DNA of 64,000 bases from Knoellia sinensis KCTC 19936 (GTDB lineage: Bacteria; Actinomycetota; Actinomycetes; Actinomycetales; Dermatophilaceae), in assembly GCF_000768705.1 (NCBI RefSeq), contig NZ_AVPJ01000001.1, positions 124,001-188,000 on the forward strand, read 5' to 3'. Position numbers and translations under genes: made by a program. The notes beneath the pieces were generated by a model. The model was given only the letters and a program-made list of their open reading frames with translations, had not been told where the DNA came from and searched no databases. This document shows, in pieces, positions 1 to 64,000 of this stretch; position 1 is the first letter of the stretch; the number at the start of each line of letters is the position of its first letter.

Positions 1-1211
1 AGGCTCGGCACGAGCAGGACTCCAGTGACGAACTGGCGGATCGTGCGGCCGCGTGAGATGCGGGCGATGAACATGCCGACGAACGGCGTCCACGACACCC
101 ACCAGGCCCAGTAGAAGATCGTCCAGCCCGACAGCCACGTCTGCATCGCGTCGCCACCGGCGGCGTCGGTCCGAGCCGACATCATGGCCAGGTCCTGGAA
201 GTACGACCCCACAGCGGTCGGAACGAGGTTCAGGATGAAGACCGTCGGGCCGACGATGAACACGAACACCGCGAGCGTCAGCGCCAGCACCATGTTGGTG
301 TTGGACAGCCACTGGATGCCCTTGGAGACGCCGGAGACGGCCGACAGGATGAAGCACAGGGTGAGGACCGTGATGATCGCGACGAGGACGGCGTTGCCGG
401 CCTGACCGATGCCCGCCACGATCTCGAGACCGGAGCCGATCTGCAGGGCGCCCAGGCCGAGCGAAGCCGCGGAGCCGAAGAGCGTGGCGAAGATGGCAAG
501 GATGTCGATGACCCGTCCCGCCGGACCGGCGGCCCTGCGCTCACCAATCAGGGGCGCGAACGCCGAGCTGATGAGCAGGGAACGACCGCGGCGGAAGACG
601 CCATAGGCGACAGCAAGGCCGACGACCGCGTAGATCGCCCACGGGTGCAACGTCCAGTGGAAGAGGGTGGTCGCCATGGCGGTCTGCACGGCCTGCGGGT
701 TGCCGACCTCACCGGTGCCCGGTGGCGGGGTGACGAAGTGCGCCACCGGCTCCGAGACGCCGTAGAACATCAGGCCGATGCCCATCCCGGCCGAGAACAT
801 CATGGCGATCCAGGAGACCGTCCTGAACTCGGGTTCCTCGTCGTCGCGTCCGAGGGGGATGCGACCGAACTTCCCGGCTGCGAGCCAGATGACGAACACG
901 ACGAAGCCCGAGGCCACGAGCGAGAAGAGCCAGCCCATGTTGTGGACGACCCAGGCGAGTCCGGCGGATGACGCCGACCCCAACGTCTCGGTGCTGAGGA
1001 AGCCCCAGAGGACGAAGCCGATGGCGATCACGGCAGTGACGCCAAAGACGATCGTGTCGAGCTTCTGGGGCTCGTCGGCGGGGTGCTCCTCCACGCGGTG
1101 GTCGAGGGCGGGGTGGGGAGTTTCGTCGAGCAGCGGACCGTCGAGGATCTCGCGCTCCCCCGTTGCGTCTGCCGGCGCGGTTGGTCCGGTCTTGGTGAGT
1201 TTCGTGTCCAC
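1..1211 (-). CDS. BCCT-family betaine/choline/carnitine transporter (C-terminus cut by window edge)
   Basis: Secondary transporter of the BCCT family, which takes up compatible solutes such as glycine betaine, choline or carnitine across the cytoplasmic membrane with Na+ or H+. The frame starts at a GTG (1209-1211) and runs off the left edge, leaving about 403 residues. After a hydrophilic acidic N-terminus of about 55 residues come hydrophobic helices with family motifs: FSAGMGIGLMFYGVSEP, then FHWTLHPWAIYAVVGLA, and near the edge WTIFYWAWWVSWTPFVG followed by FIARISRGRTIRQF. The aromatic WTIFYWAWW segment is the family's signature region. About 150 or more residues are missing. The start is uncertain: a GGAG lies about 20 nt upstream of the GTG, longer than usual. 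Substrate cannot be told from sequence. Confidence 0.9.
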   Translation of the reverse strand, partial: MDTKLTKTGPTAPADATGEREILDGPLLDETPHPALDHRVEEHPADEPQKLDTIVFGVTAVIAIGFVLWGFLSTETLGSASSAGLAWVVHNMGWLFSLVASGFVVFVIWLAAGKFGRIPLGRDDEEPEFRTVSWIAMMFSAGMGIGLMFYGVSEPVAHFVTPPPGTGEVGNPQAVQTAMATTLFHWTLHPWAIYAVVGLAVAYGVFRRGRSLLISSAFAPLIGERRAAGPAGRVIDILAIFATLFGSAASLGLGALQIGSGLEIVAGIGQAGNAVLVAIITVLTLCFILSAVSGVSKGIQWLSNTNMVLALTLAVFVFIVGPTVFILNLVPTAVGSYFQDLAMMSARTDAAGGDAMQTWLSGWTIFYWAWWVSWTPFVGMFIARISRGRTIRQFVTGVLLVPS

Positions 1212-1400
1212 GGGTGATTCGACGCCGAAGCGCCGCTCCTTCGTTGTTCTCGTCAGTTGCGTGTGCGGCTCGCATGCCGTCGATCTCAGGGTTCCAGCCG
1301 CTCCACCATGCCGAATGACGCGCGCGATCACAACTTGGACGTATGCCGTCCGCCCGCCTTCGCGAGTCCGCTCCGGTGCGCAGCGCGCACCGACCAGGGA

Positions 1401-2351
1401 TCAGAAACCCAGTCGTTGCAACTGTTTTGGGTCCCGCTGCCAGTCCTTGGCGATCTTCACGTGGAGGTCGAGATGGACCCGCTGACCGAGAAGCTTCTCA
1501 ATCCCTGCACGTGCCGTGGACCCCACCTCACGGAGACGCGAGCCACCGCGCCCGATGATGATCGCCTTCTGCGACGACCGCTCCACGAAGACGTTGACAC
1601 GCACGTCCATGAGGGGCTTGCCCTCCGGACGGTCCGGACGCGGGAGCATCTCCTCGACCACGACAGCGATCGAGTGCGGGAGCTCGTCGCGCACACCCTC
1701 CAGAGCCGCCTCGCGGACGAGCTCGGCGATCATGACGACCTCGGGTTCGTCGGTGAGCACGTCATCGGGATAGAGCGGTCCCGGCGACGCCGGAAGGTAC
1801 TTCGCGAGGACGGCCGCGACCGTGTCGACCTGATCGCCCTTGGTGGCCGAGCACGGGACGATCTCGGCCCAGTCGCCGAGTTGGTCGATGGCGATGAGGT
1901 GCTCGGCCAACCGTTTGCGATCGACCTTGTCGGACTTGGTGGCGAGCGCGATGATCGGCGTGCGCTTGGCCTGCCTGAGCTCGACGAGTTCGCGCGCGAT
2001 GAACTGGTCTCCCGGTCCGATCCGCTGGTCCGACGGGAGACAGAAGCCGACGACATCGACGTCGAGAAGGGTCTCGCGGACGAGGTCGTTGAGACGCTCC
2101 CCGAGCAGGGTCCGCGGCTTGTGCAGCCCGGGGGTGTCGACGAGGATCAGCTGGCTGGTCGGCGACGTGACGATGCCCCGGATGGTGTGCCGGGTCGTCT
2201 GCGGCTTGCTCGACGTGATCGCGACCTTGTCACCCACGAGCGCGTTGGTGAGGGTCGACTTGCCGGCGTTCGGGCGACCGATGAGACAGGCGAACCCAGC
2301 GGCATACGGCTTCTCGGTGGCACCGGAATCGGCGGTGACGGACTCACTCAT
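1401..2351 (-). CDS. era: GTPase Era
   Basis: Ribosome-assembly GTPase that binds the 3' end of 16S rRNA during 30S maturation. G1 is GRPNAGKST near residue 25, followed by a switch region with TTRHT, G3 DTPG near 74, a G4 motif reading TKSD (where NKxD is usual) and G5 CSA. The C-terminal part has the KH-domain stretch IIIGRGGSRLREVG. The 316-residue length is normal. ATG at 2351 is preferred over a GTG at 2357 because GGGAG lies 5 nt upstream of the ATG but abuts the GTG. The start overlaps the end of the upstream CorC-like gene by 8 bp, so the two are translationally coupled. Last gene of the HIT-phoH-ybeY-corC-era operon. Confidence 0.96.
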   Translation of the reverse strand: MSESVTADSGATEKPYAAGFACLIGRPNAGKSTLTNALVGDKVAITSSKPQTTRHTIRGIVTSPTSQLILVDTPGLHKPRTLLGERLNDLVRETLLDVDVVGFCLPSDQRIGPGDQFIARELVELRQAKRTPIIALATKSDKVDRKRLAEHLIAIDQLGDWAEIVPCSATKGDQVDTVAAVLAKYLPASPGPLYPDDVLTDEPEVVMIAELVREAALEGVRDELPHSIAVVVEEMLPRPDRPEGKPLMDVRVNVFVERSSQKAIIIGRGGSRLREVGSTARAGIEKLLGQRVHLDLHVKIAKDWQRDPKQLQRLGF

Positions 2352-3645
2352 GGGCACTCCCGGTCTCGGCTGGCTCCATCATCTCGTGCTCGGACGTCAC
2401 GATGCGCTCCACGATGACCGTGGCGATGCGGTGGCGACGACCGGCCATGCGCTCCGCGGTGAGTCGGAGGCCGGCGACGTCGCATGTCGATCCCAGGATG
2501 GGCACGCGTCCGATGGTCTTGCCGATGAGTCCGCCGACGGTGTCGACCTCGTCCTCCTCGATCGTCACCCCGAGGTGATCCGCGAGGTCATCGATGTCCA
2601 TCGTGGCGTCGACGCGCCAGCGCCCGTCCGGGAGTTCCTCGAGGTCGGGGGTCTCTCGGTCGTACTCGTCCGCGATCTCACCCACGATCTCCTCGATGAT
2701 GTCCTCGATGGTCACCAGGCCGGCCGTGCCACCCCACTCGTCCACGACGAGAGCGAAGTGGGTCTGGTCGCGTTGCATCTCACGCAGCAGGGCGTCGACC
2801 GGCTTGGACTCGGGGATGAACGGCATCGGTCGCATGAGCGCGGCGACCGGCATGGTGGCGCTCGCCGGATCAGACGTGACGCGCCTGACGACGTCCTTGA
2901 AGTAGAGGAGCCCGAGCACGTCGTCGGAGTCCTCACCCGTGACCGGGATTCGTGAATAGCCGCTGCGGAGAAAGAGATTCATCGCCTGTCGTGCAACACG
3001 GTCACTGTCGATCGTCACCATGTCTGTGCGTGGAACCATGACCTCTCTGGCCAGGGTGTCGCCGAGCTCGAAGACCGAGTGGATCATCTGGCGCTCGCCC
3101 GCCTCGATCAGCGACGACTCACCGGCGAGGTCGACCAGGTCGCGCAGTTCGGACTCGCTCTCGAAGGGTCCGTCGCGGTAGCCGCGCCCGGGGGTCACTG
3201 CGTTGGCGAGGACGACGAGGAGCCGTGACAGGGGTCCGAGCAACCGGCGCAGCCAGATCGCGACCGGCGCCGCCACGAGTGCCACTCCGGCGGCGTGCTG
3301 CCCACCGAGGGTGCGAGGTGACACGCCGACGAGGGCAAAGGAGACGACGGCCAGAATCGCGATGGCGATCAGGAGGGGCTTCCACGTCCCGTCGACGGCG
3401 CGGTAGACCGCCGTGGTCACGAGCACTGCGGTGGTCATCTCGGCGATGACACGGACGAACGAGACGACCGAGAGGTATGCCGCGCTGTCACCCACGACCT
3501 TGACCAAGGCCCCCGATCCGGGGCGACCGTCGTCGAGGAGTTCCTGGGCGCGAACCCGCGAGACCCGTTGCAGGGCTGCCTCGGCCGCCGACAGGGCGAA
3601 CGACATCACGAGACCGAGGATGCTGAAGACGACGAGCCTGGTCAT
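2344..3645 (-). CDS. CNNM/CorC-HlyC family membrane protein with CBS domains
   Basis: Membrane protein of the hemolysin/CorC family, implicated in other bacteria in Mg2+/Co2+ efflux or resistance. The N-terminal DUF21/CNNM region (about residues 1-155) has several hydrophobic helices. A tandem CBS pair follows (about 190-320), with MVPRTDMVTI and a long acidic stretch after VVDEWGGTAGLVTIEDIIEE, then a CorC/HlyC C-terminal domain (about 345-425). The 433-residue length is typical. The gene sits between ybeY (48-bp gap) and era (8-bp overlap), the standard actinobacterial arrangement. Metal specificity cannot be deduced. Confidence 0.92.
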   Translation of the reverse strand: MTRLVVFSILGLVMSFALSAAEAALQRVSRVRAQELLDDGRPGSGALVKVVGDSAAYLSVVSFVRVIAEMTTAVLVTTAVYRAVDGTWKPLLIAIAILAVVSFALVGVSPRTLGGQHAAGVALVAAPVAIWLRRLLGPLSRLLVVLANAVTPGRGYRDGPFESESELRDLVDLAGESSLIEAGERQMIHSVFELGDTLAREVMVPRTDMVTIDSDRVARQAMNLFLRSGYSRIPVTGEDSDDVLGLLYFKDVVRRVTSDPASATMPVAALMRPMPFIPESKPVDALLREMQRDQTHFALVVDEWGGTAGLVTIEDIIEEIVGEIADEYDRETPDLEELPDGRWRVDATMDIDDLADHLGVTIEEDEVDTVGGLIGKTIGRVPILGSTCDVAGLRLTAERMAGRRHRIATVIVERIVTSEHEMMEPAETGSAHE

Positions 3646-3693
3646 GGGGTCACCGCCCTGCTACCCGACGTCGAGGCGTCGGGACTGGCTGGG

Positions 3694-4161
3694 TCAGGCA
3701 CCGTGCCGACCCCTCGTCGCGAGGAAGGTCAGCAGGAGCTGGCGTTGCAGCTCGAACATCTCCTTCTCCTCGTCGGGCTCGGCGTGGTCGTAGCCCAGGA
3801 GGTGGAGGATGCCGTGGGTCGTGAGCAGCAGGAGCTCCTCTTCGGTGGCGTGGCCTGCGGCCGCGGCTTGCTTCTCGGCGACGCTCGGGCACAGAACGAT
3901 GTCCCCAAGGACCCCCTCTTCGGGGTCGTCGTCGTCACTGCCCGGACGGAGCTCATCCATGGGGAAGCTCATGACATCGGTCGGCCCCGGCAGGTCCATC
4001 CACTGGATGTGCAAGGTCTCCATCGCGTCCTCGTCGACGAGGCGCAGGCACAGGTCGGCCTGGGGGTGGACCTTCATCTCGCCCATGACGTAGCGAGCGC
4101 AGGCCACGAGTTCGAGCTCGTCGAGGTGGAACTCGGTTTCGTTGAGGACGTCGATGCTCAC
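3694..4161 (-). CDS. ybeY: Endoribonuclease YbeY
   Basis: Single-strand endoribonuclease needed for 16S rRNA 3'-end maturation and 70S quality control. The metal site [11 protein letters not shown] is at residues 116-126 and supplies the family's three histidines (H-x3-H-x5-H). The 155-residue length fits the family. The GTG start (4159-4161) overlaps the phoH stop by four bases (GTGA), indicating coupled translation. The neighbours phoH upstream and a CorC-like gene and era downstream are the conserved context and support a ribosome-maturation operon. Confidence 0.96.
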
Positions 4162-5291
4162 GCGTCGCCGCCCTGGTCACCCGTCGGGTTCGTGGCTGGT
4201 TCGGACGGTGAGGTCGCCTCGCCCGAGGACGCCGCGTCGGGCGAACTCCTCTTGGGCGAGCGCCGTGGCCGGGCCGCCCCCTTGGGCTGATGGCGCGCGT
4301 CCCATCGCCCGTAGGCGTCGACGATCTGGCCGACCAGCCGGTGCCGGACCACATCCTGGGCGGTGAGTTCGGTGAAGTGAATGTCCTCCACGCTGGTCAG
4401 GATGTCGCGGACGACGCGGAGGCCGCTCTGCGTGCCGCCGGGCAGGTCCACCTGGGTGACGTCGCCCGTCACAACCATCTTGGAGCCGAACCCAAGCCTG
4501 GTGAGGAACATCTTCATCTGCTCGGGCGTGGTGTTCTGGGCCTCGTCGAGGATCACGAAGGAGTCGTTGATCGAACGACCGCGCATGAACGCGAGCGGGG
4601 CCACCTCGATGGTCCCTGCCGCCATGAGCCGCGGGATCGAGTCGGGGTCGACCATGTCATGCAGGGCGTCATAGAGGGGTCGCAGGTAGGGGTCGATCTT
4701 GTCGTTGAGGGTGCCCGGGAGGAAGCCCAGACGTTCACCCGCCTCCACCGCGGGGCGGGTGAGGATGATCCGGTTGACCTGCTTCGACTGGAGGGCCGCG
4801 ACGGCTTTGGCCATGGCGAGATAGGTCTTGCCCGTTCCCGCAGGACCGATCCCGAACGTGATCGTGTGGTCGTCGATCGCGTCGACGTAGCGCTTCTGAC
4901 CCAGCGTCTTCGGTCGAATGGTGCGGCCCCGCGACGACACGATGTTCATCGTGAGGACGTCAGCGGGACGCTCTGCTGTCTGTGCGCGCAGCATCGCGAT
5001 GGACCGCTCGACCGCATCACGGTTGAGCGCCTGACCACCGTCGATGACGGCGAGCAGCTCGTCGATGACGCGCTCGACAAGCGCGACCTCCGCGCTGGTG
5101 CCGGAGAGGTGGAACTCGTTGCCGCGCACGTGGATCGAGGTCAGCGGGAACTGGCGCTCCATGGTGCGGAGCAACTCGTCGCGTGGACCCAGGAGGGACA
5201 CCATCGGCACGTCGGCCGGGATCGTGACGGTGTGGACCGGGAGGTGAGTCGACGGGTCGCCGGACGTGGAGGTGTGTGATGCGTCTGTCAT
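4158..5291 (-). CDS. phoH: PhoH-family ATPase
   Basis: Cytoplasmic PhoH-like P-loop ATPase, a family associated with RNA metabolism and phosphate stress. Walker [16 protein letters not shown] lies near residue 150, the Walker B-like FVILDEAQN near 255, and sensor motif [12 protein letters not shown] near 285. An N-terminal KH-like region (about 15-85) and a Pro/Arg/Ser-rich tail flank the ATPase core. The start is not certain: ATG at 5291 has a GGGTGA just upstream, and a second in-frame ATG lies at 5300. The open frame continues upstream into the HIT gene, but that part is a shadow. The stop overlaps the ybeY start. Confidence 0.94.
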
Positions 5292-5316
5292 GTCACCCAT
5301 GAGTCTACGGTTCGGC

Positions 5317-5673
5317 TCAGCCGGGAGGCCATTGCATTCGCCGGCCACCCAGCACGTGCAGATGAGCGTGGAACACGGCCTGCCCACCCTCGACGCCGGT
5401 GTTGAAGACCAGCCGGTACCCCGCGTCAAGGCCCTCGGACGCCGCGACGTCCCTCGCGAGGCCGACGACATCCGCCAGCTCGAGCGGGTTCTCGGCGAGT
5501 TCGCCGGCATTCTCGACGTGCCGCTTGGGAACCACGAGGACGTGCTTCGGCGCTTGCGGCTCGATGTCGCGGAACGCGAGGCTGTGCGGGGTCTCGGCAA
5601 CCACGTCGGGTTCGATCTCGCGCGAGACGAAGCGACAGAACAGGCATTCGGGAGAAGTCTGCGCAGGGGCCAT
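5317..5673 (-). CDS. HIT-domain (histidine triad) nucleotide-binding protein
   Basis: Small HIT-superfamily nucleotide hydrolase/transferase of 118 residues. The active-site triad HAHLHV is at residues 102-107. CLFC (residues 10-13) starts a probable zinc-binding N-terminus as in HINT-type proteins. It is the first gene of the phoH-ybeY-corC-era operon, 25 bp ahead of phoH. A TACTGT hexamer ends 6 nt upstream of the ATG, so the transcript is probably leaderless and this promoter may drive the operon. Physiological substrate is unknown; HINT-type members cleave AMP-lysine-like phosphoramidates. Confidence 0.93.
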   Translation of the reverse strand: MAPAQTSPECLFCRFVSREIEPDVVAETPHSLAFRDIEPQAPKHVLVVPKRHVENAGELAENPLELADVVGLARDVAASEGLDAGYRLVFNTGVEGGQAVFHAHLHVLGGRRMQWPPG

Positions 5674-5679
5674 GCCCCG

Positions 5680-5685
5680 ACAGTA
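5680..5685 (-). promoter_or_regulatory. Candidate leaderless -10 element of the HIT-phoH operon
   Basis: TACTGT on the minus strand ends 6 nt before the HIT start codon. This matches the TANNNT spacing of actinobacterial leaderless promoters. Inference from sequence only. Confidence 0.5.
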
Positions 5686-5723
5686 AACCGATCTCGCCCC
5701 TCAGGCGTCTCAGGGACGTGACA

Positions 5724-6266
5724 ATGACTCTCGTGGGGTCACGACGTGACGCAAGAGCGCGCGCCGCCGCCGATGACGGCGTGTCGAGCCTGTATGCCGT
5801 GCACTGGACCCCCATGGTCCGGCTGGCCTGGCTCTTCGTCCACGACGATCTCCTCGCGGAGGAGATCGCCCAGGACGCCTTCATCTCGCTCCATCGGAAG
5901 TGGCACGAGGTCCAGGAAGGCCGCGGTGCGGCATACCTGCGGCAGTGTGTCGTCAACGGAGCGCGCTCCGCGCTCCGGCACCACAAGGTGGAGCAGCGAT
6001 ATCTCGAGTCACTGCCACACGGCACACGTCACCTGAGGGTCGCGAGCGCCGAGGACGAGGCGATCTCGGCGACCGGAGCCGCCGACCTGTTCCACCGCCT
6101 TCAGAAGTTGCCCACGCGTCAGCGCGAGGTGCTGGTGCTGCGCTACTACCTCGATCTCAGTGAGGCCCAGATCGCCGATAGCCTCGGCATCGCGCCCGGC
6201 TCGGTCAAGGCCCATGCCCATCGTGGTCTCGCCGCCCTGCGCACCCAGATGGAGGACCGGACATGA
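5724..6266 (+). CDS. SigE-family ECF RNA polymerase sigma factor
   Basis: Group 4 sigma factor of the actinobacterial SigE-like subfamily, directing RNA polymerase to a small regulon. Region 2 (about residues 20-85) contains LAWLFVHDDLLAEEIAQDAF, and region 4 (about 120-175) contains LPTRQREVLVLRYYLDLSEA followed by an IADSLGIAPGSVKAHAHR helix-turn-helix. The 180-residue length is normal. ATG at 5724 is chosen because AGGGA sits 7 nt upstream; a GTG at 5718 would be too close to it. It overlaps the next gene by four bases (ATGA), so the membrane GerMN protein is co-translated and is the likely signalling partner. It is divergent from the HIT operon. Confidence 0.92.
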   Translation: MTLVGSRRDARARAAADDGVSSLYAVHWTPMVRLAWLFVHDDLLAEEIAQDAFISLHRKWHEVQEGRGAAYLRQCVVNGARSALRHHKVEQRYLESLPHGTRHLRVASAEDEAISATGAADLFHRLQKLPTRQREVLVLRYYLDLSEAQIADSLGIAPGSVKAHAHRGLAALRTQMEDRT

Positions 6267-7384
6267 CCACCCAGTTCGACCAGTCGTCGACCGAGCGAGA
6301 GCTTCGCGAGGCCTTGGCCCAGCGCGCGGCCGAGGTCCATCCTTCAGCCCGGCTCGACGAGATTCTGCGGGCGGCTGCGGAGCCGGAGGCCGTGAACGTG
6401 CGTCGGCGCTGGCTCGCGGGAATCGGTATCGCCGCCGCGGCTGCCACAGTGGCCGGTGCGGTCTGGGCATCACGCCCGGACTCGGAGCCGACTCTGCCTG
6501 CCAACACCCCGTCGGCCACGCCCACCAGCTCCGCGCCCGCACCCTCCGCGTCGCCCAGCATCTCCCCGAGCGCGTCCCCGACCGCGTCGCCCAGTGCCTC
6601 TCAACCGGGGACCACTGCGCCAACTCCATCGACGTCCCCGCCGGCCGTGCCTCCAGCCCCCAACCAACCCACGTCGAGCAGTGCCCTCGCGATCTACCGA
6701 GTGGGCACCAACGGGGGGTCGGCGAACCGTCCCGGCCTGGTGCGTGAGTTCAAGGCATCGGGCGGATCCGCGACCGAATCGACCCGGGTGTCCACCGCTG
6801 TTGAGGAGTCGCTGCGGCGAACCGATCTCTGGCGCGGAGTCACGATCGAGGACGTCACCGTCACGAGCGGCCGCATCACCCTCGAGTTGTCGGGTCCGGG
6901 GTCGTCCGCCGCATCAGCCAACGCGGCCCGATTGGGCGTGTCCGCACTCGTGTGGACCGCGCAGGCGGTCGTCGGTCGGGGTGACGTCCCGGTCCAGATC
7001 ACCGCTGCGGGCGGAGGCCGACTGCTCGGTCATGTGGCCACGACGTCGACCTTCACGCGCGCCTCGACTCCCCCAGAAGCTCTCTGCGACATCTGGATCG
7101 ACGCCCCCTCCCCGGGTGCCTCACTCCGCGGCTCCAACGTCGTGGTCGTGCGTGGACAGGCCGTGGCCTGGGAGGCCAACGTCGAGTGGGAGCTGCGATC
7201 GGGAGATTCGACCGTGCGTGAGGGCTTCACAACAGCCTCTGTCGGCGCGCCCAGTCGTGGCACGTTCAGCATCGATCTGGGCCGACTCGACGCGGGGAGC
7301 TACGCGATCCGCGCCTTCACCACGTCTCCCGAGGACGGTGCTCGAGTGCTTGCCGAGCGGGTCGTCACGTTCACGGTGCGGTGA
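6263..7384 (+). CDS. Membrane-anchored GerMN/Gmad2-domain protein, putative partner of the upstream sigma factor
   Basis: A cytoplasmic N-terminus of about 50 residues is followed by one membrane helix (about 52-72, WLAGIGIAAAAATVAGAVWA). Then come a Pro/Ser/Thr-rich linker (about 78-135), a GerMN-like domain (about 140-260) and a Gmad2 immunoglobulin-like domain at the C-terminus (about 275-373, DIWIDAPSPGASLRGSNVVVVRGQA). Such modules are extracytoplasmic and occur in spore-germination and envelope proteins. The four-base overlap with the sigma gene suggests the short N-terminus acts as an anti-sigma or sensor module; no ZAS-type His-x3-Cys-x2-Cys motif is visible, so this is inference. Confidence 0.8.
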   Translation: MTTQFDQSSTERELREALAQRAAEVHPSARLDEILRAAAEPEAVNVRRRWLAGIGIAAAAATVAGAVWASRPDSEPTLPANTPSATPTSSAPAPSASPSISPSASPTASPSASQPGTTAPTPSTSPPAVPPAPNQPTSSSALAIYRVGTNGGSANRPGLVREFKASGGSATESTRVSTAVEESLRRTDLWRGVTIEDVTVTSGRITLELSGPGSSAASANAARLGVSALVWTAQAVVGRGDVPVQITAAGGGRLLGHVATTSTFTRASTPPEALCDIWIDAPSPGASLRGSNVVVVRGQAVAWEANVEWELRSGDSTVREGFTTASVGAPSRGTFSIDLGRLDAGSYAIRAFTTSPEDGARVLAERVVTFTVR

Positions 7385-7392
7385 GGGCGTCG

Positions 7393-8136
7393 TCAGCGCC
7401 AGCGGGCTGAGGCACTGAGGACGGCCAGCGCGGCAGGTCCTGCACTCGACGAGCGGAGGACCGTGTCGCCGAGGCGGACGATCCGAGCGCCGGCGCTGGC
7501 GAACGCCTCGAGCTCCTGGGGCGCGATGCCGCCCTCGGGACCCACGACGAGGAGCACGTCGCCCTCGTCGGGCAAGGTCTCGGCGGCCAAGGGCAACTGG
7601 GCGTCCTCATGGAGCACGTATGCCGTGACGCCCGCGGCGATGCGCGCCGCAAGTTCGGTCGTGGTCACCACGGGAGCCAGGATCGGTCGACGGGGGCGTC
7701 GAGACTGCTTCGTGGCCGCGATGAGAACGGCATCCCACTTGCGCCATGCCTTGTCCCCGCGATCGCCGCGCCACTGGACGATGCTGCGGCTGGCCTGCCA
7801 CGGCACGACCTCGTCGACGCCGAGCTCGGTGGCCGCCTCGATCGCCTGGTCGTCCCGATCTCCCTTCGCCAGGGCCTGGACGAGCACGAGTCGCGGAGAC
7901 GGGACAGGCACGTCCTCGACGATCTCGACGCGGAGGGTCAGCCGGTCGCGCTCGACGGACTCGACCTCACCCGTGACGAGACGCCCGGCTCCGTCGGCCA
8001 GACGGAGGTGCTCCCCCGGCTGGGTGCGCTTCACCGTGGCAGCGTGGCGGCCCTCGCTCCCGTCGAGCACGACGACATCACCGACGCGAGTCCCGTCGAG
8101 GGTTCCGCCGGCCACGAGGTAGAGGTGGAGACTCAC
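7393..8136 (-). CDS. rsmE: 16S rRNA (uracil1498-N3)-methyltransferase RsmE
   Basis: SPOUT-class methyltransferase that methylates U1498 of 16S rRNA. The C-terminal SAM-binding knot reads LLVVGPEGGIAPQELEAF and then RLGDTVLRSSSAGPAALAVL, the characteristic RsmE signature. The N-terminal PUA-like domain includes GSEGRHAATVKR. Length is 247 residues. The GTG start at 8136 is chosen for AGGAG 7 nt upstream; the frame stays open further but has no better signal. It lies 112 bp downstream of dnaJ on the same strand, the usual hrcA-dnaJ-rsmE order. It converges with the GerMN gene, 8 bp apart. Confidence 0.95.
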   Translation of the reverse strand: MSLHLYLVAGGTLDGTRVGDVVVLDGSEGRHAATVKRTQPGEHLRLADGAGRLVTGEVESVERDRLTLRVEIVEDVPVPSPRLVLVQALAKGDRDDQAIEAATELGVDEVVPWQASRSIVQWRGDRGDKAWRKWDAVLIAATKQSRRPRRPILAPVVTTTELAARIAAGVTAYVLHEDAQLPLAAETLPDEGDVLLVVGPEGGIAPQELEAFASAGARIVRLGDTVLRSSSAGPAALAVLSASARWR

Positions 8137-8159
8137 GCCACCGCTCCTGCGACCGAGCA

Positions 8160-8224
8160 GTGACATGTGGCGGGGCGCGCGCTTGCGACGAAGGAGCAAC
8201 TGAGCGTGCCGTGCCACATGTCAC
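8160..8224. repeat. 12-bp perfect inverted repeat between dnaJ and rsmE
   Basis: GTGACATGTGGC (8160-8171) is matched by GCCACATGTCAC (8213-8224), with 41 bp between. Each arm contains the palindrome ACATGT. There is no T-run, so it is not a typical terminator. It may be a DNA-binding site or an mRNA structure separating dnaJ from rsmE. Confidence 0.6.
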
Positions 8225-8248
8225 GGAGCGGCGCGCACGTCATGGGGC

Positions 8249-9382
8249 TCAACGCGCCTTGAACGCGTCGCGCAGCTTGCCGAAGAGGGAACCCTCCGTG
8301 GGGTTCGCAACCTGCCCGGTCGGCTTCTCCTCGTCGCGGAGCGCGGCGAGCTGGCGCAGCAGGTCCTCCTGCTCGGAGGTCAGCTTGGTCGGCGTCGCCA
8401 CCATGGCGTGGACGATGATGTCGCCTCGGCCGGACCCGCGCAGGTGGGTCACCCCGAGCCCGCGGAGCAAGATCTGTTCCCCGGACTGGATGCCGCGTCG
8501 CACGTCGAGCTCGCTCACCCCGTCGAAGGTCTCGAACGGCACCGTCGCACCCAGGGCCGCCGCAGTCATGGGGACCTCGAGCGTCGCGTGCAGGTCGTCT
8601 CCCTGGCGCTGGAACCGCTGGTCGCGGCGCACCGCCACCTCGACGTAGAGGTCACCGGCCGGGCCGTTGCCCGGGCCCACCTCACCCTCGCCCGCCAGCT
8701 GGATGCGCGTACCGGTGTCGACGCCCGCGGGGACGCGGATCGTCAACGTGCGCCGGCTCCGGACCCGACCGTCGCCGGAGCACTCGTAGCAAGGGGCCTC
8801 GATGACCTGACCCGTCGCCTGGCAGTTGACGCACGGCCTGGAGGTCATGACCTGGCCGAGGAAGCTCCGCTGGACCTGCTGGATGTGCCCGGACCCCTGG
8901 CACACGTCACACGTTCGCGTGCCGGTCCCGGGCTGGGTGCCAGCCCCGTGGCAGGTCGAGCAGCCCACCGCCGTGTCCACGGTGAGTTCCTTCTCGGCGC
9001 CGAACACGGCGTCGGCGAGGTCGAGGTCGAGGCGAACCAGAGCGTCCTGGCCCCGCGCCTGACGCGACCGAGGTCCACCACCCTGCGCCTGCCCCGCGCC
9101 CGCGCCGAAGAACGCGTCCATGACGTCGCTGAACGAGAAGCCTTGGCCGAAGCCCGAAGCACCTGCTCCGGCGTAGGGGTCGGCGCCCATGTCGTAGTTG
9201 CGCTTCTTCTCCGCGTCGGAGAGCACGTCGTAGGCCTGCGAGACCTTCTTGAACTGCTCCTCGGCCTCGGGGCCGGGATTGACGTCTGGGTGGAGTTTGC
9301 GTGCGGCTCGGCGGTAGGCCTTCTTGATCTCGTCGGCAGTCGCGTCACGGGCCACGCCGAGGTCGGCGTAGTAGTCGTTCAC
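8249..9382 (-). CDS. dnaJ: Chaperone protein DnaJ (DnaJ2 type)
   Basis: Hsp40 co-chaperone of DnaK. The J domain carries HPD at residues 31-33. A Gly-rich region (about 75-115) precedes a zinc-binding domain with four Cys repeats: [24 protein letters not shown] and CYECSGDG. Substrate-binding C-terminal domains follow. Length is 377 residues. The GTG at 9382 is chosen because family members begin with xNDYY and because AAGGA lies 11 nt upstream; an in-frame ATG at 9403 lacks a ribosome-binding site. It lies directly downstream of hrcA, so it is expected to be heat-shock controlled. Confidence 0.95.
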
Positions 9383-9402
9383 TTCGGTGGACGTCCTTCG
9401 CA

Positions 9403-9476
9403 TTGGTGCAGTGGGTACTTGGTGCAGTGGGTCTGTGCTGTGGTGTCTGTGCTGTGGTGCCTGTGCAGTGGGTGTC
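9403..9476. repeat. Degenerate tandem repeat (14-16-bp units) upstream of dnaJ
   Basis: Five related units follow one another: two copies of TTGGTGCAGTGGGT plus two bases (9403-9434), two of GTGCTGTGGTG plus three bases (9435-9462) and one GTGCAGTGGGTGTC (9463-9476). They fill most of the hrcA-dnaJ gap and would be transcribed into the dnaJ leader as a C-rich strand. Function unknown. Confidence 0.6.
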
Positions 9477-9495
9477 GGTGGACGGTCGAACGGGG

Positions 9496-10527
9496 TCAGT
9501 CAGCCAGGATCCGACTGACGTAGGTCGCGACGGCGCGCACGGCAGCCATCGTCGTGGGGTAGTCCATGCGGGTCGGGCCGACGACGCCCAGGCCGGCGAC
9601 GAGGTCGGACCCCGCGCCATAGCCAGAGGTGACGAGCGACGTCGACTGCAACCCGGCATACGGGTTCTCGGCCCCGATCCGGACCGCAACGGCGTCGCCC
9701 TGATCGGTCACCGTTCCGAGGAGCTTGAGCAGGACGACGTGCTCCTCCAGCGCCTCCAGGACGGGTCCGATCGACGTCGGGAAGTCCTCGCCGGCACGGA
9801 CGAGGTTGGAGGTTCCGGCCATGACGACCCGCTCCTCGCGCTGCTCGACCAGCACCTCGGTGAGCTCGGCCGCGATCGCCGCGAGGAGTCCGCGCGCGCC
9901 GGGGTCGACCTGGATCGGGAGTTCACCGAGCCCCCCGGCGGCATCCGCCAACGTCTTCCCCACCGTGGCGCGGTTGACGTCGGCCCGGAGGGACGCAAGC
10001 ATCCGCTCGGCCGTCGGATCGGTGAGGTCCGTGCCCGTCTCGAGGACCCGCTGCTCGACGCGCCCCGTCGTCGTGATGAGGACGACGAGCAGACGGGTTG
10101 CGCCGATGGGCACGAGCTCGATGTGCCGGACCGAGGACCGGGTGAGCGATGGGTACTGCACCACGGCGACCTGACGAGTCAGCGATGCGAGGAGCCGGAC
10201 CGTCCGGTCGACGACGTCATCGAGATCGATGGCGCCGTCGAGCAACGTGCTGATGGCGCGCTTCTCGGCACCGCTCAAGGGCTTGACCGTGGTCAGCCGG
10301 TCGACGAAGAGCCGGTAGCCCGCGTCGGTCGGGATGCGACCCGCGCTCGTGTGCGGCGCCGCGATCAGACCTTCCTCCTCGAGGGCGGCCATGTCGTTGC
10401 GCACGGTGGCGGCCGAGACCCCGAGCTGGTGACGCTCGAGCAGGGCCTTGGACCCCACCGGCTCGGACGTCTCGACGTAGTCCTGGACGATGGCCCGCAA
10501 CACCGCGAGCCGACGATCCTCACTCAT
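9496..10527 (-). CDS. hrcA: Heat-inducible transcription repressor HrcA
   Basis: Repressor of class I heat-shock genes that binds CIRCE. The N-terminal winged helix (about residues 1-75) includes [19 protein letters not shown] and [33 protein letters not shown] follows, then the GAF-like HrcA core. The 343-residue length is normal. ATG at 10527 has AGGGAGG 8 nt upstream. A CIRCE element begins 21 bp upstream of the start, so autoregulation is expected. The next gene is dnaJ. Confidence 0.96.
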
Positions 10528-10547
10528 CCGCGACACCTCCCTTCGCG

Positions 10548-10574
10548 CTGGCACTCATGCTTGGTGAGTGCCAA
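10548..10574. promoter_or_regulatory. CIRCE operator
   Basis: A 9-bp arm CTGGCACTC, a 9-bp spacer and GAGTGCCAA fit the CIRCE consensus TTAGCACTC-N9-GAGTGCTAA with three mismatches. It sits between divergent hrcA and the DUF3097 gene. HrcA binding here should control hrcA-dnaJ and could also affect the DUF3097 gene, whose probable -10 starts 10 bp away. Confidence 0.92.
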
Positions 10575-10583
10575 TTCTACGTC

Positions 10584-10589
10584 TACCCT
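10584..10589 (+). promoter_or_regulatory. Candidate leaderless -10 of the DUF3097 gene
   Basis: TACCCT ends 7 nt before the GTG start at 10597. The adjacent CIRCE would overlap the -35 region. Confidence 0.45.
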
Positions 10590-10596
10590 CACGCAG

Positions 10597-11475
10597 GTGA
10601 CGGATCGCTACGGACAGGACGTGCTCTCCGGCGACTGGAAGGCGCCTCGCGGCGGCCGCTCCACTCCCCTCGCCGCCGAACTCGGGCTCGTCGTCGAGGA
10701 CGTCGAAACCGGCTGGGTCGGTGCGGTGGTCCGCGTCGAGAAGGCGGGCGGCATCCAGGTCGTCCACCTGGAGGATCGTCGGGGACGCACCAAGGCCTTC
10801 CCGCTCGGGCCCGGCTTCCACGTCGACGGTCGCCCGGTGACGCTGACCAAGCCGACGGCCGCTGCCGATGCCAAACTGACAGCGGCCCGAACCGCCGCGT
10901 CCCGGACGGCCAGCGGATCCCGCGCAGTCGCGCACGCCCCAGCCAGGGTGGCCAGCGCGTCACGGATCTTCGTCGAAGGCACGCACGACGCGGAGCTCGT
11001 CGAGAAGGTCTGGGGTCACGACCTCCGTGTCGAAGGCGTCGTCGTCGAGCCCCTCGACGGCGTCGATGACCTGGAGGCCGCGATTCGCGACTTCGCGCCC
11101 GGACCGGGCAAGCGCATGGGAGTGCTGGTCGACCACCTCGTGCCCGGGACGAAGGAGACGCGCGTCGTCGAGGCCGCCTCCCGGCTGCAGCCGTTCGCTC
11201 CGCACGTCCTCATCGTCGGGCACCCCTACGTCGACGTGTGGCAATCCGTGCGGCCGGAGCGGTTGGGCATGCAGCAGTGGCCGGTCATCCCCCGCGGCAC
11301 CTCGTGGAAGCACGGCATCTGCGCGCACCTTGGCTGGCCCCACGACGACCAGGCCGACATCGCCCGCGCCTGGAAGCAGATTCTCGGGACGGTGCGGAAC
11401 TACGCCGACCTCGAGCCGTCGTTGCTGGGTCGGGTCGAGGAGCTCATCGACTTCGTCACCGCCCCGGCGGCCTGA
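10597..11475 (+). CDS. DUF3097 family protein
   Basis: Conserved actinobacterial protein of unknown function, 292 residues, commonly found divergent from hrcA. The N-terminal part (about 1-80) looks beta-rich (VGAVVRVEKAGGIQVVHLED). After an Ala/Ser-rich linker, the C-terminal half contains ASRIFVEGTHDAELVEKVWG, GVLVDHLVPGTKE and HVLIVGHPYVDVW, a Toprim-like pattern with the Glu and the DHL/GHPYVD acidic positions. The Toprim suggestion is mine, so a nucleic-acid role is possible but unproven. There is no Shine-Dalgarno; the GTG follows a TANNNT hexamer and is probably leaderless. Confidence 0.85.
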   Translation: MTDRYGQDVLSGDWKAPRGGRSTPLAAELGLVVEDVETGWVGAVVRVEKAGGIQVVHLEDRRGRTKAFPLGPGFHVDGRPVTLTKPTAAADAKLTAARTAASRTASGSRAVAHAPARVASASRIFVEGTHDAELVEKVWGHDLRVEGVVVEPLDGVDDLEAAIRDFAPGPGKRMGVLVDHLVPGTKETRVVEAASRLQPFAPHVLIVGHPYVDVWQSVRPERLGMQQWPVIPRGTSWKHGICAHLGWPHDDQADIARAWKQILGTVRNYADLEPSLLGRVEELIDFVTAPAA

Positions 11476-11481
11476 GCCTGC

Positions 11482-11521
11482 GTCCGCAGGAATGGTCGCC
11501 TGGGTGACCAATCCTGCGGAC
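11482..11521 (+). terminator. Hairpin after the DUF3097 gene
   Basis: Arms 11482-11497 and 11506-11521 are complementary over 16 nt with a single A.A mismatch and an 8-nt loop. The dyad starts 7 nt after the stop codon. There is no T-run, so it is either a non-canonical terminator or an mRNA 3'-protecting structure. Confidence 0.6.
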
Positions 11522-11667
11522 ACAAGCACGGTGGGTATGCCGTGTGCGCGCCTTCCGCGGCAGGGTCACCCCTGATCCCACCCTGATCACACCCCGAACG
11601 GGGGATGAAACGTGCTCTCGATGGGTTTCACTGGGAGACAGCACCCCGTCCCCTGAAGGAGGACACC

Positions 11668-12201
11668 ATGACCACCACCCCGCAGCCGGAGTTCGAAGGA
11701 CAGAACCCGCAGGCGCCTCAGGCCCAGCCTCAGCAGGGGCAGACTCCCCCGCCGCCTCCGTACCAGCCGCCCGCCGCCGGGCAGCCATATTCGGGGCAGT
11801 CCTACCAAGGCCAGACCTCCCCGGGGCAGCCGACGGCCTACGGGCAGCAGGTTCTCGACCCGGCGCAACAGCGTCAGTGGGGCATGTTCGCCCACCTCAT
11901 CCCGCTCATCGCGATGGTGCTCAGTGCCGGCCTGCTCGGTTTCGTCGGGTCGCTCATCATCTACGTGATGTACAAGGAGCGCGGAGACTTCGTGCGGCAG
12001 CACGCTGCCAACTCGCTCAACATCCAGATCGTCACCGGGATCGTCCTGCTCATCTCGTTCCCGCTCATGCTCGTGCTCGTCGGCTTCGTGACGTACTTCC
12101 TGGCGCTGGCCTTCGCCTTCGTGCTCCACATCATCGGAGCCCTGCGCGCCAACGAGGGTCAGCAGTGGACGCCGCCCATGACCCCCGCCTTCGTCAAGTA
12201 G
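11668..12201 (+). CDS. DUF4870 domain membrane protein
   Basis: Small membrane protein of 177 residues. The N-terminal 70 residues are Pro/Gln/Gly-rich and disordered (QPQQGQTPPPPPYQPPA). The rest has three hydrophobic segments around 80-105, 125-150 and 150-165 with WGMFAHLIPLIAMVLSAG and HAANSLNIQI, matching the DUF4870/TIC20-like family. Function unknown. The start at 11668 is clear: AAGGAGG lies 5 nt upstream. It is monocistronic, converging with an SDR gene across an inverted repeat. Confidence 0.88.
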   Translation: MTTTPQPEFEGQNPQAPQAQPQQGQTPPPPPYQPPAAGQPYSGQSYQGQTSPGQPTAYGQQVLDPAQQRQWGMFAHLIPLIAMVLSAGLLGFVGSLIIYVMYKERGDFVRQHAANSLNIQIVTGIVLLISFPLMLVLVGFVTYFLALAFAFVLHIIGALRANEGQQWTPPMTPAFVK

Positions 12202-12222
12202 GCCTGCACGACGCTCCCCGCT

Positions 12223-12300
12223 TCGACTTTGTGCCCCATTGGGCCCGTTCATCGGACGGCGCACCGCCGCCGGAAGCGGCCCCATGGGGCACAAAGTCGA
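12223..12300. terminator. 17-bp inverted repeat between convergent genes (possible bidirectional terminator)
   Basis: Arms 12223-12239 (TCGACTTTGTGCCCCAT) and 12284-12300 are perfect complements, separated by 44 bp. The dyad fills most of the gap between the convergent DUF4870 and SDR genes. The large spacer and absence of a T-tract make simple intrinsic termination uncertain. Confidence 0.6.
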
Positions 12301-12307
12301 TCTGCGC

Positions 12308-13075
12308 TCAGACGCCGCCCTTGAGGAGCAGCCCTCCGTCGACGACGAGGAGTTGGCCGGTCATCCACGCAGCGTCGTCCGAGAGCAGGAAGGCCACGAC
12401 GCCGGCGATGTCCTCGGGCACGCCGAGCCGCCCGAGCGGATAGCCGGCGGCAACCTCCTCCTCACGCCCCTCGTAGAGCGCCGTCGCGAACCGGGTCTTG
12501 ACGACCGCAGGCGCGACGGCATTGACGCGCACCGACGGCCCCAGTTCGATGGCGAGTTCCTCGGTGAGGTGGGTGAGCATGGCCTTGCTGGCGCCATAGA
12601 AGCCGATACCTGGGGCGGGCCGCACACCGGCCACGGACGACACGTTCACGATCGCGCCACCGCGTTGCTCGAGGCCACCCGCGACGGCCTTCTGGATCCA
12701 CGACAACGCAGCGATGCAGTTGACCTCGACGATCTTGCGGGCGGCGTCGAGGTCGAGATCGACCAGACGCCCGTAGGCCGGGTTGATCCCCGTGTTGTTG
12801 ACGAGCAGGTCGACCGGCCCGAACCTCTCGGCCACCGTTGCGAGCACCTCGTCCTGGTGGGCCGGGTCGTCCGCACGACCGGCAACGGCCATCGCCACGT
12901 CCGGCCCTCCCAGCGACTCCACCGCCGTGTCGAGCGCCTCCTGCTTGCGCGCCGTGATGCACACCCGTGCGCCCTCGGCGACGAGCCGCTCGGCGATCCC
13001 GAGACCGATTCCTCGGCTGGCTCCCGTGACGATGGCGGTGCGGCCCTCAAGTCGGTGTGAGCGTGTCGAAGTCAT
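12308..13075 (-). CDS. SDR-family NAD(P)-dependent oxidoreductase
   Basis: Classical short-chain dehydrogenase of 255 residues resembling FabG-like oxidoreductases. The cofactor motif TGASRGIG is near residue 16, NNTG replaces NNAG near 93, the catalytic Ser is in VSS near 142 and the Tyr-x3-Lys is YGASK near 155. The substrate is unknown. A TAGGTT hexamer ends 7 nt before ATG 13075, so this start is preferred over an in-frame ATG/GTG further upstream, and the mRNA is probably leaderless. It is divergent from the cyclic-nucleotide-binding gene. Confidence 0.88.
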   Translation of the reverse strand: MTSTRSHRLEGRTAIVTGASRGIGLGIAERLVAEGARVCITARKQEALDTAVESLGGPDVAMAVAGRADDPAHQDEVLATVAERFGPVDLLVNNTGINPAYGRLVDLDLDAARKIVEVNCIAALSWIQKAVAGGLEQRGGAIVNVSSVAGVRPAPGIGFYGASKAMLTHLTEELAIELGPSVRVNAVAPAVVKTRFATALYEGREEEVAAGYPLGRLGVPEDIAGVVAFLLSDDAAWMTGQLLVVDGGLLLKGGV

Positions 13076-13082
13076 GTGGGCC

Positions 13083-13088
13083 AACCTA
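13083..13088 (-). promoter_or_regulatory. Candidate leaderless -10 of the SDR gene
   Basis: TAGGTT on the minus strand ends 7 nt before the ATG at 13075. Confidence 0.45.
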
Positions 13089-13140
13089 GAGCGCCGCACG
13101 GAAGTCACCCAACGGCCCCTCGACCGACGGGTCCCGACCC

Positions 13141-13146
13141 TAGACT
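13141..13146 (+). promoter_or_regulatory. Candidate leaderless -10 of the cNMP-binding/transporter operon
   Basis: TAGACT ends 6 nt before the ATG at 13153. It would serve both translationally coupled genes. Confidence 0.45.
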
Positions 13147-13152
13147 CGATGC

Positions 13153-13578
13153 ATGCTCCTGACCGTGGAGCGGGTGGCTCACCTCCGTCACGTCGCCCTG
13201 TTCTCCGCCACGCCGGATCACGTTCTCGCGGGGGTCGCGACAGCCGTCGACGAGGTTGAGTTCGCCGCTGGCGACACCCTGATGCGTGCGGGAGACATCG
13301 AGGACTGGCTGTTCGTCGTCGTCAGCGGACGGGTGGACGTCGTGCGCCCTGACCGTCGGGTCTCCCTCGGGCCCGGCGCCGTCGTCGGCGAGCTGGCCGT
13401 CCTCGACCCCCAACCACGTTCGGCCACCGTCACTGCAACGACACCAGTGACCGCGTTCCGTCTGAGCAAGCCGGCCTTTGACGAAGCCGTCCGGACCCGG
13501 CCCGAAGTCGCACTCGGCGTGATCACCGAGTTGGTCCGTCGGCTGCGGGAGACTCACGAGGCACGACCCGATCGATGA
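13153..13578 (+). CDS. Stand-alone cyclic nucleotide-binding domain protein
   Basis: A 141-residue protein consisting almost entirely of one cNMP-binding beta-roll. The phosphate-binding cassette reads GAVVGELAVLDPQPRSATV (about residues 76-94), with the conserved Gly-Glu and the Arg that contacts the cyclic phosphate, so ligand binding is plausible. There is no DNA-binding helix-turn-helix, kinase or membrane helix. Its ATGA overlap with the following NTT-like transporter gene implies stoichiometric co-translation and a regulatory subunit role. cAMP versus cGMP cannot be decided. Confidence 0.85.
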   Translation: MLLTVERVAHLRHVALFSATPDHVLAGVATAVDEVEFAAGDTLMRAGDIEDWLFVVVSGRVDVVRPDRRVSLGPGAVVGELAVLDPQPRSATVTATTPVTAFRLSKPAFDEAVRTRPEVALGVITELVRRLRETHEARPDR

Positions 13579-15554
13579 AATCCCGGCTGGCACTGCTGAC
13601 GGGACAGACCATCGCACTCGGCGTGATGGTGGCATTCCTCGTGGTGCCGGCCAGCGCGCTGTTCCTGGCTCGCTACGGCGCGGACGCCCTTCCCTTCACC
13701 TACCTGGCCGTGGCAGTGACCGGAGTAGTCGTCACCATCCTGATCCGCAGGGCACAGAACCATTTCAGTCTCGCCAGACTGGCAGTCCTGGTGCTGACGA
13801 CCTACATCGCGATCGTTGCCGTGGCGTGGGCACTCCTCGAATTCGCCGACGCTGTATGGGTGACGTTTCCCCTGATCGTCGTCTTCCCACTCATCATCCC
13901 GTTGGGACTCATGCTCGTCGGCGCCCAATCCGGCCGTCTCCTCGACGTGCGCCAGATCAAGGCCCACTTGCCGCGAGTCATGGGAGGGTTCGCACTCGGC
14001 TTCGCGATCGGCGGGGTGGGCGCAGCAGCCTTGGTGGGGCCCTTGGGCGGACCCGTTCCACTCCTGGGGGTGGATGCCCTCACGGGAGTCGTCCTGCTGG
14101 GCCTGACCCTCGAGACAGCCCGCCGCTTCCCGGGCGAGTTGCGAGCCACGCCAGACCCGCTGCCGCCGGATGTCTTGAGCCGGCCAGCACTCCGAACTCT
14201 CCTCGGGAACCGCTTGGTCCTCGTCGTGTTCGGCTATCAGGTGTTGGCCGCAGCCACCATGCAGTTGCTCGACTTCCTCGTCTGGGAACGGGCGGCCGTG
14301 CGCTACCCGGACCCCACCGACCTGACGCGGTTCCAGGGTCTCTACGGCGCCGTCATCAACGTCACGGCGATCCTCTTCGTGGTGCTCCTGGCCGGTCGCC
14401 TGCTCACGCGCTTCGGCGTGGGCCTCGGGCTGGCGCTGAACCCGGGAGCCGTCGTCGTGCTCGCAGCCGTGGGCACTGCCCTCGGCTTCGCTGCCGGCAG
14501 CGTCACGACGGCGTTCTTCGTCCTGATCTGCGTCCAGCAGGTCATCAGCATTTCGCTCACCGACGGGATGACCCGCAGCTCCATCAACGCGACCTACCAA
14601 GCCCTGCCGATGGCTGAACGACTCCGCGCACAGACCGGTGTCGAGTCGGCCGGCGTCCCCGTGGCCCTCGGTCTCGTCGGTGGCTTCCTCCTCCTGCACC
14701 GCGCCTGGGGTCTCGACATCCTCGTCGTGGAGGGGGTGACGCTCGTGGTGGCTCTGGCGTGGCTGGCGCTCGCGCAACGTGCCCATCGGGAGTACCGCGC
14801 CGGGCTGCGTCAGCAGCTCGCCCGCCCGCCGTGGGTACCAGCCTCGCTCCGGATCCGCGACGAGGCGCAGCAGGCTGCGGTGAACCGGCTCCTCGCAAGC
14901 AGCGACCCACTCGATGTCCAGGTGGCAGTGACAGCGCTCAACGACACACGTCACGACTGGGGTTGGGACCTCGCACCAGAACGCTCCGATCCCGCGCTGG
15001 ACGTCCGCCGCGCCCTGGTCGCCGAGGCGGAGCACGTGGCGCTGGCTCTCGACGTTCTGGAGGGCCTGGACGGCGCACCCGGCACGCAACCGCTGCGCAG
15101 CGCGCTGCGCGACACCGTGACGGAGTCGGCTCGACAGGCCACCGACGTGCTCGCCCTCGCTCACGGTCGAGACGAGGTGTTGCGCGCGGTCTCGGCGATG
15201 AGTTCGCCCGCTGAGCGAGAGCGTGGGCTGGCTCTGGAGATGCTCGAGGTCACCTGCGGCCACAGAACTGCCGGACTGGCTCTCGCCCTGGTGGATCCGA
15301 TGCTGGATGACACGGCTCGGCGACGAGCCCTGGCAGCCCAAGCCCCTCGCGCGCACCGTTCCACGGCCGAGCACCTCCGAGATCTGGTCACTGACCCGAA
15401 AGGCACCTGGAACCAACCCTGGCTCAGGGCCTGCGGCCTGTACGCCGCTCCGGGAGTCCTCGGGGCCAAGGCTCACGAGTTGGCGATCCCCTTCGTCAAT
15501 GACCCCGATCCCGTCGTCGCCGAGACGGCGCGGTGGGTCCTGCGGCCCGAATGA
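13575..15554 (+). CDS. NTT-like (ATP/ADP translocase-related) MFS protein with C-terminal helical repeats
   Basis: 659-residue membrane protein. About 400 N-terminal residues form roughly 12 hydrophobic helices. The segment SGRLLDVRQIKAHLPRVMG followed by a Gly/Ala-rich helix resembles the nucleotide-transporter-like branch of the major facilitator superfamily, as does the loop with LPFTYLAVAVTGVV. Residues about 410-659 are soluble and helical with a spacing suggestive of HEAT-like repeats, ending VVAETARWVLRPE. The partner gene encoding a cNMP domain overlaps by four bases. Single-chain proteins joining transporter, HEAT and cNMP modules exist in other bacteria; here the sensor is a separate chain. 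Nucleotide transport itself is not shown: the substrate is unknown. Confidence 0.72.
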   Translation: MKSRLALLTGQTIALGVMVAFLVVPASALFLARYGADALPFTYLAVAVTGVVVTILIRRAQNHFSLARLAVLVLTTYIAIVAVAWALLEFADAVWVTFPLIVVFPLIIPLGLMLVGAQSGRLLDVRQIKAHLPRVMGGFALGFAIGGVGAAALVGPLGGPVPLLGVDALTGVVLLGLTLETARRFPGELRATPDPLPPDVLSRPALRTLLGNRLVLVVFGYQVLAAATMQLLDFLVWERAAVRYPDPTDLTRFQGLYGAVINVTAILFVVLLAGRLLTRFGVGLGLALNPGAVVVLAAVGTALGFAAGSVTTAFFVLICVQQVISISLTDGMTRSSINATYQALPMAERLRAQTGVESAGVPVALGLVGGFLLLHRAWGLDILVVEGVTLVVALAWLALAQRAHREYRAGLRQQLARPPWVPASLRIRDEAQQAAVNRLLASSDPLDVQVAVTALNDTRHDWGWDLAPERSDPALDVRRALVAEAEHVALALDVLEGLDGAPGTQPLRSALRDTVTESARQATDVLALAHGRDEVLRAVSAMSSPAERERGLALEMLEVTCGHRTAGLALALVDPMLDDTARRRALAAQAPRAHRSTAEHLRDLVTDPKGTWNQPWLRACGLYAAPGVLGAKAHELAIPFVNDPDPVVAETARWVLRPE

Positions 15555-15557
15555 CGC

Positions 15558-16784
15558 TCAGGTCTCGACGCCGAGCAGCCGGCGGACGACCGTGTCGGCA
15601 AGGAGTCGGCCGCGCAGGGTGAGAACGACCCGACGGTCGCGGACGGCTGCAGGCCCCTCGATGAGTTCGTGGGCAACCAGTCCGGCGACAGCGCGCCGGC
15701 CGACGTCGTCGAGTTCGTCGATCGACAGGCCATCGCGAACGCGCACCTGCAAGAGCACCTTCTCGTCCCGCAGTTGCTCGGTCGTCAACGTCTCCCGACC
15801 TGCAGCAGGAGAGAGCCGCTCGGCCAGCCGGCCGGCATACGCCCTCGGGTGCTTGACGTTCCACCACCGCACGCCGCCCACGTGGCTGTGCGCTCCCGGA
15901 CCCACTCCCCACCAGTCGCCACCGGTCCAGTAGCCGTCGTTGTGCCTGCACCGGCCGGCAGGCGTCCGCGTCCAGTTGCTCACTTCGTACCACCCGAACC
16001 CCGCCGCGGAGAGCGCCTCCTCCGCCAGTTCGTACTTCGTCGCCTCATCGTCGTCATCGGGGCGCTCGACCTCACCGCGTCGCACCTGGGAAGCCAGCTT
16101 CGTTCCCTCCTCGACCACGAGCGCGTAGGCCGAAATGTGCTCCGGCTCAAGGGAGATCGCGGCATCGAGACTGGTCTGCCAATCGTCCACGGACTCCCCC
16201 GGTGTCCCATAGATGAGGTCGACACTCGTCACGAGGCCGGCTGCCTGCGCCGCCATGACCGCACGACCGACTCCCTCCGGGTCGTGCGTCCGGTCCAACG
16301 TTGCCAGGACGTGTGGGACAGCGGACTGCATGCCGAGCGAGATGCGCGTGAATCCCCCGTCCGCGAGTTCCTTCAGGGAGTCCGGCGTCACCGAGTCCGG
16401 GTTCGCTTCGGTGGTCACCTCGACGTCATCGGCCAGGCCAAACCGATCTCGTATGCCGTCCACGGCCTTCACGAGATCGGCTGCGGCGAGCATCGTCGGA
16501 GTGCCGCCGCCCACGAAGATCGTGTCGACCTCCGGTGCGGCATCGCCGAGCACCGACTGCGCGAGGTCGAGCTCGGCCATGGTGGTGTCGACGAACGTCG
16601 ACGTGCTCGCGCCCGGCCCGAGCTCGGTCAACGTATAGGTGTTGAAGTCGCAGTAGCCGCACCGCACGCGGCAGAACGGCACGTGCAGGTAGACGCCGAA
16701 GGGACGCTCCCCCAACCCTGCGAGCGCGGACTCCGGGAGCTCACCCGAGTCCGGGGCCGGGTCTCCATCGGGCAGTCGGGGCAT
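15558..16784 (-). CDS. hemW: Heme chaperone HemW (radical SAM, coproporphyrinogen-oxidase-like)
   Basis: Radical SAM protein now regarded as a heme-transfer chaperone rather than a coproporphyrinogen oxidase. The cluster motif CRVRCGYCDF (about residues 37-46) is preceded by GVYLHVPF. IFVGGGTPTML, TEANPDSV, ISLGMQS and DLIYGTPGE are the family's conserved blocks, and a HemN_C domain closes the protein. Length is 408 residues. ATG 16784 is selected because GAGGA lies 8 nt upstream. Only 3 bp separate its stop from the convergent NTT-like gene. Confidence 0.95.
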   Translation of the reverse strand: MPRLPDGDPAPDSGELPESALAGLGERPFGVYLHVPFCRVRCGYCDFNTYTLTELGPGASTSTFVDTTMAELDLAQSVLGDAAPEVDTIFVGGGTPTMLAAADLVKAVDGIRDRFGLADDVEVTTEANPDSVTPDSLKELADGGFTRISLGMQSAVPHVLATLDRTHDPEGVGRAVMAAQAAGLVTSVDLIYGTPGESVDDWQTSLDAAISLEPEHISAYALVVEEGTKLASQVRRGEVERPDDDDEATKYELAEEALSAAGFGWYEVSNWTRTPAGRCRHNDGYWTGGDWWGVGPGAHSHVGGVRWWNVKHPRAYAGRLAERLSPAAGRETLTTEQLRDEKVLLQVRVRDGLSIDELDDVGRRAVAGLVAHELIEGPAAVRDRRVVLTLRGRLLADTVVRRLLGVET

Positions 16785-16874
16785 GCAGCAAATCCTCGCA
16801 CCCGCCCTCGGCGCAGAGTGGGCCGGCTTGTTCCGGCTTGTCGGAGTCATCAGACCGGCTGGCGCAGCAGGGCC

Positions 16875-16902
16875 TGCGGCGTGTCCAGCGTGACACGCCG
16901 CA
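16875..16902. repeat. 11-bp perfect dyad upstream of hemW
   Basis: TGCGGCGTGTC (16875-16885) and GACACGCCGCA (16892-16902) flank a 6-bp spacer. No T-run follows on either strand. It could be an operator or a hairpin in a divergent leader. Confidence 0.55.
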
Positions 16903-16939
16903 ACGGTCCAGAAATTCCGAGAAAGATCGGCGACAGGGG

Positions 16940-16968
16940 TTGCGCGCCCGGCCCCGCCCGACTACAAA
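16940..16968 (+). promoter_or_regulatory. Candidate promoter of the small RNA
   Basis: TTGCGC (16940-16945), a 17-bp spacer and TACAAA (16963-16968) match housekeeping -35/-10 spacing. The predicted start, 6-8 nt downstream, falls exactly at the 5' edge of the first hairpin. Confidence 0.6.
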
Positions 16969-16974
16969 TATCCA

Positions 16975-17072
16975 TACGCACTCACTTCGGTGAGAGCGTC
17001 GAAACAAGAACTTCGGTTCATGTTTCGTCGAGGGCCTCGGAAACTCATACTTTCCGAGGCCCTCACCTTTTG
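16975..17072 (+). ncRNA. Candidate small RNA: two UUCG-capped hairpins plus intrinsic terminator
   Basis: Hairpin 1 (16976-16999): ACGC, A, CTCAC, loop TTCG, GTGAG, A, GCGT. Hairpin 2 (17000-17027): CGAAACA, A, GAAC, loop TTCG, GTTC, A, TGTTTCG. Both have a cUUCGg tetraloop and one A.A mismatch. Hairpin 3 (17030-17064) has 14 perfect base pairs and a 7-nt loop, followed by ACCTTTTG, an intrinsic terminator. No start codon with a reasonable reading frame lies inside. It matches no RNA family I recognise (it lacks the C-rich loops of 6C RNA). It could instead be an attenuator leader for the cyclodeaminase gene 50 bp downstream, but that gene has its own -10. Confidence 0.62.
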
Positions 17073-17108
17073 CCCCGATGTTGACCTTCCCCAGAGGTGC
17101 GCCCTCGA

Positions 17109-17114
17109 TAGGTT
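17109..17114 (+). promoter_or_regulatory. Candidate leaderless -10 of the cyclodeaminase gene
   Basis: TAGGTT ends 7 nt before the GTG at 17122. Confidence 0.5.
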
Positions 17115-17121
17115 GGCGGGC

Positions 17122-18060
17122 GTGCGCATCCTCTCTGACGCCGACGTCCGCGCCAACCTCCCACCACTGGTCGAGGTCGTCGACCTGGTGGCCGACGCGC
17201 TCACCGCCCTCGCCGAGGGACGCGCCGACGTGCCGCCGAAACCGACCGTTCGCACCTCCCCCGGCATGTTCGCCAACGCGATGCCTGCCGCCTACCCGGA
17301 GCGAAACCTGTTGGGCTGCAAGTGGATCAGCATCGTCCCCGACAATCCAGTGCGTGGCCTGCCGACCGCGAGTGGCGTCATGGTGGTCAATGACGGAGCG
17401 ACCGGTGTCCCCCGCACGCTGCTCCCCGCCCACGAACTCACGGCCGTGCGCACGGCCGCCGTGACCGGCGCGTGCATCCGGGCGCTTGCGGGCCCTGATG
17501 CGACGATCGCCTACCTCGGCGCCGGGCTCCAGGCCGGCTCGCACGTCCGGATCCTCGAGGCGCTCGGCCACACGGAAGTCACAGTGTGGGCGCGCCGCCG
17601 CGAGGCGATCGACGCCTTGGTGGCGGAGGCGGCGAAGGCCGCACCCGGCATACGAATCATCGCCTCTCCCTCCCGAGAGGCGGCCGTACGGAACGCGGAC
17701 GTGGTCATCTCCGGACTCACGATCGGCCTCACCGACATGGCGATCCCGGTGACGTGGCCGCGCGAAGACGCACTGCTCCTGCCCATCGACTACGGCAGCT
17801 CGATCGGTTCGGACCTCGCCGACACCGCAGTTCTTGCTGCTGACGACCCCCACCAGTTCGCCGCGGTTCGCGCCGTGAGGGGCAAGCTCGACGGATACCC
17901 GGTGCCGACGGCCTGGACGGGCCACCTCCTGCACGGCCCACGCCCTTCCGGAAGGCTTGTCGTGCAGAACCTCGGCACGGGGATCACGGATCTTGTCGTG
18001 GCAAGCGCCGTCGCCGATCGCGCCGAGGCGTCAACGACTGGTCAGGTCCTCGACATCTAG
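17122..18060 (+). CDS. Ornithine cyclodeaminase/mu-crystallin family protein
   Basis: NAD(P)-dependent member of the ornithine cyclodeaminase/mu-crystallin/alanine dehydrogenase superfamily, 312 residues. The Rossmann motif YLGAGLQAGSHVRILEAL begins near residue 132. The N-terminal half has conserved GCKWISIVPDN and MVVNDGATGVPRTLL, and ELTAVRTAAVTG carries the substrate-binding Arg. Whether it cyclises ornithine or reduces imines/keto acids cannot be read from sequence. The GTG start follows TAGGTT by 7 nt (leaderless). It is followed 18 bp later by a tyrosine phosphatase gene. Confidence 0.88.
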   Translation: MRILSDADVRANLPPLVEVVDLVADALTALAEGRADVPPKPTVRTSPGMFANAMPAAYPERNLLGCKWISIVPDNPVRGLPTASGVMVVNDGATGVPRTLLPAHELTAVRTAAVTGACIRALAGPDATIAYLGAGLQAGSHVRILEALGHTEVTVWARRREAIDALVAEAAKAAPGIRIIASPSREAAVRNADVVISGLTIGLTDMAIPVTWPREDALLLPIDYGSSIGSDLADTAVLAADDPHQFAAVRAVRGKLDGYPVPTAWTGHLLHGPRPSGRLVVQNLGTGITDLVVASAVADRAEASTTGQVLDI

Positions 18061-18066
18061 GCCACC

Positions 18067-18072
18067 TACGAT
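18067..18072 (+). promoter_or_regulatory. Candidate leaderless -10 of the tyrosine phosphatase gene
   Basis: TACGAT ends 6 nt before the GTG at 18079. Confidence 0.45.
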
Positions 18073-18078
18073 GGCGAG

Positions 18079-18879
18079 GTGAGCGATCACCCAAGTGCCC
18101 CAGAGTCCCGACCCGAGCGGTGGATCGACCTCGAGGGTGTCGTCAACATGCGCGACTCTGGAGGGCTTCCGACGCGGGACGGCGGCGCCATTCAGCCGCA
18201 CCGCCTGCTCCGCTCGGACAACCTCCAGGACCTGAGCCCGGCAGACGTTCGGCAGGTCGTCGACGTGCTCGGAGTGAGCGACATCGTCGACCTGCGCAGC
18301 GACACCGAGGTCAACACCGAAGGTCCGGGACCACTGTGGCAGATCGAGTCCCTGACGCACCACCACCACTCCCTCTTTGGGGACGGGCGTTCCGTCACGG
18401 CGCAGCAGGCACTCGCGATGCCCGCCCACTCGACGCGTCCCGTCCGCGATGCGCAGTTCTGGTCCGATCACTACCTCGGCTACCTCGCGGCGCGACCTGA
18501 CTCCATCTCGGCCGCCCTCGATGTCGTCGCTCGCAGCAGCGGAGCCACAGTGGTTCACTGCGCAGCAGGCAAGGACCGAACCGGCACGGTCGTGGCGTTG
18601 GCGCTCGACGCCGCAGGAGTGCACCACGATGTCATCGTCGAGGACTACGCGCTCACCGGCCAACGCATCGAGCAGATCATCGCCCGGCTCATGCCACGCG
18701 ATCTCTATGGCAATGCTCTCCGGCACCAGAGCCTTGACGACCAGCGCCCCCGCCCCGAGACGATGCGCACGATCCTCGAGACCGTGCGGAGCGAGTTCGG
18801 CGGGGCCGAGGGATGGTTGCGCGAGCAGGGCTGGAGCGATGCAGACGTCGAGCGCCTGCGGGCGAGGCTCACGACGTGA
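18079..18879 (+). CDS. Tyrosine-protein phosphatase (PtpB-like)
   Basis: Atypical dual-specificity or tyrosine phosphatase of the bacterial Y_phosphatase3/PtpB group, 266 residues. The P-loop HCAAGKDRTG (residues 160-169) supplies nucleophile Cys161 and Arg167. The N-terminal NMRDSGGLPTRDGG and LLRSDNL, and DIVDLRSDTEV, are family landmarks. No signal peptide is visible, so it is probably cytoplasmic. The stop overlaps the downstream NUDIX gene by four bases. Protein versus phosphoinositide substrate is undetermined. Confidence 0.9.
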   Translation: MSDHPSAPESRPERWIDLEGVVNMRDSGGLPTRDGGAIQPHRLLRSDNLQDLSPADVRQVVDVLGVSDIVDLRSDTEVNTEGPGPLWQIESLTHHHHSLFGDGRSVTAQQALAMPAHSTRPVRDAQFWSDHYLGYLAARPDSISAALDVVARSSGATVVHCAAGKDRTGTVVALALDAAGVHHDVIVEDYALTGQRIEQIIARLMPRDLYGNALRHQSLDDQRPRPETMRTILETVRSEFGGAEGWLREQGWSDADVERLRARLTT

Positions 18880-19448
18880 CCGACGTCCGACCAGTCCGAC
18901 CCGTTCTCAGTGCTCCCGACCCGGACACGCGTCCCCGCAACCGCCGCCGTGCCATGAGGGTGTTGCTCGTCGACACCGAGGACCGACTCCTGCTCTTCCG
19001 TGACAGCGACCCGGGCATCACCCCGGTCCCGACGTTCTGGATCACGCCCGGCGGCGGGGTCGACCCCGGCGAAACCGACCTCGAGGCCGCCGTGCGCGAG
19101 ATCGAAGAGGAGACGGGGCTCGTCATCGACGCGGAGGCGCTCGTCGGCCCTCTTGCCGAGCGCGTTGTGGTGCACGGCTACAGCGATGTCGTGACGACCC
19201 AGGATGAACTCTTCTGGTTCGTCCGCTGCGACCCGTTCGAGGTGTCCATCGACGGCCACACCGAGGTCGAGCAGGCGACGATGACGGCGCACCAATGGTG
19301 GACGCGGGCCGATCTCGAATCATCCGCGGAGGACATCTGGCCACGGGACCTTCTGGCGATCTGGGATCAGGTCGCCGCCGGCGACAGCGTCGGTGCCGCG
19401 CCTCTCCCCCTGGGCGACGTCGACGAGTCGACGGTGGCTCCGTCCTGA
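18876..19448 (+). CDS. NUDIX hydrolase
   Basis: 190-residue NUDIX-domain pyrophosphohydrolase. The Nudix box starts with GGGVDPGETDLEAA and ends REIEEETGL (about residues 53-75), with every catalytic Glu and Arg retained. The substrate may be a nucleoside diphosphate linked to another moiety. The GTG start at 18876 overlaps the phosphatase stop (GTGA), so the two are translationally coupled. It converges with the deazaflavin oxidoreductase gene. Confidence 0.92.
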   Translation: MTDVRPVRPVLSAPDPDTRPRNRRRAMRVLLVDTEDRLLLFRDSDPGITPVPTFWITPGGGVDPGETDLEAAVREIEEETGLVIDAEALVGPLAERVVVHGYSDVVTTQDELFWFVRCDPFEVSIDGHTEVEQATMTAHQWWTRADLESSAEDIWPRDLLAIWDQVAAGDSVGAAPLPLGDVDESTVAPS

Positions 19449-19461
19449 TCAGCAGCGTGGA

Positions 19462-19902
19462 TCAGGCTGCGTCAACCGGTTCCAGGACGAAGACCGGGAT
19501 GAGGCGCTCCGTCTTGCGCTGATACGTCGCATAGGTCGGGAAGGCCGCCACGCAGCGGGGCCACCAGACCTCACGCTCGGCACCGTCCAGTTCACGCGCC
19601 ATCGCCACCCAGGTGCGCTCACCGTCCTGGACCTCGAGCACCGGGTTCTTGCGGAGGTTGGCGTACCACTGGGGGTGCTCGGGCGATCCACCCTTGCTGG
19701 CCACCGCGGCATACACCCCGTCGTGCTCGACTCGCATCAGCGGAACCTTGCGGACGGTGCCGGTCACACCGTTCATCGTGAGGAGCACCACCGGTCGCCC
19801 CATGATGGTGACGGACTCGGTGGTGCCCGTCGCTTCGATGGTCTCGACCTGCTTGCGCACCCAGTTGGTGGGGCTCGGGACGTAGGTGCCGGTGAGGGTC
19901 AT
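19462..19902 (-). CDS. Deazaflavin (F420)-dependent nitroreductase family protein
   Basis: DDN-like split beta-barrel protein of 146 residues. The start MTLTGTYVPSPTNWVRKQV, the GRPVVLLTMNGVTG and RKVPLMRVEHDG blocks, and the WYANLRKNPVLEVQDG motif are typical of F420H2-dependent quinone or nitro reductases. The precise substrate is unknown. ATG 19902 gives the family-like N-terminus; a GTG three codons upstream (19911) is possible because the GGAGG is only 2 nt from the ATG. It follows the DUF4442 gene by 35 bp on the same strand. Confidence 0.88.
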   Translation of the reverse strand: MTLTGTYVPSPTNWVRKQVETIEATGTTESVTIMGRPVVLLTMNGVTGTVRKVPLMRVEHDGVYAAVASKGGSPEHPQWYANLRKNPVLEVQDGERTWVAMARELDGAEREVWWPRCVAAFPTYATYQRKTERLIPVFVLEPVDAA

Positions 19903-19937
19903 GCCCTCCACAACACCGGCCTCGGGCGAAGTATTCG

Positions 19938-20399
19938 CTACTTCTTCTTGTCGCTCACGTAGATCGTGATGGTGCCCTCGACGACCACGGTCCCGTCCTC
20001 GCGGATCGCCTTGACCCGGACTGGGACATCACCGGTCTGTTCCCAGTCGGCCGGGTCGGTGTCGGCGGTGCAGAGCAGATCGGTCGTGGACTTGGCCAGG
20101 TAGGCCACCTCCATGCCCTTGGGGATCCAGCGACGGTCCTTGGGCACCGTCGCCTCGGCGAGCAGGCCCATGGCCGCCTCAAGTCCGTTGCAGACCGCGA
20201 TCGCGTGCACCGTGCCGATGTGGTTCTGCACCGCGCGGCGCTTCTTGATCGTCAGCGCGGCATGGTGCGGGCGCACCTCGCGGACCTGGGGACGCACCGT
20301 CCAGAAGTACGTCGCCTTCTGCGCGTAGATGAACGAGAAGATCTGCTTCCCGAGGGGCAGAGCGGTGACCTTGCGATACAGGGCGAACGTGTCCGACAT
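19938..20399 (-). CDS. DUF4442 (hotdog-fold) protein
   Basis: 153-residue single-domain hotdog-fold protein of the DUF4442 family, related to PaaI-type acyl-CoA thioesterases. Features include VRPHHAALTIKKRRAVQNHIGTVHAIAVCNG, here cut into the central helix region HIGTVHAIAVCNGLEAAMG, and a C-terminal beta strand GTVVVEGTITIYV with a Lys-rich end. Thioesterase activity is plausible but the catalytic residues are not certain. A TAACAT hexamer ends 7 nt upstream of the ATG, so the mRNA is likely leaderless. Confidence 0.82.
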   Translation of the reverse strand: MSDTFALYRKVTALPLGKQIFSFIYAQKATYFWTVRPQVREVRPHHAALTIKKRRAVQNHIGTVHAIAVCNGLEAAMGLLAEATVPKDRRWIPKGMEVAYLAKSTTDLLCTADTDPADWEQTGDVPVRVKAIREDGTVVVEGTITIYVSDKKK

Positions 20400-20406
20400 A
20401 CCAGCA

Positions 20407-20412
20407 ATGTTA
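20407..20412 (-). promoter_or_regulatory. Candidate leaderless -10 of the DUF4442 gene
   Basis: TAACAT on the minus strand ends 7 nt before the ATG at 20399. Confidence 0.5.
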
Positions 20413-20461
20413 CTTCCCGGTATGCCGGGCGCTCGCCACTCGTGGCCACCCTCACCTGCGC

Positions 20462-22327
20462 CTACTTCTTCTTTGGCTCCGCGGCGTCGTTGGAGAGGGC
20501 TGCGATGAAGGCCTCCGGCGGAACCTCGACGGTGCCGATGTTCTTCATCCGCTTCTTGCCAGCCTTCTGCTTCTCGAGCAGCTTGCGCTTGCGGCTGATG
20601 TCACCGCCGTAGCACTTGGCGAGAACGTCCTTGCGGATGGCGCGGATGTTCTCGCGCGCGATCACTCGGGCGCCGATGGCGGCCTGGATCGGCACCTCGA
20701 ACTGCTGCCTCGGGATGAGCTCCTTGAGCTTGCCCGCCATCATGTTGCCGTAGGCGTAGGCCTTGTCCTTGTGGACGATCGAGCTGAAGGCGTCGACGTT
20801 CTCGCCCTGGAGCAGGATGTCGACCTTCACGAGGTCGGCCGCCTGGTCGCCGGACTCCTGGTAGTCAAGCGAGGCATAGCCACGCGTCCGCGACTTCAGC
20901 TGGTCGAAGAAGTCGAACACGATCTCGGCCAGTGGGAGTGTGTAGCGCATCTCGACGCGCTCCTCGGAGAGATAGTCCATCCCGAGCAGCTGGCCACGTT
21001 TGCTCTGGCAGAGCTCCATGATCGCGCCGATGAACTCGCTCGGGGCGAGGATGGTCGCCTTGACGACGGGTTCGCGGACCTCGGCGATCTTGCCGTAGGG
21101 GAACTCGCTCGGGTTGGTCACCTCCACCTCGGAGCCGTCGTCCATCGTGACGTCATAGACGACGTTGGGCTGGGTCGAGATGAGGTCGAGGTCGAACTCG
21201 CGCTCGAGACGCTCGCGGACGATCTCGAGGTGGAGCAGGCCGAGGAAGCCGCAGCGGAAGCCGAAGCCGAGCGCCGCCGACGTCTCGGGCTCGTAGACGA
21301 GCGCCGCGTCGTTGAGCTTGAGCTTGTCCAGCGCGTCGCGCAGGGCGGGGTAGTCGGAGCCGTCGATCGGGTAGAGCCCCGAGAACACCATCGGCTTCGG
21401 GTCGCGGTAGCCGCCCAAGGCGCCTGAGGCAGGCTTGGCGGAGTTCGTGACCGTGTCACCGACTCGCGACTGACGCACGTCCTTGACACCCGTGATGAGG
21501 TAGCCGACCTCGCCGACGCCCAGACCCTTGCCCGGCAGCGGCTCCGGTGAGATGACACCGATCTCGAGGAGCTCGTGGGTGGCCTTGGTCGACATCATCG
21601 CGATCTTCTCGCGCGGGTTGAGGTTGCCGTCGACGACCCGGACATAGGTCACGACGCCTCGGTAGGTGTCGTAGACGGAGTCGAAGATCATCGCGCGCGC
21701 CGGCGCGTTGGGGTCACCCACCGGGGCCGGGATCTGGCGCACGATCTCGTCGAGGAGCGGCTCGACGCCGACGCCGGTCTTGCCACTCACCCGGAAGCAG
21801 TCCTCGGGTTCGCAGCCGATGAGTCCCGCCAGCTCCTCGGCGTACTTCTCCGGCTGCGCCGCAGGGAGGTCGATCTTGTTGAGGACCGGAATGATCGTGA
21901 GGTCGTTCTCCATGGCGAGGTAGAGGTTCGCCAGCGTCTGCGCCTCGATCCCCTGCGCCGCGTCCACCAGGAGGACTGCACCCTCGCAGGCGGCCAGCGA
22001 GCGCGACACCTCGTAGGTGAAGTCGACGTGCCCGGGGGTGTCGATCATGTTGAGGATGAAGCTGCCCGACTGACCCGAGGCGTCCACCGAGTCCCACGGC
22101 ATGCGGACGGCCTGGCTCTTGATGGTGATGCCGCGCTCGCGCTCGATGTCCATGCGATCGAGGTACTGCGCGCGCATGGCGCGCTCGTCGACGACTCCGG
22201 TGATCTGGAGCATGCGGTCAGCGAGCGTGGACTTGCCGTGGTCGATGTGGGCGATGATGCAGAAATTGCGGATCGCCTCCGGCGGCGTGGCGTGCGGCTG
22301 CAGCGCGGTGCGGGCGCGGGGAGACAC
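20462..22327 (-). CDS. lepA: Elongation factor 4 (LepA)
   Basis: Translational GTPase acting on ribosomes under stress and in initiation. G1 [15 protein letters not shown] (about residue 26), G2 [10 protein letters not shown]3 DTPGHVDF and G4 NKIDLP are present. The LepA-specific C-terminal domain ends with [20 protein letters not shown]. 621 residues is slightly longer than the common 600 because of a short N-terminal extension. The GTG start at 22327 has GAGGA about 10 nt upstream; the frame is open further upstream without a signal. Lies in the conserved rpsT-lepA-hemW neighbourhood but with insertions on both sides. Confidence 0.97.
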
Positions 22328-22412
22328 AGTCGTGGGGTCCTCAAGGAAGGCGGAAACGAGTCGGAACAGTCTCCCACGCCGAATCAACCCCGATGTACAG
22401 CGCCAAAGCAGG

Positions 22413-22426
22413 CTACCGCTCGGTAG
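22413..22426. promoter_or_regulatory. Palindrome CTACCG-CT-CGGTAG, possible operator
   Basis: A 6+2+6 palindrome in the lepA/secreted-protein divergent gap. Two further CGGTA half-sites follow within 20 bp. The form resembles TetR-family operators; no cognate regulator is adjacent. Confidence 0.35.
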
Positions 22427-22485
22427 GCTACTGGTCGGTACGGTCAGTCGGCCGTGCATCCGCCTCATGTGGAGGAATCACGACA

Positions 22486-23112
22486 ATGACGTCACGCAGC
22501 ACCATGCTCCGTCGCACTGCCCTGACCACCGCCGTGACCGGCGCGGCCGCCGCTCTCGTCATCGCGGGCGCCCCGGCCGCGAGCGCGGCCCCGATCGGCG
22601 TCGGTTGGGATGTCAACGTCACGACCACCGTCAAGAAGCTCAACCAGGAGATCGCCTTCCCGCAGACCCGCTTCCCGGCGCAGGTCGACATCTTCGGCGA
22701 CGGTTCCATCTCCGGCAACCTCGCTCTGCCCGACGCGACGAGCACCCTGAAGCTCGGCAGCCTCCCGCTGGCCAAGGTCACCCTGGGCGTCGTGCCCACC
22801 AAGCCGGTTTCCGGGAAGCTCACGGGTCTCGACGTGGTGGCGAACCAGGAGTTCAACATCCACATCAAGAAGATCCAGCCCCTCGGCCTGCCGATCAACC
22901 TCGTCGGCAGCAACTGCAAGACGGCCACCCCCGTCCAGAGCCAGCTGACCGGCACCCTGACCGGCCTGTTCGATCCCTACACGCTCAAGGGCGAGTACAC
23001 CATTCCCAAGTTCAAGAACTGCGGCCTCAGCACCCCCCTCATCAACCTCCTCATCCCGGGTGAGGGCAACACGATGACGGCGAACTTCTCGGGCTTCCAG
23101 ATCGGCGGCTGA
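22486..23112 (+). CDS. Secreted protein of unknown function
   Basis: 208-residue protein with a clear Sec signal peptide: Arg-rich start, hydrophobic core TTAVTGAAAALVIAGAP and an AASA-A cleavage site near residue 35. The mature part is rich in Val/Thr/Leu, predicted beta-strands, with two Cys (C146-like in GSNCKTATP and C in KNCGLSTP) that could form a disulphide. I do not recognise a named family with confidence. GGAGGAA 8 nt upstream of ATG 22486 fixes the start. It ends at a strong terminator that carries two GTATGCCG copies. Confidence 0.75.
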   Translation: MTSRSTMLRRTALTTAVTGAAAALVIAGAPAASAAPIGVGWDVNVTTTVKKLNQEIAFPQTRFPAQVDIFGDGSISGNLALPDATSTLKLGSLPLAKVTLGVVPTKPVSGKLTGLDVVANQEFNIHIKKIQPLGLPINLVGSNCKTATPVQSQLTGTLTGLFDPYTLKGEYTIPKFKNCGLSTPLINLLIPGEGNTMTANFSGFQIGG

Positions 23113-23130
23113 CCCAGCCACGCCGAAAAG

Positions 23131-23178
23131 ACGAGAGGGGTATGCCGTGGTGCGACACGGCATACCCCTCTCGTTTTC
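23131..23178 (+). terminator. Intrinsic terminator with a 19-bp stem
   Basis: Perfect arms 23131-23149 and 23156-23174 enclose a 6-nt loop and are followed by a T-tract, with AAAA before the left arm. Each arm contains one GTATGCCG, in opposite orientation. Confidence 0.92.
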
Positions 23179-23186
23179 GTCGTCGG

Positions 23187-23192
23187 TAGGTT
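23187..23192 (+). promoter_or_regulatory. Candidate leaderless -10 of the PemK-like gene
   Basis: TAGGTT ends 7 nt before the ATG at 23200. Confidence 0.5.
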
Positions 23193-23199
23193 GAAGCGC

Positions 23200-23664
23200 A
23201 TGGCGACCTACCCCGGAGACTTCGACGGACCGCTGAACCCGACGTATGCCCCTGAACCCGACGGCGAACCCGACCCCGGGGAGGTCGTGTGGGCGCACGT
23301 CCCCTACGAGGACGACGCGACCCAGGGCAAGGACAGGCCGGTCCTCATCGTGGGTCGTGACGGCGGGTGGCTCCTCGGGTTGTACCTCACGGGCCAGGAC
23401 CACGACCGGGACCACGAGCAGGAGCGTCGCGCCGGGCGAATCTGGGTCGACGTCGGACCCGGGGGCTGGGACAGCAAGGGACGACCGTCCGAGGTGCGGG
23501 TCAACCGCGTCGTGCGGATCGACCCTGCGACCGTCCGCCGTGAGGGCGCCGTTCTCGAGCGGGCGCGCTGGGACGAGGTCATGGCTGCGCGAGGTGAGCG
23601 GACGGCATACCCGAGTGGTCCGTCGACGCTCGGACGCTTGGTCAACCGACTGCGCGGACGTTAA
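23200..23664 (+). CDS. PemK/MazF-like protein without adjacent antitoxin
   Basis: 154-residue protein whose core resembles the PemK/MazF toxin barrel: PGEVVWAHVPYEDD, GKDRPVLIVGRDGG, then VDVGPGGWDSKGRPSEVRVNR and VVRIDPATVRREG. The RPVLIVG strand and the S/T-x-V-R-x-x-R-V segment match ribonuclease-fold toxins. There is no small antitoxin gene on either side: a secreted protein lies upstream and a lysozyme downstream. It may therefore be a domesticated relative. ATG 23200 follows TAGGTT by 7 nt, favouring this start over a TTG three codons upstream. Confidence 0.75.
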   Translation: MATYPGDFDGPLNPTYAPEPDGEPDPGEVVWAHVPYEDDATQGKDRPVLIVGRDGGWLLGLYLTGQDHDRDHEQERRAGRIWVDVGPGGWDSKGRPSEVRVNRVVRIDPATVRREGAVLERARWDEVMAARGERTAYPSGPSTLGRLVNRLRGR

Positions 23665-23762
23665 AGACTTCGCAAAGAACCTCTCCTCCGGTTGCGAGTG
23701 CCACCGGGCGCCCCTTGGCTGGTCGTGCACCGACCCATTGCAGCCCCGACCAAGGAGAGCTC

Positions 23763-24500
23763 ATGAGCAGGTTGTCTCGTCGCATCGCCGCCGGCCTCGT
23801 CACCGCCGGTGCCCTGTCCCTCGTCCCCGCCGTCGGACCGGCTGCGGCCGATCGTTCCGTGCCGCTGCGCACCGCCGCCGTGACCCAGACGCCCGGAATG
23901 GACGTCTCGTCCCACCAGGGCAACGTCAATTGGTCCTACTGGTGGGGGCAGGGCATGAAGTTCGCCTACGTGAAGGCGACGGAGGGCACGACCTACAAGA
24001 ACCCCTACTTCGCACAGCAGTACAACGGGTCCTACAAGGTGGGGATGATCCGAGGGGCGTACCACTTCGCGCGCCCCGACCGCTCCAGCGGCACGGCTCA
24101 GGCCGACTTCTTCGCGAGCACCGGTGGCGGGTGGTCGCGTGACAGCAAGACCCTGCCCGGGGTGCTCGATATCGAGTACAACCCCTATGGCGCGACCTGC
24201 TACGGCCTCTCCCAGACGGGGATGCGGAACTGGATCGCCGCCTTCACATCGCGCTACAAGGCGCGCACGGGCAGGGACGCCGTCATCTACACGACCACGG
24301 ACTGGTGGACCCGGTGCACCGGCAACACGAGCCAGTTCTCGAAGACGAATCCGTTGTGGATCGCGCGCTACAGCAGTTCCGTGGGCACGTTGCCGTCGGG
24401 TTGGTCCTACTACACGTTCTGGCAGTACACCGACACACCGCTCGACAAGAACCGTTTCAACGGCGACATGTCCCGTCTCCGGGCCCTCGCGCTGGGCTGA
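23763..24500 (+). CDS. Secreted GH25 lysozyme
   Basis: Glycoside hydrolase family 25 muramidase, 245 residues. A Sec signal peptide covers about residues 1-28 (IAAGLVTAGALSLVPAVGPAAA). Family motifs are GMDVSSHQG, FAYVKATEGTTY, the catalytic DIEYN (Asp and Glu) near 135 and FWQYTDT near the end. It probably cleaves peptidoglycan outside the cell. AAGGAGA 4 nt upstream of ATG 23763 sets the start. No cell-wall-binding repeat is appended. It ends at a strong bidirectional hairpin. Confidence 0.94.
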   Translation: MSRLSRRIAAGLVTAGALSLVPAVGPAAADRSVPLRTAAVTQTPGMDVSSHQGNVNWSYWWGQGMKFAYVKATEGTTYKNPYFAQQYNGSYKVGMIRGAYHFARPDRSSGTAQADFFASTGGGWSRDSKTLPGVLDIEYNPYGATCYGLSQTGMRNWIAAFTSRYKARTGRDAVIYTTTDWWTRCTGNTSQFSKTNPLWIARYSSSVGTLPSGWSYYTFWQYTDTPLDKNRFNGDMSRLRALALG

Positions 24501-24520
24501 GCCGCCCGGCAGCGTCCGGG

Positions 24521-24567
24521 CACGCACGAGGGCCCGTCACCGTGATGGTGACGGGCCCTCGTGCGTG
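24521..24567. terminator. Bidirectional terminator hairpin, 21-bp stem
   Basis: Perfect arms 24521-24541 and 24547-24567 with a 5-nt loop lie between the convergent lysozyme and rpsT genes. The stem contains GGGCCC. Confidence 0.88.
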
Positions 24568-24597
24568 TCGGTCGCGGACGACCGGGTCAGCGGCGAC

Positions 24598-24858
24598 TCA
24601 GAGGCTGGAAGCCTTCTTGGCCAGCGCCGACTTCTTGTTGGCCGCGTTGTTCTTGTGCAGAACGCCCTTGCTGACGGCCTTGTCGAGCTTCTTGGACGCC
24701 ACCTTGAGCGCGTCCTTGGCCTCGTCGACCTTGCCGGCCTCCGCGAGCTCGCGGAACTTGCGGACCGCGGTGCGGACGTCGGACTTGACGGCCTTGTTGC
24801 GCTCGGTCGCGACCTTGTTGGTCTTGATGCGCTTGAGCTGGGACTTGATGTTTGCCAC
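24598..24858 (-). CDS. rpsT: 30S ribosomal protein S20
   Basis: Primary-binding 30S protein of 86 residues. It is Lys/Ala-rich and helical with the family start [14 protein letters not shown], the [15 protein letters not shown] helix and the [16 protein letters not shown]-terminal motif. The GTG at 24858 has only a weak AGAAAG upstream. It has a long, structured leader and a probable promoter at 25003-25032. It is downstream of holA on the same strand, the usual order, but separated by 217 bp with its own promoter. Confidence 0.96.
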
Positions 24859-24935
24859 GAAGAGAAACTTTCTGAAGAGGTCGGTAATTGCCGTGAGAGG
24901 GCGGCAGGAACAACTCGGGACCGGGAGTGGGGACA

Positions 24936-24999
24936 CCCTTGCGTGAGTTGCTCCTGGGTGAAGCAACGTGCGCGCACGACCTGAGCGCGCACGCAAGGG
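24936..24999 (-). promoter_or_regulatory. Structured rpsT mRNA leader (three-way junction)
   Basis: P1 pairs CCCTTGCGTG with CACGCAAGGG (24936-24945 with 24990-24999, 10 bp). Inside are P2, GTTGC with GCAAC (24947-24951 with 24963-24967), and P3, CGCGC with GCGCG (24971-24975 with 24985-24989). The predicted transcription start lies at the 5' edge of P1. Many ribosomal-protein leaders bind their own product; that role here is inference. Confidence 0.55.
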
Positions 25000-25002
25000 G
25001 CA

Positions 25003-25032
25003 AATTTACCAGTGAGTGGTCTGGGGAGGCAA
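25003..25032 (-). promoter_or_regulatory. Candidate rpsT promoter
   Basis: On the minus strand TTGCCT (25027-25032) and TAAATT (25003-25008) are 18 bp apart. A start 4-7 nt downstream coincides with P1 of the leader. Confidence 0.55.
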
Positions 25033-25075
25033 AACGACACAATGCCCTCGCGTATGCCGTGTGCTCCCCCGCCGC

Positions 25076-26062
25076 TCAACCGTCGCCGGCCGCCTTCTCG
25101 CGGGTGATCGTGAGGACTGCGCGCTCCACAGCGTAGACGGGGTCGCGACCACCGCCCTTGACCTCGAAGTCGGCCGCGGCTACGGCTCGAAGGGATCTTG
25201 CGAGGGACTCTGCGGTCCAGCCCTGGAGCGAGCGCCGGGCCTTGTCGACCTGCCACGGGGCCATCCCGAGGTCTCGGGCCAGGTCGGCTGATCGTCCGCG
25301 GCCGGCCGAGCCGACCTTGATCAGTTGACGGATCTGTTGCGCGAGAACGGCGACGATCGGGACGGGGTCGACACCGACGGCGATCGCGTGGCGCAGGAGA
25401 CGGAGTGCCTCGCCGGCATTGCCGGCGACGGCTGCGTCGGCGACCCGGAAGCCCGTGGCCTCGACCTTGCCACCGTGATAGGTCAGGACGACCTGCTCGT
25501 CGATGGTGCCGGTGGTGTCGGCGATGAGCTGCTGGCAGGCGGAGGCGAGCTCGCGCAGGTCCTTGCCGATGGCGTCGACGAGTGCCTGGACGGCCTGTGG
25601 GGTCGCTCGGCGCTTGTTGCGGCGGAACTCGTTCATCGCGAAGTCGGCCTTGTCCCGGTCCGTCTTGATCGCGGGCGCGTCGATGACCCGGGCCTTGGAC
25701 TTCTTGAGCGTGTCGAGGACCTTCTTGCCGCGGTTGCCACCCTTGTGGGTGACGACGAGTGTCACGTCGTCCGGCGGGGCCGCGAGGTGGGCCAGGAGGT
25801 CCTGCTGCAGTTCGTCGGTCGCCTCGTCGAGGTCATGGACGACGACGGCCTTGTCGCCGCCGAAGAGCGAAGGGCTGGCGTGGACCATGAGTTCGCCCGG
25901 CTCGTAGGTGCTGGCGTAGAGCCGGATGACTTCGACGTCGGGGCTGTGCTCCTTGATGGCCTGGACGGTCTCGGCCAGTCCCCGCTCGGCGAGGACCTGC
26001 TCCGGCCCGGCGATGAGGACCAACGGCGGGACGCGGCGCTGCACCTCGACGAGATCACTCAC
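25076..26062 (-). CDS. holA: DNA polymerase III subunit delta (HolA)
   Basis: Clamp-loader delta subunit, 328 residues. The N-terminal part carries VPPLVLIAGPEQVLAERGL, and the middle has TLVVTHKGGNRGKKVLDTLKK and LRELASACQQL. The C-terminal lid has AVAGNAGEALRLLRHAIAVG and LAQQIRQLIKV, all typical of actinobacterial HolA. The GTG at 26062 overlaps the stop of the upstream beta-propeller gene; another GTG at 26071 is possible. The usual neighbour comEC is not upstream; a sigma factor pair stands there instead. Confidence 0.94.
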   Translation of the reverse strand: MSDLVEVQRRVPPLVLIAGPEQVLAERGLAETVQAIKEHSPDVEVIRLYASTYEPGELMVHASPSLFGGDKAVVVHDLDEATDELQQDLLAHLAAPPDDVTLVVTHKGGNRGKKVLDTLKKSKARVIDAPAIKTDRDKADFAMNEFRRNKRRATPQAVQALVDAIGKDLRELASACQQLIADTTGTIDEQVVLTYHGGKVEATGFRVADAAVAGNAGEALRLLRHAIAVGVDPVPIVAVLAQQIRQLIKVGSAGRGRSADLARDLGMAPWQVDKARRSLQGWTAESLARSLRAVAAADFEVKGGGRDPVYAVERAVLTITREKAAGDG

Positions 26063-27455
26063 GGCGCTCACTCTGCCACGCGGCTCCGACACCCTCGGAC
26101 GGGTTTCGTCGACGGCGCCACCAGACGATCCCCGTGACCGCAGCCAGGGCGAGACCGATTTCCTTCCACCACCACGTCCACCACGCCGTGGACGTCCCAA
26201 AAAGCGTGTCGGCGGGGCGAGCGCTGAGAGCGTCGGACGCCCACACTGTGGCAAGGACGCTGTGCGGGTCCTCGAAGACAACCGCTTGGCCACGACCAGT
26301 GGACGCTCCCTCAGGAGGCCACCAGTTCCCGCCGGAGGTGCCGGTCTGGGGAAGCAGCGGTTCAGAACCCCGCCACTGCACCGTGGTGAAGGCCTGAGGT
26401 GCCTCGATCCACTCCTGCTGAGGTGTAGGGATTCCCAGGAGGTCGACAGGTGACAGATCGGGCAGACGCACACCTCCCAAGAGACCGGTTTCGCCATTCA
26501 TCTCGTCCAGGGAGATCCACAGAGTGCCGTCGTTGCGAACGGTGCCCCACCATTGGCCGCGCGTGGTGGTGTCGCTGGCCATCGTCGTGAAGTCGACCGC
26601 GCTCCCGACAGCAGTTGTCGTTCCGCTTCGTGAGTCCCACATCACGATGCTCGCGGTTCGCTCCGAGGAGGTGGCTTCTGTCGCCAACCCATCGGCAAAC
26701 GTTCGACCGATCAGCCGGTTGTCGTCGAGCCATCCGGCGGGCTGACGCATCGTCGGGACGACCCACGTCGCGCCGCCATGGAGATCCCACACGACGGGGC
26801 CGTCGTGAGTGGGCAAGGCGAGATAGCGATTGGAAGGGGAGAACCACCCTGGATGCTGCATGGCGAGCTCGTGTTCTCGAGTTGTCTTGAACCCGCCGTC
26901 AGGACCGGTCCGCTCGGGCGCCCCCACACTGAGAAACCACTCGGCGGCTGATTCGAGGTCGCGAACGACGACGCGATCCCACTCGCCGTCGTAGTACGCG
27001 AGTCGACGTCCATCGGCCGACAACACCGGATACAGGTCCTGATTCGCACTGGCGGCTCCAGGAAGGTGATAGCGGCGCCCGGTCGGGGACACCACCTGCC
27101 ACGTCGAGCCCTCGCCCTTGGTCATCGCCACAACGGCAGCCATCGGCCCGGGGCGTGAGGGCAGATCCCTGACGATCCATTGGTGGCCAATGCGCTGCGG
27201 ATACGACGAGACTCCCCCGGAGTTGCCGTCACCGGCTGGTAGGAGCTGGTCAGGGACCGCCTCTGAGGTTCCGAGAACGAGGGAGGCCACGACCGCAAGG
27301 ACGGCCAACGTCACCACGCCCGTGGCTGTCGCTCGCGCCAACTGACGCCGCTTCCCACGGCGCCAGGCCGTCTCGGCGAGGCCTTCCGTCGCGGGATCCA
27401 TGCCCTCGGGTGCGAGTTCGGCGGTATCTCGCATCAGTCGAGTCAGGGTGTCCAT
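26055..27455 (-). CDS. Membrane protein with extracytoplasmic beta-propeller, putative anti-sigma partner
   Basis: 466 residues. A cytoplasmic N-terminus of about 37 residues leads to a membrane helix (about 38-62, LARATATGVVTLAVLAVVAS). The large middle part has WD40/propeller-like repeats, for example VLSADGRRLAYYDGEWDRV and SPSNRYLALPTHDGPVVWDL. A second helix lies near 430-448, followed by a short basic cytoplasmic tail. AAGGAG 5 nt before ATG 27455 sets the start, which shares one base with the sigma stop (TGATG). It probably senses an extracellular cue and controls the sigma factor; that is inference from context. The gene looks slightly less GC-rich than its neighbours. Confidence 0.78.
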   Translation of the reverse strand: MDTLTRLMRDTAELAPEGMDPATEGLAETAWRRGKRRQLARATATGVVTLAVLAVVASLVLGTSEAVPDQLLPAGDGNSGGVSSYPQRIGHQWIVRDLPSRPGPMAAVVAMTKGEGSTWQVVSPTGRRYHLPGAASANQDLYPVLSADGRRLAYYDGEWDRVVVRDLESAAEWFLSVGAPERTGPDGGFKTTREHELAMQHPGWFSPSNRYLALPTHDGPVVWDLHGGATWVVPTMRQPAGWLDDNRLIGRTFADGLATEATSSERTASIVMWDSRSGTTTAVGSAVDFTTMASDTTTRGQWWGTVRNDGTLWISLDEMNGETGLLGGVRLPDLSPVDLLGIPTPQQEWIEAPQAFTTVQWRGSEPLLPQTGTSGGNWWPPEGASTGRGQAVVFEDPHSVLATVWASDALSARPADTLFGTSTAWWTWWWKEIGLALAAVTGIVWWRRRRNPSEGVGAAWQSERRE

Positions 27456-27979
27456 CACCGCTCCTTCAAGGCTGGCGCGAGATCCGCCATGAGCTGAGGG
27501 TTGAGTTCGCGAAGTCGCCCGAGCGCGTGGCGCGCTTGGGACTTCACGGTGCTGACGGAGCAGCCGAGCACTGCGGCGGCCTGCACCTCGGTGCGGTCCT
27601 CGAGATAGCGCAGCACGAGGACGGATCGCTGGCGCGGCGTGAGTCGAGCCAGCGCCTCGATCAGCGCGAGACGCAGGTCGTGGTCTGCGACCGCCGTGCG
27701 ACCCTCAGGAGCCTCCGAGACCAGCCGCTCGGGCCGGCGCTGCTGGCGACGCCAGTTGTCGATGTGGATTCGGTGCAGGACCGTCCGCGCATAGGCCATC
27801 GGGTCCGAGTCGTGGCGCCGGATCGACGACCACTTGCTCGCCATCCGCACGTGTGTCTCCTGCACGAGGTCCTGGGCGGCGTGGTGGTCGCCGCTCAGCA
27901 GCCAGGCAACGCGCAGCAGAGGCGTCGTGCTCGCACGCACGAACGCCACGAATTCGGCATCAGGCCGGGCCCAGCTCAT
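27455..27979 (-). CDS. SigE-family ECF RNA polymerase sigma factor
   Basis: Second SigE-like sigma factor in the window, 174 residues. Region 2 has LLRVAWLLSGDHHAAQDLVQETHVR, here within residues 20-45, with the DLVQET core. Region 4 has LTPRQRSVLVLRYLEDRTEV and VLGCSVSTVKSQARHALGRL. GGAGG 5 nt upstream supports ATG 27979 over a TTG six codons earlier. It is coupled by TGATG to the membrane propeller gene and lies just upstream of holA, a site where actinobacteria usually have competence genes, suggesting insertion of the pair. Confidence 0.92.
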   Translation of the reverse strand: MSWARPDAEFVAFVRASTTPLLRVAWLLSGDHHAAQDLVQETHVRMASKWSSIRRHDSDPMAYARTVLHRIHIDNWRRQQRRPERLVSEAPEGRTAVADHDLRLALIEALARLTPRQRSVLVLRYLEDRTEVQAAAVLGCSVSTVKSQARHALGRLRELNPQLMADLAPALKER

Positions 27980-28058
27980 GACCACCTCCGAACCCAATCA
28001 CGACGAGAGGGCCTCCCACGGGTGGACCCCAAACTCCCCGAGGGCCCAGGCCTCCCTT

Positions 28059-28103
28059 ACGTCAGCGCGAACGGCTCCTAGAACGACCATCGGCGCTGAC
28101 GTT
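28059..28103. repeat. Inverted-repeat unit A between dinG and the sigma gene
   Basis: ACGTCAGCGC (28059-28068) is complementary to GCGCTGACGT (28093-28102) around a 24-nt interior that contains CTAG. It is about 80% similar to unit B at 28122-28167. Confidence 0.7.
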
Positions 28104-28121
28104 GCGCAAACTTGCACTCGG

Positions 28122-28167
28122 AACGTCAGCGTGAACGGCTGCTAGAAGGACCGTTGACGCTGACGTT
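28122..28167. repeat. Inverted-repeat unit B, near-copy of unit A
   Basis: AACGTCAGCGT (28122-28132) pairs with ACGCTGACGTT (28157-28167). After one G.G mismatch, AACGG pairs with CCGTT, leaving a 12-nt loop with CTAG. Differences from unit A at 28130-28132 and 28157-28159 are compensatory, so pairing is conserved. Confidence 0.75.
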
Positions 28168-28186
28168 GCGAGGGCACCGGGTCAAG

Positions 28187-30466
28187 TCAGTCGAAGCTGA
28201 GGGTGGCGCCCGCGCCGGCTTCGAGGCCAAGCCCCTCGAGCCGAGCCGCGATGACCTCGGTCGGGAGTTCGAGGGACTCGCTGAGCTCCTCGACGCTGAG
28301 GCCGAGCTCGACACCGTCGCGGAGTTCCTCGTCCTCCTGATCGGTCCACGCGTGGCCCTGCGTCACGGCCGTGCGCGCCGATGGCCCTGGTGGCGGTGCA
28401 GTCGCAACGGGACGGGTGTCGGTCGCATCGACCTCACCCTTGACCTCAGCGTCACCCATCGACGTGCCCTGGACGGCGCCGGTCAGCCCACGCAGCGCCG
28501 GATCCGCCACCTCGAGCGGTGGCGGGGCCGTCTCGTCGAGGCGCTTGAGGGCGCTCAGGACGAGGGTGCGATCCGACGTGGGCCAGAAGGGAGGCAGCGA
28601 ACGCTGGAGGAACCCGGCATACCGGGCACTCATCATGCGGGAGTCGAGGAAGGCGACGACCCCGCGATCGTCCCCGCGACGGATGAGCCGGCCGGCGCCC
28701 TGCGCGAGCCGCAGGGCGGCGTGCGTCGCGGACACGGCCATGAAGCCGTTGCCGCCCATGCGGGCTATGGCCTGCGAGCGCGCGGAGGCGAGTGGGTCGT
28801 CCGGTCGCGGGAACGGGATGCGGTCGATGATGACGAGCTGGCAGCTCGAACCGGGGACGTCGACGCCCTGCCAGAGGCTCAGGGTGCCGAAGAGACAGGT
28901 GCGGGGATCGCGAGCGAACTGCCGAACGAGTGTCGCGATCTGATCCTCGCCCTGGCAGAGGATCGAGAGCTCACCGTCCAGATCCTTCATCCGCTCGCGC
29001 ATCTCGTCGGTCGCCGCCCGTGCCGCGCGCATCGACGAGAACAGCCCGAGGGTGCGACCACCCGCTGCGCGGACGAGTGCCTCGATCTCGTCCATGGACT
29101 CGGGCGAGGCGCCGTCACGACCGGGAGGTGGCAAGTGCTTGGCGACGTAGGCGATCCCCTGCTGCGGGTAGTCGAACGGGCTGCCCACGTCGAGACCGGT
29201 CCACTTCGGGGCGCCCTCGCCGCGCAGGCCGATCGTGCCCGCGACCGCGTCGAACGTTCCGCCGAGCTCGAGCGTCGCGGAAGTGAGGATGACTGTGCGG
29301 TCCTCGAAGACCTTGTCGCGCACGAGCATCGCCACGCTCATCGGCGCGACCCGCAGGACGCTCCCCCGCCGCGGGTCCTTGCTGACCCAGACGACGTCGA
29401 GTTCGCGCTCCTCGAGGATGCGCGCGGCGTTCTCGTTGATTTCGTCGACGGCGGCTCGCGCCACCTGGCGCGCACCGTCGACCTCGGTTCCAGGCGGCGG
29501 CTTGAGCTCGGTCTGGACCTGACGGCTCGTGTCCCGCAGGCGTGCGAGGGCGAGGCCCAGATTGTCGGGAATGCCGGTGAGTCGCCCTTCCGGGATCTCC
29601 TCGAGTACCGATTCGAGGAAGGTGGCGGCGTCGTCGATCGTTTCGCTCGAATCGGCCTGTCGCCCAGCGCGTTTGGACGCCGCACGGGCCATGCCGGGCG
29701 TGACCTCGTCGGTGATCGTCGCGGTGACGCGGTCGACCAGTTCGTGCGCCTCGTCGACGATGAGAACGTCGTGCTCGGGGAGCATTTGACGACCCTCGAA
29801 GGCGTCGATCGCCATGAAGGAATGGTTCGTGACGATCACGTCCACCGACTTGGCGGCTTCGCGAGAGCGCTCGACGAAGCACTCCGTGACCATCGGGCAC
29901 TTGCTGCCGAAGCACTCATCCGCGCTGACGGACACCTGCCGCCACGCCCGCTCGGAGACGCCGGGCACGAGTTCGTCGCGGTCGCCGGACTCCGTCTCGT
30001 CGGCCCACTCCCGAAGCCGGACGACCTCCTTGCCCAGCCATCCGGCCTGCTGATCGACGTCGCCGACGCTCATGAGTGAGTCGGCGTCGTCGTCGGGGAA
30101 GCCGCCTGCGAGCTTGTTGACGCACACGTAGTTGCGACGGCCCTTGACGAGGGCATAGGTCGGGCGACGGCCGAGCAGGGGCGCGAGCGAGTCGGCGACC
30201 CTGGGCATGTCGCGGTCGACGATCTGGGCTTGGAGGGCCAGCGTCGCCGTGGCGACAACGGCCGGCTTCCCGACGTCCATGGCGTGCTGGACGGCAGGCA
30301 CAAGGTAGGCGAGGGACTTGCCGGTGCCGGTGCCGGCTTGGACGAGGAGGTGCTCACCCGAGTCAACGGCGTGGGCGACGGCCTTGGCCATGCTCACCTG
30401 GCCGGGGCGCTCACTCCCCTTGACACCACTGACCGCGGCGGCGAGGAGGTCGTCGAGGGTCGGCAC
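28187..30466 (-). CDS. dinG: ATP-dependent DNA helicase DinG-like, with C-terminal extension
   Basis: Superfamily 2 XPD/DinG-type 5'-3' helicase, 759 residues. Walker A is QAGTGTGKSLAYLVP near residue 43, and the DEAH box VIVDEAHEL lies near 238. Cys residues YVCVNK and ECFGSKCPMVTEC (about 113-200) match the four-Cys iron-sulphur cluster. Helicase motifs V-VI read LSLWQGVDVPG and QGAGRLIRRGDDRG. A C-terminal tail of about 100 residues is unusual: a Pro/Thr linker and then WTDQEDEELRDGVELGLSVE, which resembles a SANT/Myb or helix-turn-helix unit. The GTG start follows TAGGCT by 6 nt. A weak PafBC-type -35 (GTGTCCGTC) lies 8 nt before that hexamer. Confidence 0.9.
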   Translation of the reverse strand: MPTLDDLLAAAVSGVKGSERPGQVSMAKAVAHAVDSGEHLLVQAGTGTGKSLAYLVPAVQHAMDVGKPAVVATATLALQAQIVDRDMPRVADSLAPLLGRRPTYALVKGRRNYVCVNKLAGGFPDDDADSLMSVGDVDQQAGWLGKEVVRLREWADETESGDRDELVPGVSERAWRQVSVSADECFGSKCPMVTECFVERSREAAKSVDVIVTNHSFMAIDAFEGRQMLPEHDVLIVDEAHELVDRVTATITDEVTPGMARAASKRAGRQADSSETIDDAATFLESVLEEIPEGRLTGIPDNLGLALARLRDTSRQVQTELKPPPGTEVDGARQVARAAVDEINENAARILEERELDVVWVSKDPRRGSVLRVAPMSVAMLVRDKVFEDRTVILTSATLELGGTFDAVAGTIGLRGEGAPKWTGLDVGSPFDYPQQGIAYVAKHLPPPGRDGASPESMDEIEALVRAAGGRTLGLFSSMRAARAATDEMRERMKDLDGELSILCQGEDQIATLVRQFARDPRTCLFGTLSLWQGVDVPGSSCQLVIIDRIPFPRPDDPLASARSQAIARMGGNGFMAVSATHAALRLAQGAGRLIRRGDDRGVVAFLDSRMMSARYAGFLQRSLPPFWPTSDRTLVLSALKRLDETAPPPLEVADPALRGLTGAVQGTSMGDAEVKGEVDATDTRPVATAPPPGPSARTAVTQGHAWTDQEDEELRDGVELGLSVEELSESLELPTEVIAARLEGLGLEAGAGATLSFD

Positions 30467-30472
30467 CGAGCC

Positions 30473-30495
30473 AGCCTATGCCGAGGGACGGACAC
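30473..30495 (-). promoter_or_regulatory. Candidate dinG promoter (leaderless; weak PafBC-type -35)
   Basis: TAGGCT (30473-30478, minus strand) ends 6 nt before the GTG. Eight nt further upstream is GTGTCCGTC (30487-30495), matching 6 of 9 positions of the RecA-NDp -35 consensus TTGTCRGTG. Confidence 0.4.
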
Positions 30496-30525
30496 GCTTG
30501 ACCCGCCATCCACAGCCCCGTCCCG

Positions 30526-30593
30526 AACTCACCGAATTCCTCCGTTCGGGACGTTGAATCCTGGATGTCCCGAACCGAGGAATTCGGTGAGTT
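30526..30593. repeat. Long inverted repeat, 27-nt arms
   Basis: Arms 30526-30552 and 30567-30593 are complementary over 27 nt with one C.C mismatch, around a 14-nt loop. GAATTC occurs in each arm. It lies between the dinG start and the end of the SDR gene on the same strand. It may terminate the upstream GH63-SDR operon; no T-tract is seen. Confidence 0.8.
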
Positions 30594-30616
30594 TGAGACG
30601 GCGGATAGTCAGGCAG

Positions 30617-31431
30617 TCAGACGGCGCCGGGCTTCTGCATGAGGCCACCGTCGGCCATGATCGTCGTCGCCGTGATGTAGGTGCCTGCGTCACTCGCGAC
30701 GAAGCACACGATCTTGCCCATTTCCTCGGGCGAGCCGATGTAGCCCAGCGGAATGGCATCCTCGAGGGCCTTGGTCTCCTCCGGGGTGTCGTCGGCGTTG
30801 ATCGGCGTGTTGATCGCGCCGGGCCCCACGCCGACCATGCGGATCCGGTCCGGACCGAGTTCGACGCCCGCCGTGCGGGTGAGCATGCGCATGCCGCCCT
30901 TGGAGATGCAGTAGCTGAGATCGCTGGGCATCGGCCAGTCCTCGTGAGTCGACGTGATGTTGACGATGACTCCGCCGTCGCCCTGCTTGCGCATCTGCTC
31001 TGCCGCAAGCTTGGAGCCGAAGACGGCGCCCTTGAGGTTGATGTTCATGAGGAGGTCGTATTTCTCCTCGGTGAGGGTCGCGAGGGTCTCGCCGAACTCC
31101 ACGCCGGCGTTGTTGACCATGACGTCCAGGCGACCGAACTCCTTGACCGCGGTGTCGACGAGTTTCTGCAGGTCGGCGACCTTGGAGACGTCCGCTTCGC
31201 AGCCGACCGCCTCTCCCCCGGCCTTCTCGATGTCCTTGATGATCGCCTCGGTCGCCTCGGGCTCCGAGACGTAGTCGATGACGACCTTGGCACCCTGGGC
31301 CGCGGCTTCGCGGACGATTCCCTCGCCGATGCCGGAGTTGCCACCGGTCACGATGACGACCTTGCCCTCGAGGGGACGGTCTCCGCCCGAAGACTGTGCC
31401 TTTGTGGACTCGGACTTCTTGGTGGTCGGGC

Positions 31432-31435
<4 letters not shown>
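30617..31435 (-). CDS. SDR-family oxidoreductase, glucose 1-dehydrogenase-like
   Basis: Short-chain dehydrogenase of 272 residues. A Lys/Ser-rich N-terminus of about 25 residues is followed by TGGNSGIGEGIV (cofactor), NNAGVEFGE, the catalytic Ser in ITSTHED, Tyr/Lys in YCISKGG, and GPGAINTPIN. The sequence resembles bacterial glucose 1-dehydrogenases. GGAGAT about 9 nt upstream of ATG 31435 supports the start, which overlaps the stop of the GH63-like gene by four bases (ATGA). The coupling suggests it oxidises the sugar released by that enzyme; this is inference. Confidence 0.88.
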
Positions 31436-34152
<2,717 letters not shown>

Positions 34153-34194
34153 GCCCCCACCTTGGCACGTTGGTGCCGAGGTGGGGGCGGCGAC

Positions 34195-34905
34195 TCAGAC
34201 AGTTGTCAGGGTGGCCTTGTCGGTCGGCGCGTCGCTCGGTGCGACCACTGCGGGACGGTCGTACGCGGCATATGCGTCGTCACTCATCCGGATGATTCGG
34301 ACGCCGAGGTAGGTCAGGACACCGGCCACCACGGACCACAACGGGATCGTCACCGGCCCGTAGGGCGCCACGAAACTGCCCACCCAGGCGAGGGTGAAGA
34401 CCACCGGCAGCCACCCCCGGACAAAGCCGGCGCGCCACAGGACGACCATGAGGAGGGCCGTGGCGATCAGGGCAAGGAACGGTCCCGGGATCATGAATCC
34501 GAAGATGACGTTGGGCTGGTCGAGCATCTCGTTGGTGAGCCGCTCCGCCTCCTCCGGCGCGTGACGCGCCCCGAAGTACCAGGCAATGGGGTCGGTGAGG
34601 AGCAGCGCCGACAGGTTGATCCACCCGATGGCTGCCAACCCCGCGGTGAGGTGGCCGAGGAGCACCAAGCGCTGGCGGGTGAAGTGCGCCAGCCCGATCA
34701 CGGCGAACACCATGAGGAGGTAGCTCCAGTGATAGAGGCCCGACTGGAGTTGTGCCAGTCCGGGGTTGTCCTGGAAGCTGACGGCCTCGCGGTCGTCCCC
34801 CCAGGTGCCCGGGTCGACGAACAGGGCGACGATCAGGAGGATCGCGGCGAGGCAGAGGCTCGTGCCGGTCGTCAGGCGCCGGATCTGGTGGGAGTTGGTG
34901 CGCAT
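34195..34905 (-). CDS. Integral membrane protein of unknown function
   Basis: 236 residues with about six predicted membrane helices (around 12-30, 58-75, 82-102, 130-155, 160-178 and 180-200) and a hydrophilic, Ala/Asp/Thr-rich C-terminal tail. No family recognised; the pattern resembles DUF4386-like or similar membrane proteins but I cannot assign it. AAGGA 7 nt upstream supports ATG 34905. The 145-bp gap to the divergent helicase gene shows nothing recognisable. Confidence 0.8.
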   Translation of the reverse strand: MRTNSHQIRRLTTGTSLCLAAILLIVALFVDPGTWGDDREAVSFQDNPGLAQLQSGLYHWSYLLMVFAVIGLAHFTRQRLVLLGHLTAGLAAIGWINLSALLLTDPIAWYFGARHAPEEAERLTNEMLDQPNVIFGFMIPGPFLALIATALLMVVLWRAGFVRGWLPVVFTLAWVGSFVAPYGPVTIPLWSVVAGVLTYLGVRIIRMSDDAYAAYDRPAVVAPSDAPTDKATLTTV

Positions 34906-35059
34906 CTCTGGTTCCTTTCGGGGTTGCTGGGCACAGAGATCGTCGTGCCGCCCGCGTCCCGAGCGACAGGGGTGGGTGTCCCGTCACACCGGGCAATCGC
35001 CCGCTGGCCCGTCGCGGTCGTGACGTGGCTCTGGGCGTCGGGGTGCGAGGATGCTCGCG

Positions 35060-37654
35060 ATGACTTCTCACCCTTTGGCCGAACGTGCCCTCACCTCCGT
35101 GACCACGGACGCCGACACCTTGTATGCCGTGTTCTCCGGTTGGGCGGAGGAGTCCGGGATCGCTCTCTATCCCCACCAGGACGAGGCGGTCATCGAGGTC
35201 GTGTCGGGACGTCACGTCGTGCTGGCGACCCCGACGGGCTCGGGCAAGTCACTGGTAGGAGTGGCCGCGCACTTCGCCGCTCTGGCGGGTGACAGGGTCA
35301 GCTTCTACACCGCGCCGATCAAGGCGCTCGTCAACGAGAAGTTCTTCGCGCTGTGTGAGGTGTTCGGCGCCGAGAACGTCGGACTGCTGACGGGCGACGC
35401 GTCGGTGAACGCGGATGCACCGATCATCGCGTGCACGGCCGAGGTGTTGGCGAACATCGCTCTGCGAGAGGGCTCCTCGGCAGATGTCGGGCTCGTGGTG
35501 ATGGACGAGTTCCACTACTACGCCGACGGTCAGCGTGGCTGGGCCTGGCAGGTGCCACTGCTCGAGTTGCCGCAGGCGCAGTTCCTGTTGATGTCGGCGA
35601 CCTTGGGCGACATGTCCCAGATCTCCGAGGACCTCACGCGGCGGACCGGTCGAGACGTGGCGTTCGTCACGACGGCCGAGCGACCGGTGCCGCTGTCGTT
35701 CACGTGGTCCCTGACACCTCTGGCGGAGATGGTCGAGGAGATCGTCACGACCCACCAGGCACCCGTCTACGTCGTCCACCCCACGCAGCAACTGGCTGCG
35801 GAGCACGCAGCGTCACTCACCAACCTCAAGCTGCTCACGACCGAGGAGAAGGCTGCGATCGCAGAACGGCTGGCGCCCGTGCGCTTCGCAGCGGGCTTCG
35901 GCAAGACGCTGTCGGGGTTGCTGCGCAAGGGCATCGGTGTCCACCACGCCGGGCTGCTCCCCCGCTACCGCCGCATCGTCGAGCAGCTGGCGCAGGCCGG
36001 TCTGCTCAAGGTCATCGCCGGAACCGACACGTTGGGCGTCGGGATCAACGTGCCGATCCGCACGGTGCTCTTCACCGGCCTCGCGAAGTTCGACGGTCAG
36101 CGCGACCGGATCTTCCGATCCCGTGAGTTCCACCAGATCGCCGGTCGCGCCGGGCGCGCGGGCTTCGACACCAGCGGGTCGGTCGTCGTCCAGGCGCCCC
36201 CGCATGTCATCGAGAACGAACGCAACCTCGCGAAGGCCGGCGACGACCCGAAGAAGCTGCGCAAGGTCCAGCGCCGCAAGGCCCCGGAGGGGTCGATCGT
36301 CTGGACGGAGCAAACCTTCGACAAGCTCGTCGCGAGCGAGCCCGAGCCCCTCACATCGAAGATGCGCATCGACAACGCCATGATCCTCAACGTCATGGCT
36401 CGACCTGGGGACCCCGTGGGCGCCGTGAGCGCCTTGGTCCGGGACAACCACGAATCCCTCGTCGGTCAGGCGAAACTGGCGCGTCGCGCCATCCGCCTCG
36501 GCCGCTCGCTGCTCGACTCGGGCGTGGTGGTGCGGCTGCCTGAGCCCGGCCCCGACGGGCGCACGGTCGACCTCACTGTGGATCTGCCCGCGGACTTCGC
36601 CCTCAACCAGCCGCTGGCGCACTTCGCACTGGCGGCGCTCGACCTGCTCGACCCCGACTCGCCCACGCGGGCGCTGGATGTGGTCTCCGTCGTCGAGGCG
36701 GTCCTCGACTCGCCGCGCCCAGTGCTGCGCGCCCAACAGTGGGCAGCCCGCGGCGAACGCATCAACGAACTCAAGGCCGAGGGCGTCGACTATGACGAAC
36801 GCACGGCCATCGTCGAGGAAATCACGTGGCCGCGCCCGCTCCTCGAACTCTTGGAGCCGGCTTACGAGACCTATCGGCAGACGCACCCCTGGCTTCCCGA
36901 CGAGGCGCTCGACCCCAAGAGCATCGTGCGCGAGATGTGGGAGCAGGCGATGAGCTTCGGCGACTTCATCCGCCGCTACGGCCTCTCACGGTCCGAGGGT
37001 GTGGTGCTCCGCTACCTCTCCGATGCCTATCGGACGCTGCGTCAGACCGTCCCGGAGCAGCACCGCGACGAGGAACTCGACACTCTCATCGAGTGGCTCG
37101 GCGAGACGATCCGCCAGACCGACTCCTCGCTCATCGACGAGTGGGCGGCCTTGACCGATCCGGAGGCAGTGCGCAACGCTGCGGCTGCCCATGGTGAAGC
37201 GCCCGCACCGCCGCGCCCGATCACGGCCAACGAGAAGGCATTTCGGGCGATGGTGCGTCAGGCAATGTGGCGCCGCGTTGAGCTGGCGTCGTTGGACGAG
37301 ATCGAGCGACTGGCCCAGCTCGAGCGCGACTCGGTCGCCGTCCCGGAGGACGGGCGTGGGGTCGTCATGGATCTGGACGCCTGGGACGTGGCACTTGGTG
37401 CCTATTGGGACGAGCACGGCACGATCGGCACCGACGCCGACGCCCGCGGTCCGCAGCTACTCCAAGTCGAGCCGGCGCGGGACCTGGTGCCGGGTCTCGA
37501 CGACGACACCGAGCACCGCATCTGGCGGGTGCGTCAGGTGCTCGCGGACCCCGCCGAAGATCGCGACTGGGTCATCGAAGCCGTCGTCGACCTCGACGCC
37601 AGCGACCACGCCGGCGAACTCGTCCTCGTGACCACCGCCCTCCGCCGCCTGTGA
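35060..37654 (+). CDS. Ski2/Lhr-like DEAD/DEAH-box helicase with DUF3516 C-terminus
   Basis: 864-residue superfamily 2 helicase widespread in actinobacteria. ATPTGSGKSLVGVAAHF (Walker A, about residue 53), VVMDEFHYYADGQRGW (DEFH box), LMSATLGD, and motifs TDTLGVGINVPIRTV and QIAGRAGRAGFD are present. The C-terminal 400 residues match the DUF3516 region, which is helical and ends in an NTF2-like or beta-rich part. RNA or DNA substrate is unknown. ATG 35060 is preferred (GAGG 9 nt upstream) to an ATG three codons earlier that abuts the same GAGG. Confidence 0.92.
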   Translation: MTSHPLAERALTSVTTDADTLYAVFSGWAEESGIALYPHQDEAVIEVVSGRHVVLATPTGSGKSLVGVAAHFAALAGDRVSFYTAPIKALVNEKFFALCEVFGAENVGLLTGDASVNADAPIIACTAEVLANIALREGSSADVGLVVMDEFHYYADGQRGWAWQVPLLELPQAQFLLMSATLGDMSQISEDLTRRTGRDVAFVTTAERPVPLSFTWSLTPLAEMVEEIVTTHQAPVYVVHPTQQLAAEHAASLTNLKLLTTEEKAAIAERLAPVRFAAGFGKTLSGLLRKGIGVHHAGLLPRYRRIVEQLAQAGLLKVIAGTDTLGVGINVPIRTVLFTGLAKFDGQRDRIFRSREFHQIAGRAGRAGFDTSGSVVVQAPPHVIENERNLAKAGDDPKKLRKVQRRKAPEGSIVWTEQTFDKLVASEPEPLTSKMRIDNAMILNVMARPGDPVGAVSALVRDNHESLVGQAKLARRAIRLGRSLLDSGVVVRLPEPGPDGRTVDLTVDLPADFALNQPLAHFALAALDLLDPDSPTRALDVVSVVEAVLDSPRPVLRAQQWAARGERINELKAEGVDYDERTAIVEEITWPRPLLELLEPAYETYRQTHPWLPDEALDPKSIVREMWEQAMSFGDFIRRYGLSRSEGVVLRYLSDAYRTLRQTVPEQHRDEELDTLIEWLGETIRQTDSSLIDEWAALTDPEAVRNAAAAHGEAPAPPRPITANEKAFRAMVRQAMWRRVELASLDEIERLAQLERDSVAVPEDGRGVVMDLDAWDVALGAYWDEHGTIGTDADARGPQLLQVEPARDLVPGLDDDTEHRIWRVRQVLADPAEDRDWVIEAVVDLDASDHAGELVLVTTALRRL

Positions 37655-37664
37655 TTCGGTACGT

Positions 37665-37825
37665 ACCCAACCGTCCAATTGGGTGAGCTCGGTACAGACG
37701 CCCCCGAACCCAACCGTCCAATTGGGTGAGCTCGGTACAGACACCCCCGAACCCAACCGTCCAATTGGGTGAGCTCGATACAGACACCCCCGAACCCAAC
37801 CGTCCAATTGGGTGAGCTCGGTACA
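37665..37825. repeat. 43-bp tandem repeat, about 3.7 copies
   Basis: Units begin at 37665, 37708, 37751 and 37794 with period 43 and almost no divergence (C/A at the GACGCC/GACACC position, one G/A in GCTCGGTA). Each unit contains ACCCAACCGTCCAATTGGGT, an ACCCAA-N8-TTGGGT dyad, followed by GAGCTCGGTACAGAC. It fills the gap between the convergent helicase and GNAT genes and may act as a multi-hairpin terminator. Confidence 0.92.
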
Positions 37826-37836
37826 TCTGAGGTCTG

Positions 37837-38904
37837 TCAGTTGCGGGGGTCGGGTTTGAGGTCTGCGTCGTCGAGGCGGCGGGTCATCGTGATGTCGTCG
37901 CGGTCGTCGCCGGGTGCGACCCGGATCGCGCCCATGACGCGACCCGCTTCCCTGTAGCCGCAGGCCTCATAGAAGGCGGACGTCCCCATGCCGCTGCGCA
38001 CACCCAGAGTGAGGATCTCGATTCTCGAGGCGCGAGCCATCCGGTGGACGCCGGCCATGAGCAGGCGGCCGAGGTTGCGACCACGCGCCTCCGGGTCGGT
38101 CATGACGCGGTAGACGGTGGCAACGTGGGGCATGAGCGGCGTTCCCACAGGCACGATGAAGGCCAGACCGAGCACTCGGTCGTCGGCGGCTGCCCGCAGG
38201 AGGATCGCCGTCGTTGAGCCCGCGCACATCGCATCCTCGTGTGCTGACAGTGCTGCGTCGACTCTCTCGAGGGACGCGCCGGGGAGGAACCCCACCGCTC
38301 CCCCGGCATCGTTCGTCCTCATCCACAGGTCGAGCACCTGCGCGCGCGTGGCGCGATCGAAGGCCGTCGTCCCTTCGACCCGCGGAGCCTCGAAGCGGAG
38401 CGCCGGAGGGCTCTCGACAGGGTCACCCTTGAGTTGACGAATTCCGCACCGCTCAAGCCCGCTCGCCTCCGCCGTGGCGATCGATGCGGGGTTGTTCTGC
38501 CCGATGAGCGCCCACACCGGCAGATGCGGCACGTACTCGACGGCGAACGCGGTGCAGAATCGCGACAGCTCGCGCCCCAAGCCTCGCCCTTGGTCGTCGA
38601 ACGCCAGGCGGTAGTAGAGGTTGAGATAGTCGGCGTCGCCGCGAGTTTCACGGAGACCACCCACTCCGACCATTGGGCCGGAATCCTGCTCTCGCGCCAC
38701 CCAGAAGCCGAACCCGTGCTCCTGCCAGTGCCACATAGCGGCTTCGAATGCCACGCCTGCCTCGTCATCCGACGCGGCCATCGCCCATGGCGCGTGCCCA
38801 TAGGTGCGCGGATCCCGGTGCAGCCGCACCCACTCGTCGCGGTCGGCCTCCGTCGGTGGCCGAAGGATCAGGCGAGGGGTCTCGACGACGGTCGGCAACG
38901 GCAT
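37837..38904 (-). CDS. Tandem GNAT-family N-acetyltransferase
   Basis: 355 residues with two GNAT domains. The N-terminal one (about 1-170) starts TPRLILRPPTEADRDEW and has the acetyl-CoA loop DDQGRGLGRELSRF, RimJ/RimL style. The C-terminal one (about 185-345) has the loop DPEARGRNLGRLLMAGVHRMA and YEACGYREAG. The substrate is unknown. The ATG lies inside a GTATGCCG octamer, and a TAAGAT hexamer ends 6 nt upstream, so it is leaderless. It is 36 bp upstream of hflX's end on the same strand. Confidence 0.9.
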   Translation of the reverse strand: MPLPTVVETPRLILRPPTEADRDEWVRLHRDPRTYGHAPWAMAASDDEAGVAFEAAMWHWQEHGFGFWVAREQDSGPMVGVGGLRETRGDADYLNLYYRLAFDDQGRGLGRELSRFCTAFAVEYVPHLPVWALIGQNNPASIATAEASGLERCGIRQLKGDPVESPPALRFEAPRVEGTTAFDRATRAQVLDLWMRTNDAGGAVGFLPGASLERVDAALSAHEDAMCAGSTTAILLRAAADDRVLGLAFIVPVGTPLMPHVATVYRVMTDPEARGRNLGRLLMAGVHRMARASRIEILTLGVRSGMGTSAFYEACGYREAGRVMGAIRVAPGDDRDDITMTRRLDDADLKPDPRN

Positions 38905-38910
38905 ACGTCG

Positions 38911-38916
38911 ATCTTA
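38911..38916 (-). promoter_or_regulatory. Candidate leaderless -10 of the GNAT gene
   Basis: TAAGAT on the minus strand ends 6 nt before the ATG at 38904. The six bases between are part of the GTATGCCG context. Confidence 0.5.
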
Positions 38917-38940
38917 TTGCAAACGGTTCGCAACAAGCGC

Positions 38941-40422
38941 TCAGGCTTGGTATGCCGCGAGCTCGGCTGCGAGGTCGGCGTTCACCTTCGCGGTGACGCG
39001 CGTCCCGTCATGGACGTGCTCGCTCGCGAGGATCTCGCCCTCCTCGTGCAGTCGGCTGACGAGGTCACCCCGGTCGTAGGGCAGGAGGACGTCGACGCTG
39101 ATGTCGGGTTGCGGCAGTTCGTCGGCGATGAGCTGAACCAGGGCGTCCATGCCCTCACCCGTGCGCGCCGAGAGGGCGATCGCGTGCTTCTCCTGCCGCA
39201 GGATCCGGTCGACGACCTCGGGGTCGGCGATGTCGGCCTTGTTGACGACGATGACTTCCTTGACGTCAGTCGCGTCGACGTCGGCGAGGACCGCGCGCAC
39301 GGCCGAGATCTGGCCCTCGGGGTCAGGGTGTGACCCGTCGACGACGTGAAGCAGCAGGTCGGACTCGGCCACCTCCTCGAGGGTGGAGCGGAAGGCCTCG
39401 ACGAGCTGGTGCGGCAGCGCGCGCACGAAGCCGACCGTGTCGGTGAAGGTGAACTCGCGACCGTCGGGGGTCTCGCCGCGACGGACCGTCGGGTCGAGCG
39501 TGGCGAACAGCTGGTTCTGCACCAGCACGCCCGCGCCGGTGAGCCGGTTGAGGATCGAGGACTTGCCCGCATTGGTGTAGCCGGCAATGGCGACGCTGGG
39601 GATGCCGTTGGCGCGGCGCGACCCCCGCTTGGTGTCGCGGTGGGTCTTCATGCCGGCGATGTCGCGCTTGAGCTTGGCGATGCGGGAGTTGATGCGGCGC
39701 CGGTCGAGCTCGATCTTGGTCTCACCGGGACCACGTGAGCCCATGCCCTGACCGCCGGCGGCCTGACCACCGGCCTGACGCGACATCGACTCACCCCAAC
39801 CGCGAAGGCGCGGGAGGAGGTACTGGAGCTGGGCGAGCTCGACCTGGGCCTTGCCCTCACGGGACTTCGCGTGCTGGGCGAAGATGTCGAGGATCAGCGC
39901 CGTGCGGTCGATGACCTTGACCTTGACGACGTCCTCCAACGCGCGGCGTTGCGAGGGAGCGAGCTCGCTGTCCGCGATGACGGTGTCAGCGCCCTCGGAG
40001 ATGACGATGTCGCGCAGCTCCTCAGCCTTGCCCTTGCCGAGATAGGTTGCGGTGTCCGGCTTCTGGCGTCGCTGGATGACTCCCTCGAGGACCTCGGCGC
40101 CCGCAGTCTCGGCGAGAGCCGCCAGTTCGCGGAGGGAGTTCTCGGCGTCGACGAGGCTGCCGTCGGACCAGACGCTGGCAAGCACGACTCGCTCGAGGCG
40201 CAGCTGGCGGTACTCGACCTCGGTGACGTCCTCGAGCTCGGTCGAGAGCCCAGCGACGCGGCGGAGCGCGGCGCGCTCCTCGCGTTCGAGTTGGTCGCCG
40301 TCGTAGAGGGCAGAGGGGCGTGTGTCGTCGCCTTCGCCCTCGGCCACGAAGCCGTCGTCGTCGTAGGCGTCGTCGGAGAGTGCGTCGGCCTGGTCGGAGA
40401 AGATGTTGTGTCGTTCAGTCAT
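38941..40422 (-). CDS. hflX: GTPase HflX
   Basis: Ribosome-splitting GTPase, 493 residues. An acidic N-terminal extension (about 1-45) precedes the HflX domain with TYLGKGKAEEL and AQLQYLLPRLRGWG, a Gly-rich linker (QAGGQAAGGQGMGSRG) and GPGETKIELDRRRI. G1 is AGYTNAGKSSILNRL, G3 is DTVGFVRALP and G4 is NKADIAD. A short C-terminal domain follows. The start ATG 40422 has GGAA close upstream. It is divergent from the methyltransferase gene with 21 bp between. Confidence 0.96.
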   Translation of the reverse strand: MTERHNIFSDQADALSDDAYDDDGFVAEGEGDDTRPSALYDGDQLEREERAALRRVAGLSTELEDVTEVEYRQLRLERVVLASVWSDGSLVDAENSLRELAALAETAGAEVLEGVIQRRQKPDTATYLGKGKAEELRDIVISEGADTVIADSELAPSQRRALEDVVKVKVIDRTALILDIFAQHAKSREGKAQVELAQLQYLLPRLRGWGESMSRQAGGQAAGGQGMGSRGPGETKIELDRRRINSRIAKLKRDIAGMKTHRDTKRGSRRANGIPSVAIAGYTNAGKSSILNRLTGAGVLVQNQLFATLDPTVRRGETPDGREFTFTDTVGFVRALPHQLVEAFRSTLEEVAESDLLLHVVDGSHPDPEGQISAVRAVLADVDATDVKEVIVVNKADIADPEVVDRILRQEKHAIALSARTGEGMDALVQLIADELPQPDISVDVLLPYDRGDLVSRLHEEGEILASEHVHDGTRVTAKVNADLAAELAAYQA

Positions 40423-40430
40423 GTTCCATC

Positions 40431-40436
40431 TAGGGT
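40431..40436 (+). promoter_or_regulatory. Candidate leaderless -10 of the methyltransferase gene
   Basis: TAGGGT ends 7 nt before the ATG at 40444. It lies only 8 bp from the hflX start on the other strand. Confidence 0.5.
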
Positions 40437-40443
40437 CTCACCT

Positions 40444-41070
40444 ATGACCGACTCGGGGCGAACGGATTCCCGCGAGCACTACTTCACCGCCCGCCCGGCC
40501 ACTCCCGACGAACGCCGTCCGCTCGACGTGACCCTTGCGGGGCGACGCGTCACGGTCGAAGTCGCGCCGGGAATCTTCAGCCCCGGCGGGCTGGACAAGG
40601 GCACCGCGGTGCTGTTCGACGAGGTCCCGGACCCGCCGCCCTCTGGTCGCTTCCTCGACCTCGGCTGCGGCTGGGGCCCCATCGCCCTGACACTTGGCCT
40701 GTTGTCCGAGCACGCAGACGTTCTCGGCGTGGACGTCAACGAGCGCAGCGTGGATCTCACGAACCGCAACGCGGCCGCTCTGGGACTGAGCCACGTGCGT
40801 GCAGTGACGCCGGACATGGTCGGCGACGACACGGCATACGACCTCATCTGGTCCAATCCGCCGATCCGGATCGGCAAGGCCGCACTGCATGACCTGCTCC
40901 GCACGTGGCTTCCGCGCCTCGCGCCTGGTGGCGAGGCCTACCTCGTGGTCCAGAAGAACCTCGGCTCCGACAGCCTGCAGCGCTGGATCGAGGCAGACCT
41001 CGGTATGCCGTGTGCTCGCCTTGCGTCGAGCAAGGGCTTCCGCGTGCTCAGGGTTGACCAGCCCGCCTGA
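40444..41070 (+). CDS. Class I SAM-dependent methyltransferase (RsmC/RlmG-like)
   Basis: 208-residue Rossmann methyltransferase. Motif I is FLDLGCGWGPIALTL near residue 73, the acidic motif II VLGVDVNERSV near 98, and the catalytic SNPPIR (NPPY-type) near 138, which is typical of enzymes methylating exocyclic amines of rRNA guanines such as RsmC. It is much shorter than Escherichia coli RsmC because it lacks the N-terminal duplicate domain, as usual in actinobacteria. The substrate base is not proven. The mRNA is likely leaderless. Confidence 0.88.
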   Translation: MTDSGRTDSREHYFTARPATPDERRPLDVTLAGRRVTVEVAPGIFSPGGLDKGTAVLFDEVPDPPPSGRFLDLGCGWGPIALTLGLLSEHADVLGVDVNERSVDLTNRNAAALGLSHVRAVTPDMVGDDTAYDLIWSNPPIRIGKAALHDLLRTWLPRLAPGGEAYLVVQKNLGSDSLQRWIEADLGMPCARLASSKGFRVLRVDQPA

Positions 41071-41078
41071 CACGGGCC

Positions 41079-42926
41079 TCATCGCGGGTTCACGACCGCT
41101 GCCGAGCCGCCCCCTCGGCGGACCGGCTCGGCAGCGGCGGTCCACAAGGTCGGCGAGAGGCTACGGATCGCCGTGCCATTGCCGATGACCGGACGGTGGC
41201 GCAGCACGTGACCCTTGACGCGCAATTCGTCACCGATGGACGTGGCGAAGATCGGCGTCTCGGCGTCCTCGGTGCCGTTACGTGACGAGATGCGAGGTGC
41301 GGCGACGGCGTCGCCGACGCTGAGTCCGCGGTCGACGACTCCGGCCACGATCTGGGCGACCGTCGTGATGATCGTCGCGCCGCCGGGGCTGCCGGCCGTG
41401 AGGTAGGGCTTGCCGTCCTGGAGGACGATCGTCGGGCTCATCGAGCTGCGTGGCCGCTTCCCGGGGCCGGGGAGGTTCGGGTCCGGCACCCCCGGCGTCA
41501 ACGGCGCGAAGTTGAAGTCGGTGAGCTCGTTGTTGAGGAGGAAGCCCCAGCCCGGAACGACGATGCCCGAGCCGCCGAACTGCTCGATTGTCAGGGTGTA
41601 GGTGACGACGTCACCCCACTTGTCGGTGACCGTGAGCGAGGTCGTCGACTGCCCGTCGCGAGGCAGGGCCGACGTGCCCGCGGGCTGGCACGAGTCGTCG
41701 TAGGCGCCGTCCGGTGAGCCGAACGGCACGGGCCGGGCCTGGGCGGTGTCGGGGTCGAACAGGCACGAGCGCTCGTCGGCGAACTGCTGCGAGGTGAGCT
41801 CGGCAGTGGGAACCCCCGGGACGTCGCCGACGTAGCGGTTGCGGTCCGCGAACGCCATGGCGGACGCCTCGCTGAACCAGTGGAGGTACTCGGCCTCCGA
41901 GAGTTCGCCGATCGTCCTGCCCGTGCGCTCCTCGAAGGACTCGAGCAGGTTGAGGATCTCGGAGACGGCGATGCCACCGCTGCTCGGAGTGCCCATGCCG
42001 TAGACGTCGACGCCGTTGTGCTCGGTGTGCGTCGGCGCCTTGTGGTTGACCTTGTATGCCGCGAGGTCAGCTGCCGTCAGCTGTCCCCGGGGAACGGTGA
42101 CGCCGGTCGCGGTCGTGGGGTTCTGGACTTCCTTGACAACCGCCTGCCCCATGCGCCCGGTGTGCAGCGAGGCGATGCCGTGGGTACGCAACTCCCGGTA
42201 GGCCTTGGCGAGGTCCGGGTTGCGCTGGACGCCACCCACGGGAATCGGCGCACCCCCGGGCAGGTAGATCTCGGCGGTTGCCGGGAACATTGAGAACCGC
42301 TCGGCATTGTCGAGCGTGTCCTGGTGGAAGACCTCGTCGACGACGAAGCCCTTGCGGGCGATGTCCTCGGCGGGCTTGAGGACCTTGTTGAGGCTCATCC
42401 TCCCGTGCCGCTCGAGAGCGGCCGCCCACGTCGCAGGGGTTCCCGGGACACCGACGGACAGCCCGGAGTTCACGACCGTGTCGAAGTCCATGGCCGAGCC
42501 GTCGGGGTTGCGGAAGACGCGCTCATGGAACGTGGCAGGGGCGGTCTCACGACCATCGATGGTCGTGACCTCCCCGGTCTCGGCGTCATAGTGCACGAAG
42601 AATCCGCCACCACCAATACCCGACGAATAGGGCTCAACCGCCCCGATGGCCGCAGCCGCGGCGACAGCAGCGTCGGCCGCAGTGCCACCCTTCTCGAGGA
42701 TGTCGATCCCGACCTGCGTGCCGATCGGGTCGACGGTGGCCACCGCTCCGCCACCGCCCGTCATGACCGGCACCTTGGGGATGTCGTGCCCGACCGGTGG
42801 TGGGCCCGTCCTTGGCGTCGATGTGGCGGAGGTCGTGCTCGTGGCGACTGCCGTGGCGGGGATCGTGAGCGCCGCGACAGCACCACCAGCGGTGACGAGG
42901 GCAAGGAGTGCTGTGGGAGTTCTCAT
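41079..42926 (-). CDS. ggt: Secreted gamma-glutamyltranspeptidase
   Basis: Ntn-hydrolase that cleaves gamma-glutamyl bonds of glutathione-like compounds outside the cytoplasm, 615 residues. The N-terminal signal peptide LLALVTAGGAVAALTIPATAVA is followed by a Thr/Ser/Pro linker. PYSSGIGGGGFFVHYD and the substrate Arg in DGRETAPA belong to the large subunit. The autoprocessing site is TTSLTVTDKWGD near residue 425, giving the N-terminal nucleophile Thr of the small subunit. GSGIVVPGWGFLLNNE, SSMSPTIVL and AGSPGG are further family motifs. ATG 42926 starts the signal peptide; the Shine-Dalgarno is weak. An open frame continues upstream without meaning. Confidence 0.93.
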   Translation of the reverse strand: MRTPTALLALVTAGGAVAALTIPATAVATSTTSATSTPRTGPPPVGHDIPKVPVMTGGGGAVATVDPIGTQVGIDILEKGGTAADAAVAAAAAIGAVEPYSSGIGGGGFFVHYDAETGEVTTIDGRETAPATFHERVFRNPDGSAMDFDTVVNSGLSVGVPGTPATWAAALERHGRMSLNKVLKPAEDIARKGFVVDEVFHQDTLDNAERFSMFPATAEIYLPGGAPIPVGGVQRNPDLAKAYRELRTHGIASLHTGRMGQAVVKEVQNPTTATGVTVPRGQLTAADLAAYKVNHKAPTHTEHNGVDVYGMGTPSSGGIAVSEILNLLESFEERTGRTIGELSEAEYLHWFSEASAMAFADRNRYVGDVPGVPTAELTSQQFADERSCLFDPDTAQARPVPFGSPDGAYDDSCQPAGTSALPRDGQSTTSLTVTDKWGDVVTYTLTIEQFGGSGIVVPGWGFLLNNELTDFNFAPLTPGVPDPNLPGPGKRPRSSMSPTIVLQDGKPYLTAGSPGGATIITTVAQIVAGVVDRGLSVGDAVAAPRISSRNGTEDAETPIFATSIGDELRVKGHVLRHRPVIGNGTAIRSLSPTLWTAAAEPVRRGGGSAAVVNPR

Positions 42927-43076
42927 GCACTCGACGCTAGAAGTGACCCGTCGGTACCGCATCCGGAGCAGCGACGCATCGCAGTGCCCGACTCCCGCCT
43001 CGCCGCCCTTGCGCACGGCCGTGCGCCCCGGTCGGTCGGACGCACGCCCAACCGTGCGCCCCGGTCAGGGATGGCT

Positions 43077-44000
43077 TCAGGCCAGGGCGGAGAGGTCGAT
43101 CGTGCCGTCGGCGACGAGAGCCGCGGGTCCGGCGAGCTCGACTTCATGATTCGGGAGGCCACGCACGCGCAGGCGCCCGCCCGGGACGTCGACGGTCCAG
43201 TCCTCCTTGGGTTCGGGGTTCCCTGCCCAGAAGCTCGTGGCCAGCGCGGCCGCGCACACGCCCGTGCCGCAGGACTGGGTCTCGCCGACACCTCGCTCGT
43301 GCACCCGCATCGCGATGTGCCCGGGTCCCATGACACGCACGAACTCGACGTTGGTGCCCTGGGGTGGCAGGGGTCGGACCTCAGGGACGTGGAAGAGATC
43401 GAGCGTCGCCAGGTCGACCGACTCGGGCAGGGCCACGACTGTGTGGGGGTTGCCCATGTCGACGGACAGCGCCGACCACGGGTCCTCGGACAGCGGACGA
43501 TCGCGCAGGAGCACGAGAGAGTCGAAGCCCTCAGCCACGGCCTTGGCCTCGTCGACGAACCGCCACTGGCCCATGTTGGTCGCGACGACGTCGCCCTCGA
43601 AGCGAATGCCCTTGATGCCTGCTCGCGTGGCGATCTCGAACTCGTCCGAGGTCTCCAGACCCTCACGACGCAGGTATGACGCGAAGACACGAGTCCCGTT
43701 GCCGCACATCTCCGCGGTCGACCCGTCCGCATTGCGGTAGTCCATGAACCACCGCGCGCGGCCCGCCTGTGAGCGCACCGCCTCCTCGGTGGCCGATTCG
43801 GTGGGAACGACGCGGATGACCCCGTCGCCTCCGATACCTGCATGTCGGTCCGCGAGCCGTCGGGTGAGGTCGGCGTCGAGGTTCAGGCGTGCGTCAAGGT
43901 CGGGCACGAGAACGAAGTCGTTCTCGGTCCCGTGTCCCTTGGTGAAGCGCAGGGCGCGGGGCGTGGTCAGCACCTGGGTGGAACGCTCGTCCGCCGTCAT
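43077..44000 (-). CDS. dapF: Diaminopimelate epimerase
   Basis: Cofactor-independent epimerase interconverting LL- and meso-diaminopimelate for lysine and peptidoglycan synthesis. The two catalytic Cys are in EMCGNGTR and SCGTGVCAAALA. KGHGTENDFVL at the N-terminus and GNPHTVV are conserved. 307 residues is slightly longer than usual because of inserts around 70-85. ATG 44000 is used; an ATG at 44009 in the same frame is also possible. The start region overlaps the miaA stop, so miaA-dapF are coupled. Confidence 0.95.
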   Translation of the reverse strand: MTADERSTQVLTTPRALRFTKGHGTENDFVLVPDLDARLNLDADLTRRLADRHAGIGGDGVIRVVPTESATEEAVRSQAGRARWFMDYRNADGSTAEMCGNGTRVFASYLRREGLETSDEFEIATRAGIKGIRFEGDVVATNMGQWRFVDEAKAVAEGFDSLVLLRDRPLSEDPWSALSVDMGNPHTVVALPESVDLATLDLFHVPEVRPLPPQGTNVEFVRVMGPGHIAMRVHERGVGETQSCGTGVCAAALATSFWAGNPEPKEDWTVDVPGGRLRVRGLPNHEVELAGPAALVADGTIDLSALA

Positions 44001-44001
44001 G

Positions 44002-44949
44002 TCATCCATTCTCGGTGATCGCCTTCTCGACGTGGGCCACGGCGTCGTCAAGCGCACCGTCGGGCAGCGGGTCGAACCACGTGATGCGGGGGTCGGGGCG
44101 GAACCATGACTCCTGCCGGCGGGCGTAGCGACGGGTGAGCTGGGCCGTCTCGGCCCGTGCCGCTTCCGCGCTCATGGTGCCGTCGATCTCGGCCAGCGCC
44201 TGCGCGTAGCCCAGAGCCCGAGACGCCGTGCGACCGCTCCGAATCCCCTGTGGCACAAGGCTTCTCACCTCGTCGACGAGCCCGTCACTCCACATCTGGT
44301 CGACGCGCGCGTCGATGCGCTGGTCCAGCACGTCACGGGGCGGCAGCAGTCCGACCATCACCGTCGGAAGGAGGTGTCGCCTCTCGGGCATCGTCGCACT
44401 GAACGGCCGACCGGTGATCTCGATGACCTCGAGCGCGCGCACGAGCCGCCGCACGTTGCGCGGTCCGATCGACTGCGCCGCAGCAGGGTCGCGCTCGACC
44501 AGGGCGGCATGGGTCGCTGCTGCCCCCCGCTCCCCCGCCTCTGCCTCGAGGCGCGCCCGCACATCGGGATCGGTCGGCGGGATCTCAAGGTGGTCGAGCG
44601 CTGCCCGGACATACAACCCCGACCCGCCAGCCACGACGGGGTGCAGCCCCCGGCGACGGATGTCCTCGATGTCGTCCCGCGCCTCACGTTGGTAGCGCGC
44701 GATCGTCGCCTCTTCGGTGACATCGAGGACGTCAATCTGGTGGTGCGGCACACCGCGACGCTCCGCTTGTGGGAGTTTGGCCGTGCCGATGTCCATGCCG
44801 CGATAGAGCTGCATCGCGTCAGAACTGACGACCTCTCCCCCGAGCGTCTCGGCAACGCGCAGGGCGAGTTCGGACTTGCCGCTGGCAGTCGGGCCGACGA
44901 CAGCGATGACGAGCGGGCCGCGACCCGAGGCGTCAGCGGGCAAGCTCAT
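44002..44949 (-). CDS. miaA: tRNA dimethylallyltransferase MiaA
   Basis: Adds the dimethylallyl group to A37 of tRNAs reading UNN codons; MiaB, also in this cluster, then methylthiolates it. The P-loop VVGPTASGKSELAL starts near residue 16; SSDAMQLYRGMDIGTAK and HHQIDVLD are conserved, as is AGGSGLYVRA. Length is 315 residues with ATG 44949. GTG 44961 and further in-frame starts upstream are possible; the ATG has GAGG directly adjacent. The gene overlaps the end of def by 17 bp and the dapF start. Confidence 0.95.
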   Translation of the reverse strand: MSLPADASGRGPLVIAVVGPTASGKSELALRVAETLGGEVVSSDAMQLYRGMDIGTAKLPQAERRGVPHHQIDVLDVTEEATIARYQREARDDIEDIRRRGLHPVVAGGSGLYVRAALDHLEIPPTDPDVRARLEAEAGERGAAATHAALVERDPAAAQSIGPRNVRRLVRALEVIEITGRPFSATMPERRHLLPTVMVGLLPPRDVLDQRIDARVDQMWSDGLVDEVRSLVPQGIRSGRTASRALGYAQALAEIDGTMSAEAARAETAQLTRRYARRQESWFRPDPRITWFDPLPDGALDDAVAHVEKAITENG

Positions 44950-45586
44950 CCTCGGACGCACCTGCGTGCCCACCCTCGGCAATCACGTCGTCCTCGTAGT
45001 CATCGTCGACGTCATCGTGACCGAACGGGTCACGGTCCTGACCCGGCATCCAAGTGAGACCCGGCTTGCCCCACTCGTTGGCCTTGACCGCCTTCTTGGC
45101 TTTGCGCACCCACTTGCCCTGCAGACGGTCGACATAGAGGAAGCCGTTGAGGTGGTCGTACTCGTGCTGGAACATGCGCGCGAACCAGCCCGTCGCGGCA
45201 TACGAGATCTCATTGCCGTCGAGGTCGAGACCGGTGAGCGTCGCCGCCTCCCCGCGGCGCAGGGGGAACGACTCACCGGGCACCGACAGGCACCCCTCGG
45301 ATTCGTCGTGCGGGTCCGGGTCGCCGACGGGGGCCTTGCTCGCCGAGACGAAGGGGTTGATGACGACCCCTCGCGACGGGATGCCGTCACGGTTGTCCAT
45401 CTGCCAGGTGAAGATCCGCAAGCCCACGCCGACCTGGGGAGCCGCCAGGCCGACACCACGGGCCGCGTCCATCGTCTCGAACATGTCAGCCACGAGTTCA
45501 CGAATGCCGTCGTCGATGACCTCGACGGGCTCGGCGCGGCGGTGGAGCACCGGCTCGCCGGTGATGGTGATGGGGCGGATCGTCAT
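44933..45586 (-). CDS. def: Peptide deformylase
   Basis: Metalloenzyme removing the N-formyl group from nascent proteins. All three motifs are intact: GVGLAAPQVGVG (about 45-56), EGCLSVPG (about 95) and QHEYDHLNG (about 140). The 217-residue length includes an acidic C-terminal tail (DDVDDDYEDDVIAEGG) beyond the usual end. The ATG at 45586 starts MTIRPIT, the family-like beginning. A GAGAAT hexamer ends 7 nt upstream, consistent with a leaderless start. Overlaps miaA. Confidence 0.95.
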   Translation of the reverse strand: MTIRPITITGEPVLHRRAEPVEVIDDGIRELVADMFETMDAARGVGLAAPQVGVGLRIFTWQMDNRDGIPSRGVVINPFVSASKAPVGDPDPHDESEGCLSVPGESFPLRRGEAATLTGLDLDGNEISYAATGWFARMFQHEYDHLNGFLYVDRLQGKWVRKAKKAVKANEWGKPGLTWMPGQDRDPFGHDDVDDDYEDDVIAEGGHAGASEDELAR

Positions 45587-45696
45587 GGCGACGATTCTCG
45601 CAGACCATCCCAAATGACCAGGACCCCAAGTCCACCGCGCGAGGGCAATGAGGCAGAGTGGGGAATGTCCGTATCCCCCAGAGATGAGGAGCGACC

Positions 45697-45924
45697 ATGA
45701 GCATGTTCGACAAGGCAAAGGACCTGGCCGGCGAGCACGGCGACAAGGCGAAGGATCTCGCTGCCGAGCACGGCGACAAGGTCGAGGAGTTCAGCGACCA
45801 GGGCCTCGACAGGGCTGGCGACTTTGCAGCCGACCGTGGCCTCGACGCCGACAAGATCGATCAGGGCAGAGACTTCCTGGACGACAAGATCGGCGACGGC
45901 GGAGACGCACCGGAACAGTCCTGA
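45697..45924 (+). CDS. MT0933-like antitoxin-family small protein
   Basis: 75-residue charged protein of the actinobacterial MT0933/Rv0909-like family, some members of which are annotated as antitoxins. It has an internal duplication: KAKDLAGEHGD is repeated as KAKDLAAEHGD. The rest is acidic with FSDQGLDRAGDFAAD. It is predicted to be helical without a DNA-binding motif. No toxin gene is adjacent, so the antitoxin label is by family only. GAGGAG upstream of ATG 45697 and a downstream terminator make it monocistronic. Confidence 0.82.
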   Translation: MSMFDKAKDLAGEHGDKAKDLAAEHGDKVEEFSDQGLDRAGDFAADRGLDADKIDQGRDFLDDKIGDGGDAPEQS

Positions 45925-45930
45925 GACCAC

Positions 45931-45970
45931 GAAGGGCCCCGACCACCATTTGCGTGGTCGGGGCCCTTTC
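45931..45970 (+). terminator. Intrinsic terminator after the MT0933-like gene
   Basis: A 14-bp perfect stem (45933-45946 with 45954-45967), 7-nt loop and TTTC tail. It also faces the end of miaB, so it may work in both directions. Confidence 0.85.
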
Positions 45971-45992
45971 GCGTCTCTGCCCGCGTATGCCG

Positions 45993-47510
45993 TCAGATCC
46001 CGCAGGCGGGGGCGCTCACCGCCGCCGTGGTCGGCTTGCCGATGGAGGGCATTCCGAGGCTGACGGACGGCTTGCCGGGGACCGGGGCATCCTGCAGTGA
46101 CTCCCAGGCGTCACCACCGGAGGTCCGCCGAACGGCGTAGGTGCCGCCATGAAGTGCACTGTCCGCGACGAGGTGGTGCGGGGCGCCGTAGGTCACGTCG
46201 ACGGTCACCATGTCGCCCGGTCGCGGTCGCTCGCCACCATCGGGGATGGAGAAGTGGACCAGCCGGTTGTCGCGTGCACGACCACTCATGCGCGCGGTCT
46301 CCGCGTCCTTGCGACCCTCGAAGGGCGCCACGAGCACCTCGACGGTGCGGCCCTCGATGGCACGGTTCTCCGCCCAGGACACCTCGTCCTGCAGGGCGAC
46401 GAGACGCTCGAAGCGCTCCTGGACGACGGCCTTGGAAATCTGGTCGGGCATGGTCGCGGCAGGCGTGCCGGGCCGGATCGAGTACTGGAAGGTGAAGGCA
46501 CTCGAGAACCGGGACTCCTCGACCACGCGAAGGGTCTCGGCGAAGTCCTCCTCGGTCTCCCCCGGGAACCCCACGATGAGGTCGGTCGTGATCGCAGCGT
46601 CCGGGATCTGCTCGCGAACCCGTTCGATGATGCCGAGGAACTTGGCGCTGCGGTAGGAGCGCCGCATCTCCTTGAGGACGCGGTCCGACCCCGACTGGAG
46701 CGGCATGTGCAGACTCGGCATGACGTTCGGCGTCTCGGCCATGGCCGCGATGACGTCGTCGGTGAAGGCGGCCGGGTGTGGGCTGGTGAAGCGCACGCGC
46801 TCCAGACCATCGATCTCACCGCACGCGCGAAGCAGCTTGCCGAACGCGAGACGGTCGCCGAACTCCACGCCGTAGGTGTTGACGTTCTGGCCGAGCAGGG
46901 TGATCTCGACGACGCCCTGGGCGACGAGCGCCTCGATCTCGGCGAGGATCTCGCCCGGCCGGCGGTCGGTCTCCTTGCCGCGCAGGCTGGGCACGATGCA
47001 GAACGTGCACGTGTTGTTGCAGCCGACCGAGATCGACACCCACGCGGCGTACGCCGAGTCGCGGCGCGTGGGGAGCGTCGAGGGGAAGGTCTCGAGCGAC
47101 TCGAGGATCTCGACCTCGGCCCGCTTGTTGTGACGGGCCCTGTCCAGGAGCGCTGGGAGGCTGCCGATGTTGTGGGTTCCGAAGACGACGTCCACCCAGG
47201 GCGCCTTCTGGACGATCGTCGCCCGGTCCTTCTGAGCCATGCAACCGCCGACGGCGATCTGCATGTCGGGGTTGCGGGTCTTGGCGGGGCGCAGTTGGCC
47301 GAGGTTCCCGTAGAGCTTGTTGTCTGCGTTCTCCCGAACCGCACACGTGTTGAACACGACCACGTCAGCCGTCTCTGGGCGCGCGTCGCTCGGGACGCTC
47401 GCGAGGTCGACGTATCCCGCCGTCTCGAGGAGGCCGGCGAGCCGCTCGGAGTCGTGGACGTTCATCTGGCATCCGTGCGTGCGCACGTCATAGGTCTTCA
47501 GATCACTCAT
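45993..47510 (-). CDS. miaB: tRNA-2-methylthio-N6-dimethylallyladenosine synthase MiaB
   Basis: Radical SAM methylthiotransferase for ms2i6A37 of tRNA. The N-terminal MTTase domain holds three cluster Cys in [25 protein letters not shown] and GGCMAQ. The radical SAM motif is [20 protein letters not shown] domain (about 385-455) and a 40-residue variable tail complete the 505 residues. ATG 47510 gives the family start [15 protein letters not shown]. No Shine-Dalgarno is visible; TACCCT lies 10 nt upstream. It works after MiaA, encoded 1 kb downstream. Confidence 0.96.
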
Positions 47511-47600
47511 GGCACCGACAAGGGTACGTCCTGAGCGTGATCCGACCTTCTCGTCGCGTCCGGACCCGGGCGACCCCATCGCGCCCACGGCGGACGTAAC

Positions 47601-47650
47601 TTGACAGAACAACCAAACGTCGTCATCGTTGTAGTTGAAGCAACAACTAC
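47601..47650 (+). promoter_or_regulatory. yceI promoter region with MarR-type dyad
   Basis: A consensus TTGACA (47601-47606) is followed by the dyad GTAGTTG-N6-CAACTAC (47631-47637, 47644-47650), the size and A/T-rich form of many MarR-family operators. The -10 is not clear. No MarR gene is adjacent. Confidence 0.5.
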
Positions 47651-47678
47651 TCACTCACCTCTCGTCAAGGAGACACCG

Positions 47679-48308
47679 ATGGGCCTCTTCAACCGCTCCG
47701 CCAAGAAGGTCGCCGTCGCGGCCCCCGCCGCCCCTGTCGCCACCACCGCCCCGAGCTCCGCCTCGGACATCTCGGGCGAGTACGTGCTGGACCCGAGCCA
47801 CTCGCGCCTCGGCTTCTCCGCCCGCCACGCCATGGTCACGAAGGTGCGCGGCAACTTCGACGAGTTCGAGGGCACGGCCCGGGTCGACGCCACCACGCCG
47901 GCCAACTCCAAGGTCGAGGTCACGATCCAGGCCGCGTCCGTCACCACGGGCAACGAGCAGCGCGACGGTCACCTCAAGACGCCGGACTTCTTCGACATCG
48001 AGAACCACCCCACCATCACCTTCGTCTCGACGAACGTTGCTCGCGCGGGCTCCGAATGGGCCGTCACCGGTGATCTCACCATCAACGGTGTCACCAAGCC
48101 CGTCACGATCGACTTCGAGGAGACGGGCTCCGCCAAGGACCCCTACGGCAACACGCGCATCGGGTTCGAGGGCTCCACGACCATCGACCGCACCGACTGG
48201 GGCCTCAACTTCAACGCCGCACTGGAGACCGGTGGCGTCCTCGTGAGCGAGAAGGTCAAGCTCGAGTTCGACATCTCGGCGATCGCCCAGGTCCCGGCCG
48301 TTGCCTGA
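47679..48308 (+). CDS. YceI family protein
   Basis: Lipocalin-like beta-barrel protein of the YceI family, which binds isoprenoid or other lipids. 209 residues: an N-terminal Ala/Pro-rich extension of about 30, then YVLDPSHSRLGFSARHAMVTKVRG, which is the family start, split here as SHSRLGFSARHAMVTK. FDIENHPTITFVST and GDLTINGVTKPVTIDF follow. No signal peptide is evident, so it appears cytoplasmic, unlike Escherichia coli YceI. AAGGAG 7 nt upstream supports ATG 47679. A TTGACA promoter and a MarR-type dyad precede it. Confidence 0.92.
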   Translation: MGLFNRSAKKVAVAAPAAPVATTAPSSASDISGEYVLDPSHSRLGFSARHAMVTKVRGNFDEFEGTARVDATTPANSKVEVTIQAASVTTGNEQRDGHLKTPDFFDIENHPTITFVSTNVARAGSEWAVTGDLTINGVTKPVTIDFEETGSAKDPYGNTRIGFEGSTTIDRTDWGLNFNAALETGGVLVSEKVKLEFDISAIAQVPAVA

Positions 48309-48330
48309 CCCCACCTGCCAGCAGCACCCC

Positions 48331-48362
48331 GAAGGGCGTGGACCACGTGGTCCACGCCCTTC
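48331..48362. terminator. 32-bp perfect palindrome between convergent genes
   Basis: The left half GAAGGGCGTGGACCAC (48331-48346) is the exact complement of the right half, with no spacer. It starts 22 bp after the yceI stop and probably terminates transcription from both sides. Confidence 0.85.
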
Positions 48363-48423
48363 CGCCTGTCCGGACAGTCACGGGTCGCCGGGCGAACCGT
48401 GATGGGTAGCGGCCCCAGCCAGG

Positions 48424-49362
48424 TCAGGTCGCGAGACCCCACAAGGCCGCGACGTGGCGTGCATCGGTCCCGCAGCAACCGCCCACGACGTCAAGGTTCG
48501 GGAGCTGCCGCGCAAGACGCTCATGTTCGGAGACGAGATCGGGGAGGTCTCCCTCATCGAGCACCTCGGCCGCATCGAGTTCGGCGTGGGACTGCCGGGA
48601 GGCATTGACCCTGAGCCCGGTGACGCGAGTCGTCCAGGAGTCGTCACTCAATGCTTCGGCAATGTGGTGGGGATGCGCGCAGTTGACGAGGAACCCATCC
48701 GGTGCGGCCTGACCCCACAATGCGTCCACCGCGACTCCGAGCGGGGTGCCATCCGGCAGCGTCCCGTCGGTCTCGACCGTGAATGACACACCGACGTCGA
48801 CGCCCTGGGCCCGGGCGGCCAACACCACGCCCACCGCTTCCGCCACCGTCGTCAAGGTATAGGCCGTGACGCGATCTGCCCCACCCTCGGCGAAGGCCCC
48901 GATCTGGCTCGAGTGGTAGTCGGCGAACTCCTCGGCGGTGCCCCGCTCCGAGGCGAGATAGCCGTCCCCGCGAGGACCGATACTTCCGGACACCAGAACG
49001 CGCCCCGACGGGGCGAGCATCTCCGCGACCCCGGCGAGGTAGACAATGCTGTCGAGGTTGATCCGTCGCACGTCGGCCGGACTGCCGCCCAGTGACACGA
49101 CCCAGTCCGGGTTGGCGCGCCACGTGGGCGTCTCGAGGAGGAGGTTGGCGCCGGCCAACTCCGAGACCCGCGCGTATCCGGCGTAGTAGTCCGTCAGGAG
49201 GGCTCGTCCATCGACGCTGTCCAGCAGCGGATATGCGGCGAAGCCGGGCAGGTCGACCCCGTGGTGGAAGATCAGGTCGGTCTCGAGACCGCCGTCGGTG
49301 ACCCACCTTGGCCCGGCGTCGCTTGCACCCTCGGGTCGCTGCTGCGCCCGCACATCGCTCAT
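48424..49362 (-). CDS. mmuM: Homocysteine S-methyltransferase family protein
   Basis: Zinc-dependent methyltransferase using S-methylmethionine (or betaine-type donors) to methylate homocysteine. 312 residues. The Zn ligands are NCAHPHHI (about 225) and GGCCGTDARH near the C-terminus. The N-terminal TDGGLETDLIFHHGVDLPGFA and SIGPRGDGY are conserved. MmuM is the closest small homolog, but the donor is inferred. AGGAG 9 nt upstream of ATG 49362 sets the start. It lies 98 bp downstream of recX on the same strand. Confidence 0.88.
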   Translation of the reverse strand: MSDVRAQQRPEGASDAGPRWVTDGGLETDLIFHHGVDLPGFAAYPLLDSVDGRALLTDYYAGYARVSELAGANLLLETPTWRANPDWVVSLGGSPADVRRINLDSIVYLAGVAEMLAPSGRVLVSGSIGPRGDGYLASERGTAEEFADYHSSQIGAFAEGGADRVTAYTLTTVAEAVGVVLAARAQGVDVGVSFTVETDGTLPDGTPLGVAVDALWGQAAPDGFLVNCAHPHHIAEALSDDSWTTRVTGLRVNASRQSHAELDAAEVLDEGDLPDLVSEHERLARQLPNLDVVGGCCGTDARHVAALWGLAT

Positions 49363-49460
49363 CGTCGCCAACTCCTCTCGCGACACACGCCCACACAACC
49401 CGCCCCGGGACGCCTCCAGCGTGCCCCGGCCCGCTGTCGCGCTGCCAGACCTCAGCGTGG

Positions 49461-50060
49461 TCAGTCGCGCTGGTGCTCTGGGGTGGCATCGAGGGCCTCG
49501 CGGATGACCCGCATGGACACCTCCGAGGGATAGCCCTTGCGTGCGAGGAGCCCTGCGAGCCGTCGCATCTGCACCGTCCGATCAAGCCCGTGCAGTCGCC
49601 GCAGACGCTTCTCGACGAGGTCGCGGGCACGCTCCTCCTCGCCAGCCGGGTCGACGTCGTCGAGCACCGACTCGGCCACCTCGTCGCTGACACCCTTCTG
49701 GCGCAGGTTCTGAGCGAGCGCTCGACGCGCCAGCCCACGGCCCGCCTGCTGCGAACGGACGAGCATGCCGGCGTAGGCCGCGTCGTCGACGAGGCCGACC
49801 TCTTCCATGCGGTCCAACACGCCGGCCGCGACGTCGGGGGCGCAGCCACGCTTGGCGAGGGCCTGTTCGAGTTGGGCGCGGGACTTGGGGGAGTTCGTCA
49901 ATTGCCGCAGAACGATCTGCCGAGCGACGTCGTGGGCGTCCGGCTCGACTCCCACCGTCGCTGGGTCGGGCTGAGGCGGCTGAGGGACCGAGGGTGGGGT
50001 CTCACGCCGCGTCCCCGCCGCCCACTCGGGCGGCGGGGACGCAACGTCCGCGAACGGCAT
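49461..50060 (-). CDS. recX: Regulatory protein RecX
   Basis: Modulator of RecA filaments. 199 residues with an N-terminal Pro-rich extension (about 1-38) and RecX helical repeats: ARQIVLRQLTNSPKSRAQLEQAL, shown here by the RQLTNSPKSRAQLEQAL core, GVLDRMEEVGLVDD and NLRQKGVSDEVAESVL. AAGGA about 9 nt upstream supports ATG 50060, which itself lies inside a GTATGCCG octamer. It follows recA by 17 bp and is co-transcribed. Confidence 0.94.
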   Translation of the reverse strand: MPFADVASPPPEWAAGTRRETPPSVPQPPQPDPATVGVEPDAHDVARQIVLRQLTNSPKSRAQLEQALAKRGCAPDVAAGVLDRMEEVGLVDDAAYAGMLVRSQQAGRGLARRALAQNLRQKGVSDEVAESVLDDVDPAGEEERARDLVEKRLRRLHGLDRTVQMRRLAGLLARKGYPSEVSMRVIREALDATPEHQRD

Positions 50061-50077
50061 ACGACGTGGTCCTTGAC

Positions 50078-51133
50078 TCAGAAGTCGACCGGGACCTCGG
50101 GCACGGCATCGGCCGGCTGATCCACCCGAGGCCCGACGCCGAGCTTCTCCTTGACCTTCTTCTCGATCTCGTCGGCGAGGTCGGGGTTGTCCTTGAGGAA
50201 GTTGCGGGCGTTCTCCTTGCCCTGGCCGAGCTGGTCGCCCTCATAGGTGTACCAAGCGCCGGCCTTGCGGACGAAGCCGTGCTCCACGCCCATGTCGATG
50301 AGACCGCCCTCGCGGGAGATGCCCTGGCCATAGAGGATGTCGAACTCGGCCTGCTTGAACGGCGGGGAGACCTTGTTCTTGACGACCTTGACGCGGGTGC
50401 GGTTGCCGACCGGGTCAGTGCCGTCCTTGAGCGTCTCGATGCGACGCACGTCGAGGCGCACGGAGGCATAGAACTTCAGCGCCTTGCCACCCGTCGTGGT
50501 CTCGGGGCTTCCGAACATCACACCGATCTTCTCGCGGAGCTGGTTGATGAAGATCGCCGTCGTGCCGGTGTTGTTGAGGGCACCGGTGATCTTGCGCAGC
50601 GCCTGGCTCATGAGCCGAGCCTGGAGGCCGACGTGGCTGTCACCCATCTCGCCCTCGATCTCGGCGCGAGGCACGAGGGCGGCGACGGAGTCGATGACGA
50701 TGATGTCGAGGGCGCCGGACCGGATGAGCATGTCGGCGATCTCGAGCGCCTGCTCACCGGTGTCGGGCTGGGACACGAGCAGGTTGTCGGTGTCGACGCC
50801 GAGCTTCGCTGCGTACTCCGGGTCGAGCGCGTGCTCCGCGTCGATGAAGGCCGCGATGCCGCCGGCGCGCTGGGCGTTGGCCACCGCGTGCAGGGCGACG
50901 GTCGTCTTGCCCGAGCTCTCCGGACCGTAGACCTCGACGACCCGGCCGCGCGGCAGGCCGCCAATCCCGAGGGCGACATCGAGCGCGATGGACCCGGTGG
51001 GGATGACCTCGATGGGTGGACGCACGTCGTCGCCCAGGCGCATGACCGCACCCTTGCCGTGCTGCTTCTCGATCTGTCCGAGGACCACTCCCAGGGACTT
51101 CTCGCGGTCGTTCGTGACGGCTGCTGCAGCCAT
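50078..51133 (-). CDS. recA: Recombinase RecA
   Basis: ATP-dependent strand-exchange protein and LexA co-protease. Walker [15 protein letters not shown] is near residue 70; Walker [16 protein letters not shown] and the L2 loop [22 protein letters not shown] are intact. 351 residues; no intein. Upstream are a PafBC-type (RecA-NDp) promoter at 51221-51243 and a LexA box at 51312-51325, the dual control known from mycobacterial recA. It is followed by recX. Confidence 0.98.
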
Positions 51134-51220
51134 GTCGCACCTGCTCTTCCTGTGTCGTTCGATGTGCGCGTCCGCCGGCGACCTCTGCTCGCGGTCGGTC
51201 CTGTCGCGATCTCGGGTCAG

Positions 51221-51243
51221 ACGCTAGGTCGTCGCACCGACAG
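51221..51243 (-). promoter_or_regulatory. RecA-NDp (PafBC-dependent) promoter of recA
   Basis: On the minus strand CTGTCGGTG, an exact 8-bp spacer and TAGCGT match the mycobacterial RecA-independent damage promoter consensus TTGTCRGTG-N8-TANNNT at all but the first -35 base. The expected start is about 80 nt before the recA ATG. Confidence 0.82.
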
Positions 51244-51311
51244 CCGTCTGCAGCTGCCGTGGAGGCTGTGGACAAGTGCTGCGGGTCCGGCGACCTGTGG
51301 ACAACAGTAGA

Positions 51312-51325
51312 CGAACACGTGTTCG
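51312..51325. promoter_or_regulatory. LexA (SOS) box in the recA/RNase H intergenic region
   Basis: CGAACACGTGTTCG is a perfect palindrome matching the Gram-positive SOS box CGAAC-N4-GTTCG. It lies 179 bp upstream of recA and 138 bp upstream of the divergent RNase H gene. TACTGT at 51304-51309 (minus strand) could be the -10 it controls. Confidence 0.88.
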
Positions 51326-51462
51326 ACATCGGGAGGTGCATTGCGACACGCCGCGCGACCCTCCGAAATGACCTCAGGGACGGCAGTTCCTGTCAGCACA
51401 CAGGAGCCTCCACGACGGCTCGCTCACGGCACCACCCAGGGCGAATGGCAGACTCCTGCGCC

Positions 51463-52365
51463 GTGACGATCATTGCGGCAGCGGACGGTTCGGCCCTCGG
51501 CAACCCCGGGCCCGCGGGATGGGCGTGGTACGCCGACGACAGCCACTGGGCCGCGGGCGGGTGGCCGCACGGCACGAACAACCAGGGCGAACTCACCGCC
51601 GTCCTCGACCTGCTGGAGCAGACCGCCGACGTCGACGACGACCTCGTCATCTATTGCGACAGCACCTACGTCATCAAGTCGATCACCCAGTGGATGCCCG
51701 GGTGGAAACGCAAGGGGTGGAAGAAGGGCGACGGCAAGCCCGTCATGAACCTCGAGATCATGCAGGCGCTCGACCGTGCCATGGCCGGGCGCCGGGTGCG
51801 ATTCGAGTGGGTCAAGGGCCACTCGGGACACGAGCTCAACGAGGAGGCGGACCGGCTCGCCAACGGCGCCGCCACGGCATACCAGAAGGGCATGGCACCC
51901 GATCCTGGGCCCGGGTGGGCGGGGCGCGAGACCGCTCCCCCGACGCGACCCTCACCGAGCGTGCCCACCGCCGCCGAACCGGCGGAGCCGGACCTCTTCT
52001 CGGAGGTCGCCGATGACGCGCCCTCCCTCACCGACGAGGAACAGGTCATCGCCCTGGAGCGCTCCCTGCTCACCGATGAGGTTCGTGGCGACTCCGCCGC
52101 CGTGGCCGCCCTGCTCCACCCCCAGTGGTCCGAGGTCGGCCGGTCCGGGCGGCTGTGGACGCGCGACGAGATGCTCGACGAGATCGGCCCCTTGGGCGTG
52201 GAGCACTCGCTCGACGTCCTTGCCTGTATGCCGGCCGGTCCCGACACGATGCTGCTCACCTGGCGCTCGGTGGCCGACTCGGGTCCGACCCTGCGATCGT
52301 CGGTGTGGGTGCGTGCGAACGGCCACTGGCAGCAGCTCTTCCACCAGGGCACCCCGGAGGCCTGA
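51463..52365 (+). CDS. RNase H type 1 fused to an NTF2/DUF4440-like domain
   Basis: 300 residues. Residues 1-140 are RNase H1: catalytic Asp8 (AADGS), Glu43 (NNQGELTA), Asp66 (YCDSTYV) and Asp130 (NEEADRLANG) with VKGHSG at 118-122. A Pro/Glu-rich linker (about 145-185) leads to a DUF4440/SnoaL-like domain (about 190-300) with ALERSLLTDEVRGDSAAVAA and LHPQWSEVGRSGRLWTRDEML. The first part should cleave RNA in RNA-DNA hybrids; the second is often a ligand-binding or structural cone. GTG 51463 gives the usual MTIIAAADGS start; an ATG at 51445 is possible. It shares the recA upstream region. Confidence 0.88.
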   Translation: MTIIAAADGSALGNPGPAGWAWYADDSHWAAGGWPHGTNNQGELTAVLDLLEQTADVDDDLVIYCDSTYVIKSITQWMPGWKRKGWKKGDGKPVMNLEIMQALDRAMAGRRVRFEWVKGHSGHELNEEADRLANGAATAYQKGMAPDPGPGWAGRETAPPTRPSPSVPTAAEPAEPDLFSEVADDAPSLTDEEQVIALERSLLTDEVRGDSAAVAALLHPQWSEVGRSGRLWTRDEMLDEIGPLGVEHSLDVLACMPAGPDTMLLTWRSVADSGPTLRSSVWVRANGHWQQLFHQGTPEA

Positions 52366-52392
52366 GACTCCGAGGGCTTCCCGCCGCGAGGC

Positions 52393-53400
52393 TCAGGTGC
52401 GGGACAGGAGGTCCGCGACGATCTCGGCAGCCGGGGCGGACCGCACGGACCGATGGCCGGTTCCGGCCCAGAGGTGCACGAGGTCGGGCTGACCGGTCGC
52501 CTTGCCATGAGCGCGCAACGGCAGCGTGAGGTGGTGCACCTGCGGGTAGGCCGCCGGGGCCACCTCGCTGAAGACCTCGGTCCATGACGTGACGAGGGCA
52601 CGCGCGCTGCGACCCGTGAAGGCACGGGTCACGACGGTGTCGACGCGGTGCGTCAGCTCGTGTCGATGAATGTCGGCCGTGCCGGCCTCCGGGGTGCCGA
52701 GGAACGCCGTCCCGCAGGCCACCGCATGGGCTCCTGCACCGAGGAGCGCGACCACGTGGGCCGAGTCAGCCACTCCCCCGGCGGCGACGACGGGCAGGTC
52801 GGTGAGCTGTCGGATGTTCTGCAGGAGCAGACGGGTCGGCGCCTGGTGGTGGCCGGTGTCGACCGGACCGCCACGATGCCCCCCGGCCTCCCAACCCTGC
52901 GCGATCACTCCGTCCACGCCGAGCTCGTCAGCCCAAGCAGTCTCGCTCGCATCGTTGAGGGTGACCCAGACCTCGATCCCTGCGGCGCGAAGCCGGTCGA
53001 CGACGTCGGCGGGTGGCCACGCGAATGCGAAGGACACCACCGCTGGTGGCTCCGCGAGGATCACCTCGATCTTGGCGTCGAACGAGTCGTCGTCATGAAC
53101 GGGCTCTGCCAGTGGCACTCCGGCCTTGTCCGCCAGCGGCTGGAGGCGGGTGGCGTATTCGAGGACGAGGGCCGCGCTCCCCGGCTCGTAGAGCGATGGC
53201 GCAAACAGGTTGACCCCGAACGGTGCACCACCGACCGCCGCCCGCAGGAGGACGATGTCGTCGCGCAACCGATCGGGCGCGAGGTAGGCGCCGGCGAGGA
53301 AGGCGAAACCGCCCGCGTTCGTCACCGCCGCCGCCAGTTCCACGGTGCTGGGCCCGCCGGCCATCGGCGCGAGGACGAGAGGTCGGTCGAGAACGGTCAC
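52393..53400 (-). CDS. Nitronate monooxygenase family FMN protein
   Basis: 335-residue TIM-barrel flavoprotein of the 2-nitropropane dioxygenase/NMO family. RPLVLAPMAGGPSTVELAAAV, AGAYLAP and FGVNLF are N-terminal family blocks; GVIAQGWEAGGHRGG and LPVVAAGGVADSAHV bind FMN phosphate, and GTAFLGTPEAG follows. It oxidises nitroalkane toxins or related substrates; the true substrate is unknown. The GTG at 53400 lies 3 bp from the DUF3046 stop, so the two are coupled. Confidence 0.93.
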   Translation of the reverse strand: MTVLDRPLVLAPMAGGPSTVELAAAVTNAGGFAFLAGAYLAPDRLRDDIVLLRAAVGGAPFGVNLFAPSLYEPGSAALVLEYATRLQPLADKAGVPLAEPVHDDDSFDAKIEVILAEPPAVVSFAFAWPPADVVDRLRAAGIEVWVTLNDASETAWADELGVDGVIAQGWEAGGHRGGPVDTGHHQAPTRLLLQNIRQLTDLPVVAAGGVADSAHVVALLGAGAHAVACGTAFLGTPEAGTADIHRHELTHRVDTVVTRAFTGRSARALVTSWTEVFSEVAPAAYPQVHHLTLPLRAHGKATGQPDLVHLWAGTGHRSVRSAPAAEIVADLLSRT

Positions 53401-53403
53401 GGG

Positions 53404-53628
53404 TCAGCCGTGCCGCGAGGTGACGTCCCGACCGAGGCGCCGCTCCTGCGGAACGTCCATGTCCTCGCACAGGGCAAGCCAGACGATGCGCGGATGCACG
53501 CCCTCGTCGAGCGCCTGCATGACCGTGCGTCCGCCGAGCACACCGAGGACGTGGTCGCGCGCCAGGGTGGGCGCGTAGGTCTCTCCGAACTCGTCGTTCA
53601 TCAGCATCCAGAAGTGGCTGATCCGCAT
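53404..53628 (-). CDS. DUF3046 family small protein
   Basis: 74-residue actinobacterial protein of unknown function, usually encoded close to recA. The start MRISHFWMLMNDEFGETYA and the segment ALDEGVHPRIVWLALCEDMDVP match the family. It has no membrane segment or Cys cluster. ATG 53628 gives the family-like N-terminus, though no strong Shine-Dalgarno is visible. It is followed after 3 bp by the nitronate monooxygenase gene. Confidence 0.9.
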   Translation of the reverse strand: MRISHFWMLMNDEFGETYAPTLARDHVLGVLGGRTVMQALDEGVHPRIVWLALCEDMDVPQERRLGRDVTSRHG

Positions 53629-53735
53629 GCCCGCGAGTCTTGCACACGGCCGTGTGACGGCCGCGTGGCCGACCGAACGTGCCACGACGCGGGCCGGTTC
53701 GCCTCCCCCGCACTGCAATCGCAGACATTCCTTTG

Positions 53736-53741
53736 TAGGGT
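53736..53741 (+). promoter_or_regulatory. Candidate leaderless -10 of the ArsR/MFS operon
   Basis: TAGGGT ends 6 nt before the ATG at 53748. Confidence 0.5.
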
Positions 53742-53747
53742 CAACCC

Positions 53748-54335
53748 ATGCCGCCAGAGTTGGAGCACGATCCGCGCCGGGAGGTTGTCCTCGATGCGAC
53801 GACTCTCAAGGCCCTGACGCACCCCCTGCGTCCGCGCATTCTCAGTGCTCTTCGCCTTCACGGGCCCGCCACTGCATCGAGGCTGGCGGCACACCTCGGC
53901 GTCAACACCGGAGCCACGAGCTATCACGTCCGGCAGCTCGCCGAGGCCGGGTTCGTCGTCGAGGCCACCGAGCTCGGCAACGCCCGCGACCGGTGGTGGA
54001 GGGCCGCGCACGCACGGACGATCTTCGACACGCAAGGGGCCGACCAGGAGACGTCCGCGGCCTACCTCTCGGCCGTGGCCGCCGGCTACGCCGAGAACGC
54101 GCAGCGTGCCATTGCCGAGATTGCGACGCTGCCACCCGAGTGGGAGGACGCGGGCACCTTCAGCAACTTCACCCTCCGTCTCACTCCGGACGAGACGACG
54201 GAACTCATGGACGCGATCACCACCTTGATTCGCAGCCATCGTTCACATCAGGGTTCGATCGACGCTCCGCCAGAGGCACGGCCCGTGTCCGTCAACCTCG
54301 AGGTCTTCCTGGCTCCCGGGATGTCCGGGGAGTGA
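53748..54335 (+). CDS. ArsR-type winged-helix transcriptional regulator
   Basis: 195-residue regulator. The N-terminal winged helix (about 15-85) has LKALTHPLRPRILSALRLHG, ASRLAAHLGVNTGATSYHVR as recognition helix and LAEAGFVVEA wing. The C-terminal half (about 95-195) is helical and may bind a ligand. It lacks the Cys pattern of metal-sensing ArsR proteins. Its last bases overlap the GTG of the MFS gene, so it probably regulates that exporter and itself. The transcript is likely leaderless. Confidence 0.9.
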   Translation: MPPELEHDPRREVVLDATTLKALTHPLRPRILSALRLHGPATASRLAAHLGVNTGATSYHVRQLAEAGFVVEATELGNARDRWWRAAHARTIFDTQGADQETSAAYLSAVAAGYAENAQRAIAEIATLPPEWEDAGTFSNFTLRLTPDETTELMDAITTLIRSHRSHQGSIDAPPEARPVSVNLEVFLAPGMSGE

Positions 54336-55603
54336 CCGGGTCTCACGTGCGCCAAAGTCGGCGCAGTCTCTACGGCATGCTCGTGGCCTCGAGCGTGTCC
54401 ATCGCGGGCACCCGTGTCTCGACGATCGCCATCCCGTGGTTCGTCTACACCCAGACGAGGTCACCCGCGCTCACCGGTCTCGTCCTCACGGCCGAGATGG
54501 CGCCCTACGTCGTGTCCAAGGCTCTCGGAGGGCCTCTGGTCGACCGGCGTGGGCCGCGCACGATCAGCATTCTGGGCGACATCATCAGTGGCGCCTTCCT
54601 GGCCCTGATCCCGATTCTGTATGCCGTGGGTCAGCTCGATCTTCCGGACAGGGTTCCGCTGCTGCTCGCCCTCGTCGCCCTCGCCGGCGCCTTCCGTGGC
54701 CCCGGGGATGGCGCGCGCAACGCGATGATCCCGGCAGTGGCCGACGCATCGGGCGTCAGCGTCGAGCGCATCACCGGACTCGACGCCACGATCGACCGCG
54801 CCAGCGGGCTCCTCGGGGCCGGGGTCGGAGGCTTCCTCGTCGCGGGCTTCGGTGGAGCGCAGACCGTCGCGGTGACCGCCGCCGCGTCCCTCGTGAGCGC
54901 GCTCGTGGTCGCCCTCTTCGTCCCGCGCGCCCCCATGGGCGACACCGAGGAAGCGGGCAGCTACCTCGTCCGCCTCCGAGCCGGAGCCTCGTTCCTGCGC
55001 AAGGACCGACTGCTGCGAGCAGTCCTCCTCATGATCGCCGGGACCAACCTCCTCGAGGCCGCCTACATCTCGGTGATGCTCCCGGTCTGGGTCAGTGCCA
55101 ACGGCTACGGTCCCGAGATCATCGGCCTCCTGGGCCTCCTCTACGGCGGATCGGCGGTGCTCTCCAGTGCCGCTGCGACGACAGCGGCAGGGCAGTTCAG
55201 CCGCCGCACGGCCTATCTCCTCGGCTTCACCCTGGCCGGTGCCCCGCGCTACCTCGCGCTGGCATTCGGCGCTCCCCTCTGGGTCATCATCGTGTGCAAC
55301 GTCGTCGCGGGTCTCGGCGCCGGCTTCATCAACCCCACGATCAGCGCCATCTTCTTCGAGCGGGTCCCGCGCCACCTCGTCGGTCGCGTCGGATCGCTTG
55401 CCGATGCGGTCGCCTGGACGGGCCTGCCCCTCGGCGGGATCGTGGGCGGCGCCGCCGTCACCGCGGTCGGGGTGTCGCCAGCGCTGGGTGCGGCGGGGGC
55501 GGCATACCTCGTCTCGACCGCGCTGCCGGGGATGCGACCGGAGTGGCACGAGATGGACCGTGCGCGTCCGTCTGCGAAACCTGCGCAGGGCGCTGATACC
55601 TGA
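54332..55603 (+). CDS. MFS transporter (MFS_3/enterobactin-exporter-like)
   Basis: 423-residue 12-helix major facilitator. LVASSVSIAGTRVSTIAIPW is the first helix region, and the A-loop reads GGPLVDRRGPRTISILGD, equivalent to the MFS G-x3-D-R-x-G-R motif. LDATIDRASGLLGAGVGGFL and the second-half GQFSRRTAYLLGF follow. The group includes drug and macrolide exporters; the substrate is unknown. The GTG at 54332 overlaps the ArsR stop (GTGA), implying co-regulation by that repressor. Confidence 0.92.
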   Translation: MTGSHVRQSRRSLYGMLVASSVSIAGTRVSTIAIPWFVYTQTRSPALTGLVLTAEMAPYVVSKALGGPLVDRRGPRTISILGDIISGAFLALIPILYAVGQLDLPDRVPLLLALVALAGAFRGPGDGARNAMIPAVADASGVSVERITGLDATIDRASGLLGAGVGGFLVAGFGGAQTVAVTAAASLVSALVVALFVPRAPMGDTEEAGSYLVRLRAGASFLRKDRLLRAVLLMIAGTNLLEAAYISVMLPVWVSANGYGPEIIGLLGLLYGGSAVLSSAAATTAAGQFSRRTAYLLGFTLAGAPRYLALAFGAPLWVIIVCNVVAGLGAGFINPTISAIFFERVPRHLVGRVGSLADAVAWTGLPLGGIVGGAAVTAVGVSPALGAAGAAYLVSTALPGMRPEWHEMDRARPSAKPAQGADT

Positions 55604-55612
55604 CCCTATCCA

Positions 55613-55635
55613 CTGTCGGCGCGGGGTGAGAGGCT
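55613..55635 (+). promoter_or_regulatory. Candidate PafBC-type promoter of lhr
   Basis: CTGTCGGCG (55613-55621), an 8-bp spacer and GAGGCT (55630-55635) resemble the RecA-NDp consensus. The -35 matches 7 of 9 positions; the -10 lacks the leading TA. The start codon lies 9 nt further. Confidence 0.45.
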
Positions 55636-55644
55636 GGCCCCCTG

Positions 55645-58600
55645 ATGACGGCAAACGTGCTCGAGCGCTTCTCTCCGGCCACCGCGACGTGGTTCCGGGA
55701 CTCCTTCAGTGCGCCCACGGCCGCGCAGTCGGGCGCTTGGGAGGCCATCAGTTCCGGTCATCACTCACTGGTCGTCGCACCCACGGGCTCGGGCAAGACC
55801 CTGTCGGCCTTCCTCTGGGCGCTCGACCGTCTCGGGACCGACCCCCTCCCGGAGGAGAAGCTCCGTCGCTGCCGCGTCCTCTACGTCTCGCCCATGAAGG
55901 CTCTTGCGGTCGATGTCGAGCGCAACCTGCGCAGCCCCTTGGTCGGCATCGGTCACGCCGCCGCCCGACTGGGGCTCAAGCAGCGCGACATCACCGTGTC
56001 GGTGCGCAGCGGCGACACCCCGGCGGGCGAGCGCCGCGCCTTTGCGCGGACCCCGAGCGACATCCTCATCACGACACCCGAGTCGTTGTTCCTCATCCTC
56101 ACGTCACAGGCCCGCGAGGCACTGCGCGGGGTCGAGACGGTCATCCTCGACGAGGTCCATGCCGTGGCCGGCACCAAGCGTGGTGCGCACCTCGCACTGT
56201 CCCTCGAGCGGCTCGACGCCCTTCTCGATCGGCCGGCACAGCGCATCGGCCTGTCCGCGACGGTCGAGCCGGTCGACGAGGTGGCGAGATACCTCGCGGG
56301 TGGGCGTCCGGTCGAGATCGTGAGGCCACCGTCGACCAAGGAGTGGGAGCTCGACGTCGTCGTCCCCATCGCCGACATGTCGTCCCTCGGGGAAGTCATC
56401 GAGGATGACCTCAGTGGGCCCGCGTCGGGAGCCGAGCGCAGGGCGTCGATCTGGCCGCACGTCGAGGAGCGCATCGTCGATCTCGTGGCGGCACACCGCT
56501 CAACGCTCGTCTTCGCCAACTCTCGACGGTTGGCCGAGCGGCTCACGGCCCGACTCAACGAGATCTGGGAGGAGCGGCTCGCCGCTGCCGCCGAGTCGCC
56601 CGACGCCGACGGTGACATGGGCACGGAGGTGAGCGGACGGCATACGGGCTCTTCCGCGTCCCTCCGAACTCCGGCCCAGGTCATGGCGCAATCGGGGAGC
56701 TCGATGGGGGCTGCGCCGGTCCTCGCGCGCGCCCACCACGGGTCGGTGAGCAAGGAGCACCGCCAGCTCATCGAGGAGGACCTCAAGGCCGGTCGGCTAC
56801 CGGCCGTCGTCGCCACGAGCAGTCTTGAGCTCGGCATCGACATGGGCGCGGTGGACCTCGTCGTGCAGGTCGAGTCCCCTCCGTCGGTGGCGTCCGGGCT
56901 GCAGCGGGTCGGGCGGGCAGGGCACCAGGTCGGTGCCGTGTCCCAAGGTGTCCTCTTCCCGAAGTTCCGCGGGGACCTCGTGCAGACCGCCGTCGTCGTG
57001 GAGCGGATGCGCGCGGGCGCCATCGAGTCGCTGCGCGTTCCCGCGAATCCGGTCGACGTGCTCGCGCAACAAGTGGTCGCCATGACCGCGGTGGACGACT
57101 GGACCGTGGACGAACTCGAGCAGGTCGTCCGCCGCGCGGCGCCCTTCGCCTCACTCCCCCGATCGATCCTCGACTCCGTCCTCGACATGCTGTCCGGGCG
57201 CTACCCCAGCGACGAGTTCGCCGAGCTTCGCCCACGCATCGTCTGGGACCGGGTGACCGGTGTGCTGTCCGGACGGCCGGGCGCCCAGCGGCTCGCGGTG
57301 ACGTCCGGCGGGACGATCCCCGACCGCGGTCTCTATGCCGTGTTCCTCGCCACGGGCGAGGGCACGGGACGCCGGGTCGGCGAACTCGACGAGGAGATGG
57401 TCTACGAGTCGCGCGTCGGCGACGTCTTCACCCTGGGCACCTCCACCTGGCGGATCGAGGACATCACCCACGACCGGGTGTTGGTGACACCCGCCCCGGG
57501 CGTACCCGGGCGCCTGCCCTTCTGGAAGGGCGACCAGTTGGGCCGCCCCGCGGAGCTCGGCAAGGCCGTAGGCGCCTTCGTGCGTGAAGTCGCTGCGGCA
57601 ACGCCAGAGCAGGCCCGCTCCAGAGTCGCCTCGGCCGGACTCGACGCGTGGGCCACCGACAACCTCGTGGCCTACCTCGACGAGCAACGCGCCGCCACCG
57701 GTCACGTTCCCGACGACCGCACGATCGTCGTCGAGCGCTTCCGCGACGAGATCGGCGACTGGCGCGTGGCGGTTCACAGCCCGTTCGGCGGTCAGGTCCA
57801 CGCACCGTGGGCGCTCTGCGTCTCGGCCCGGATGCGCGAGCGCTTCGGCGTCGACGTGCAGGCAATGCACGGGGACGACGGCATCGTCTTCCGCCTGCCG
57901 GACCTCGAACTCGACGACGAGCAGCTCGGCGGTCGCGGTGCAGCCACTGAGCTGCTCGACCTGGTGCGCCTCGACCCCGACGACGTGCACGACCTCGTGA
58001 CCGGCGAGATCGGTGGCTCCGCGCTCTTCGCAGCACGCTTCCGCGAGTGTGCGTCGCGAGCACTGCTCCTCCCCCGCCGCCGGCCGGATCGCCGACAACC
58101 GCTCTGGCAGCAACGCCAGCGCGCGGCGCAGCTCCTTGAGGTGGCGAGTCAGTACGCCTCGTTCCCCATCGTCCTGGAGACCGTGCGCGAGTGCGTTCAG
58201 GACGTGTTCGACGTCCCGGGACTGACCGCACTCATGTCGTCGATCGCCTCTCGCGAGGTGACCCTCGTGGATGTCGAGTCGGCGCAGCCCTCGCCGTTCG
58301 CCCGCTCGCTCATGTTCGGCTACGTCGCGCAGTTCCTCTACGAAGGCGACTCGCCACTGGCGGAGAAGCGGGCTGCAGCGCTCTCCCTCGATCCGACCCT
58401 CCTCGCCGAGTTGCTGGGCCGGGGTGAGGGCCTGTCCCTGCGGGACCTCCTCGACCCCGAAGCCGTCACCCGCACCGAAGCCGAGCTGCAGCGGCTCGCG
58501 GAGGATCGTCGGTGTCGCGATGCGGAGGACGTGGCCGATCTGCTTCGCACCCTGGGTCCGCTGTCACTCACCGAAGTCACCCGCCGCACCCGCGCCGGGT

Positions 58601-60384
58601 CGACCGCCCGCGACATCGGATCCTGGCTCGTGGACCTCGAAGGGGCGCGGCGGATCATTCGGGTTCGGATCGCCGGTGAAGAGCGGTGGGCCGCGATCGA
58701 GGATGCCTCCCGACTGCGCGACGCACTCGGGGTTTCGCTGCCCGTCGGGGTTCCTCAGGCCTTCCTCGAGTCCGTCCCCGACCCGCTCGGCGACCTCGTC
58801 GCGCGCTACGCCCGCACCCACGGCCCCTTCAGCGCGTCGGCCGTTGCTCACTGGTGGGGCGTGGGGCCGGCGGTCGCCGTCGATGCCCTCCGACGCCTCG
58901 TCTCCGCCGGCCGGGTCGTCGAGGGTGAGTTACTGCCCACCGAGAGCGGCGGTGGTGCGCACGGGCTCGACTACTGCGACGCGGAGGTCCTGCGCACGCT
59001 GCGGCGGCGATCCCTCGCCGCCCTGAGGGCCGAAGTGGAGCCGGTCGCCGCGGTCGAGCTCGCTCGTTTCCTCCCCCAGTGGCAGTCCGTCGGCGGCGGA
59101 CTTCGTGGGCGGGAAGGCCTCATCCGAGCCGTCGAGCAACTCGCCGGGGCCGTGCTGCCCGCCAGTGCGCTCGAGAGCTTGGTGCTTCCCGTGCGAGTGG
59201 CCGGCTACACACCGGCGCTCCTCGACGAGCTCATGAGCGTCGGCGAAGTCGTCTGGCGGGGCCACGGGTCGCTGCCCGGCGACGACGGCTGGGTCTCGTT
59301 GCACCTTGCCGACACCGCACACCTCACGATGGCCCCACCCGAGGACGGTGAGCTCGGCGATCGGGCGGAAGCGGTTCTCGAGGTCCTCTCCCGTGGTGGC
59401 GCCTACTTCTTCCGCGCCCTCGCCGACGCCGTCGAGGCAACGGACGCCGAGGTGGTCGACGACCTGTGGGCGCTCGTGTGGTCGGGCCATGTCGCAGGCG
59501 ACACCTTCGCGCCTGTTCGCGCGTTGCTCGCCGGTGGTCGGACCGCGCACAAGCGCGCGACGTCCGGCCCTCGATCGACAAGGTATGCCGGCCGCTCCGG
59601 TTCGCTGGGCACCCTGGGTGGGCGTCGCGGCGCCTCTCGTCCTCTCACCGTCACCCGGTCCGCACCCGCAGTCGTGGCGGGCCGATGGTCCGTGCTGCCC
59701 GAGGTCGAGACGGACACGACCGTGCGAACCTTGGCGACGGCGGAGATCCTCCAGGACCGCTACGGCGTGCTCACCCGGGGCAGCGTGGTCGCCGAAGATG
59801 TGCCTGGTGGATTCGCGGCGGTTTATCGCGTGCTCGCGGCGGCTGAAGAGTCGGGGCGCGTGCGTCGCGGCTACTTCGTGGAGTCGCTGGGGGCAGCCCA
59901 GTTCGCCACCACGGGTGCCATCGACCGCCTGAGGGCGGGCGCCCGAACGCTCGGTGCCCCCAGCGACCCCTCCGGCCAGCGGGCGCTGGTCCTGGCTGCG
60001 ACCGACCCGGCCAACGCCTATGGCGCAGCCCTGCCGTGGCCCGTCCGACCCGTGCCCGATGGCAGCGACGAAACCACCGGAGCAACCCGGTCCGGACACC
60101 AGCCCGGACGCAAGGCCGGCGCGCTGGTGATTCTCGTCGACGGTGACCTCGTCATCTACGTCGAGCGAGGCGGCAAGACACTGCTCTCGTGGACCGACGA
60201 CCCGGTGCATCTCCAAGCCGCGGCCGACGCCTTGGCACTCGCGGTGCGTGAAGGTGCCCTGGGCCGGCTCACCGTCGAGAAGGCCGATGGTGGCGCGCTC
60301 CTGGGCTCCGGCCATCCACTCGTCGATGCTCTGGCGCAGGCGGGGTTCCACGCCACTCCCCGGGGCCTTCGACTCCGAAGGTGA
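55645..60384 (+). CDS. lhr: Long-form Lhr ATP-dependent helicase
   Basis: 1579-residue 3'-5' superfamily 2 helicase active in DNA repair. The Lhr core has Walker A VVAPTGSGKTLSAFLWALD (about 46), VILDEVHAVAGTKRGAHL, the motif III LSATVEP, and motifs V-VI SLELGIDMGAVDLVVQ and RVGRAGHQVG. A winged-helix and beta-barrel part (about 440-850) follow, then the long C-terminal domain found in mycobacterial-type Lhr. A low-complexity insert at about 315-350 contains a GTATGCCG copy. It lies 6 bp upstream of nei2, a conserved pairing in actinobacteria. Confidence 0.96.
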   Translation: MTANVLERFSPATATWFRDSFSAPTAAQSGAWEAISSGHHSLVVAPTGSGKTLSAFLWALDRLGTDPLPEEKLRRCRVLYVSPMKALAVDVERNLRSPLVGIGHAAARLGLKQRDITVSVRSGDTPAGERRAFARTPSDILITTPESLFLILTSQAREALRGVETVILDEVHAVAGTKRGAHLALSLERLDALLDRPAQRIGLSATVEPVDEVARYLAGGRPVEIVRPPSTKEWELDVVVPIADMSSLGEVIEDDLSGPASGAERRASIWPHVEERIVDLVAAHRSTLVFANSRRLAERLTARLNEIWEERLAAAAESPDADGDMGTEVSGRHTGSSASLRTPAQVMAQSGSSMGAAPVLARAHHGSVSKEHRQLIEEDLKAGRLPAVVATSSLELGIDMGAVDLVVQVESPPSVASGLQRVGRAGHQVGAVSQGVLFPKFRGDLVQTAVVVERMRAGAIESLRVPANPVDVLAQQVVAMTAVDDWTVDELEQVVRRAAPFASLPRSILDSVLDMLSGRYPSDEFAELRPRIVWDRVTGVLSGRPGAQRLAVTSGGTIPDRGLYAVFLATGEGTGRRVGELDEEMVYESRVGDVFTLGTSTWRIEDITHDRVLVTPAPGVPGRLPFWKGDQLGRPAELGKAVGAFVREVAAATPEQARSRVASAGLDAWATDNLVAYLDEQRAATGHVPDDRTIVVERFRDEIGDWRVAVHSPFGGQVHAPWALCVSARMRERFGVDVQAMHGDDGIVFRLPDLELDDEQLGGRGAATELLDLVRLDPDDVHDLVTGEIGGSALFAARFRECASRALLLPRRRPDRRQPLWQQRQRAAQLLEVASQYASFPIVLETVRECVQDVFDVPGLTALMSSIASREVTLVDVESAQPSPFARSLMFGYVAQFLYEGDSPLAEKRAAALSLDPTLLAELLGRGEGLSLRDLLDPEAVTRTEAELQRLAEDRRCRDAEDVADLLRTLGPLSLTEVTRRTRAGSTARDIGSWLVDLEGARRIIRVRIAGEERWAAIEDASRLRDALGVSLPVGVPQAFLESVPDPLGDLVARYARTHGPFSASAVAHWWGVGPAVAVDALRRLVSAGRVVEGELLPTESGGGAHGLDYCDAEVLRTLRRRSLAALRAEVEPVAAVELARFLPQWQSVGGGLRGREGLIRAVEQLAGAVLPASALESLVLPVRVAGYTPALLDELMSVGEVVWRGHGSLPGDDGWVSLHLADTAHLTMAPPEDGELGDRAEAVLEVLSRGGAYFFRALADAVEATDAEVVDDLWALVWSGHVAGDTFAPVRALLAGGRTAHKRATSGPRSTRYAGRSGSLGTLGGRRGASRPLTVTRSAPAVVAGRWSVLPEVETDTTVRTLATAEILQDRYGVLTRGSVVAEDVPGGFAAVYRVLAAAEESGRVRRGYFVESLGAAQFATTGAIDRLRAGARTLGAPSDPSGQRALVLAATDPANAYGAALPWPVRPVPDGSDETTGATRSGHQPGRKAGALVILVDGDLVIYVERGGKTLLSWTDDPVHLQAAADALALAVREGALGRLTVEKADGGALLGSGHPLVDALAQAGFHATPRGLRLRR

Positions 60385-60390
60385 GCGGCC

Positions 60391-61257
60391 GTGCCTGAAG
60401 GTGACACCATCTGGCGGACTGCGCATCGACTGCACCAGGCTCTCGTCGGTGCCGAGATCGCGGTGAGCGACTTCCGCTTCCCCGATCTCGCCACCCTTGA
60501 TGTGTGTGGCTCCGTCACGACCGAAGTGGTCAGTGTCGGCAAGCACCTGCTCCACCGTCTCGACTCCGGCATCACGATCCATTCCCACCTCAAGATGGAG
60601 GGCCAGTGGCGGATCGAACGCCCCGGCGATGCGGCCCCGTGGATGCGGCGGGGCGACCTGCGGGCGGCAGTCGGAACGGAGCAGTGGGTCGCACTCGGCC
60701 TCAGGCTCGGAGCGCTCGCTGCCCTGCCAACGTCGCGAGAGCTCGAGGTCGTTGGTCACCTCGGACCCGACGTCCTGGGGCCGGGATGGGATCCACACGT
60801 GGCGTGCCAGCGGATCGCGTCCGCAGGAACGGTCATCGGTGCTGCGCTGCTCGATCAACGACTGCTGGCTGGAGTGGGCACCATCTGGGCGTCCGAGTCC
60901 CTCTTCATCGAGCGACTGGGACCGTGGTCATCCGCACAGGACCTCGGCCAGGAGGAACTCGCCGCGCTCGTCGACCGGATCCACCACCTCATGGATCGGG
61001 CCCGGCGGGGCGGCGTCCAGTCGAGCACCGGGTCGCGACGGCGCGGTGAGGAACTCCTCGTGCACGGACGCTCGGGGCGGCCGTGCCGACGGTGTGGCAC
61101 CACGATCCGCGTCGCACCGACGGGTCCGGCTGGGCGACAACGCACCCTGTTCTATTGCCCGACCTGCCAAGGTGGGCTGGCGCCTGACGACGCCGGTGAG
61201 CCGCAGCGCCCGCTCGGATCGGCACGCGGGCGCGGCTCAACCGAGCGGCGCCGATGA
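60391..61257 (+). CDS. nei2: Endonuclease VIII-type DNA glycosylase (Nei2)
   Basis: Fpg/Nei-family bifunctional DNA glycosylase, 288 residues. The N-terminal MPEGDTIWR provides the catalytic Pro-Glu after Met removal. The H2TH region has LLDQRLLAGVGTIWASESLF, and the C-terminal zinc finger is CRRCGTTI...YCPTC with CxxC pairs about 22 residues apart. It excises oxidised pyrimidines. A 40-residue basic tail follows. The GTG start lies 6 bp after the lhr stop, so the two repair genes form an operon. Confidence 0.94.
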   Translation: MPEGDTIWRTAHRLHQALVGAEIAVSDFRFPDLATLDVCGSVTTEVVSVGKHLLHRLDSGITIHSHLKMEGQWRIERPGDAAPWMRRGDLRAAVGTEQWVALGLRLGALAALPTSRELEVVGHLGPDVLGPGWDPHVACQRIASAGTVIGAALLDQRLLAGVGTIWASESLFIERLGPWSSAQDLGQEELAALVDRIHHLMDRARRGGVQSSTGSRRRGEELLVHGRSGRPCRRCGTTIRVAPTGPAGRQRTLFYCPTCQGGLAPDDAGEPQRPLGSARGRGSTERRR

Positions 61258-61261
61258 CGAC

Positions 61262-61828
61262 CTACTCGGGCGAGTTCGCCGCTCGGCGGAGGATGCCCTC
61301 GACGACCTCGGACTTGGCGTCGGCGTAGTCCTGGACGAACCGCCAACGGCGCGCGGCGAGCTCGCGCTTCACCGCGGCATACCGGTCCCGGTCTTCGGGG
61401 TGGGTCCGGAGCCAGTCACGGAAGCCGAGCAGTCGGGCGATCTCCGCAGCGCCGACATCGGGCGCCAGCACGTGCAGGTTGATGTCGTGGTCCGATCCGC
61501 GGGCGACTCGCTGGTAGAGGACGCGGTGCTCCAGCCACTCGGGCTCGCGAACCTGGAGCCAGTAGCCGAGCGGCTCGAGCGCCGGCACATAGACGTGCTC
61601 GTCCGCCGCGTCGGGCACCTGAATCAGGATGTCGATGACCGGCTTGGCCGCCAGACCGGGGACCGAGGTCGACCCGACGTGGTCGACGGCGAGGGCCGAT
61701 GCGCCCACTGCGGCACGGATCTCTGCCGCGTCCGATGCGTAGCGCGCAGCCCACTGCGGATCGGGGTCGCAGATGACGACCGGCACGGAGAACGGCTCCG
61801 GAGGCTCCCCCACGATGGGCGCAGCCAC
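61262..61828 (-). CDS. GrpB family (nucleotidyltransferase-fold) protein
   Basis: 188-residue GrpB/DUF UPF0157 family protein with a nucleotidyltransferase-like fold. ALAVDHVGSTSVPGLAAKPV and IDILIQVPD carry the GS-x10-D-x-D pattern, and SDHDINLHVLAP and FRDWLRTHPEDRDRYAAVK are the family's C-terminal blocks. Some relatives are fused to dephospho-CoA kinase. Substrate unknown. The GTG at 61828 lies 11 bp after the clgR stop on the same strand. It converges with nei2, 4 bp apart. Confidence 0.92.
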   Translation of the reverse strand: MAAPIVGEPPEPFSVPVVICDPDPQWAARYASDAAEIRAAVGASALAVDHVGSTSVPGLAAKPVIDILIQVPDAADEHVYVPALEPLGYWLQVREPEWLEHRVLYQRVARGSDHDINLHVLAPDVGAAEIARLLGFRDWLRTHPEDRDRYAAVKRELAARRWRFVQDYADAKSEVVEGILRRAANSPE

Positions 61829-61839
61829 AGAGGGTCGGG

Positions 61840-62142
61840 TCAGGCAGCGGAGGCGGACACGACAGCCGAGCGACCACCGACAGGCAAGGACACCGGGGCC
61901 GTGAGCGATTCGATGTGCGCCACTCGGCGGCTCACGTCGTCAAGAACCACGGACATGGGGACGTCCAACGCGTCACAGATCGACCCGAGGAGCTCGGACG
62001 AGGCCTCCTTGACGCCACGCTCGATCTCGCTGAGGTAGCCCAAGGAAACAGCGGCGGCGGCGGCCACGTCGCGCAGGGTGCGGCCCTGCTGCTGGCGCCG
62101 CTCACGCAGCACCTCGCCCAACTCGTGTCGGAGCAGGATCAT
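61840..62142 (-). CDS. clgR: ClgR-like XRE-family transcriptional activator
   Basis: 100-residue helix-turn-helix protein of the ClgR/PopR group, which activates clp protease and other proteostasis genes in actinobacteria. [24 protein letters not shown] and [19 protein letters not shown] (the first cut here as [14 protein letters not shown]) cover residues 13-55. The C-terminus ends AVVSASAA; in related PopR/ClgR proteins C-terminal Ala-Ala is a Clp degradation signal. GGGAGG 7 nt upstream supports ATG 62142. Position between pgsA-cinA and downstream genes is the conserved clgR locus. Confidence 0.9.
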
Positions 62143-62262
62143 GGTCGCGCCTCCCTTCGTCGGTCTTCGGTGGTTCGGGTCTCCACGCTACATCGCGAAG
62201 GTCCACTCACGTCGAAGTGTTCCTCGACAGGACCTATTCCCGCTGGTGGTTCGGCGTGGCGC

Positions 62263-62766
62263 TCACGGGGAGCCGGGCGTGTCGCTCGACCCCATCCCGC
62301 CGAGCAGTTCCGCTGCCAGATCGAGCACCGCCCGCACCGTCTCGGTCCGGATCGACTCCCGGTCGCCGGTGAGGGTGAGGCGGCGGGTCTCCACGCCTCC
62401 GGTCCACGGCCCGGCGGCTGCGACGAAGACGACGCCGGCGGGCACGCCGTCCGAGGGGCCGGGTCCGGCGACCCCGGTCGTCGCCAGACCCACGTCGGCA
62501 CCCAGCAGGCGGCAGGCTCCCACGGCCATCTGCGCGGCCACCTCCCCGTCGACCGGGCCGGTGGCGGCGAGCCGGTCGGGGTCGACACCCAGGAGGTCCG
62601 CTTTGATCTCTGTCGCATAGGACACGACGCCCCCGCGAACGGTCGACGACGATCCTGCAACGGACGTCAACGCACCGCTGACGAGTCCGCCCGTGAGCGA
62701 CTCCGCCGTGGCGACCGTCAGGCCTCGCGCGATGAGCGATGCCACGACCTCCGCAGGATCGGTCAC
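62263..62766 (-). CDS. pncC: Nicotinamide-nucleotide amidohydrolase (CinA C-terminal domain)
   Basis: Stand-alone CinA_C/PncC domain, 167 residues, deamidating NMN to nicotinate mononucleotide. LTVATAESLTGGLVSGALTS carries the catalytic Ser, GGVVSYATEIKADLLGV and TGVAGPGPSDGVPAGVVFVA are signature blocks. The N-terminal CinA/COG1058 domain is absent, as is common in this context. GTG 62766 overlaps the pgsA stop by four bases. Confidence 0.94.
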   Translation of the reverse strand: MTDPAEVVASLIARGLTVATAESLTGGLVSGALTSVAGSSSTVRGGVVSYATEIKADLLGVDPDRLAATGPVDGEVAAQMAVGACRLLGADVGLATTGVAGPGPSDGVPAGVVFVAAAGPWTGGVETRRLTLTGDRESIRTETVRAVLDLAAELLGGMGSSDTPGSP

Positions 62767-63416
62767 GGCTTCGGGTGTTCCTCTCGCGCGGCCCGTGCCG
62801 CCCGCTTGGCGTCCGCTCGCGGGCTCGTCTGGCGGAGACGGAAGGCGTCGATCGCGTAGTCGACCCCCGTCACGACGGTGACGACCAGCGCGGCGACGAG
62901 AGTCACCCAGGCGATCGCGTCGAGCACGCCGGTGCCCGGCAACGAGAAGCGGGGAATGACGAAGAACCCGAGCGCCAGCGCCTGGAGCAGCGTCTTGAGC
63001 TTGCCCCCGCGCCCGGCAGCCATGATCCCGTGCCGGATGACCCAGAAGCGCATCACGGTGATGCCCCACTCGCGCACGAGGATCACGATCGTGATCCACC
63101 ACGGGATGTCACCCAGCAGCGACAGTCCAACCAGGGCCATCGTCACGAGGGCCTTGTCGGCGATCGGGTCGGCGACCTTGCCGAAGTTCGTGATCAGTCC
63201 GCGGCTGCGGGCGATGTCGCCGTCGATGCGATCGGTGAACATCGCGACCGCGAACACCGCGAACGCCCACCAACGAAAGCCGGCGTCGTCACCGTCGCCC
63301 CACAGGAGGAGCCACCCGAACACGGGAACGAGAAGCAGACGCAGCACCGTGAGGCCGTTGGCGATGTTCCACGCACTGGGCGCCTCGCGGGCCGCCGACG
63401 GCGGCCCCTGCGTCAT
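62763..63416 (-). CDS. pgsA: CDP-diacylglycerol-glycerol-3-phosphate 3-phosphatidyltransferase
   Basis: Membrane CDP-alcohol phosphotransferase making phosphatidylglycerophosphate, 217 residues. The CAP motif is DGDIARSRGLITNFGKVADP continuing to Asp (D-G-x2-A-R-x8-G-x3-D-x3-D, about residues 65-90). About five membrane helices and a basic Ala/Arg-rich C-terminal tail are seen. ATG 63416 overlaps the rimO stop (ATGA) and its own stop overlaps cinA_C, so rimO-pgsA-pncC are one translationally coupled operon. Confidence 0.95.
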   Translation of the reverse strand: MTQGPPSAAREAPSAWNIANGLTVLRLLLVPVFGWLLLWGDGDDAGFRWWAFAVFAVAMFTDRIDGDIARSRGLITNFGKVADPIADKALVTMALVGLSLLGDIPWWITIVILVREWGITVMRFWVIRHGIMAAGRGGKLKTLLQALALGFFVIPRFSLPGTGVLDAIAWVTLVAALVVTVVTGVDYAIDAFRLRQTSPRADAKRAARAAREEHPKP

Positions 63417-64000
63417 ACCGCCTCCGCCACGAGGTCGATGCCTTCGGTCCCCACGACCGTGGCGACGACGACCTCTCCGACGGCGGCCGTGACGCCGCTG
63501 ACACGAGTCGTCCCATCCACGTCAGGACCCTGGTGCTCGGCCCTGCCCACGACGGCCAGGTCGCCGTCGGCCCCGTCCTCGACCTCCTCGATGAGGACGC
63601 TCACGATCTCGCCGACCCGATCCTCCGCCCGTTGGGCAGTCAGTTCTTCGACGAGGTCGGTGATCCGAGCGACCCGTTCGGCGATCGCCTCCGGGGCGAC
63701 CTTGTCGGGCAGGAGCTCACCCTCGGTGCCGTCCTCGTCCGAGTAGCCGAACACGCCCACCACGTCGAGTCGTGCCTCAGTGAGGAAGTGGGCGAGCTCG
63801 TCGACCTCGGCCTCGGTCTCCCCCGGGAAGCCGACGATGACGTTGCTCCGGATCCCAGCGAGCGGCGAGCGGCGTCGGACGTCCTCGATGAGTCCGAGGA
63901 ACGGCTCGGTCCCGCCGAACCGACGCATCCGCCGCAGGAGCGGTGCCGACGCGTGCTGGAAGGACAGGTCGAACCACGGCATGACCTCGGGGATGGCCAC
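63413..64000 (-). CDS. rimO: Ribosomal protein S12 methylthiotransferase RimO (N-terminal part beyond window)
   Basis: Radical SAM methylthiotransferase modifying Asp of ribosomal protein S12. Only the C-terminal 195 residues are inside the window. They include FDLSFQHASAPLLRRMRRFG, a [18 protein letters not shown] block, GVFGYSDEDGTEG, which is RimO-typical, and a C-terminal TRAM domain (about the last 65 residues). RimO rather than MiaB is favoured by FGYSDEDGT and by position upstream of pgsA. The frame is open to the right edge. Confidence 0.93.
   Translation of the reverse strand: MAIPEVMPWFDLSFQHASAPLLRRMRRFGGTEPFLGLIEDVRRRSPLAGIRSNVIVGFPGETEAEVDELAHFLTEARLDVVGVFGYSDEDGTEGELLPDKVAPEAIAERVARITDLVEELTAQRAEDRVGEIVSVLIEEVEDGADGDLAVVGRAEHQGPDVDGTTRVSGVTAAVGEVVVATVVGTEGIDLVAEAV

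Follow-up and report, generated by a model that had tools for sequence, protein, structure and literature searches.

To our knowledge, DNA uptake words have so far been reported for two Gram-negative families. The Neisseriaceae DUS is described as an abundant short word with a mean spacing of ~1.5 kb, which forms inverted pairs in terminators, occurs in dialects and is absent from recently acquired genes (PMC3630211, PMC2397512). The octamer studied here, GTATGCCG, resembled it in occurring about once per 1.6 kb, in forming inverted pairs, in having dialects and in being scarce in low-GC DNA. The word itself differed (GTATGCCG and its variants vs. GCCGTCTGAA for the DUS), the hosts are actinobacterial and, whereas the DUS receptor is ComP, Tad genes were found instead of a ComP-type pilus. 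The Pasteurellaceae USS combines a core word with an extended motif and is described with two dialects and a receptor that was long unknown (PMC12616744). A core word with an extended motif was also observed here, with the differences that the downstream flank is GC-rich, that an A-rich patch lies upstream, that the host is actinobacterial and that markers of type IV pili are largely lacking.

In Micrococcus luteus, the transformation set consists of tad together with comEA/EC (PMC4322843), and the present genome and its relatives also have tad, comEA and comEC, a likeness at the level of gene presence. The terms “uptake sequence,” “uptake signal” and “sequence-specific” are absent from the available text of the M. 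luteus paper, which mentions no uptake word there (PMC4322843). The cyanobacterial HIP1, the palindrome GCGATCGC, has been discussed in connection with methyltransferases (PMC4390886). HIP1 shares with our word the high genomic frequency of an octamer, whereas GTATGCCG differs from its own reverse complement and is therefore non-palindromic. Among the open-licence PMC papers listed by our searches, none reports an uptake word in Actinomycetota in its title or abstract opening, and the matches listed for the bare octamer GTATGCCG were unrelated by title. We have found no uptake or transformation experiment on these genomes.

The window, i.e., the whole 64-kb stretch of DNA that was analysed, contained 36 copies of GTATGCCG, 18 per strand. 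This is exactly the count given in the initial annotation, whose named coordinates are among the copies, and its ~16-fold excess was reproduced with the 2.35 copies expected from base composition. In 100 dinucleotide shuffles of the window the word appeared 0.61 times on average (maximum 3), and an order-2 Markov model predicted 1.08 copies, with GTATGCCG being the top-deviating 8-mer in the window. The 3.99-Mb genome carried 2485 copies (1251 forward and 1234 reverse) at a mean distance of ~1.6 kb, vs. 68 copies of the reversed word used as a control. Against an order-3 model, 260 copies were observed and 12 expected.

We have also applied a codon-aware null model, which the initial annotation had named as a means of refuting its claim, to 462 kb of the genome (the window and a further 398 kb). 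The 362 predicted genes contained 183 copies, whereas the 30 synonymous-codon shuffles yielded 14.1 on average and never more than 23. Protein and codon usage thus fail to account for the excess. Over the same 462 kb, the word was found in all reading frames and in both senses of genes, and its density was 2-fold higher outside called genes (0.94/kb) than inside (0.48/kb). In an alignment of the com locus from different species of the genus, GTATGCCG was intact at 41 of 47 sites, vs. 15-20% of all octamers. The synonymous null, the use of frames and senses and the intact sites supported selection on the DNA itself, as proposed earlier, or drive.

Genes in the window were assigned from our own gene calls, with two ORFs taken from a mechanical ORF list. 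The copies outside genes or over start codons matched their initial description. Intergenic copies lie at 1341..1348(+) (intergenic by gene calls; GTATGCCGTCCG), 11535..11542(+), 20420..20427(+), 25052..25059(+) and 45985..45992(+), the last at the 3' end of the radical-SAM gene 45993-47654(-). Start codons are covered at 38899..38906(-), in gene 37837-38904(-), which had been read as GNAT, and at 50055..50062(-), in recX, 49461-50060(-). In the first third of the window, genes contain the copies at 2300..2307(-) (gene 1401-2357(-)), 3475..3482(+) (2344-3645(-)), 5792..5799(+) and 5929..5936(-) (both 5718-6266(+)), 7618..7625(+) (7393-8217(-)), 9654..9661(-) (9403-11475(+)), 15833..15840(-) and 16451..16458(+) (both 15558-16850(-)), 17646..17653(-) (16990-18060(+)) and 19707..19714(-) (19462-19911(-)). 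Further along, genes contain those at 23603..23610(-) (23191-23664(+)), 28615..28622(-) (28187-30466(-)), 32671..32678(+) and 33714..33721(-) (both 31432-34152(-)), 35122..35129(+) (35051-37654(+)), 38950..38957(+) (hflX-type GTPase gene 38941-40422(-)), 42054..42061(+) (41079-43016(-)), 45196..45203(-) (44933-45718(-)), 56638..56645(-) and 59583..59590(+) (both 55645-60384(+)) and 61375..61382(-) (61262-61828(-)). The copies at 51875..51882(-) and 52226..52233(+) fall in ORF 51259-52365(+). Two mechanical ORFs that are absent from the gene calls hold 40832..40839(-) and 41003..41010(+) (ORF 40438-41145(-)), and 54619..54626(+) and 55500..55507(-) (ORF 53627-55603(+)). The longer GTATGCCGTGTG is indeed common to the three copies at 11535, 25052 and 41003.

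The copies at 23140..23147(+) and 23158..23165(-) lie in the left and right arms, respectively, of a hairpin at 23132..23173, a terminator-like composite built on an inverted octamer pair. Its arms, read from the sequence, span 23132-23149 and 23156-23173, with AAAA directly upstream and TTTT directly downstream of the hairpin. In the 462 kb, ten head-to-head GTATGCCG pairs with a spacing of 18-38 bp were found, vs. ~0.8 expected by a hand estimate, and all ten are hairpin-capable, with a predicted terminator shape. The noncoding sites had the extended consensus GTATGCCG-TCCGCTCRCCT and an A-rich patch 7-12 bp upstream of GTATGCCG. The GTATGCCG sites have eight strong bases and weak flanks, and the extended flanks vary from genus to genus.

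Overall site spacing was near random (CV 1.03). Low GC served as a proxy for recent acquisition; the six segments below 65% GC had 0.33 sites per 5 kb, vs. 2.8-3.5 in the 86 others. Two stretches of ~20 kb each, the longest with few sites, were read as polysaccharide clusters. Four of the eight gaps longer than 6.3 kb were in ordinary-GC DNA, and three of those four were not island-like by eye. In another genome (G015), GTATGCCG was depleted beside the tadA break.

The abundance of GTATGCCG is a trait of the host's family, which we take to be Dermatophilaceae in the GTDB sense. At least 100 copies/Mb were present in 108 of 186 family genomes, in 31 of 53 genera, with a genome being considered enriched when it also had at least 2x the reversed-word control. 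The distribution was bimodal, with 69 of the 186 genomes below 50/Mb and 9 in between, and the top density was 1356 per Mb. Five of the enriched genomes (G023, G075, G076, G079 and G102) were only 2.5-3.2-fold over the reversed word, and G131, G078 and G154 lack GTATGCCG despite belonging to enriched genera. In 80 recA loci of named genomes (best matches actinobacterial, none assignable to the family by name), each locus contained at most two octamers.

Some family genomes carry a one-letter variant in place of or alongside GTATGCCG, namely GGATGCCG, GTATGACG, GTATGCGG or GTACGCC(G). Whole-genome counts gave 2099-4480 strand-balanced copies of GGATGCCG in g17, g26 and g54, and GTATGACG, equally strand-balanced, occurred alongside GTATGCCG with 1954 copies in G034 and 1557 in G011. 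GTATGCGG was found in G027, and GTACGCC(G) in G030 and G031 (53-60 kb samples). The genus g54 is mixed, with 1217 GTATGCCG and 2195 GGATGCCG in G097. No clear dialect was seen in 60-kb samples of G010, G016, G017, G018, G021, G026 and G035 or in 20-kb samples of G014 and G022. From three g1 species to G009, in-place dialect conversion was found at 0/8, 1/11 and 1/16 aligned sites, and it was rejected as a general route, being rare between dialects. Since sites were rarely converted in place, turnover is implied. The GGATGCCG genomes G024 and G033 had 3 of 11 aligned sites in common (3 of 12 in the reverse comparison), far below the within-g1 level.

Among the samples from other families of the order, words were convincing only in G055 and G044. 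In these small samples, compared with synonymous shuffles, GGATGCCTC was counted 33 times vs. 1.7 in the genes of G055 (another family) and GCCGATGCG 21 times vs. 3.6 in G044 (a third family). GC-rich words were in moderate excess in G036 (CGGCGTCC, 35 vs. 11-12) and G037 (CGACGCCG, 39 vs. 13), and nothing convincing was found in G039-G043, G046, G048, G053 and G054.

We have then considered the transformation genes. The presence of tadA, tadC, tadE, comEA and comEC in the own genome was confirmed with Pfam, and tadB was read from the locus. ComEC and TadE were each found in 57 of 58 relatives, and their presence or absence was rejected as a discriminator of bearers because both are near-universal. 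ComEA adjoined ComEC in 40 of 40 loci. Small pilin ORFs (~55-89 aa) were seen by eye between tadC and tadE in relatives; in the own genome, a small-pilin ORF was absent from the script's gene calls. Core tadA was present in 41 and missing from 7 of the 48 family genomes counted, and fragmented in several genomes; the seven without it had no excess of GTATGCCG or GGATGCCG. No word was found in 18 of the 41 tadA-positive genomes, among which G072 and G026 were intermediate; for many of the 18, the search covered just GTATGCCG and GGATGCCG. Gene presence does not split bearers from non-bearers.

The type IV pilus markers PilM_2 and N_methyl occurred in 13 and 12 of all 58 genomes, respectively. 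Among the 36 sampled family genomes, PilM_2 was found in two (G027, weak, and G032) and N_methyl in two (G013 and G032), and the marker search returned neither in the own genome or genus. As the own genome lacks these markers, and so do nearly all of the sampled family genomes, there is no sign of a ComP-type pilus. Involvement of T4aP was rejected, with both markers missing from most of the family.

We estimate at roughly 70% the probability that natural transformation in the host's actinobacterial family relies on a DNA uptake sequence as a “self” tag, with GTATGCCG as its core. We observed that the word is abundant and strand-balanced, forms inverted pairs, has an extended consensus and dialects, is maintained within the genus and is scarce in low-GC DNA, and that tad/comEA/comEC genes are present; the uptake bias, the receptor, competence and drive are what we infer. 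Competent cells would capture free DNA with an extracellular, word-preferring receptor, for which the most likely candidate is a minor pilin of the Tad/Flp pilus, itself conserved, with ComEA as the alternative. The DNA would be drawn in through ComEC and then recombined by RecA. The word would spread and be maintained, by biased recombination and selection, because fragments bearing it would enter more often. It would come to lie on either strand, wherever shared genes tolerate it and within terminators, stay rare in recently acquired DNA and drift in step with the receptor, giving rise to one-letter dialects between genera.

The density, genome-wide spread, coding and noncoding use and maintenance of the word would also fit a site for a nucleoid, SMC-loader or chromosome-organising protein, present about every 1.6 kb as architecture. 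The copies per 5 kb were, moreover, slightly more even than random (variance/mean 0.75). We nevertheless regard such a role as unlikely. Dialect drift over thousands of sites and a mixed genus would be hard to accommodate if all sites were needed at once, some members of the enriched genera g25, g52 and g68 had background-level counts, and terminator-like inverted pairs are a hallmark of uptake words.

Chi and KOPS signals are strand-biased with replication, and Chi varies between lineages. Within one 588-kb contig, of which 362 kb were sampled, 99 of 200 GTATGCCG copies were forward, so that no strand bias was apparent in this sample; the balance was 18 of 36 in the window, and whole-genome strand imbalance was at most 9.2% in the 108 enriched genomes. 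This makes a Chi-like or KOPS-like signal for a helicase-nuclease or translocase very improbable, even if an abundant, non-palindromic octamer that varies between lineages recalls Chi, for which an excess of 260 vs. 12 is also large. Of the three roles initially proposed, the evidence favoured the uptake type and spoke against the segregation or Chi type. The third was a methyltransferase target; in a wider form, this would be a site that marks host DNA as self for a methyltransferase or a defence system (BREX-like, or a type III asymmetric site) and is kept abundant for that purpose. Such a role would suit a short asymmetric site with patchy, lineage-specific presence. It leaves the terminator-like pairing and the extended flanks unexplained, we know of no methyltransferase or defence system with such enrichment of its own sites, and we consider it most doubtful.

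Intergenic hairpins exist, but an origin from a decayed mobile or REP-like element, or as a by-product of codon or dipeptide usage, deserves practically no credence, given the eight strong bases with weak flanks, the use of all frames, the sites maintained between species and the synonymous-codon null (14.1 vs. 183 observed), which ruled out a codon or dipeptide cause on the 462-kb sample.

The 18-base pattern GTATGCCGTSCGCTCRCC had matches in ten viral stretches. Nine of them had 0.07-0.38 octamers/kb, below host density, and phages were rejected as carriers of the word on this ground. The tenth, L236 (5.4 kb of a 40-kb contig), had 0.55 octamers/kb; as this equals the host density, it may be host flank or a bearer phage.

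Returning to the uptake sequence, it seems reasonably probable that self-DNA recognition in transformation has here a third lineage, the first Gram-positive one, in which Tad/Flp pili take the place of type IV pili. This lineage would extend over much of the family with fast dialect shifts, perhaps more widely in the order, with tadA-breaking mobile elements as a counter-move. If true, the addition of a Gram-positive case, the third in all and based on a different pilus, would mean that the trait evolved again, and natural transformation would be predicted in a large actinobacterial family. The dialects, absences and mixed genus would then provide many natural replicates for weighing molecular drive against self-recognition selection, and a DNA receptor on the Tad pilus would become a concrete thing to look for.

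The octamer GTATGCCG was found 36 times in the window, 18 per orientation, exactly as the initial annotation had counted, and it ranked first among all 8-mers of the window by deviation from an order-2 Markov model. The expected number was 2.35 from composition alone, 1.08 under the order-2 model and 0.61 (maximum 3) in dinucleotide shuffles. The whole 3.99 Mb assembly contained 1251 forward and 1234 reverse copies, whereas the reversed word (the same letters in backward order), a weak control, occurred 35 and 33 times. A 462-kb sample, formed by the window and 398 kb more of the same genome, contained 260 copies vs. 12 under an order-3 model, in which no one-letter neighbour of GTATGCCG was comparably enriched. 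Codon usage, raised in the initial annotation as a possible explanation, did not account for the excess: the 362 predicted genes of this sample held 183 copies, whereas 30 synonymous-codon shuffles gave 14.1 on average and never more than 23. The use of all coding frames and both strands, claimed for the window, was also seen in the larger sample, with 102 genic copies running along the gene and 80 opposite to it. Site density was 0.94 per kb outside called genes vs. 0.48 per kb inside; the gene calls (83% coding) came, like the sequence logos, from our own scripts, and some "noncoding" sites thus fall in missed genes.

We have then investigated how the sites are arranged. Strand use was even (99 forward sites out of 200, in a 362-kb sample of one 588-kb contig), and 17 neighbouring pairs lay at most 80 bp apart, vs. 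about 11 expected at random by our estimate. Ten of these 17 were head-to-head pairs spaced by 18-38 bp (0.8 expected by chance, again our estimate), which could form hairpins, and nine of the ten lay in noncoding DNA according to our gene calls. In the inverted pair at 23132-23173 of the window, the hairpin is directly preceded by AAAA and directly followed by TTTT. At noncoding sites the consensus extends to GTATGCCG-TCCGCTCRCCT, with a patch rich in A between -7 and -12, and coding sites retained T at positions 9 (53%) and 19 (43%). Flanks varied by genus, T9 recurring in the own genus and in the relatives G029 and G027, with a different flank in G028 and G023.

The genome carries other repeats as well. 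An intergenic tandem repeat at 37665-37825 of the window (period 43, 3.7 copies) contains the palindrome CCAATTGG, which is also present in 17 copies in a 29-bp-period array of own-genome contig C2 (57133-57597) and, as scattered single copies, in the rest of the 462-kb sample. A second dispersed repeat is built around CGACTTTGTGCCC(N)2TTGGGACA (e.g., window 12226 and 12290), its copies being mostly close, opposite in orientation and ~50-65 bp apart; ACTTTGTG occurs 18 times in the 462 kb. Finally, a 33-bp tandem repeat (45708-45781, 2.2 copies) lies within a small ORF (45697-45924) whose protein starts with a repeated KDLA-EHGDKA unit.

At the comEC locus, 41 of the 47 own-genome sites alignable to eight congeneric species were intact, the baseline being 15-20% of all aligned octamers. 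Between individual DNA stretches, the sites kept were 12/12 (L114 to L115), 5/9 (L114 to L146) and 10/12 (L115 to L147), and at the tad locus 5/6 (L207 to L209), 2/4 (L207 to L208) and 2/3 (L208 to L209). Against other genera the figures were 3/5 (G029), 1/5 (G020) and 0/4 (G009). When 92 windows of 5 kb were grouped by GC content, here a mere proxy for recent acquisition, the six below 65% GC averaged 0.33 sites and the remaining groups 2.8-3.5. Eight gaps longer than 6.3 kb lacked a site. Four of them (61-65% GC) form two ~20-kb stretches with one site each, whose genes were read as polysaccharide clusters; the other four (6.4-8.0 kb, 68-69% GC) comprised one with short ESX-type-looking proteins and three ordinary-looking ones, all gene contents being read by eye from protein starts.

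Among 58 genomes (own and relatives), GTATGCCG was enriched in all nine of the own genus, patchily in other genera of the Dermatophilaceae and in none of the 22 from other families. Among named genomes, the RecA of the own genome found its best matches in actinobacteria. Thirteen named genomes (two Cellulomonas, Actinomyces, Sinomonas, Brevibacterium, Planctomonas, Glaciihabitans, Rothia, Alloscardovia, Nocardioides, Arachnia, Mycobacterium and Streptomyces) had 20-176 copies each, the reversed word occurring 6-203 times. A genome was called a bearer if it had 100 or more copies per Mb and a count no less than double the reversed-word control; this was so for 108 of 186 family genomes, from 31 of 53 genera (maximum 1356 per Mb). 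Another 69 stayed below 50 per Mb (median 10), and 9 were in between. The excess over the reversed word was only 2.5-3.2-fold in bearers G023, G075, G076, G079 and G102. Although in enriched genera, G131, G078 and G154 had 19, 37 and 50 copies, and their genome counts revealed no clear excess of the variant GGATGCCG; either loss or another dialect may explain this. Bearers and non-bearers interleaved in a tree of the single gene ComEC, built by a quick method and with weak support for 10 of its 37 inner branches; G024 was joined to G033 (98%) and G011 to G034 (99%).

Dialect words, mostly one-letter variants, were found in several relatives. GGATGCCG was abundant in G024 (3816 copies), G084 (3838), G033 (3949), G095 (4480), G096 (3619), G097 (2195) and G098 (2099), with control counts of 200-439, and weaker, ~4x control, in G009 (1336) and G194 (1210). 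Because G213 reaches 1239 and G019 and G011 have similar ratios, the case of G009 is less certain. Genus g54 mixes the two words, with G097 and G095 carrying 1217 and 361 copies of GTATGCCG beside their 2195 and 4480 of GGATGCCG. GTATGACG numbered 1954 in G034, 1557 in G011, 834 in G012, 597 in G019, 347 in G013 and 344 in G025, all of which hold GTATGCCG as well, and fewer than 90 in the remainder. Samples of 53-60 kb gave GTATGCGG in G027 (22 vs. 1.3; in genes 17 vs. 1.7 under the codon-aware null), GTACGCCG in G030 (32 vs. 6.7; 26 vs. 8.5) and CGTACGCC in G031 (41 vs. 7.4; 31 vs. 8.4), other words equalling the latter two in rank on rerun; in 20 kb of G020, GAATGCCG (12 vs. 0.6) accompanied GTATGCCG. 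In-place conversion between dialects was rare: going from three own-genus species to G009 it affected 0/8, 1/11 and 1/16 sites, from G019 to G027 2/4, and from G011 (GTATGCCG) to G034 2/19. G024 and G033, of one dialect, had 3/11 sites in common. In two other families of the order, CGGATGCCTC (G055; 80 kb, L152 and L185-L187) and GCCGATGCG (G044; 40 kb, L194-L195) exceeded the codon-aware null; G055 also had 1548 copies of GGATGCCG vs. 184.

Regarding the uptake machinery, ComEC (PF03772) and TadE (PF07811) were each detected in 57 of the 58 genomes, and ComEA matches in all 40 comEC loci examined. Pfam confirmed ComEA (SLBB + HHH), ComEC, TadA (T2SSE), TadC (T2SSF) and TadE in the own genome. 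By these genes, the family resembles Micrococcus luteus, whose transformation apparatus is described as Tad pili plus ComEA/ComEC (PMC4322843). In G025 (L133; 298 GTATGCCG per Mb) comEC matched in two frames, possibly a pseudogene, a frameshift or an assembly error. Among 36 family genomes, the type IV pilus marker PilM_2 was seen only in G027 (weak) and G032, and N_methyl pilins were confined to G013 and G032.

Core tadA, which is close to prfB in the own genome, was sought in 50 hand-picked genomes, G142 (73% complete) and G055 (other family) being excluded from the counts. Seven family genomes (G014, G021, G022, G071, G099, G126, G138) had only paralogues or remnants, and neither GTATGCCG (7-95 copies) nor GGATGCCG was in excess in any of them. 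The gene was present, whole or in pieces, in 41, and GTATGCCG or a dialect word abounds in 23 of these (22 without G009). No word was found in the other 18, two being intermediate (G072, G026) and 12 checked for GTATGCCG and GGATGCCG only (G131, G154, G078, G193, G203, G110, G111, G115, G133, G136, G072, G129). The Fisher p was 0.0099, uncorrected for kinship or genome choice. Five genomes had tadA in pieces at differing positions, 11 kb apart in G015, 35 kb in G035, 8 kb in G203, 13 kb in G077 and on three contigs in G028; G002 and G006 showed just the 3' part within the 20 kb examined. Breaks map near 9850 of L220 and near 12780 of L222, and the breaks of G015 and G028 coincide with serine recombinase genes. 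In G015, the stretch behind the break (~9.8-20 kb of the contig) has one octamer, vs. 56 in the 60 kb that span 17-77 kb. Competence genes other than comEC are known to be interrupted by mobile DNA elsewhere, and comEC itself is reported broken in this way in Piscirickettsia (PMC12955456). These observations on tadA lend circumstantial support to Tad acting in transformation.

The hallmarks of uptake words described in PMC2397512 and PMC3630211 include a mean spacing of ~1.5 kb, conservation of sites, terminators made of inverted pairs, dialects and absence from recently acquired genes. The first four were seen for GTATGCCG, its inverted pairs being terminator-like, and its scarcity in low-GC windows may, by proxy, reflect the last. 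We propose that it works like the DUS of Neisseriaceae and the USS of Pasteurellaceae, but it is kept apart from the DUS-ComP class because type IV pilus markers are lacking in this genome and in most members of its family. We infer an uptake bias, a receptor and competence itself. Given these hallmarks, our reading of GTATGCCG is that of an uptake-type sequence, borne by a Gram-positive family that has Tad pili.
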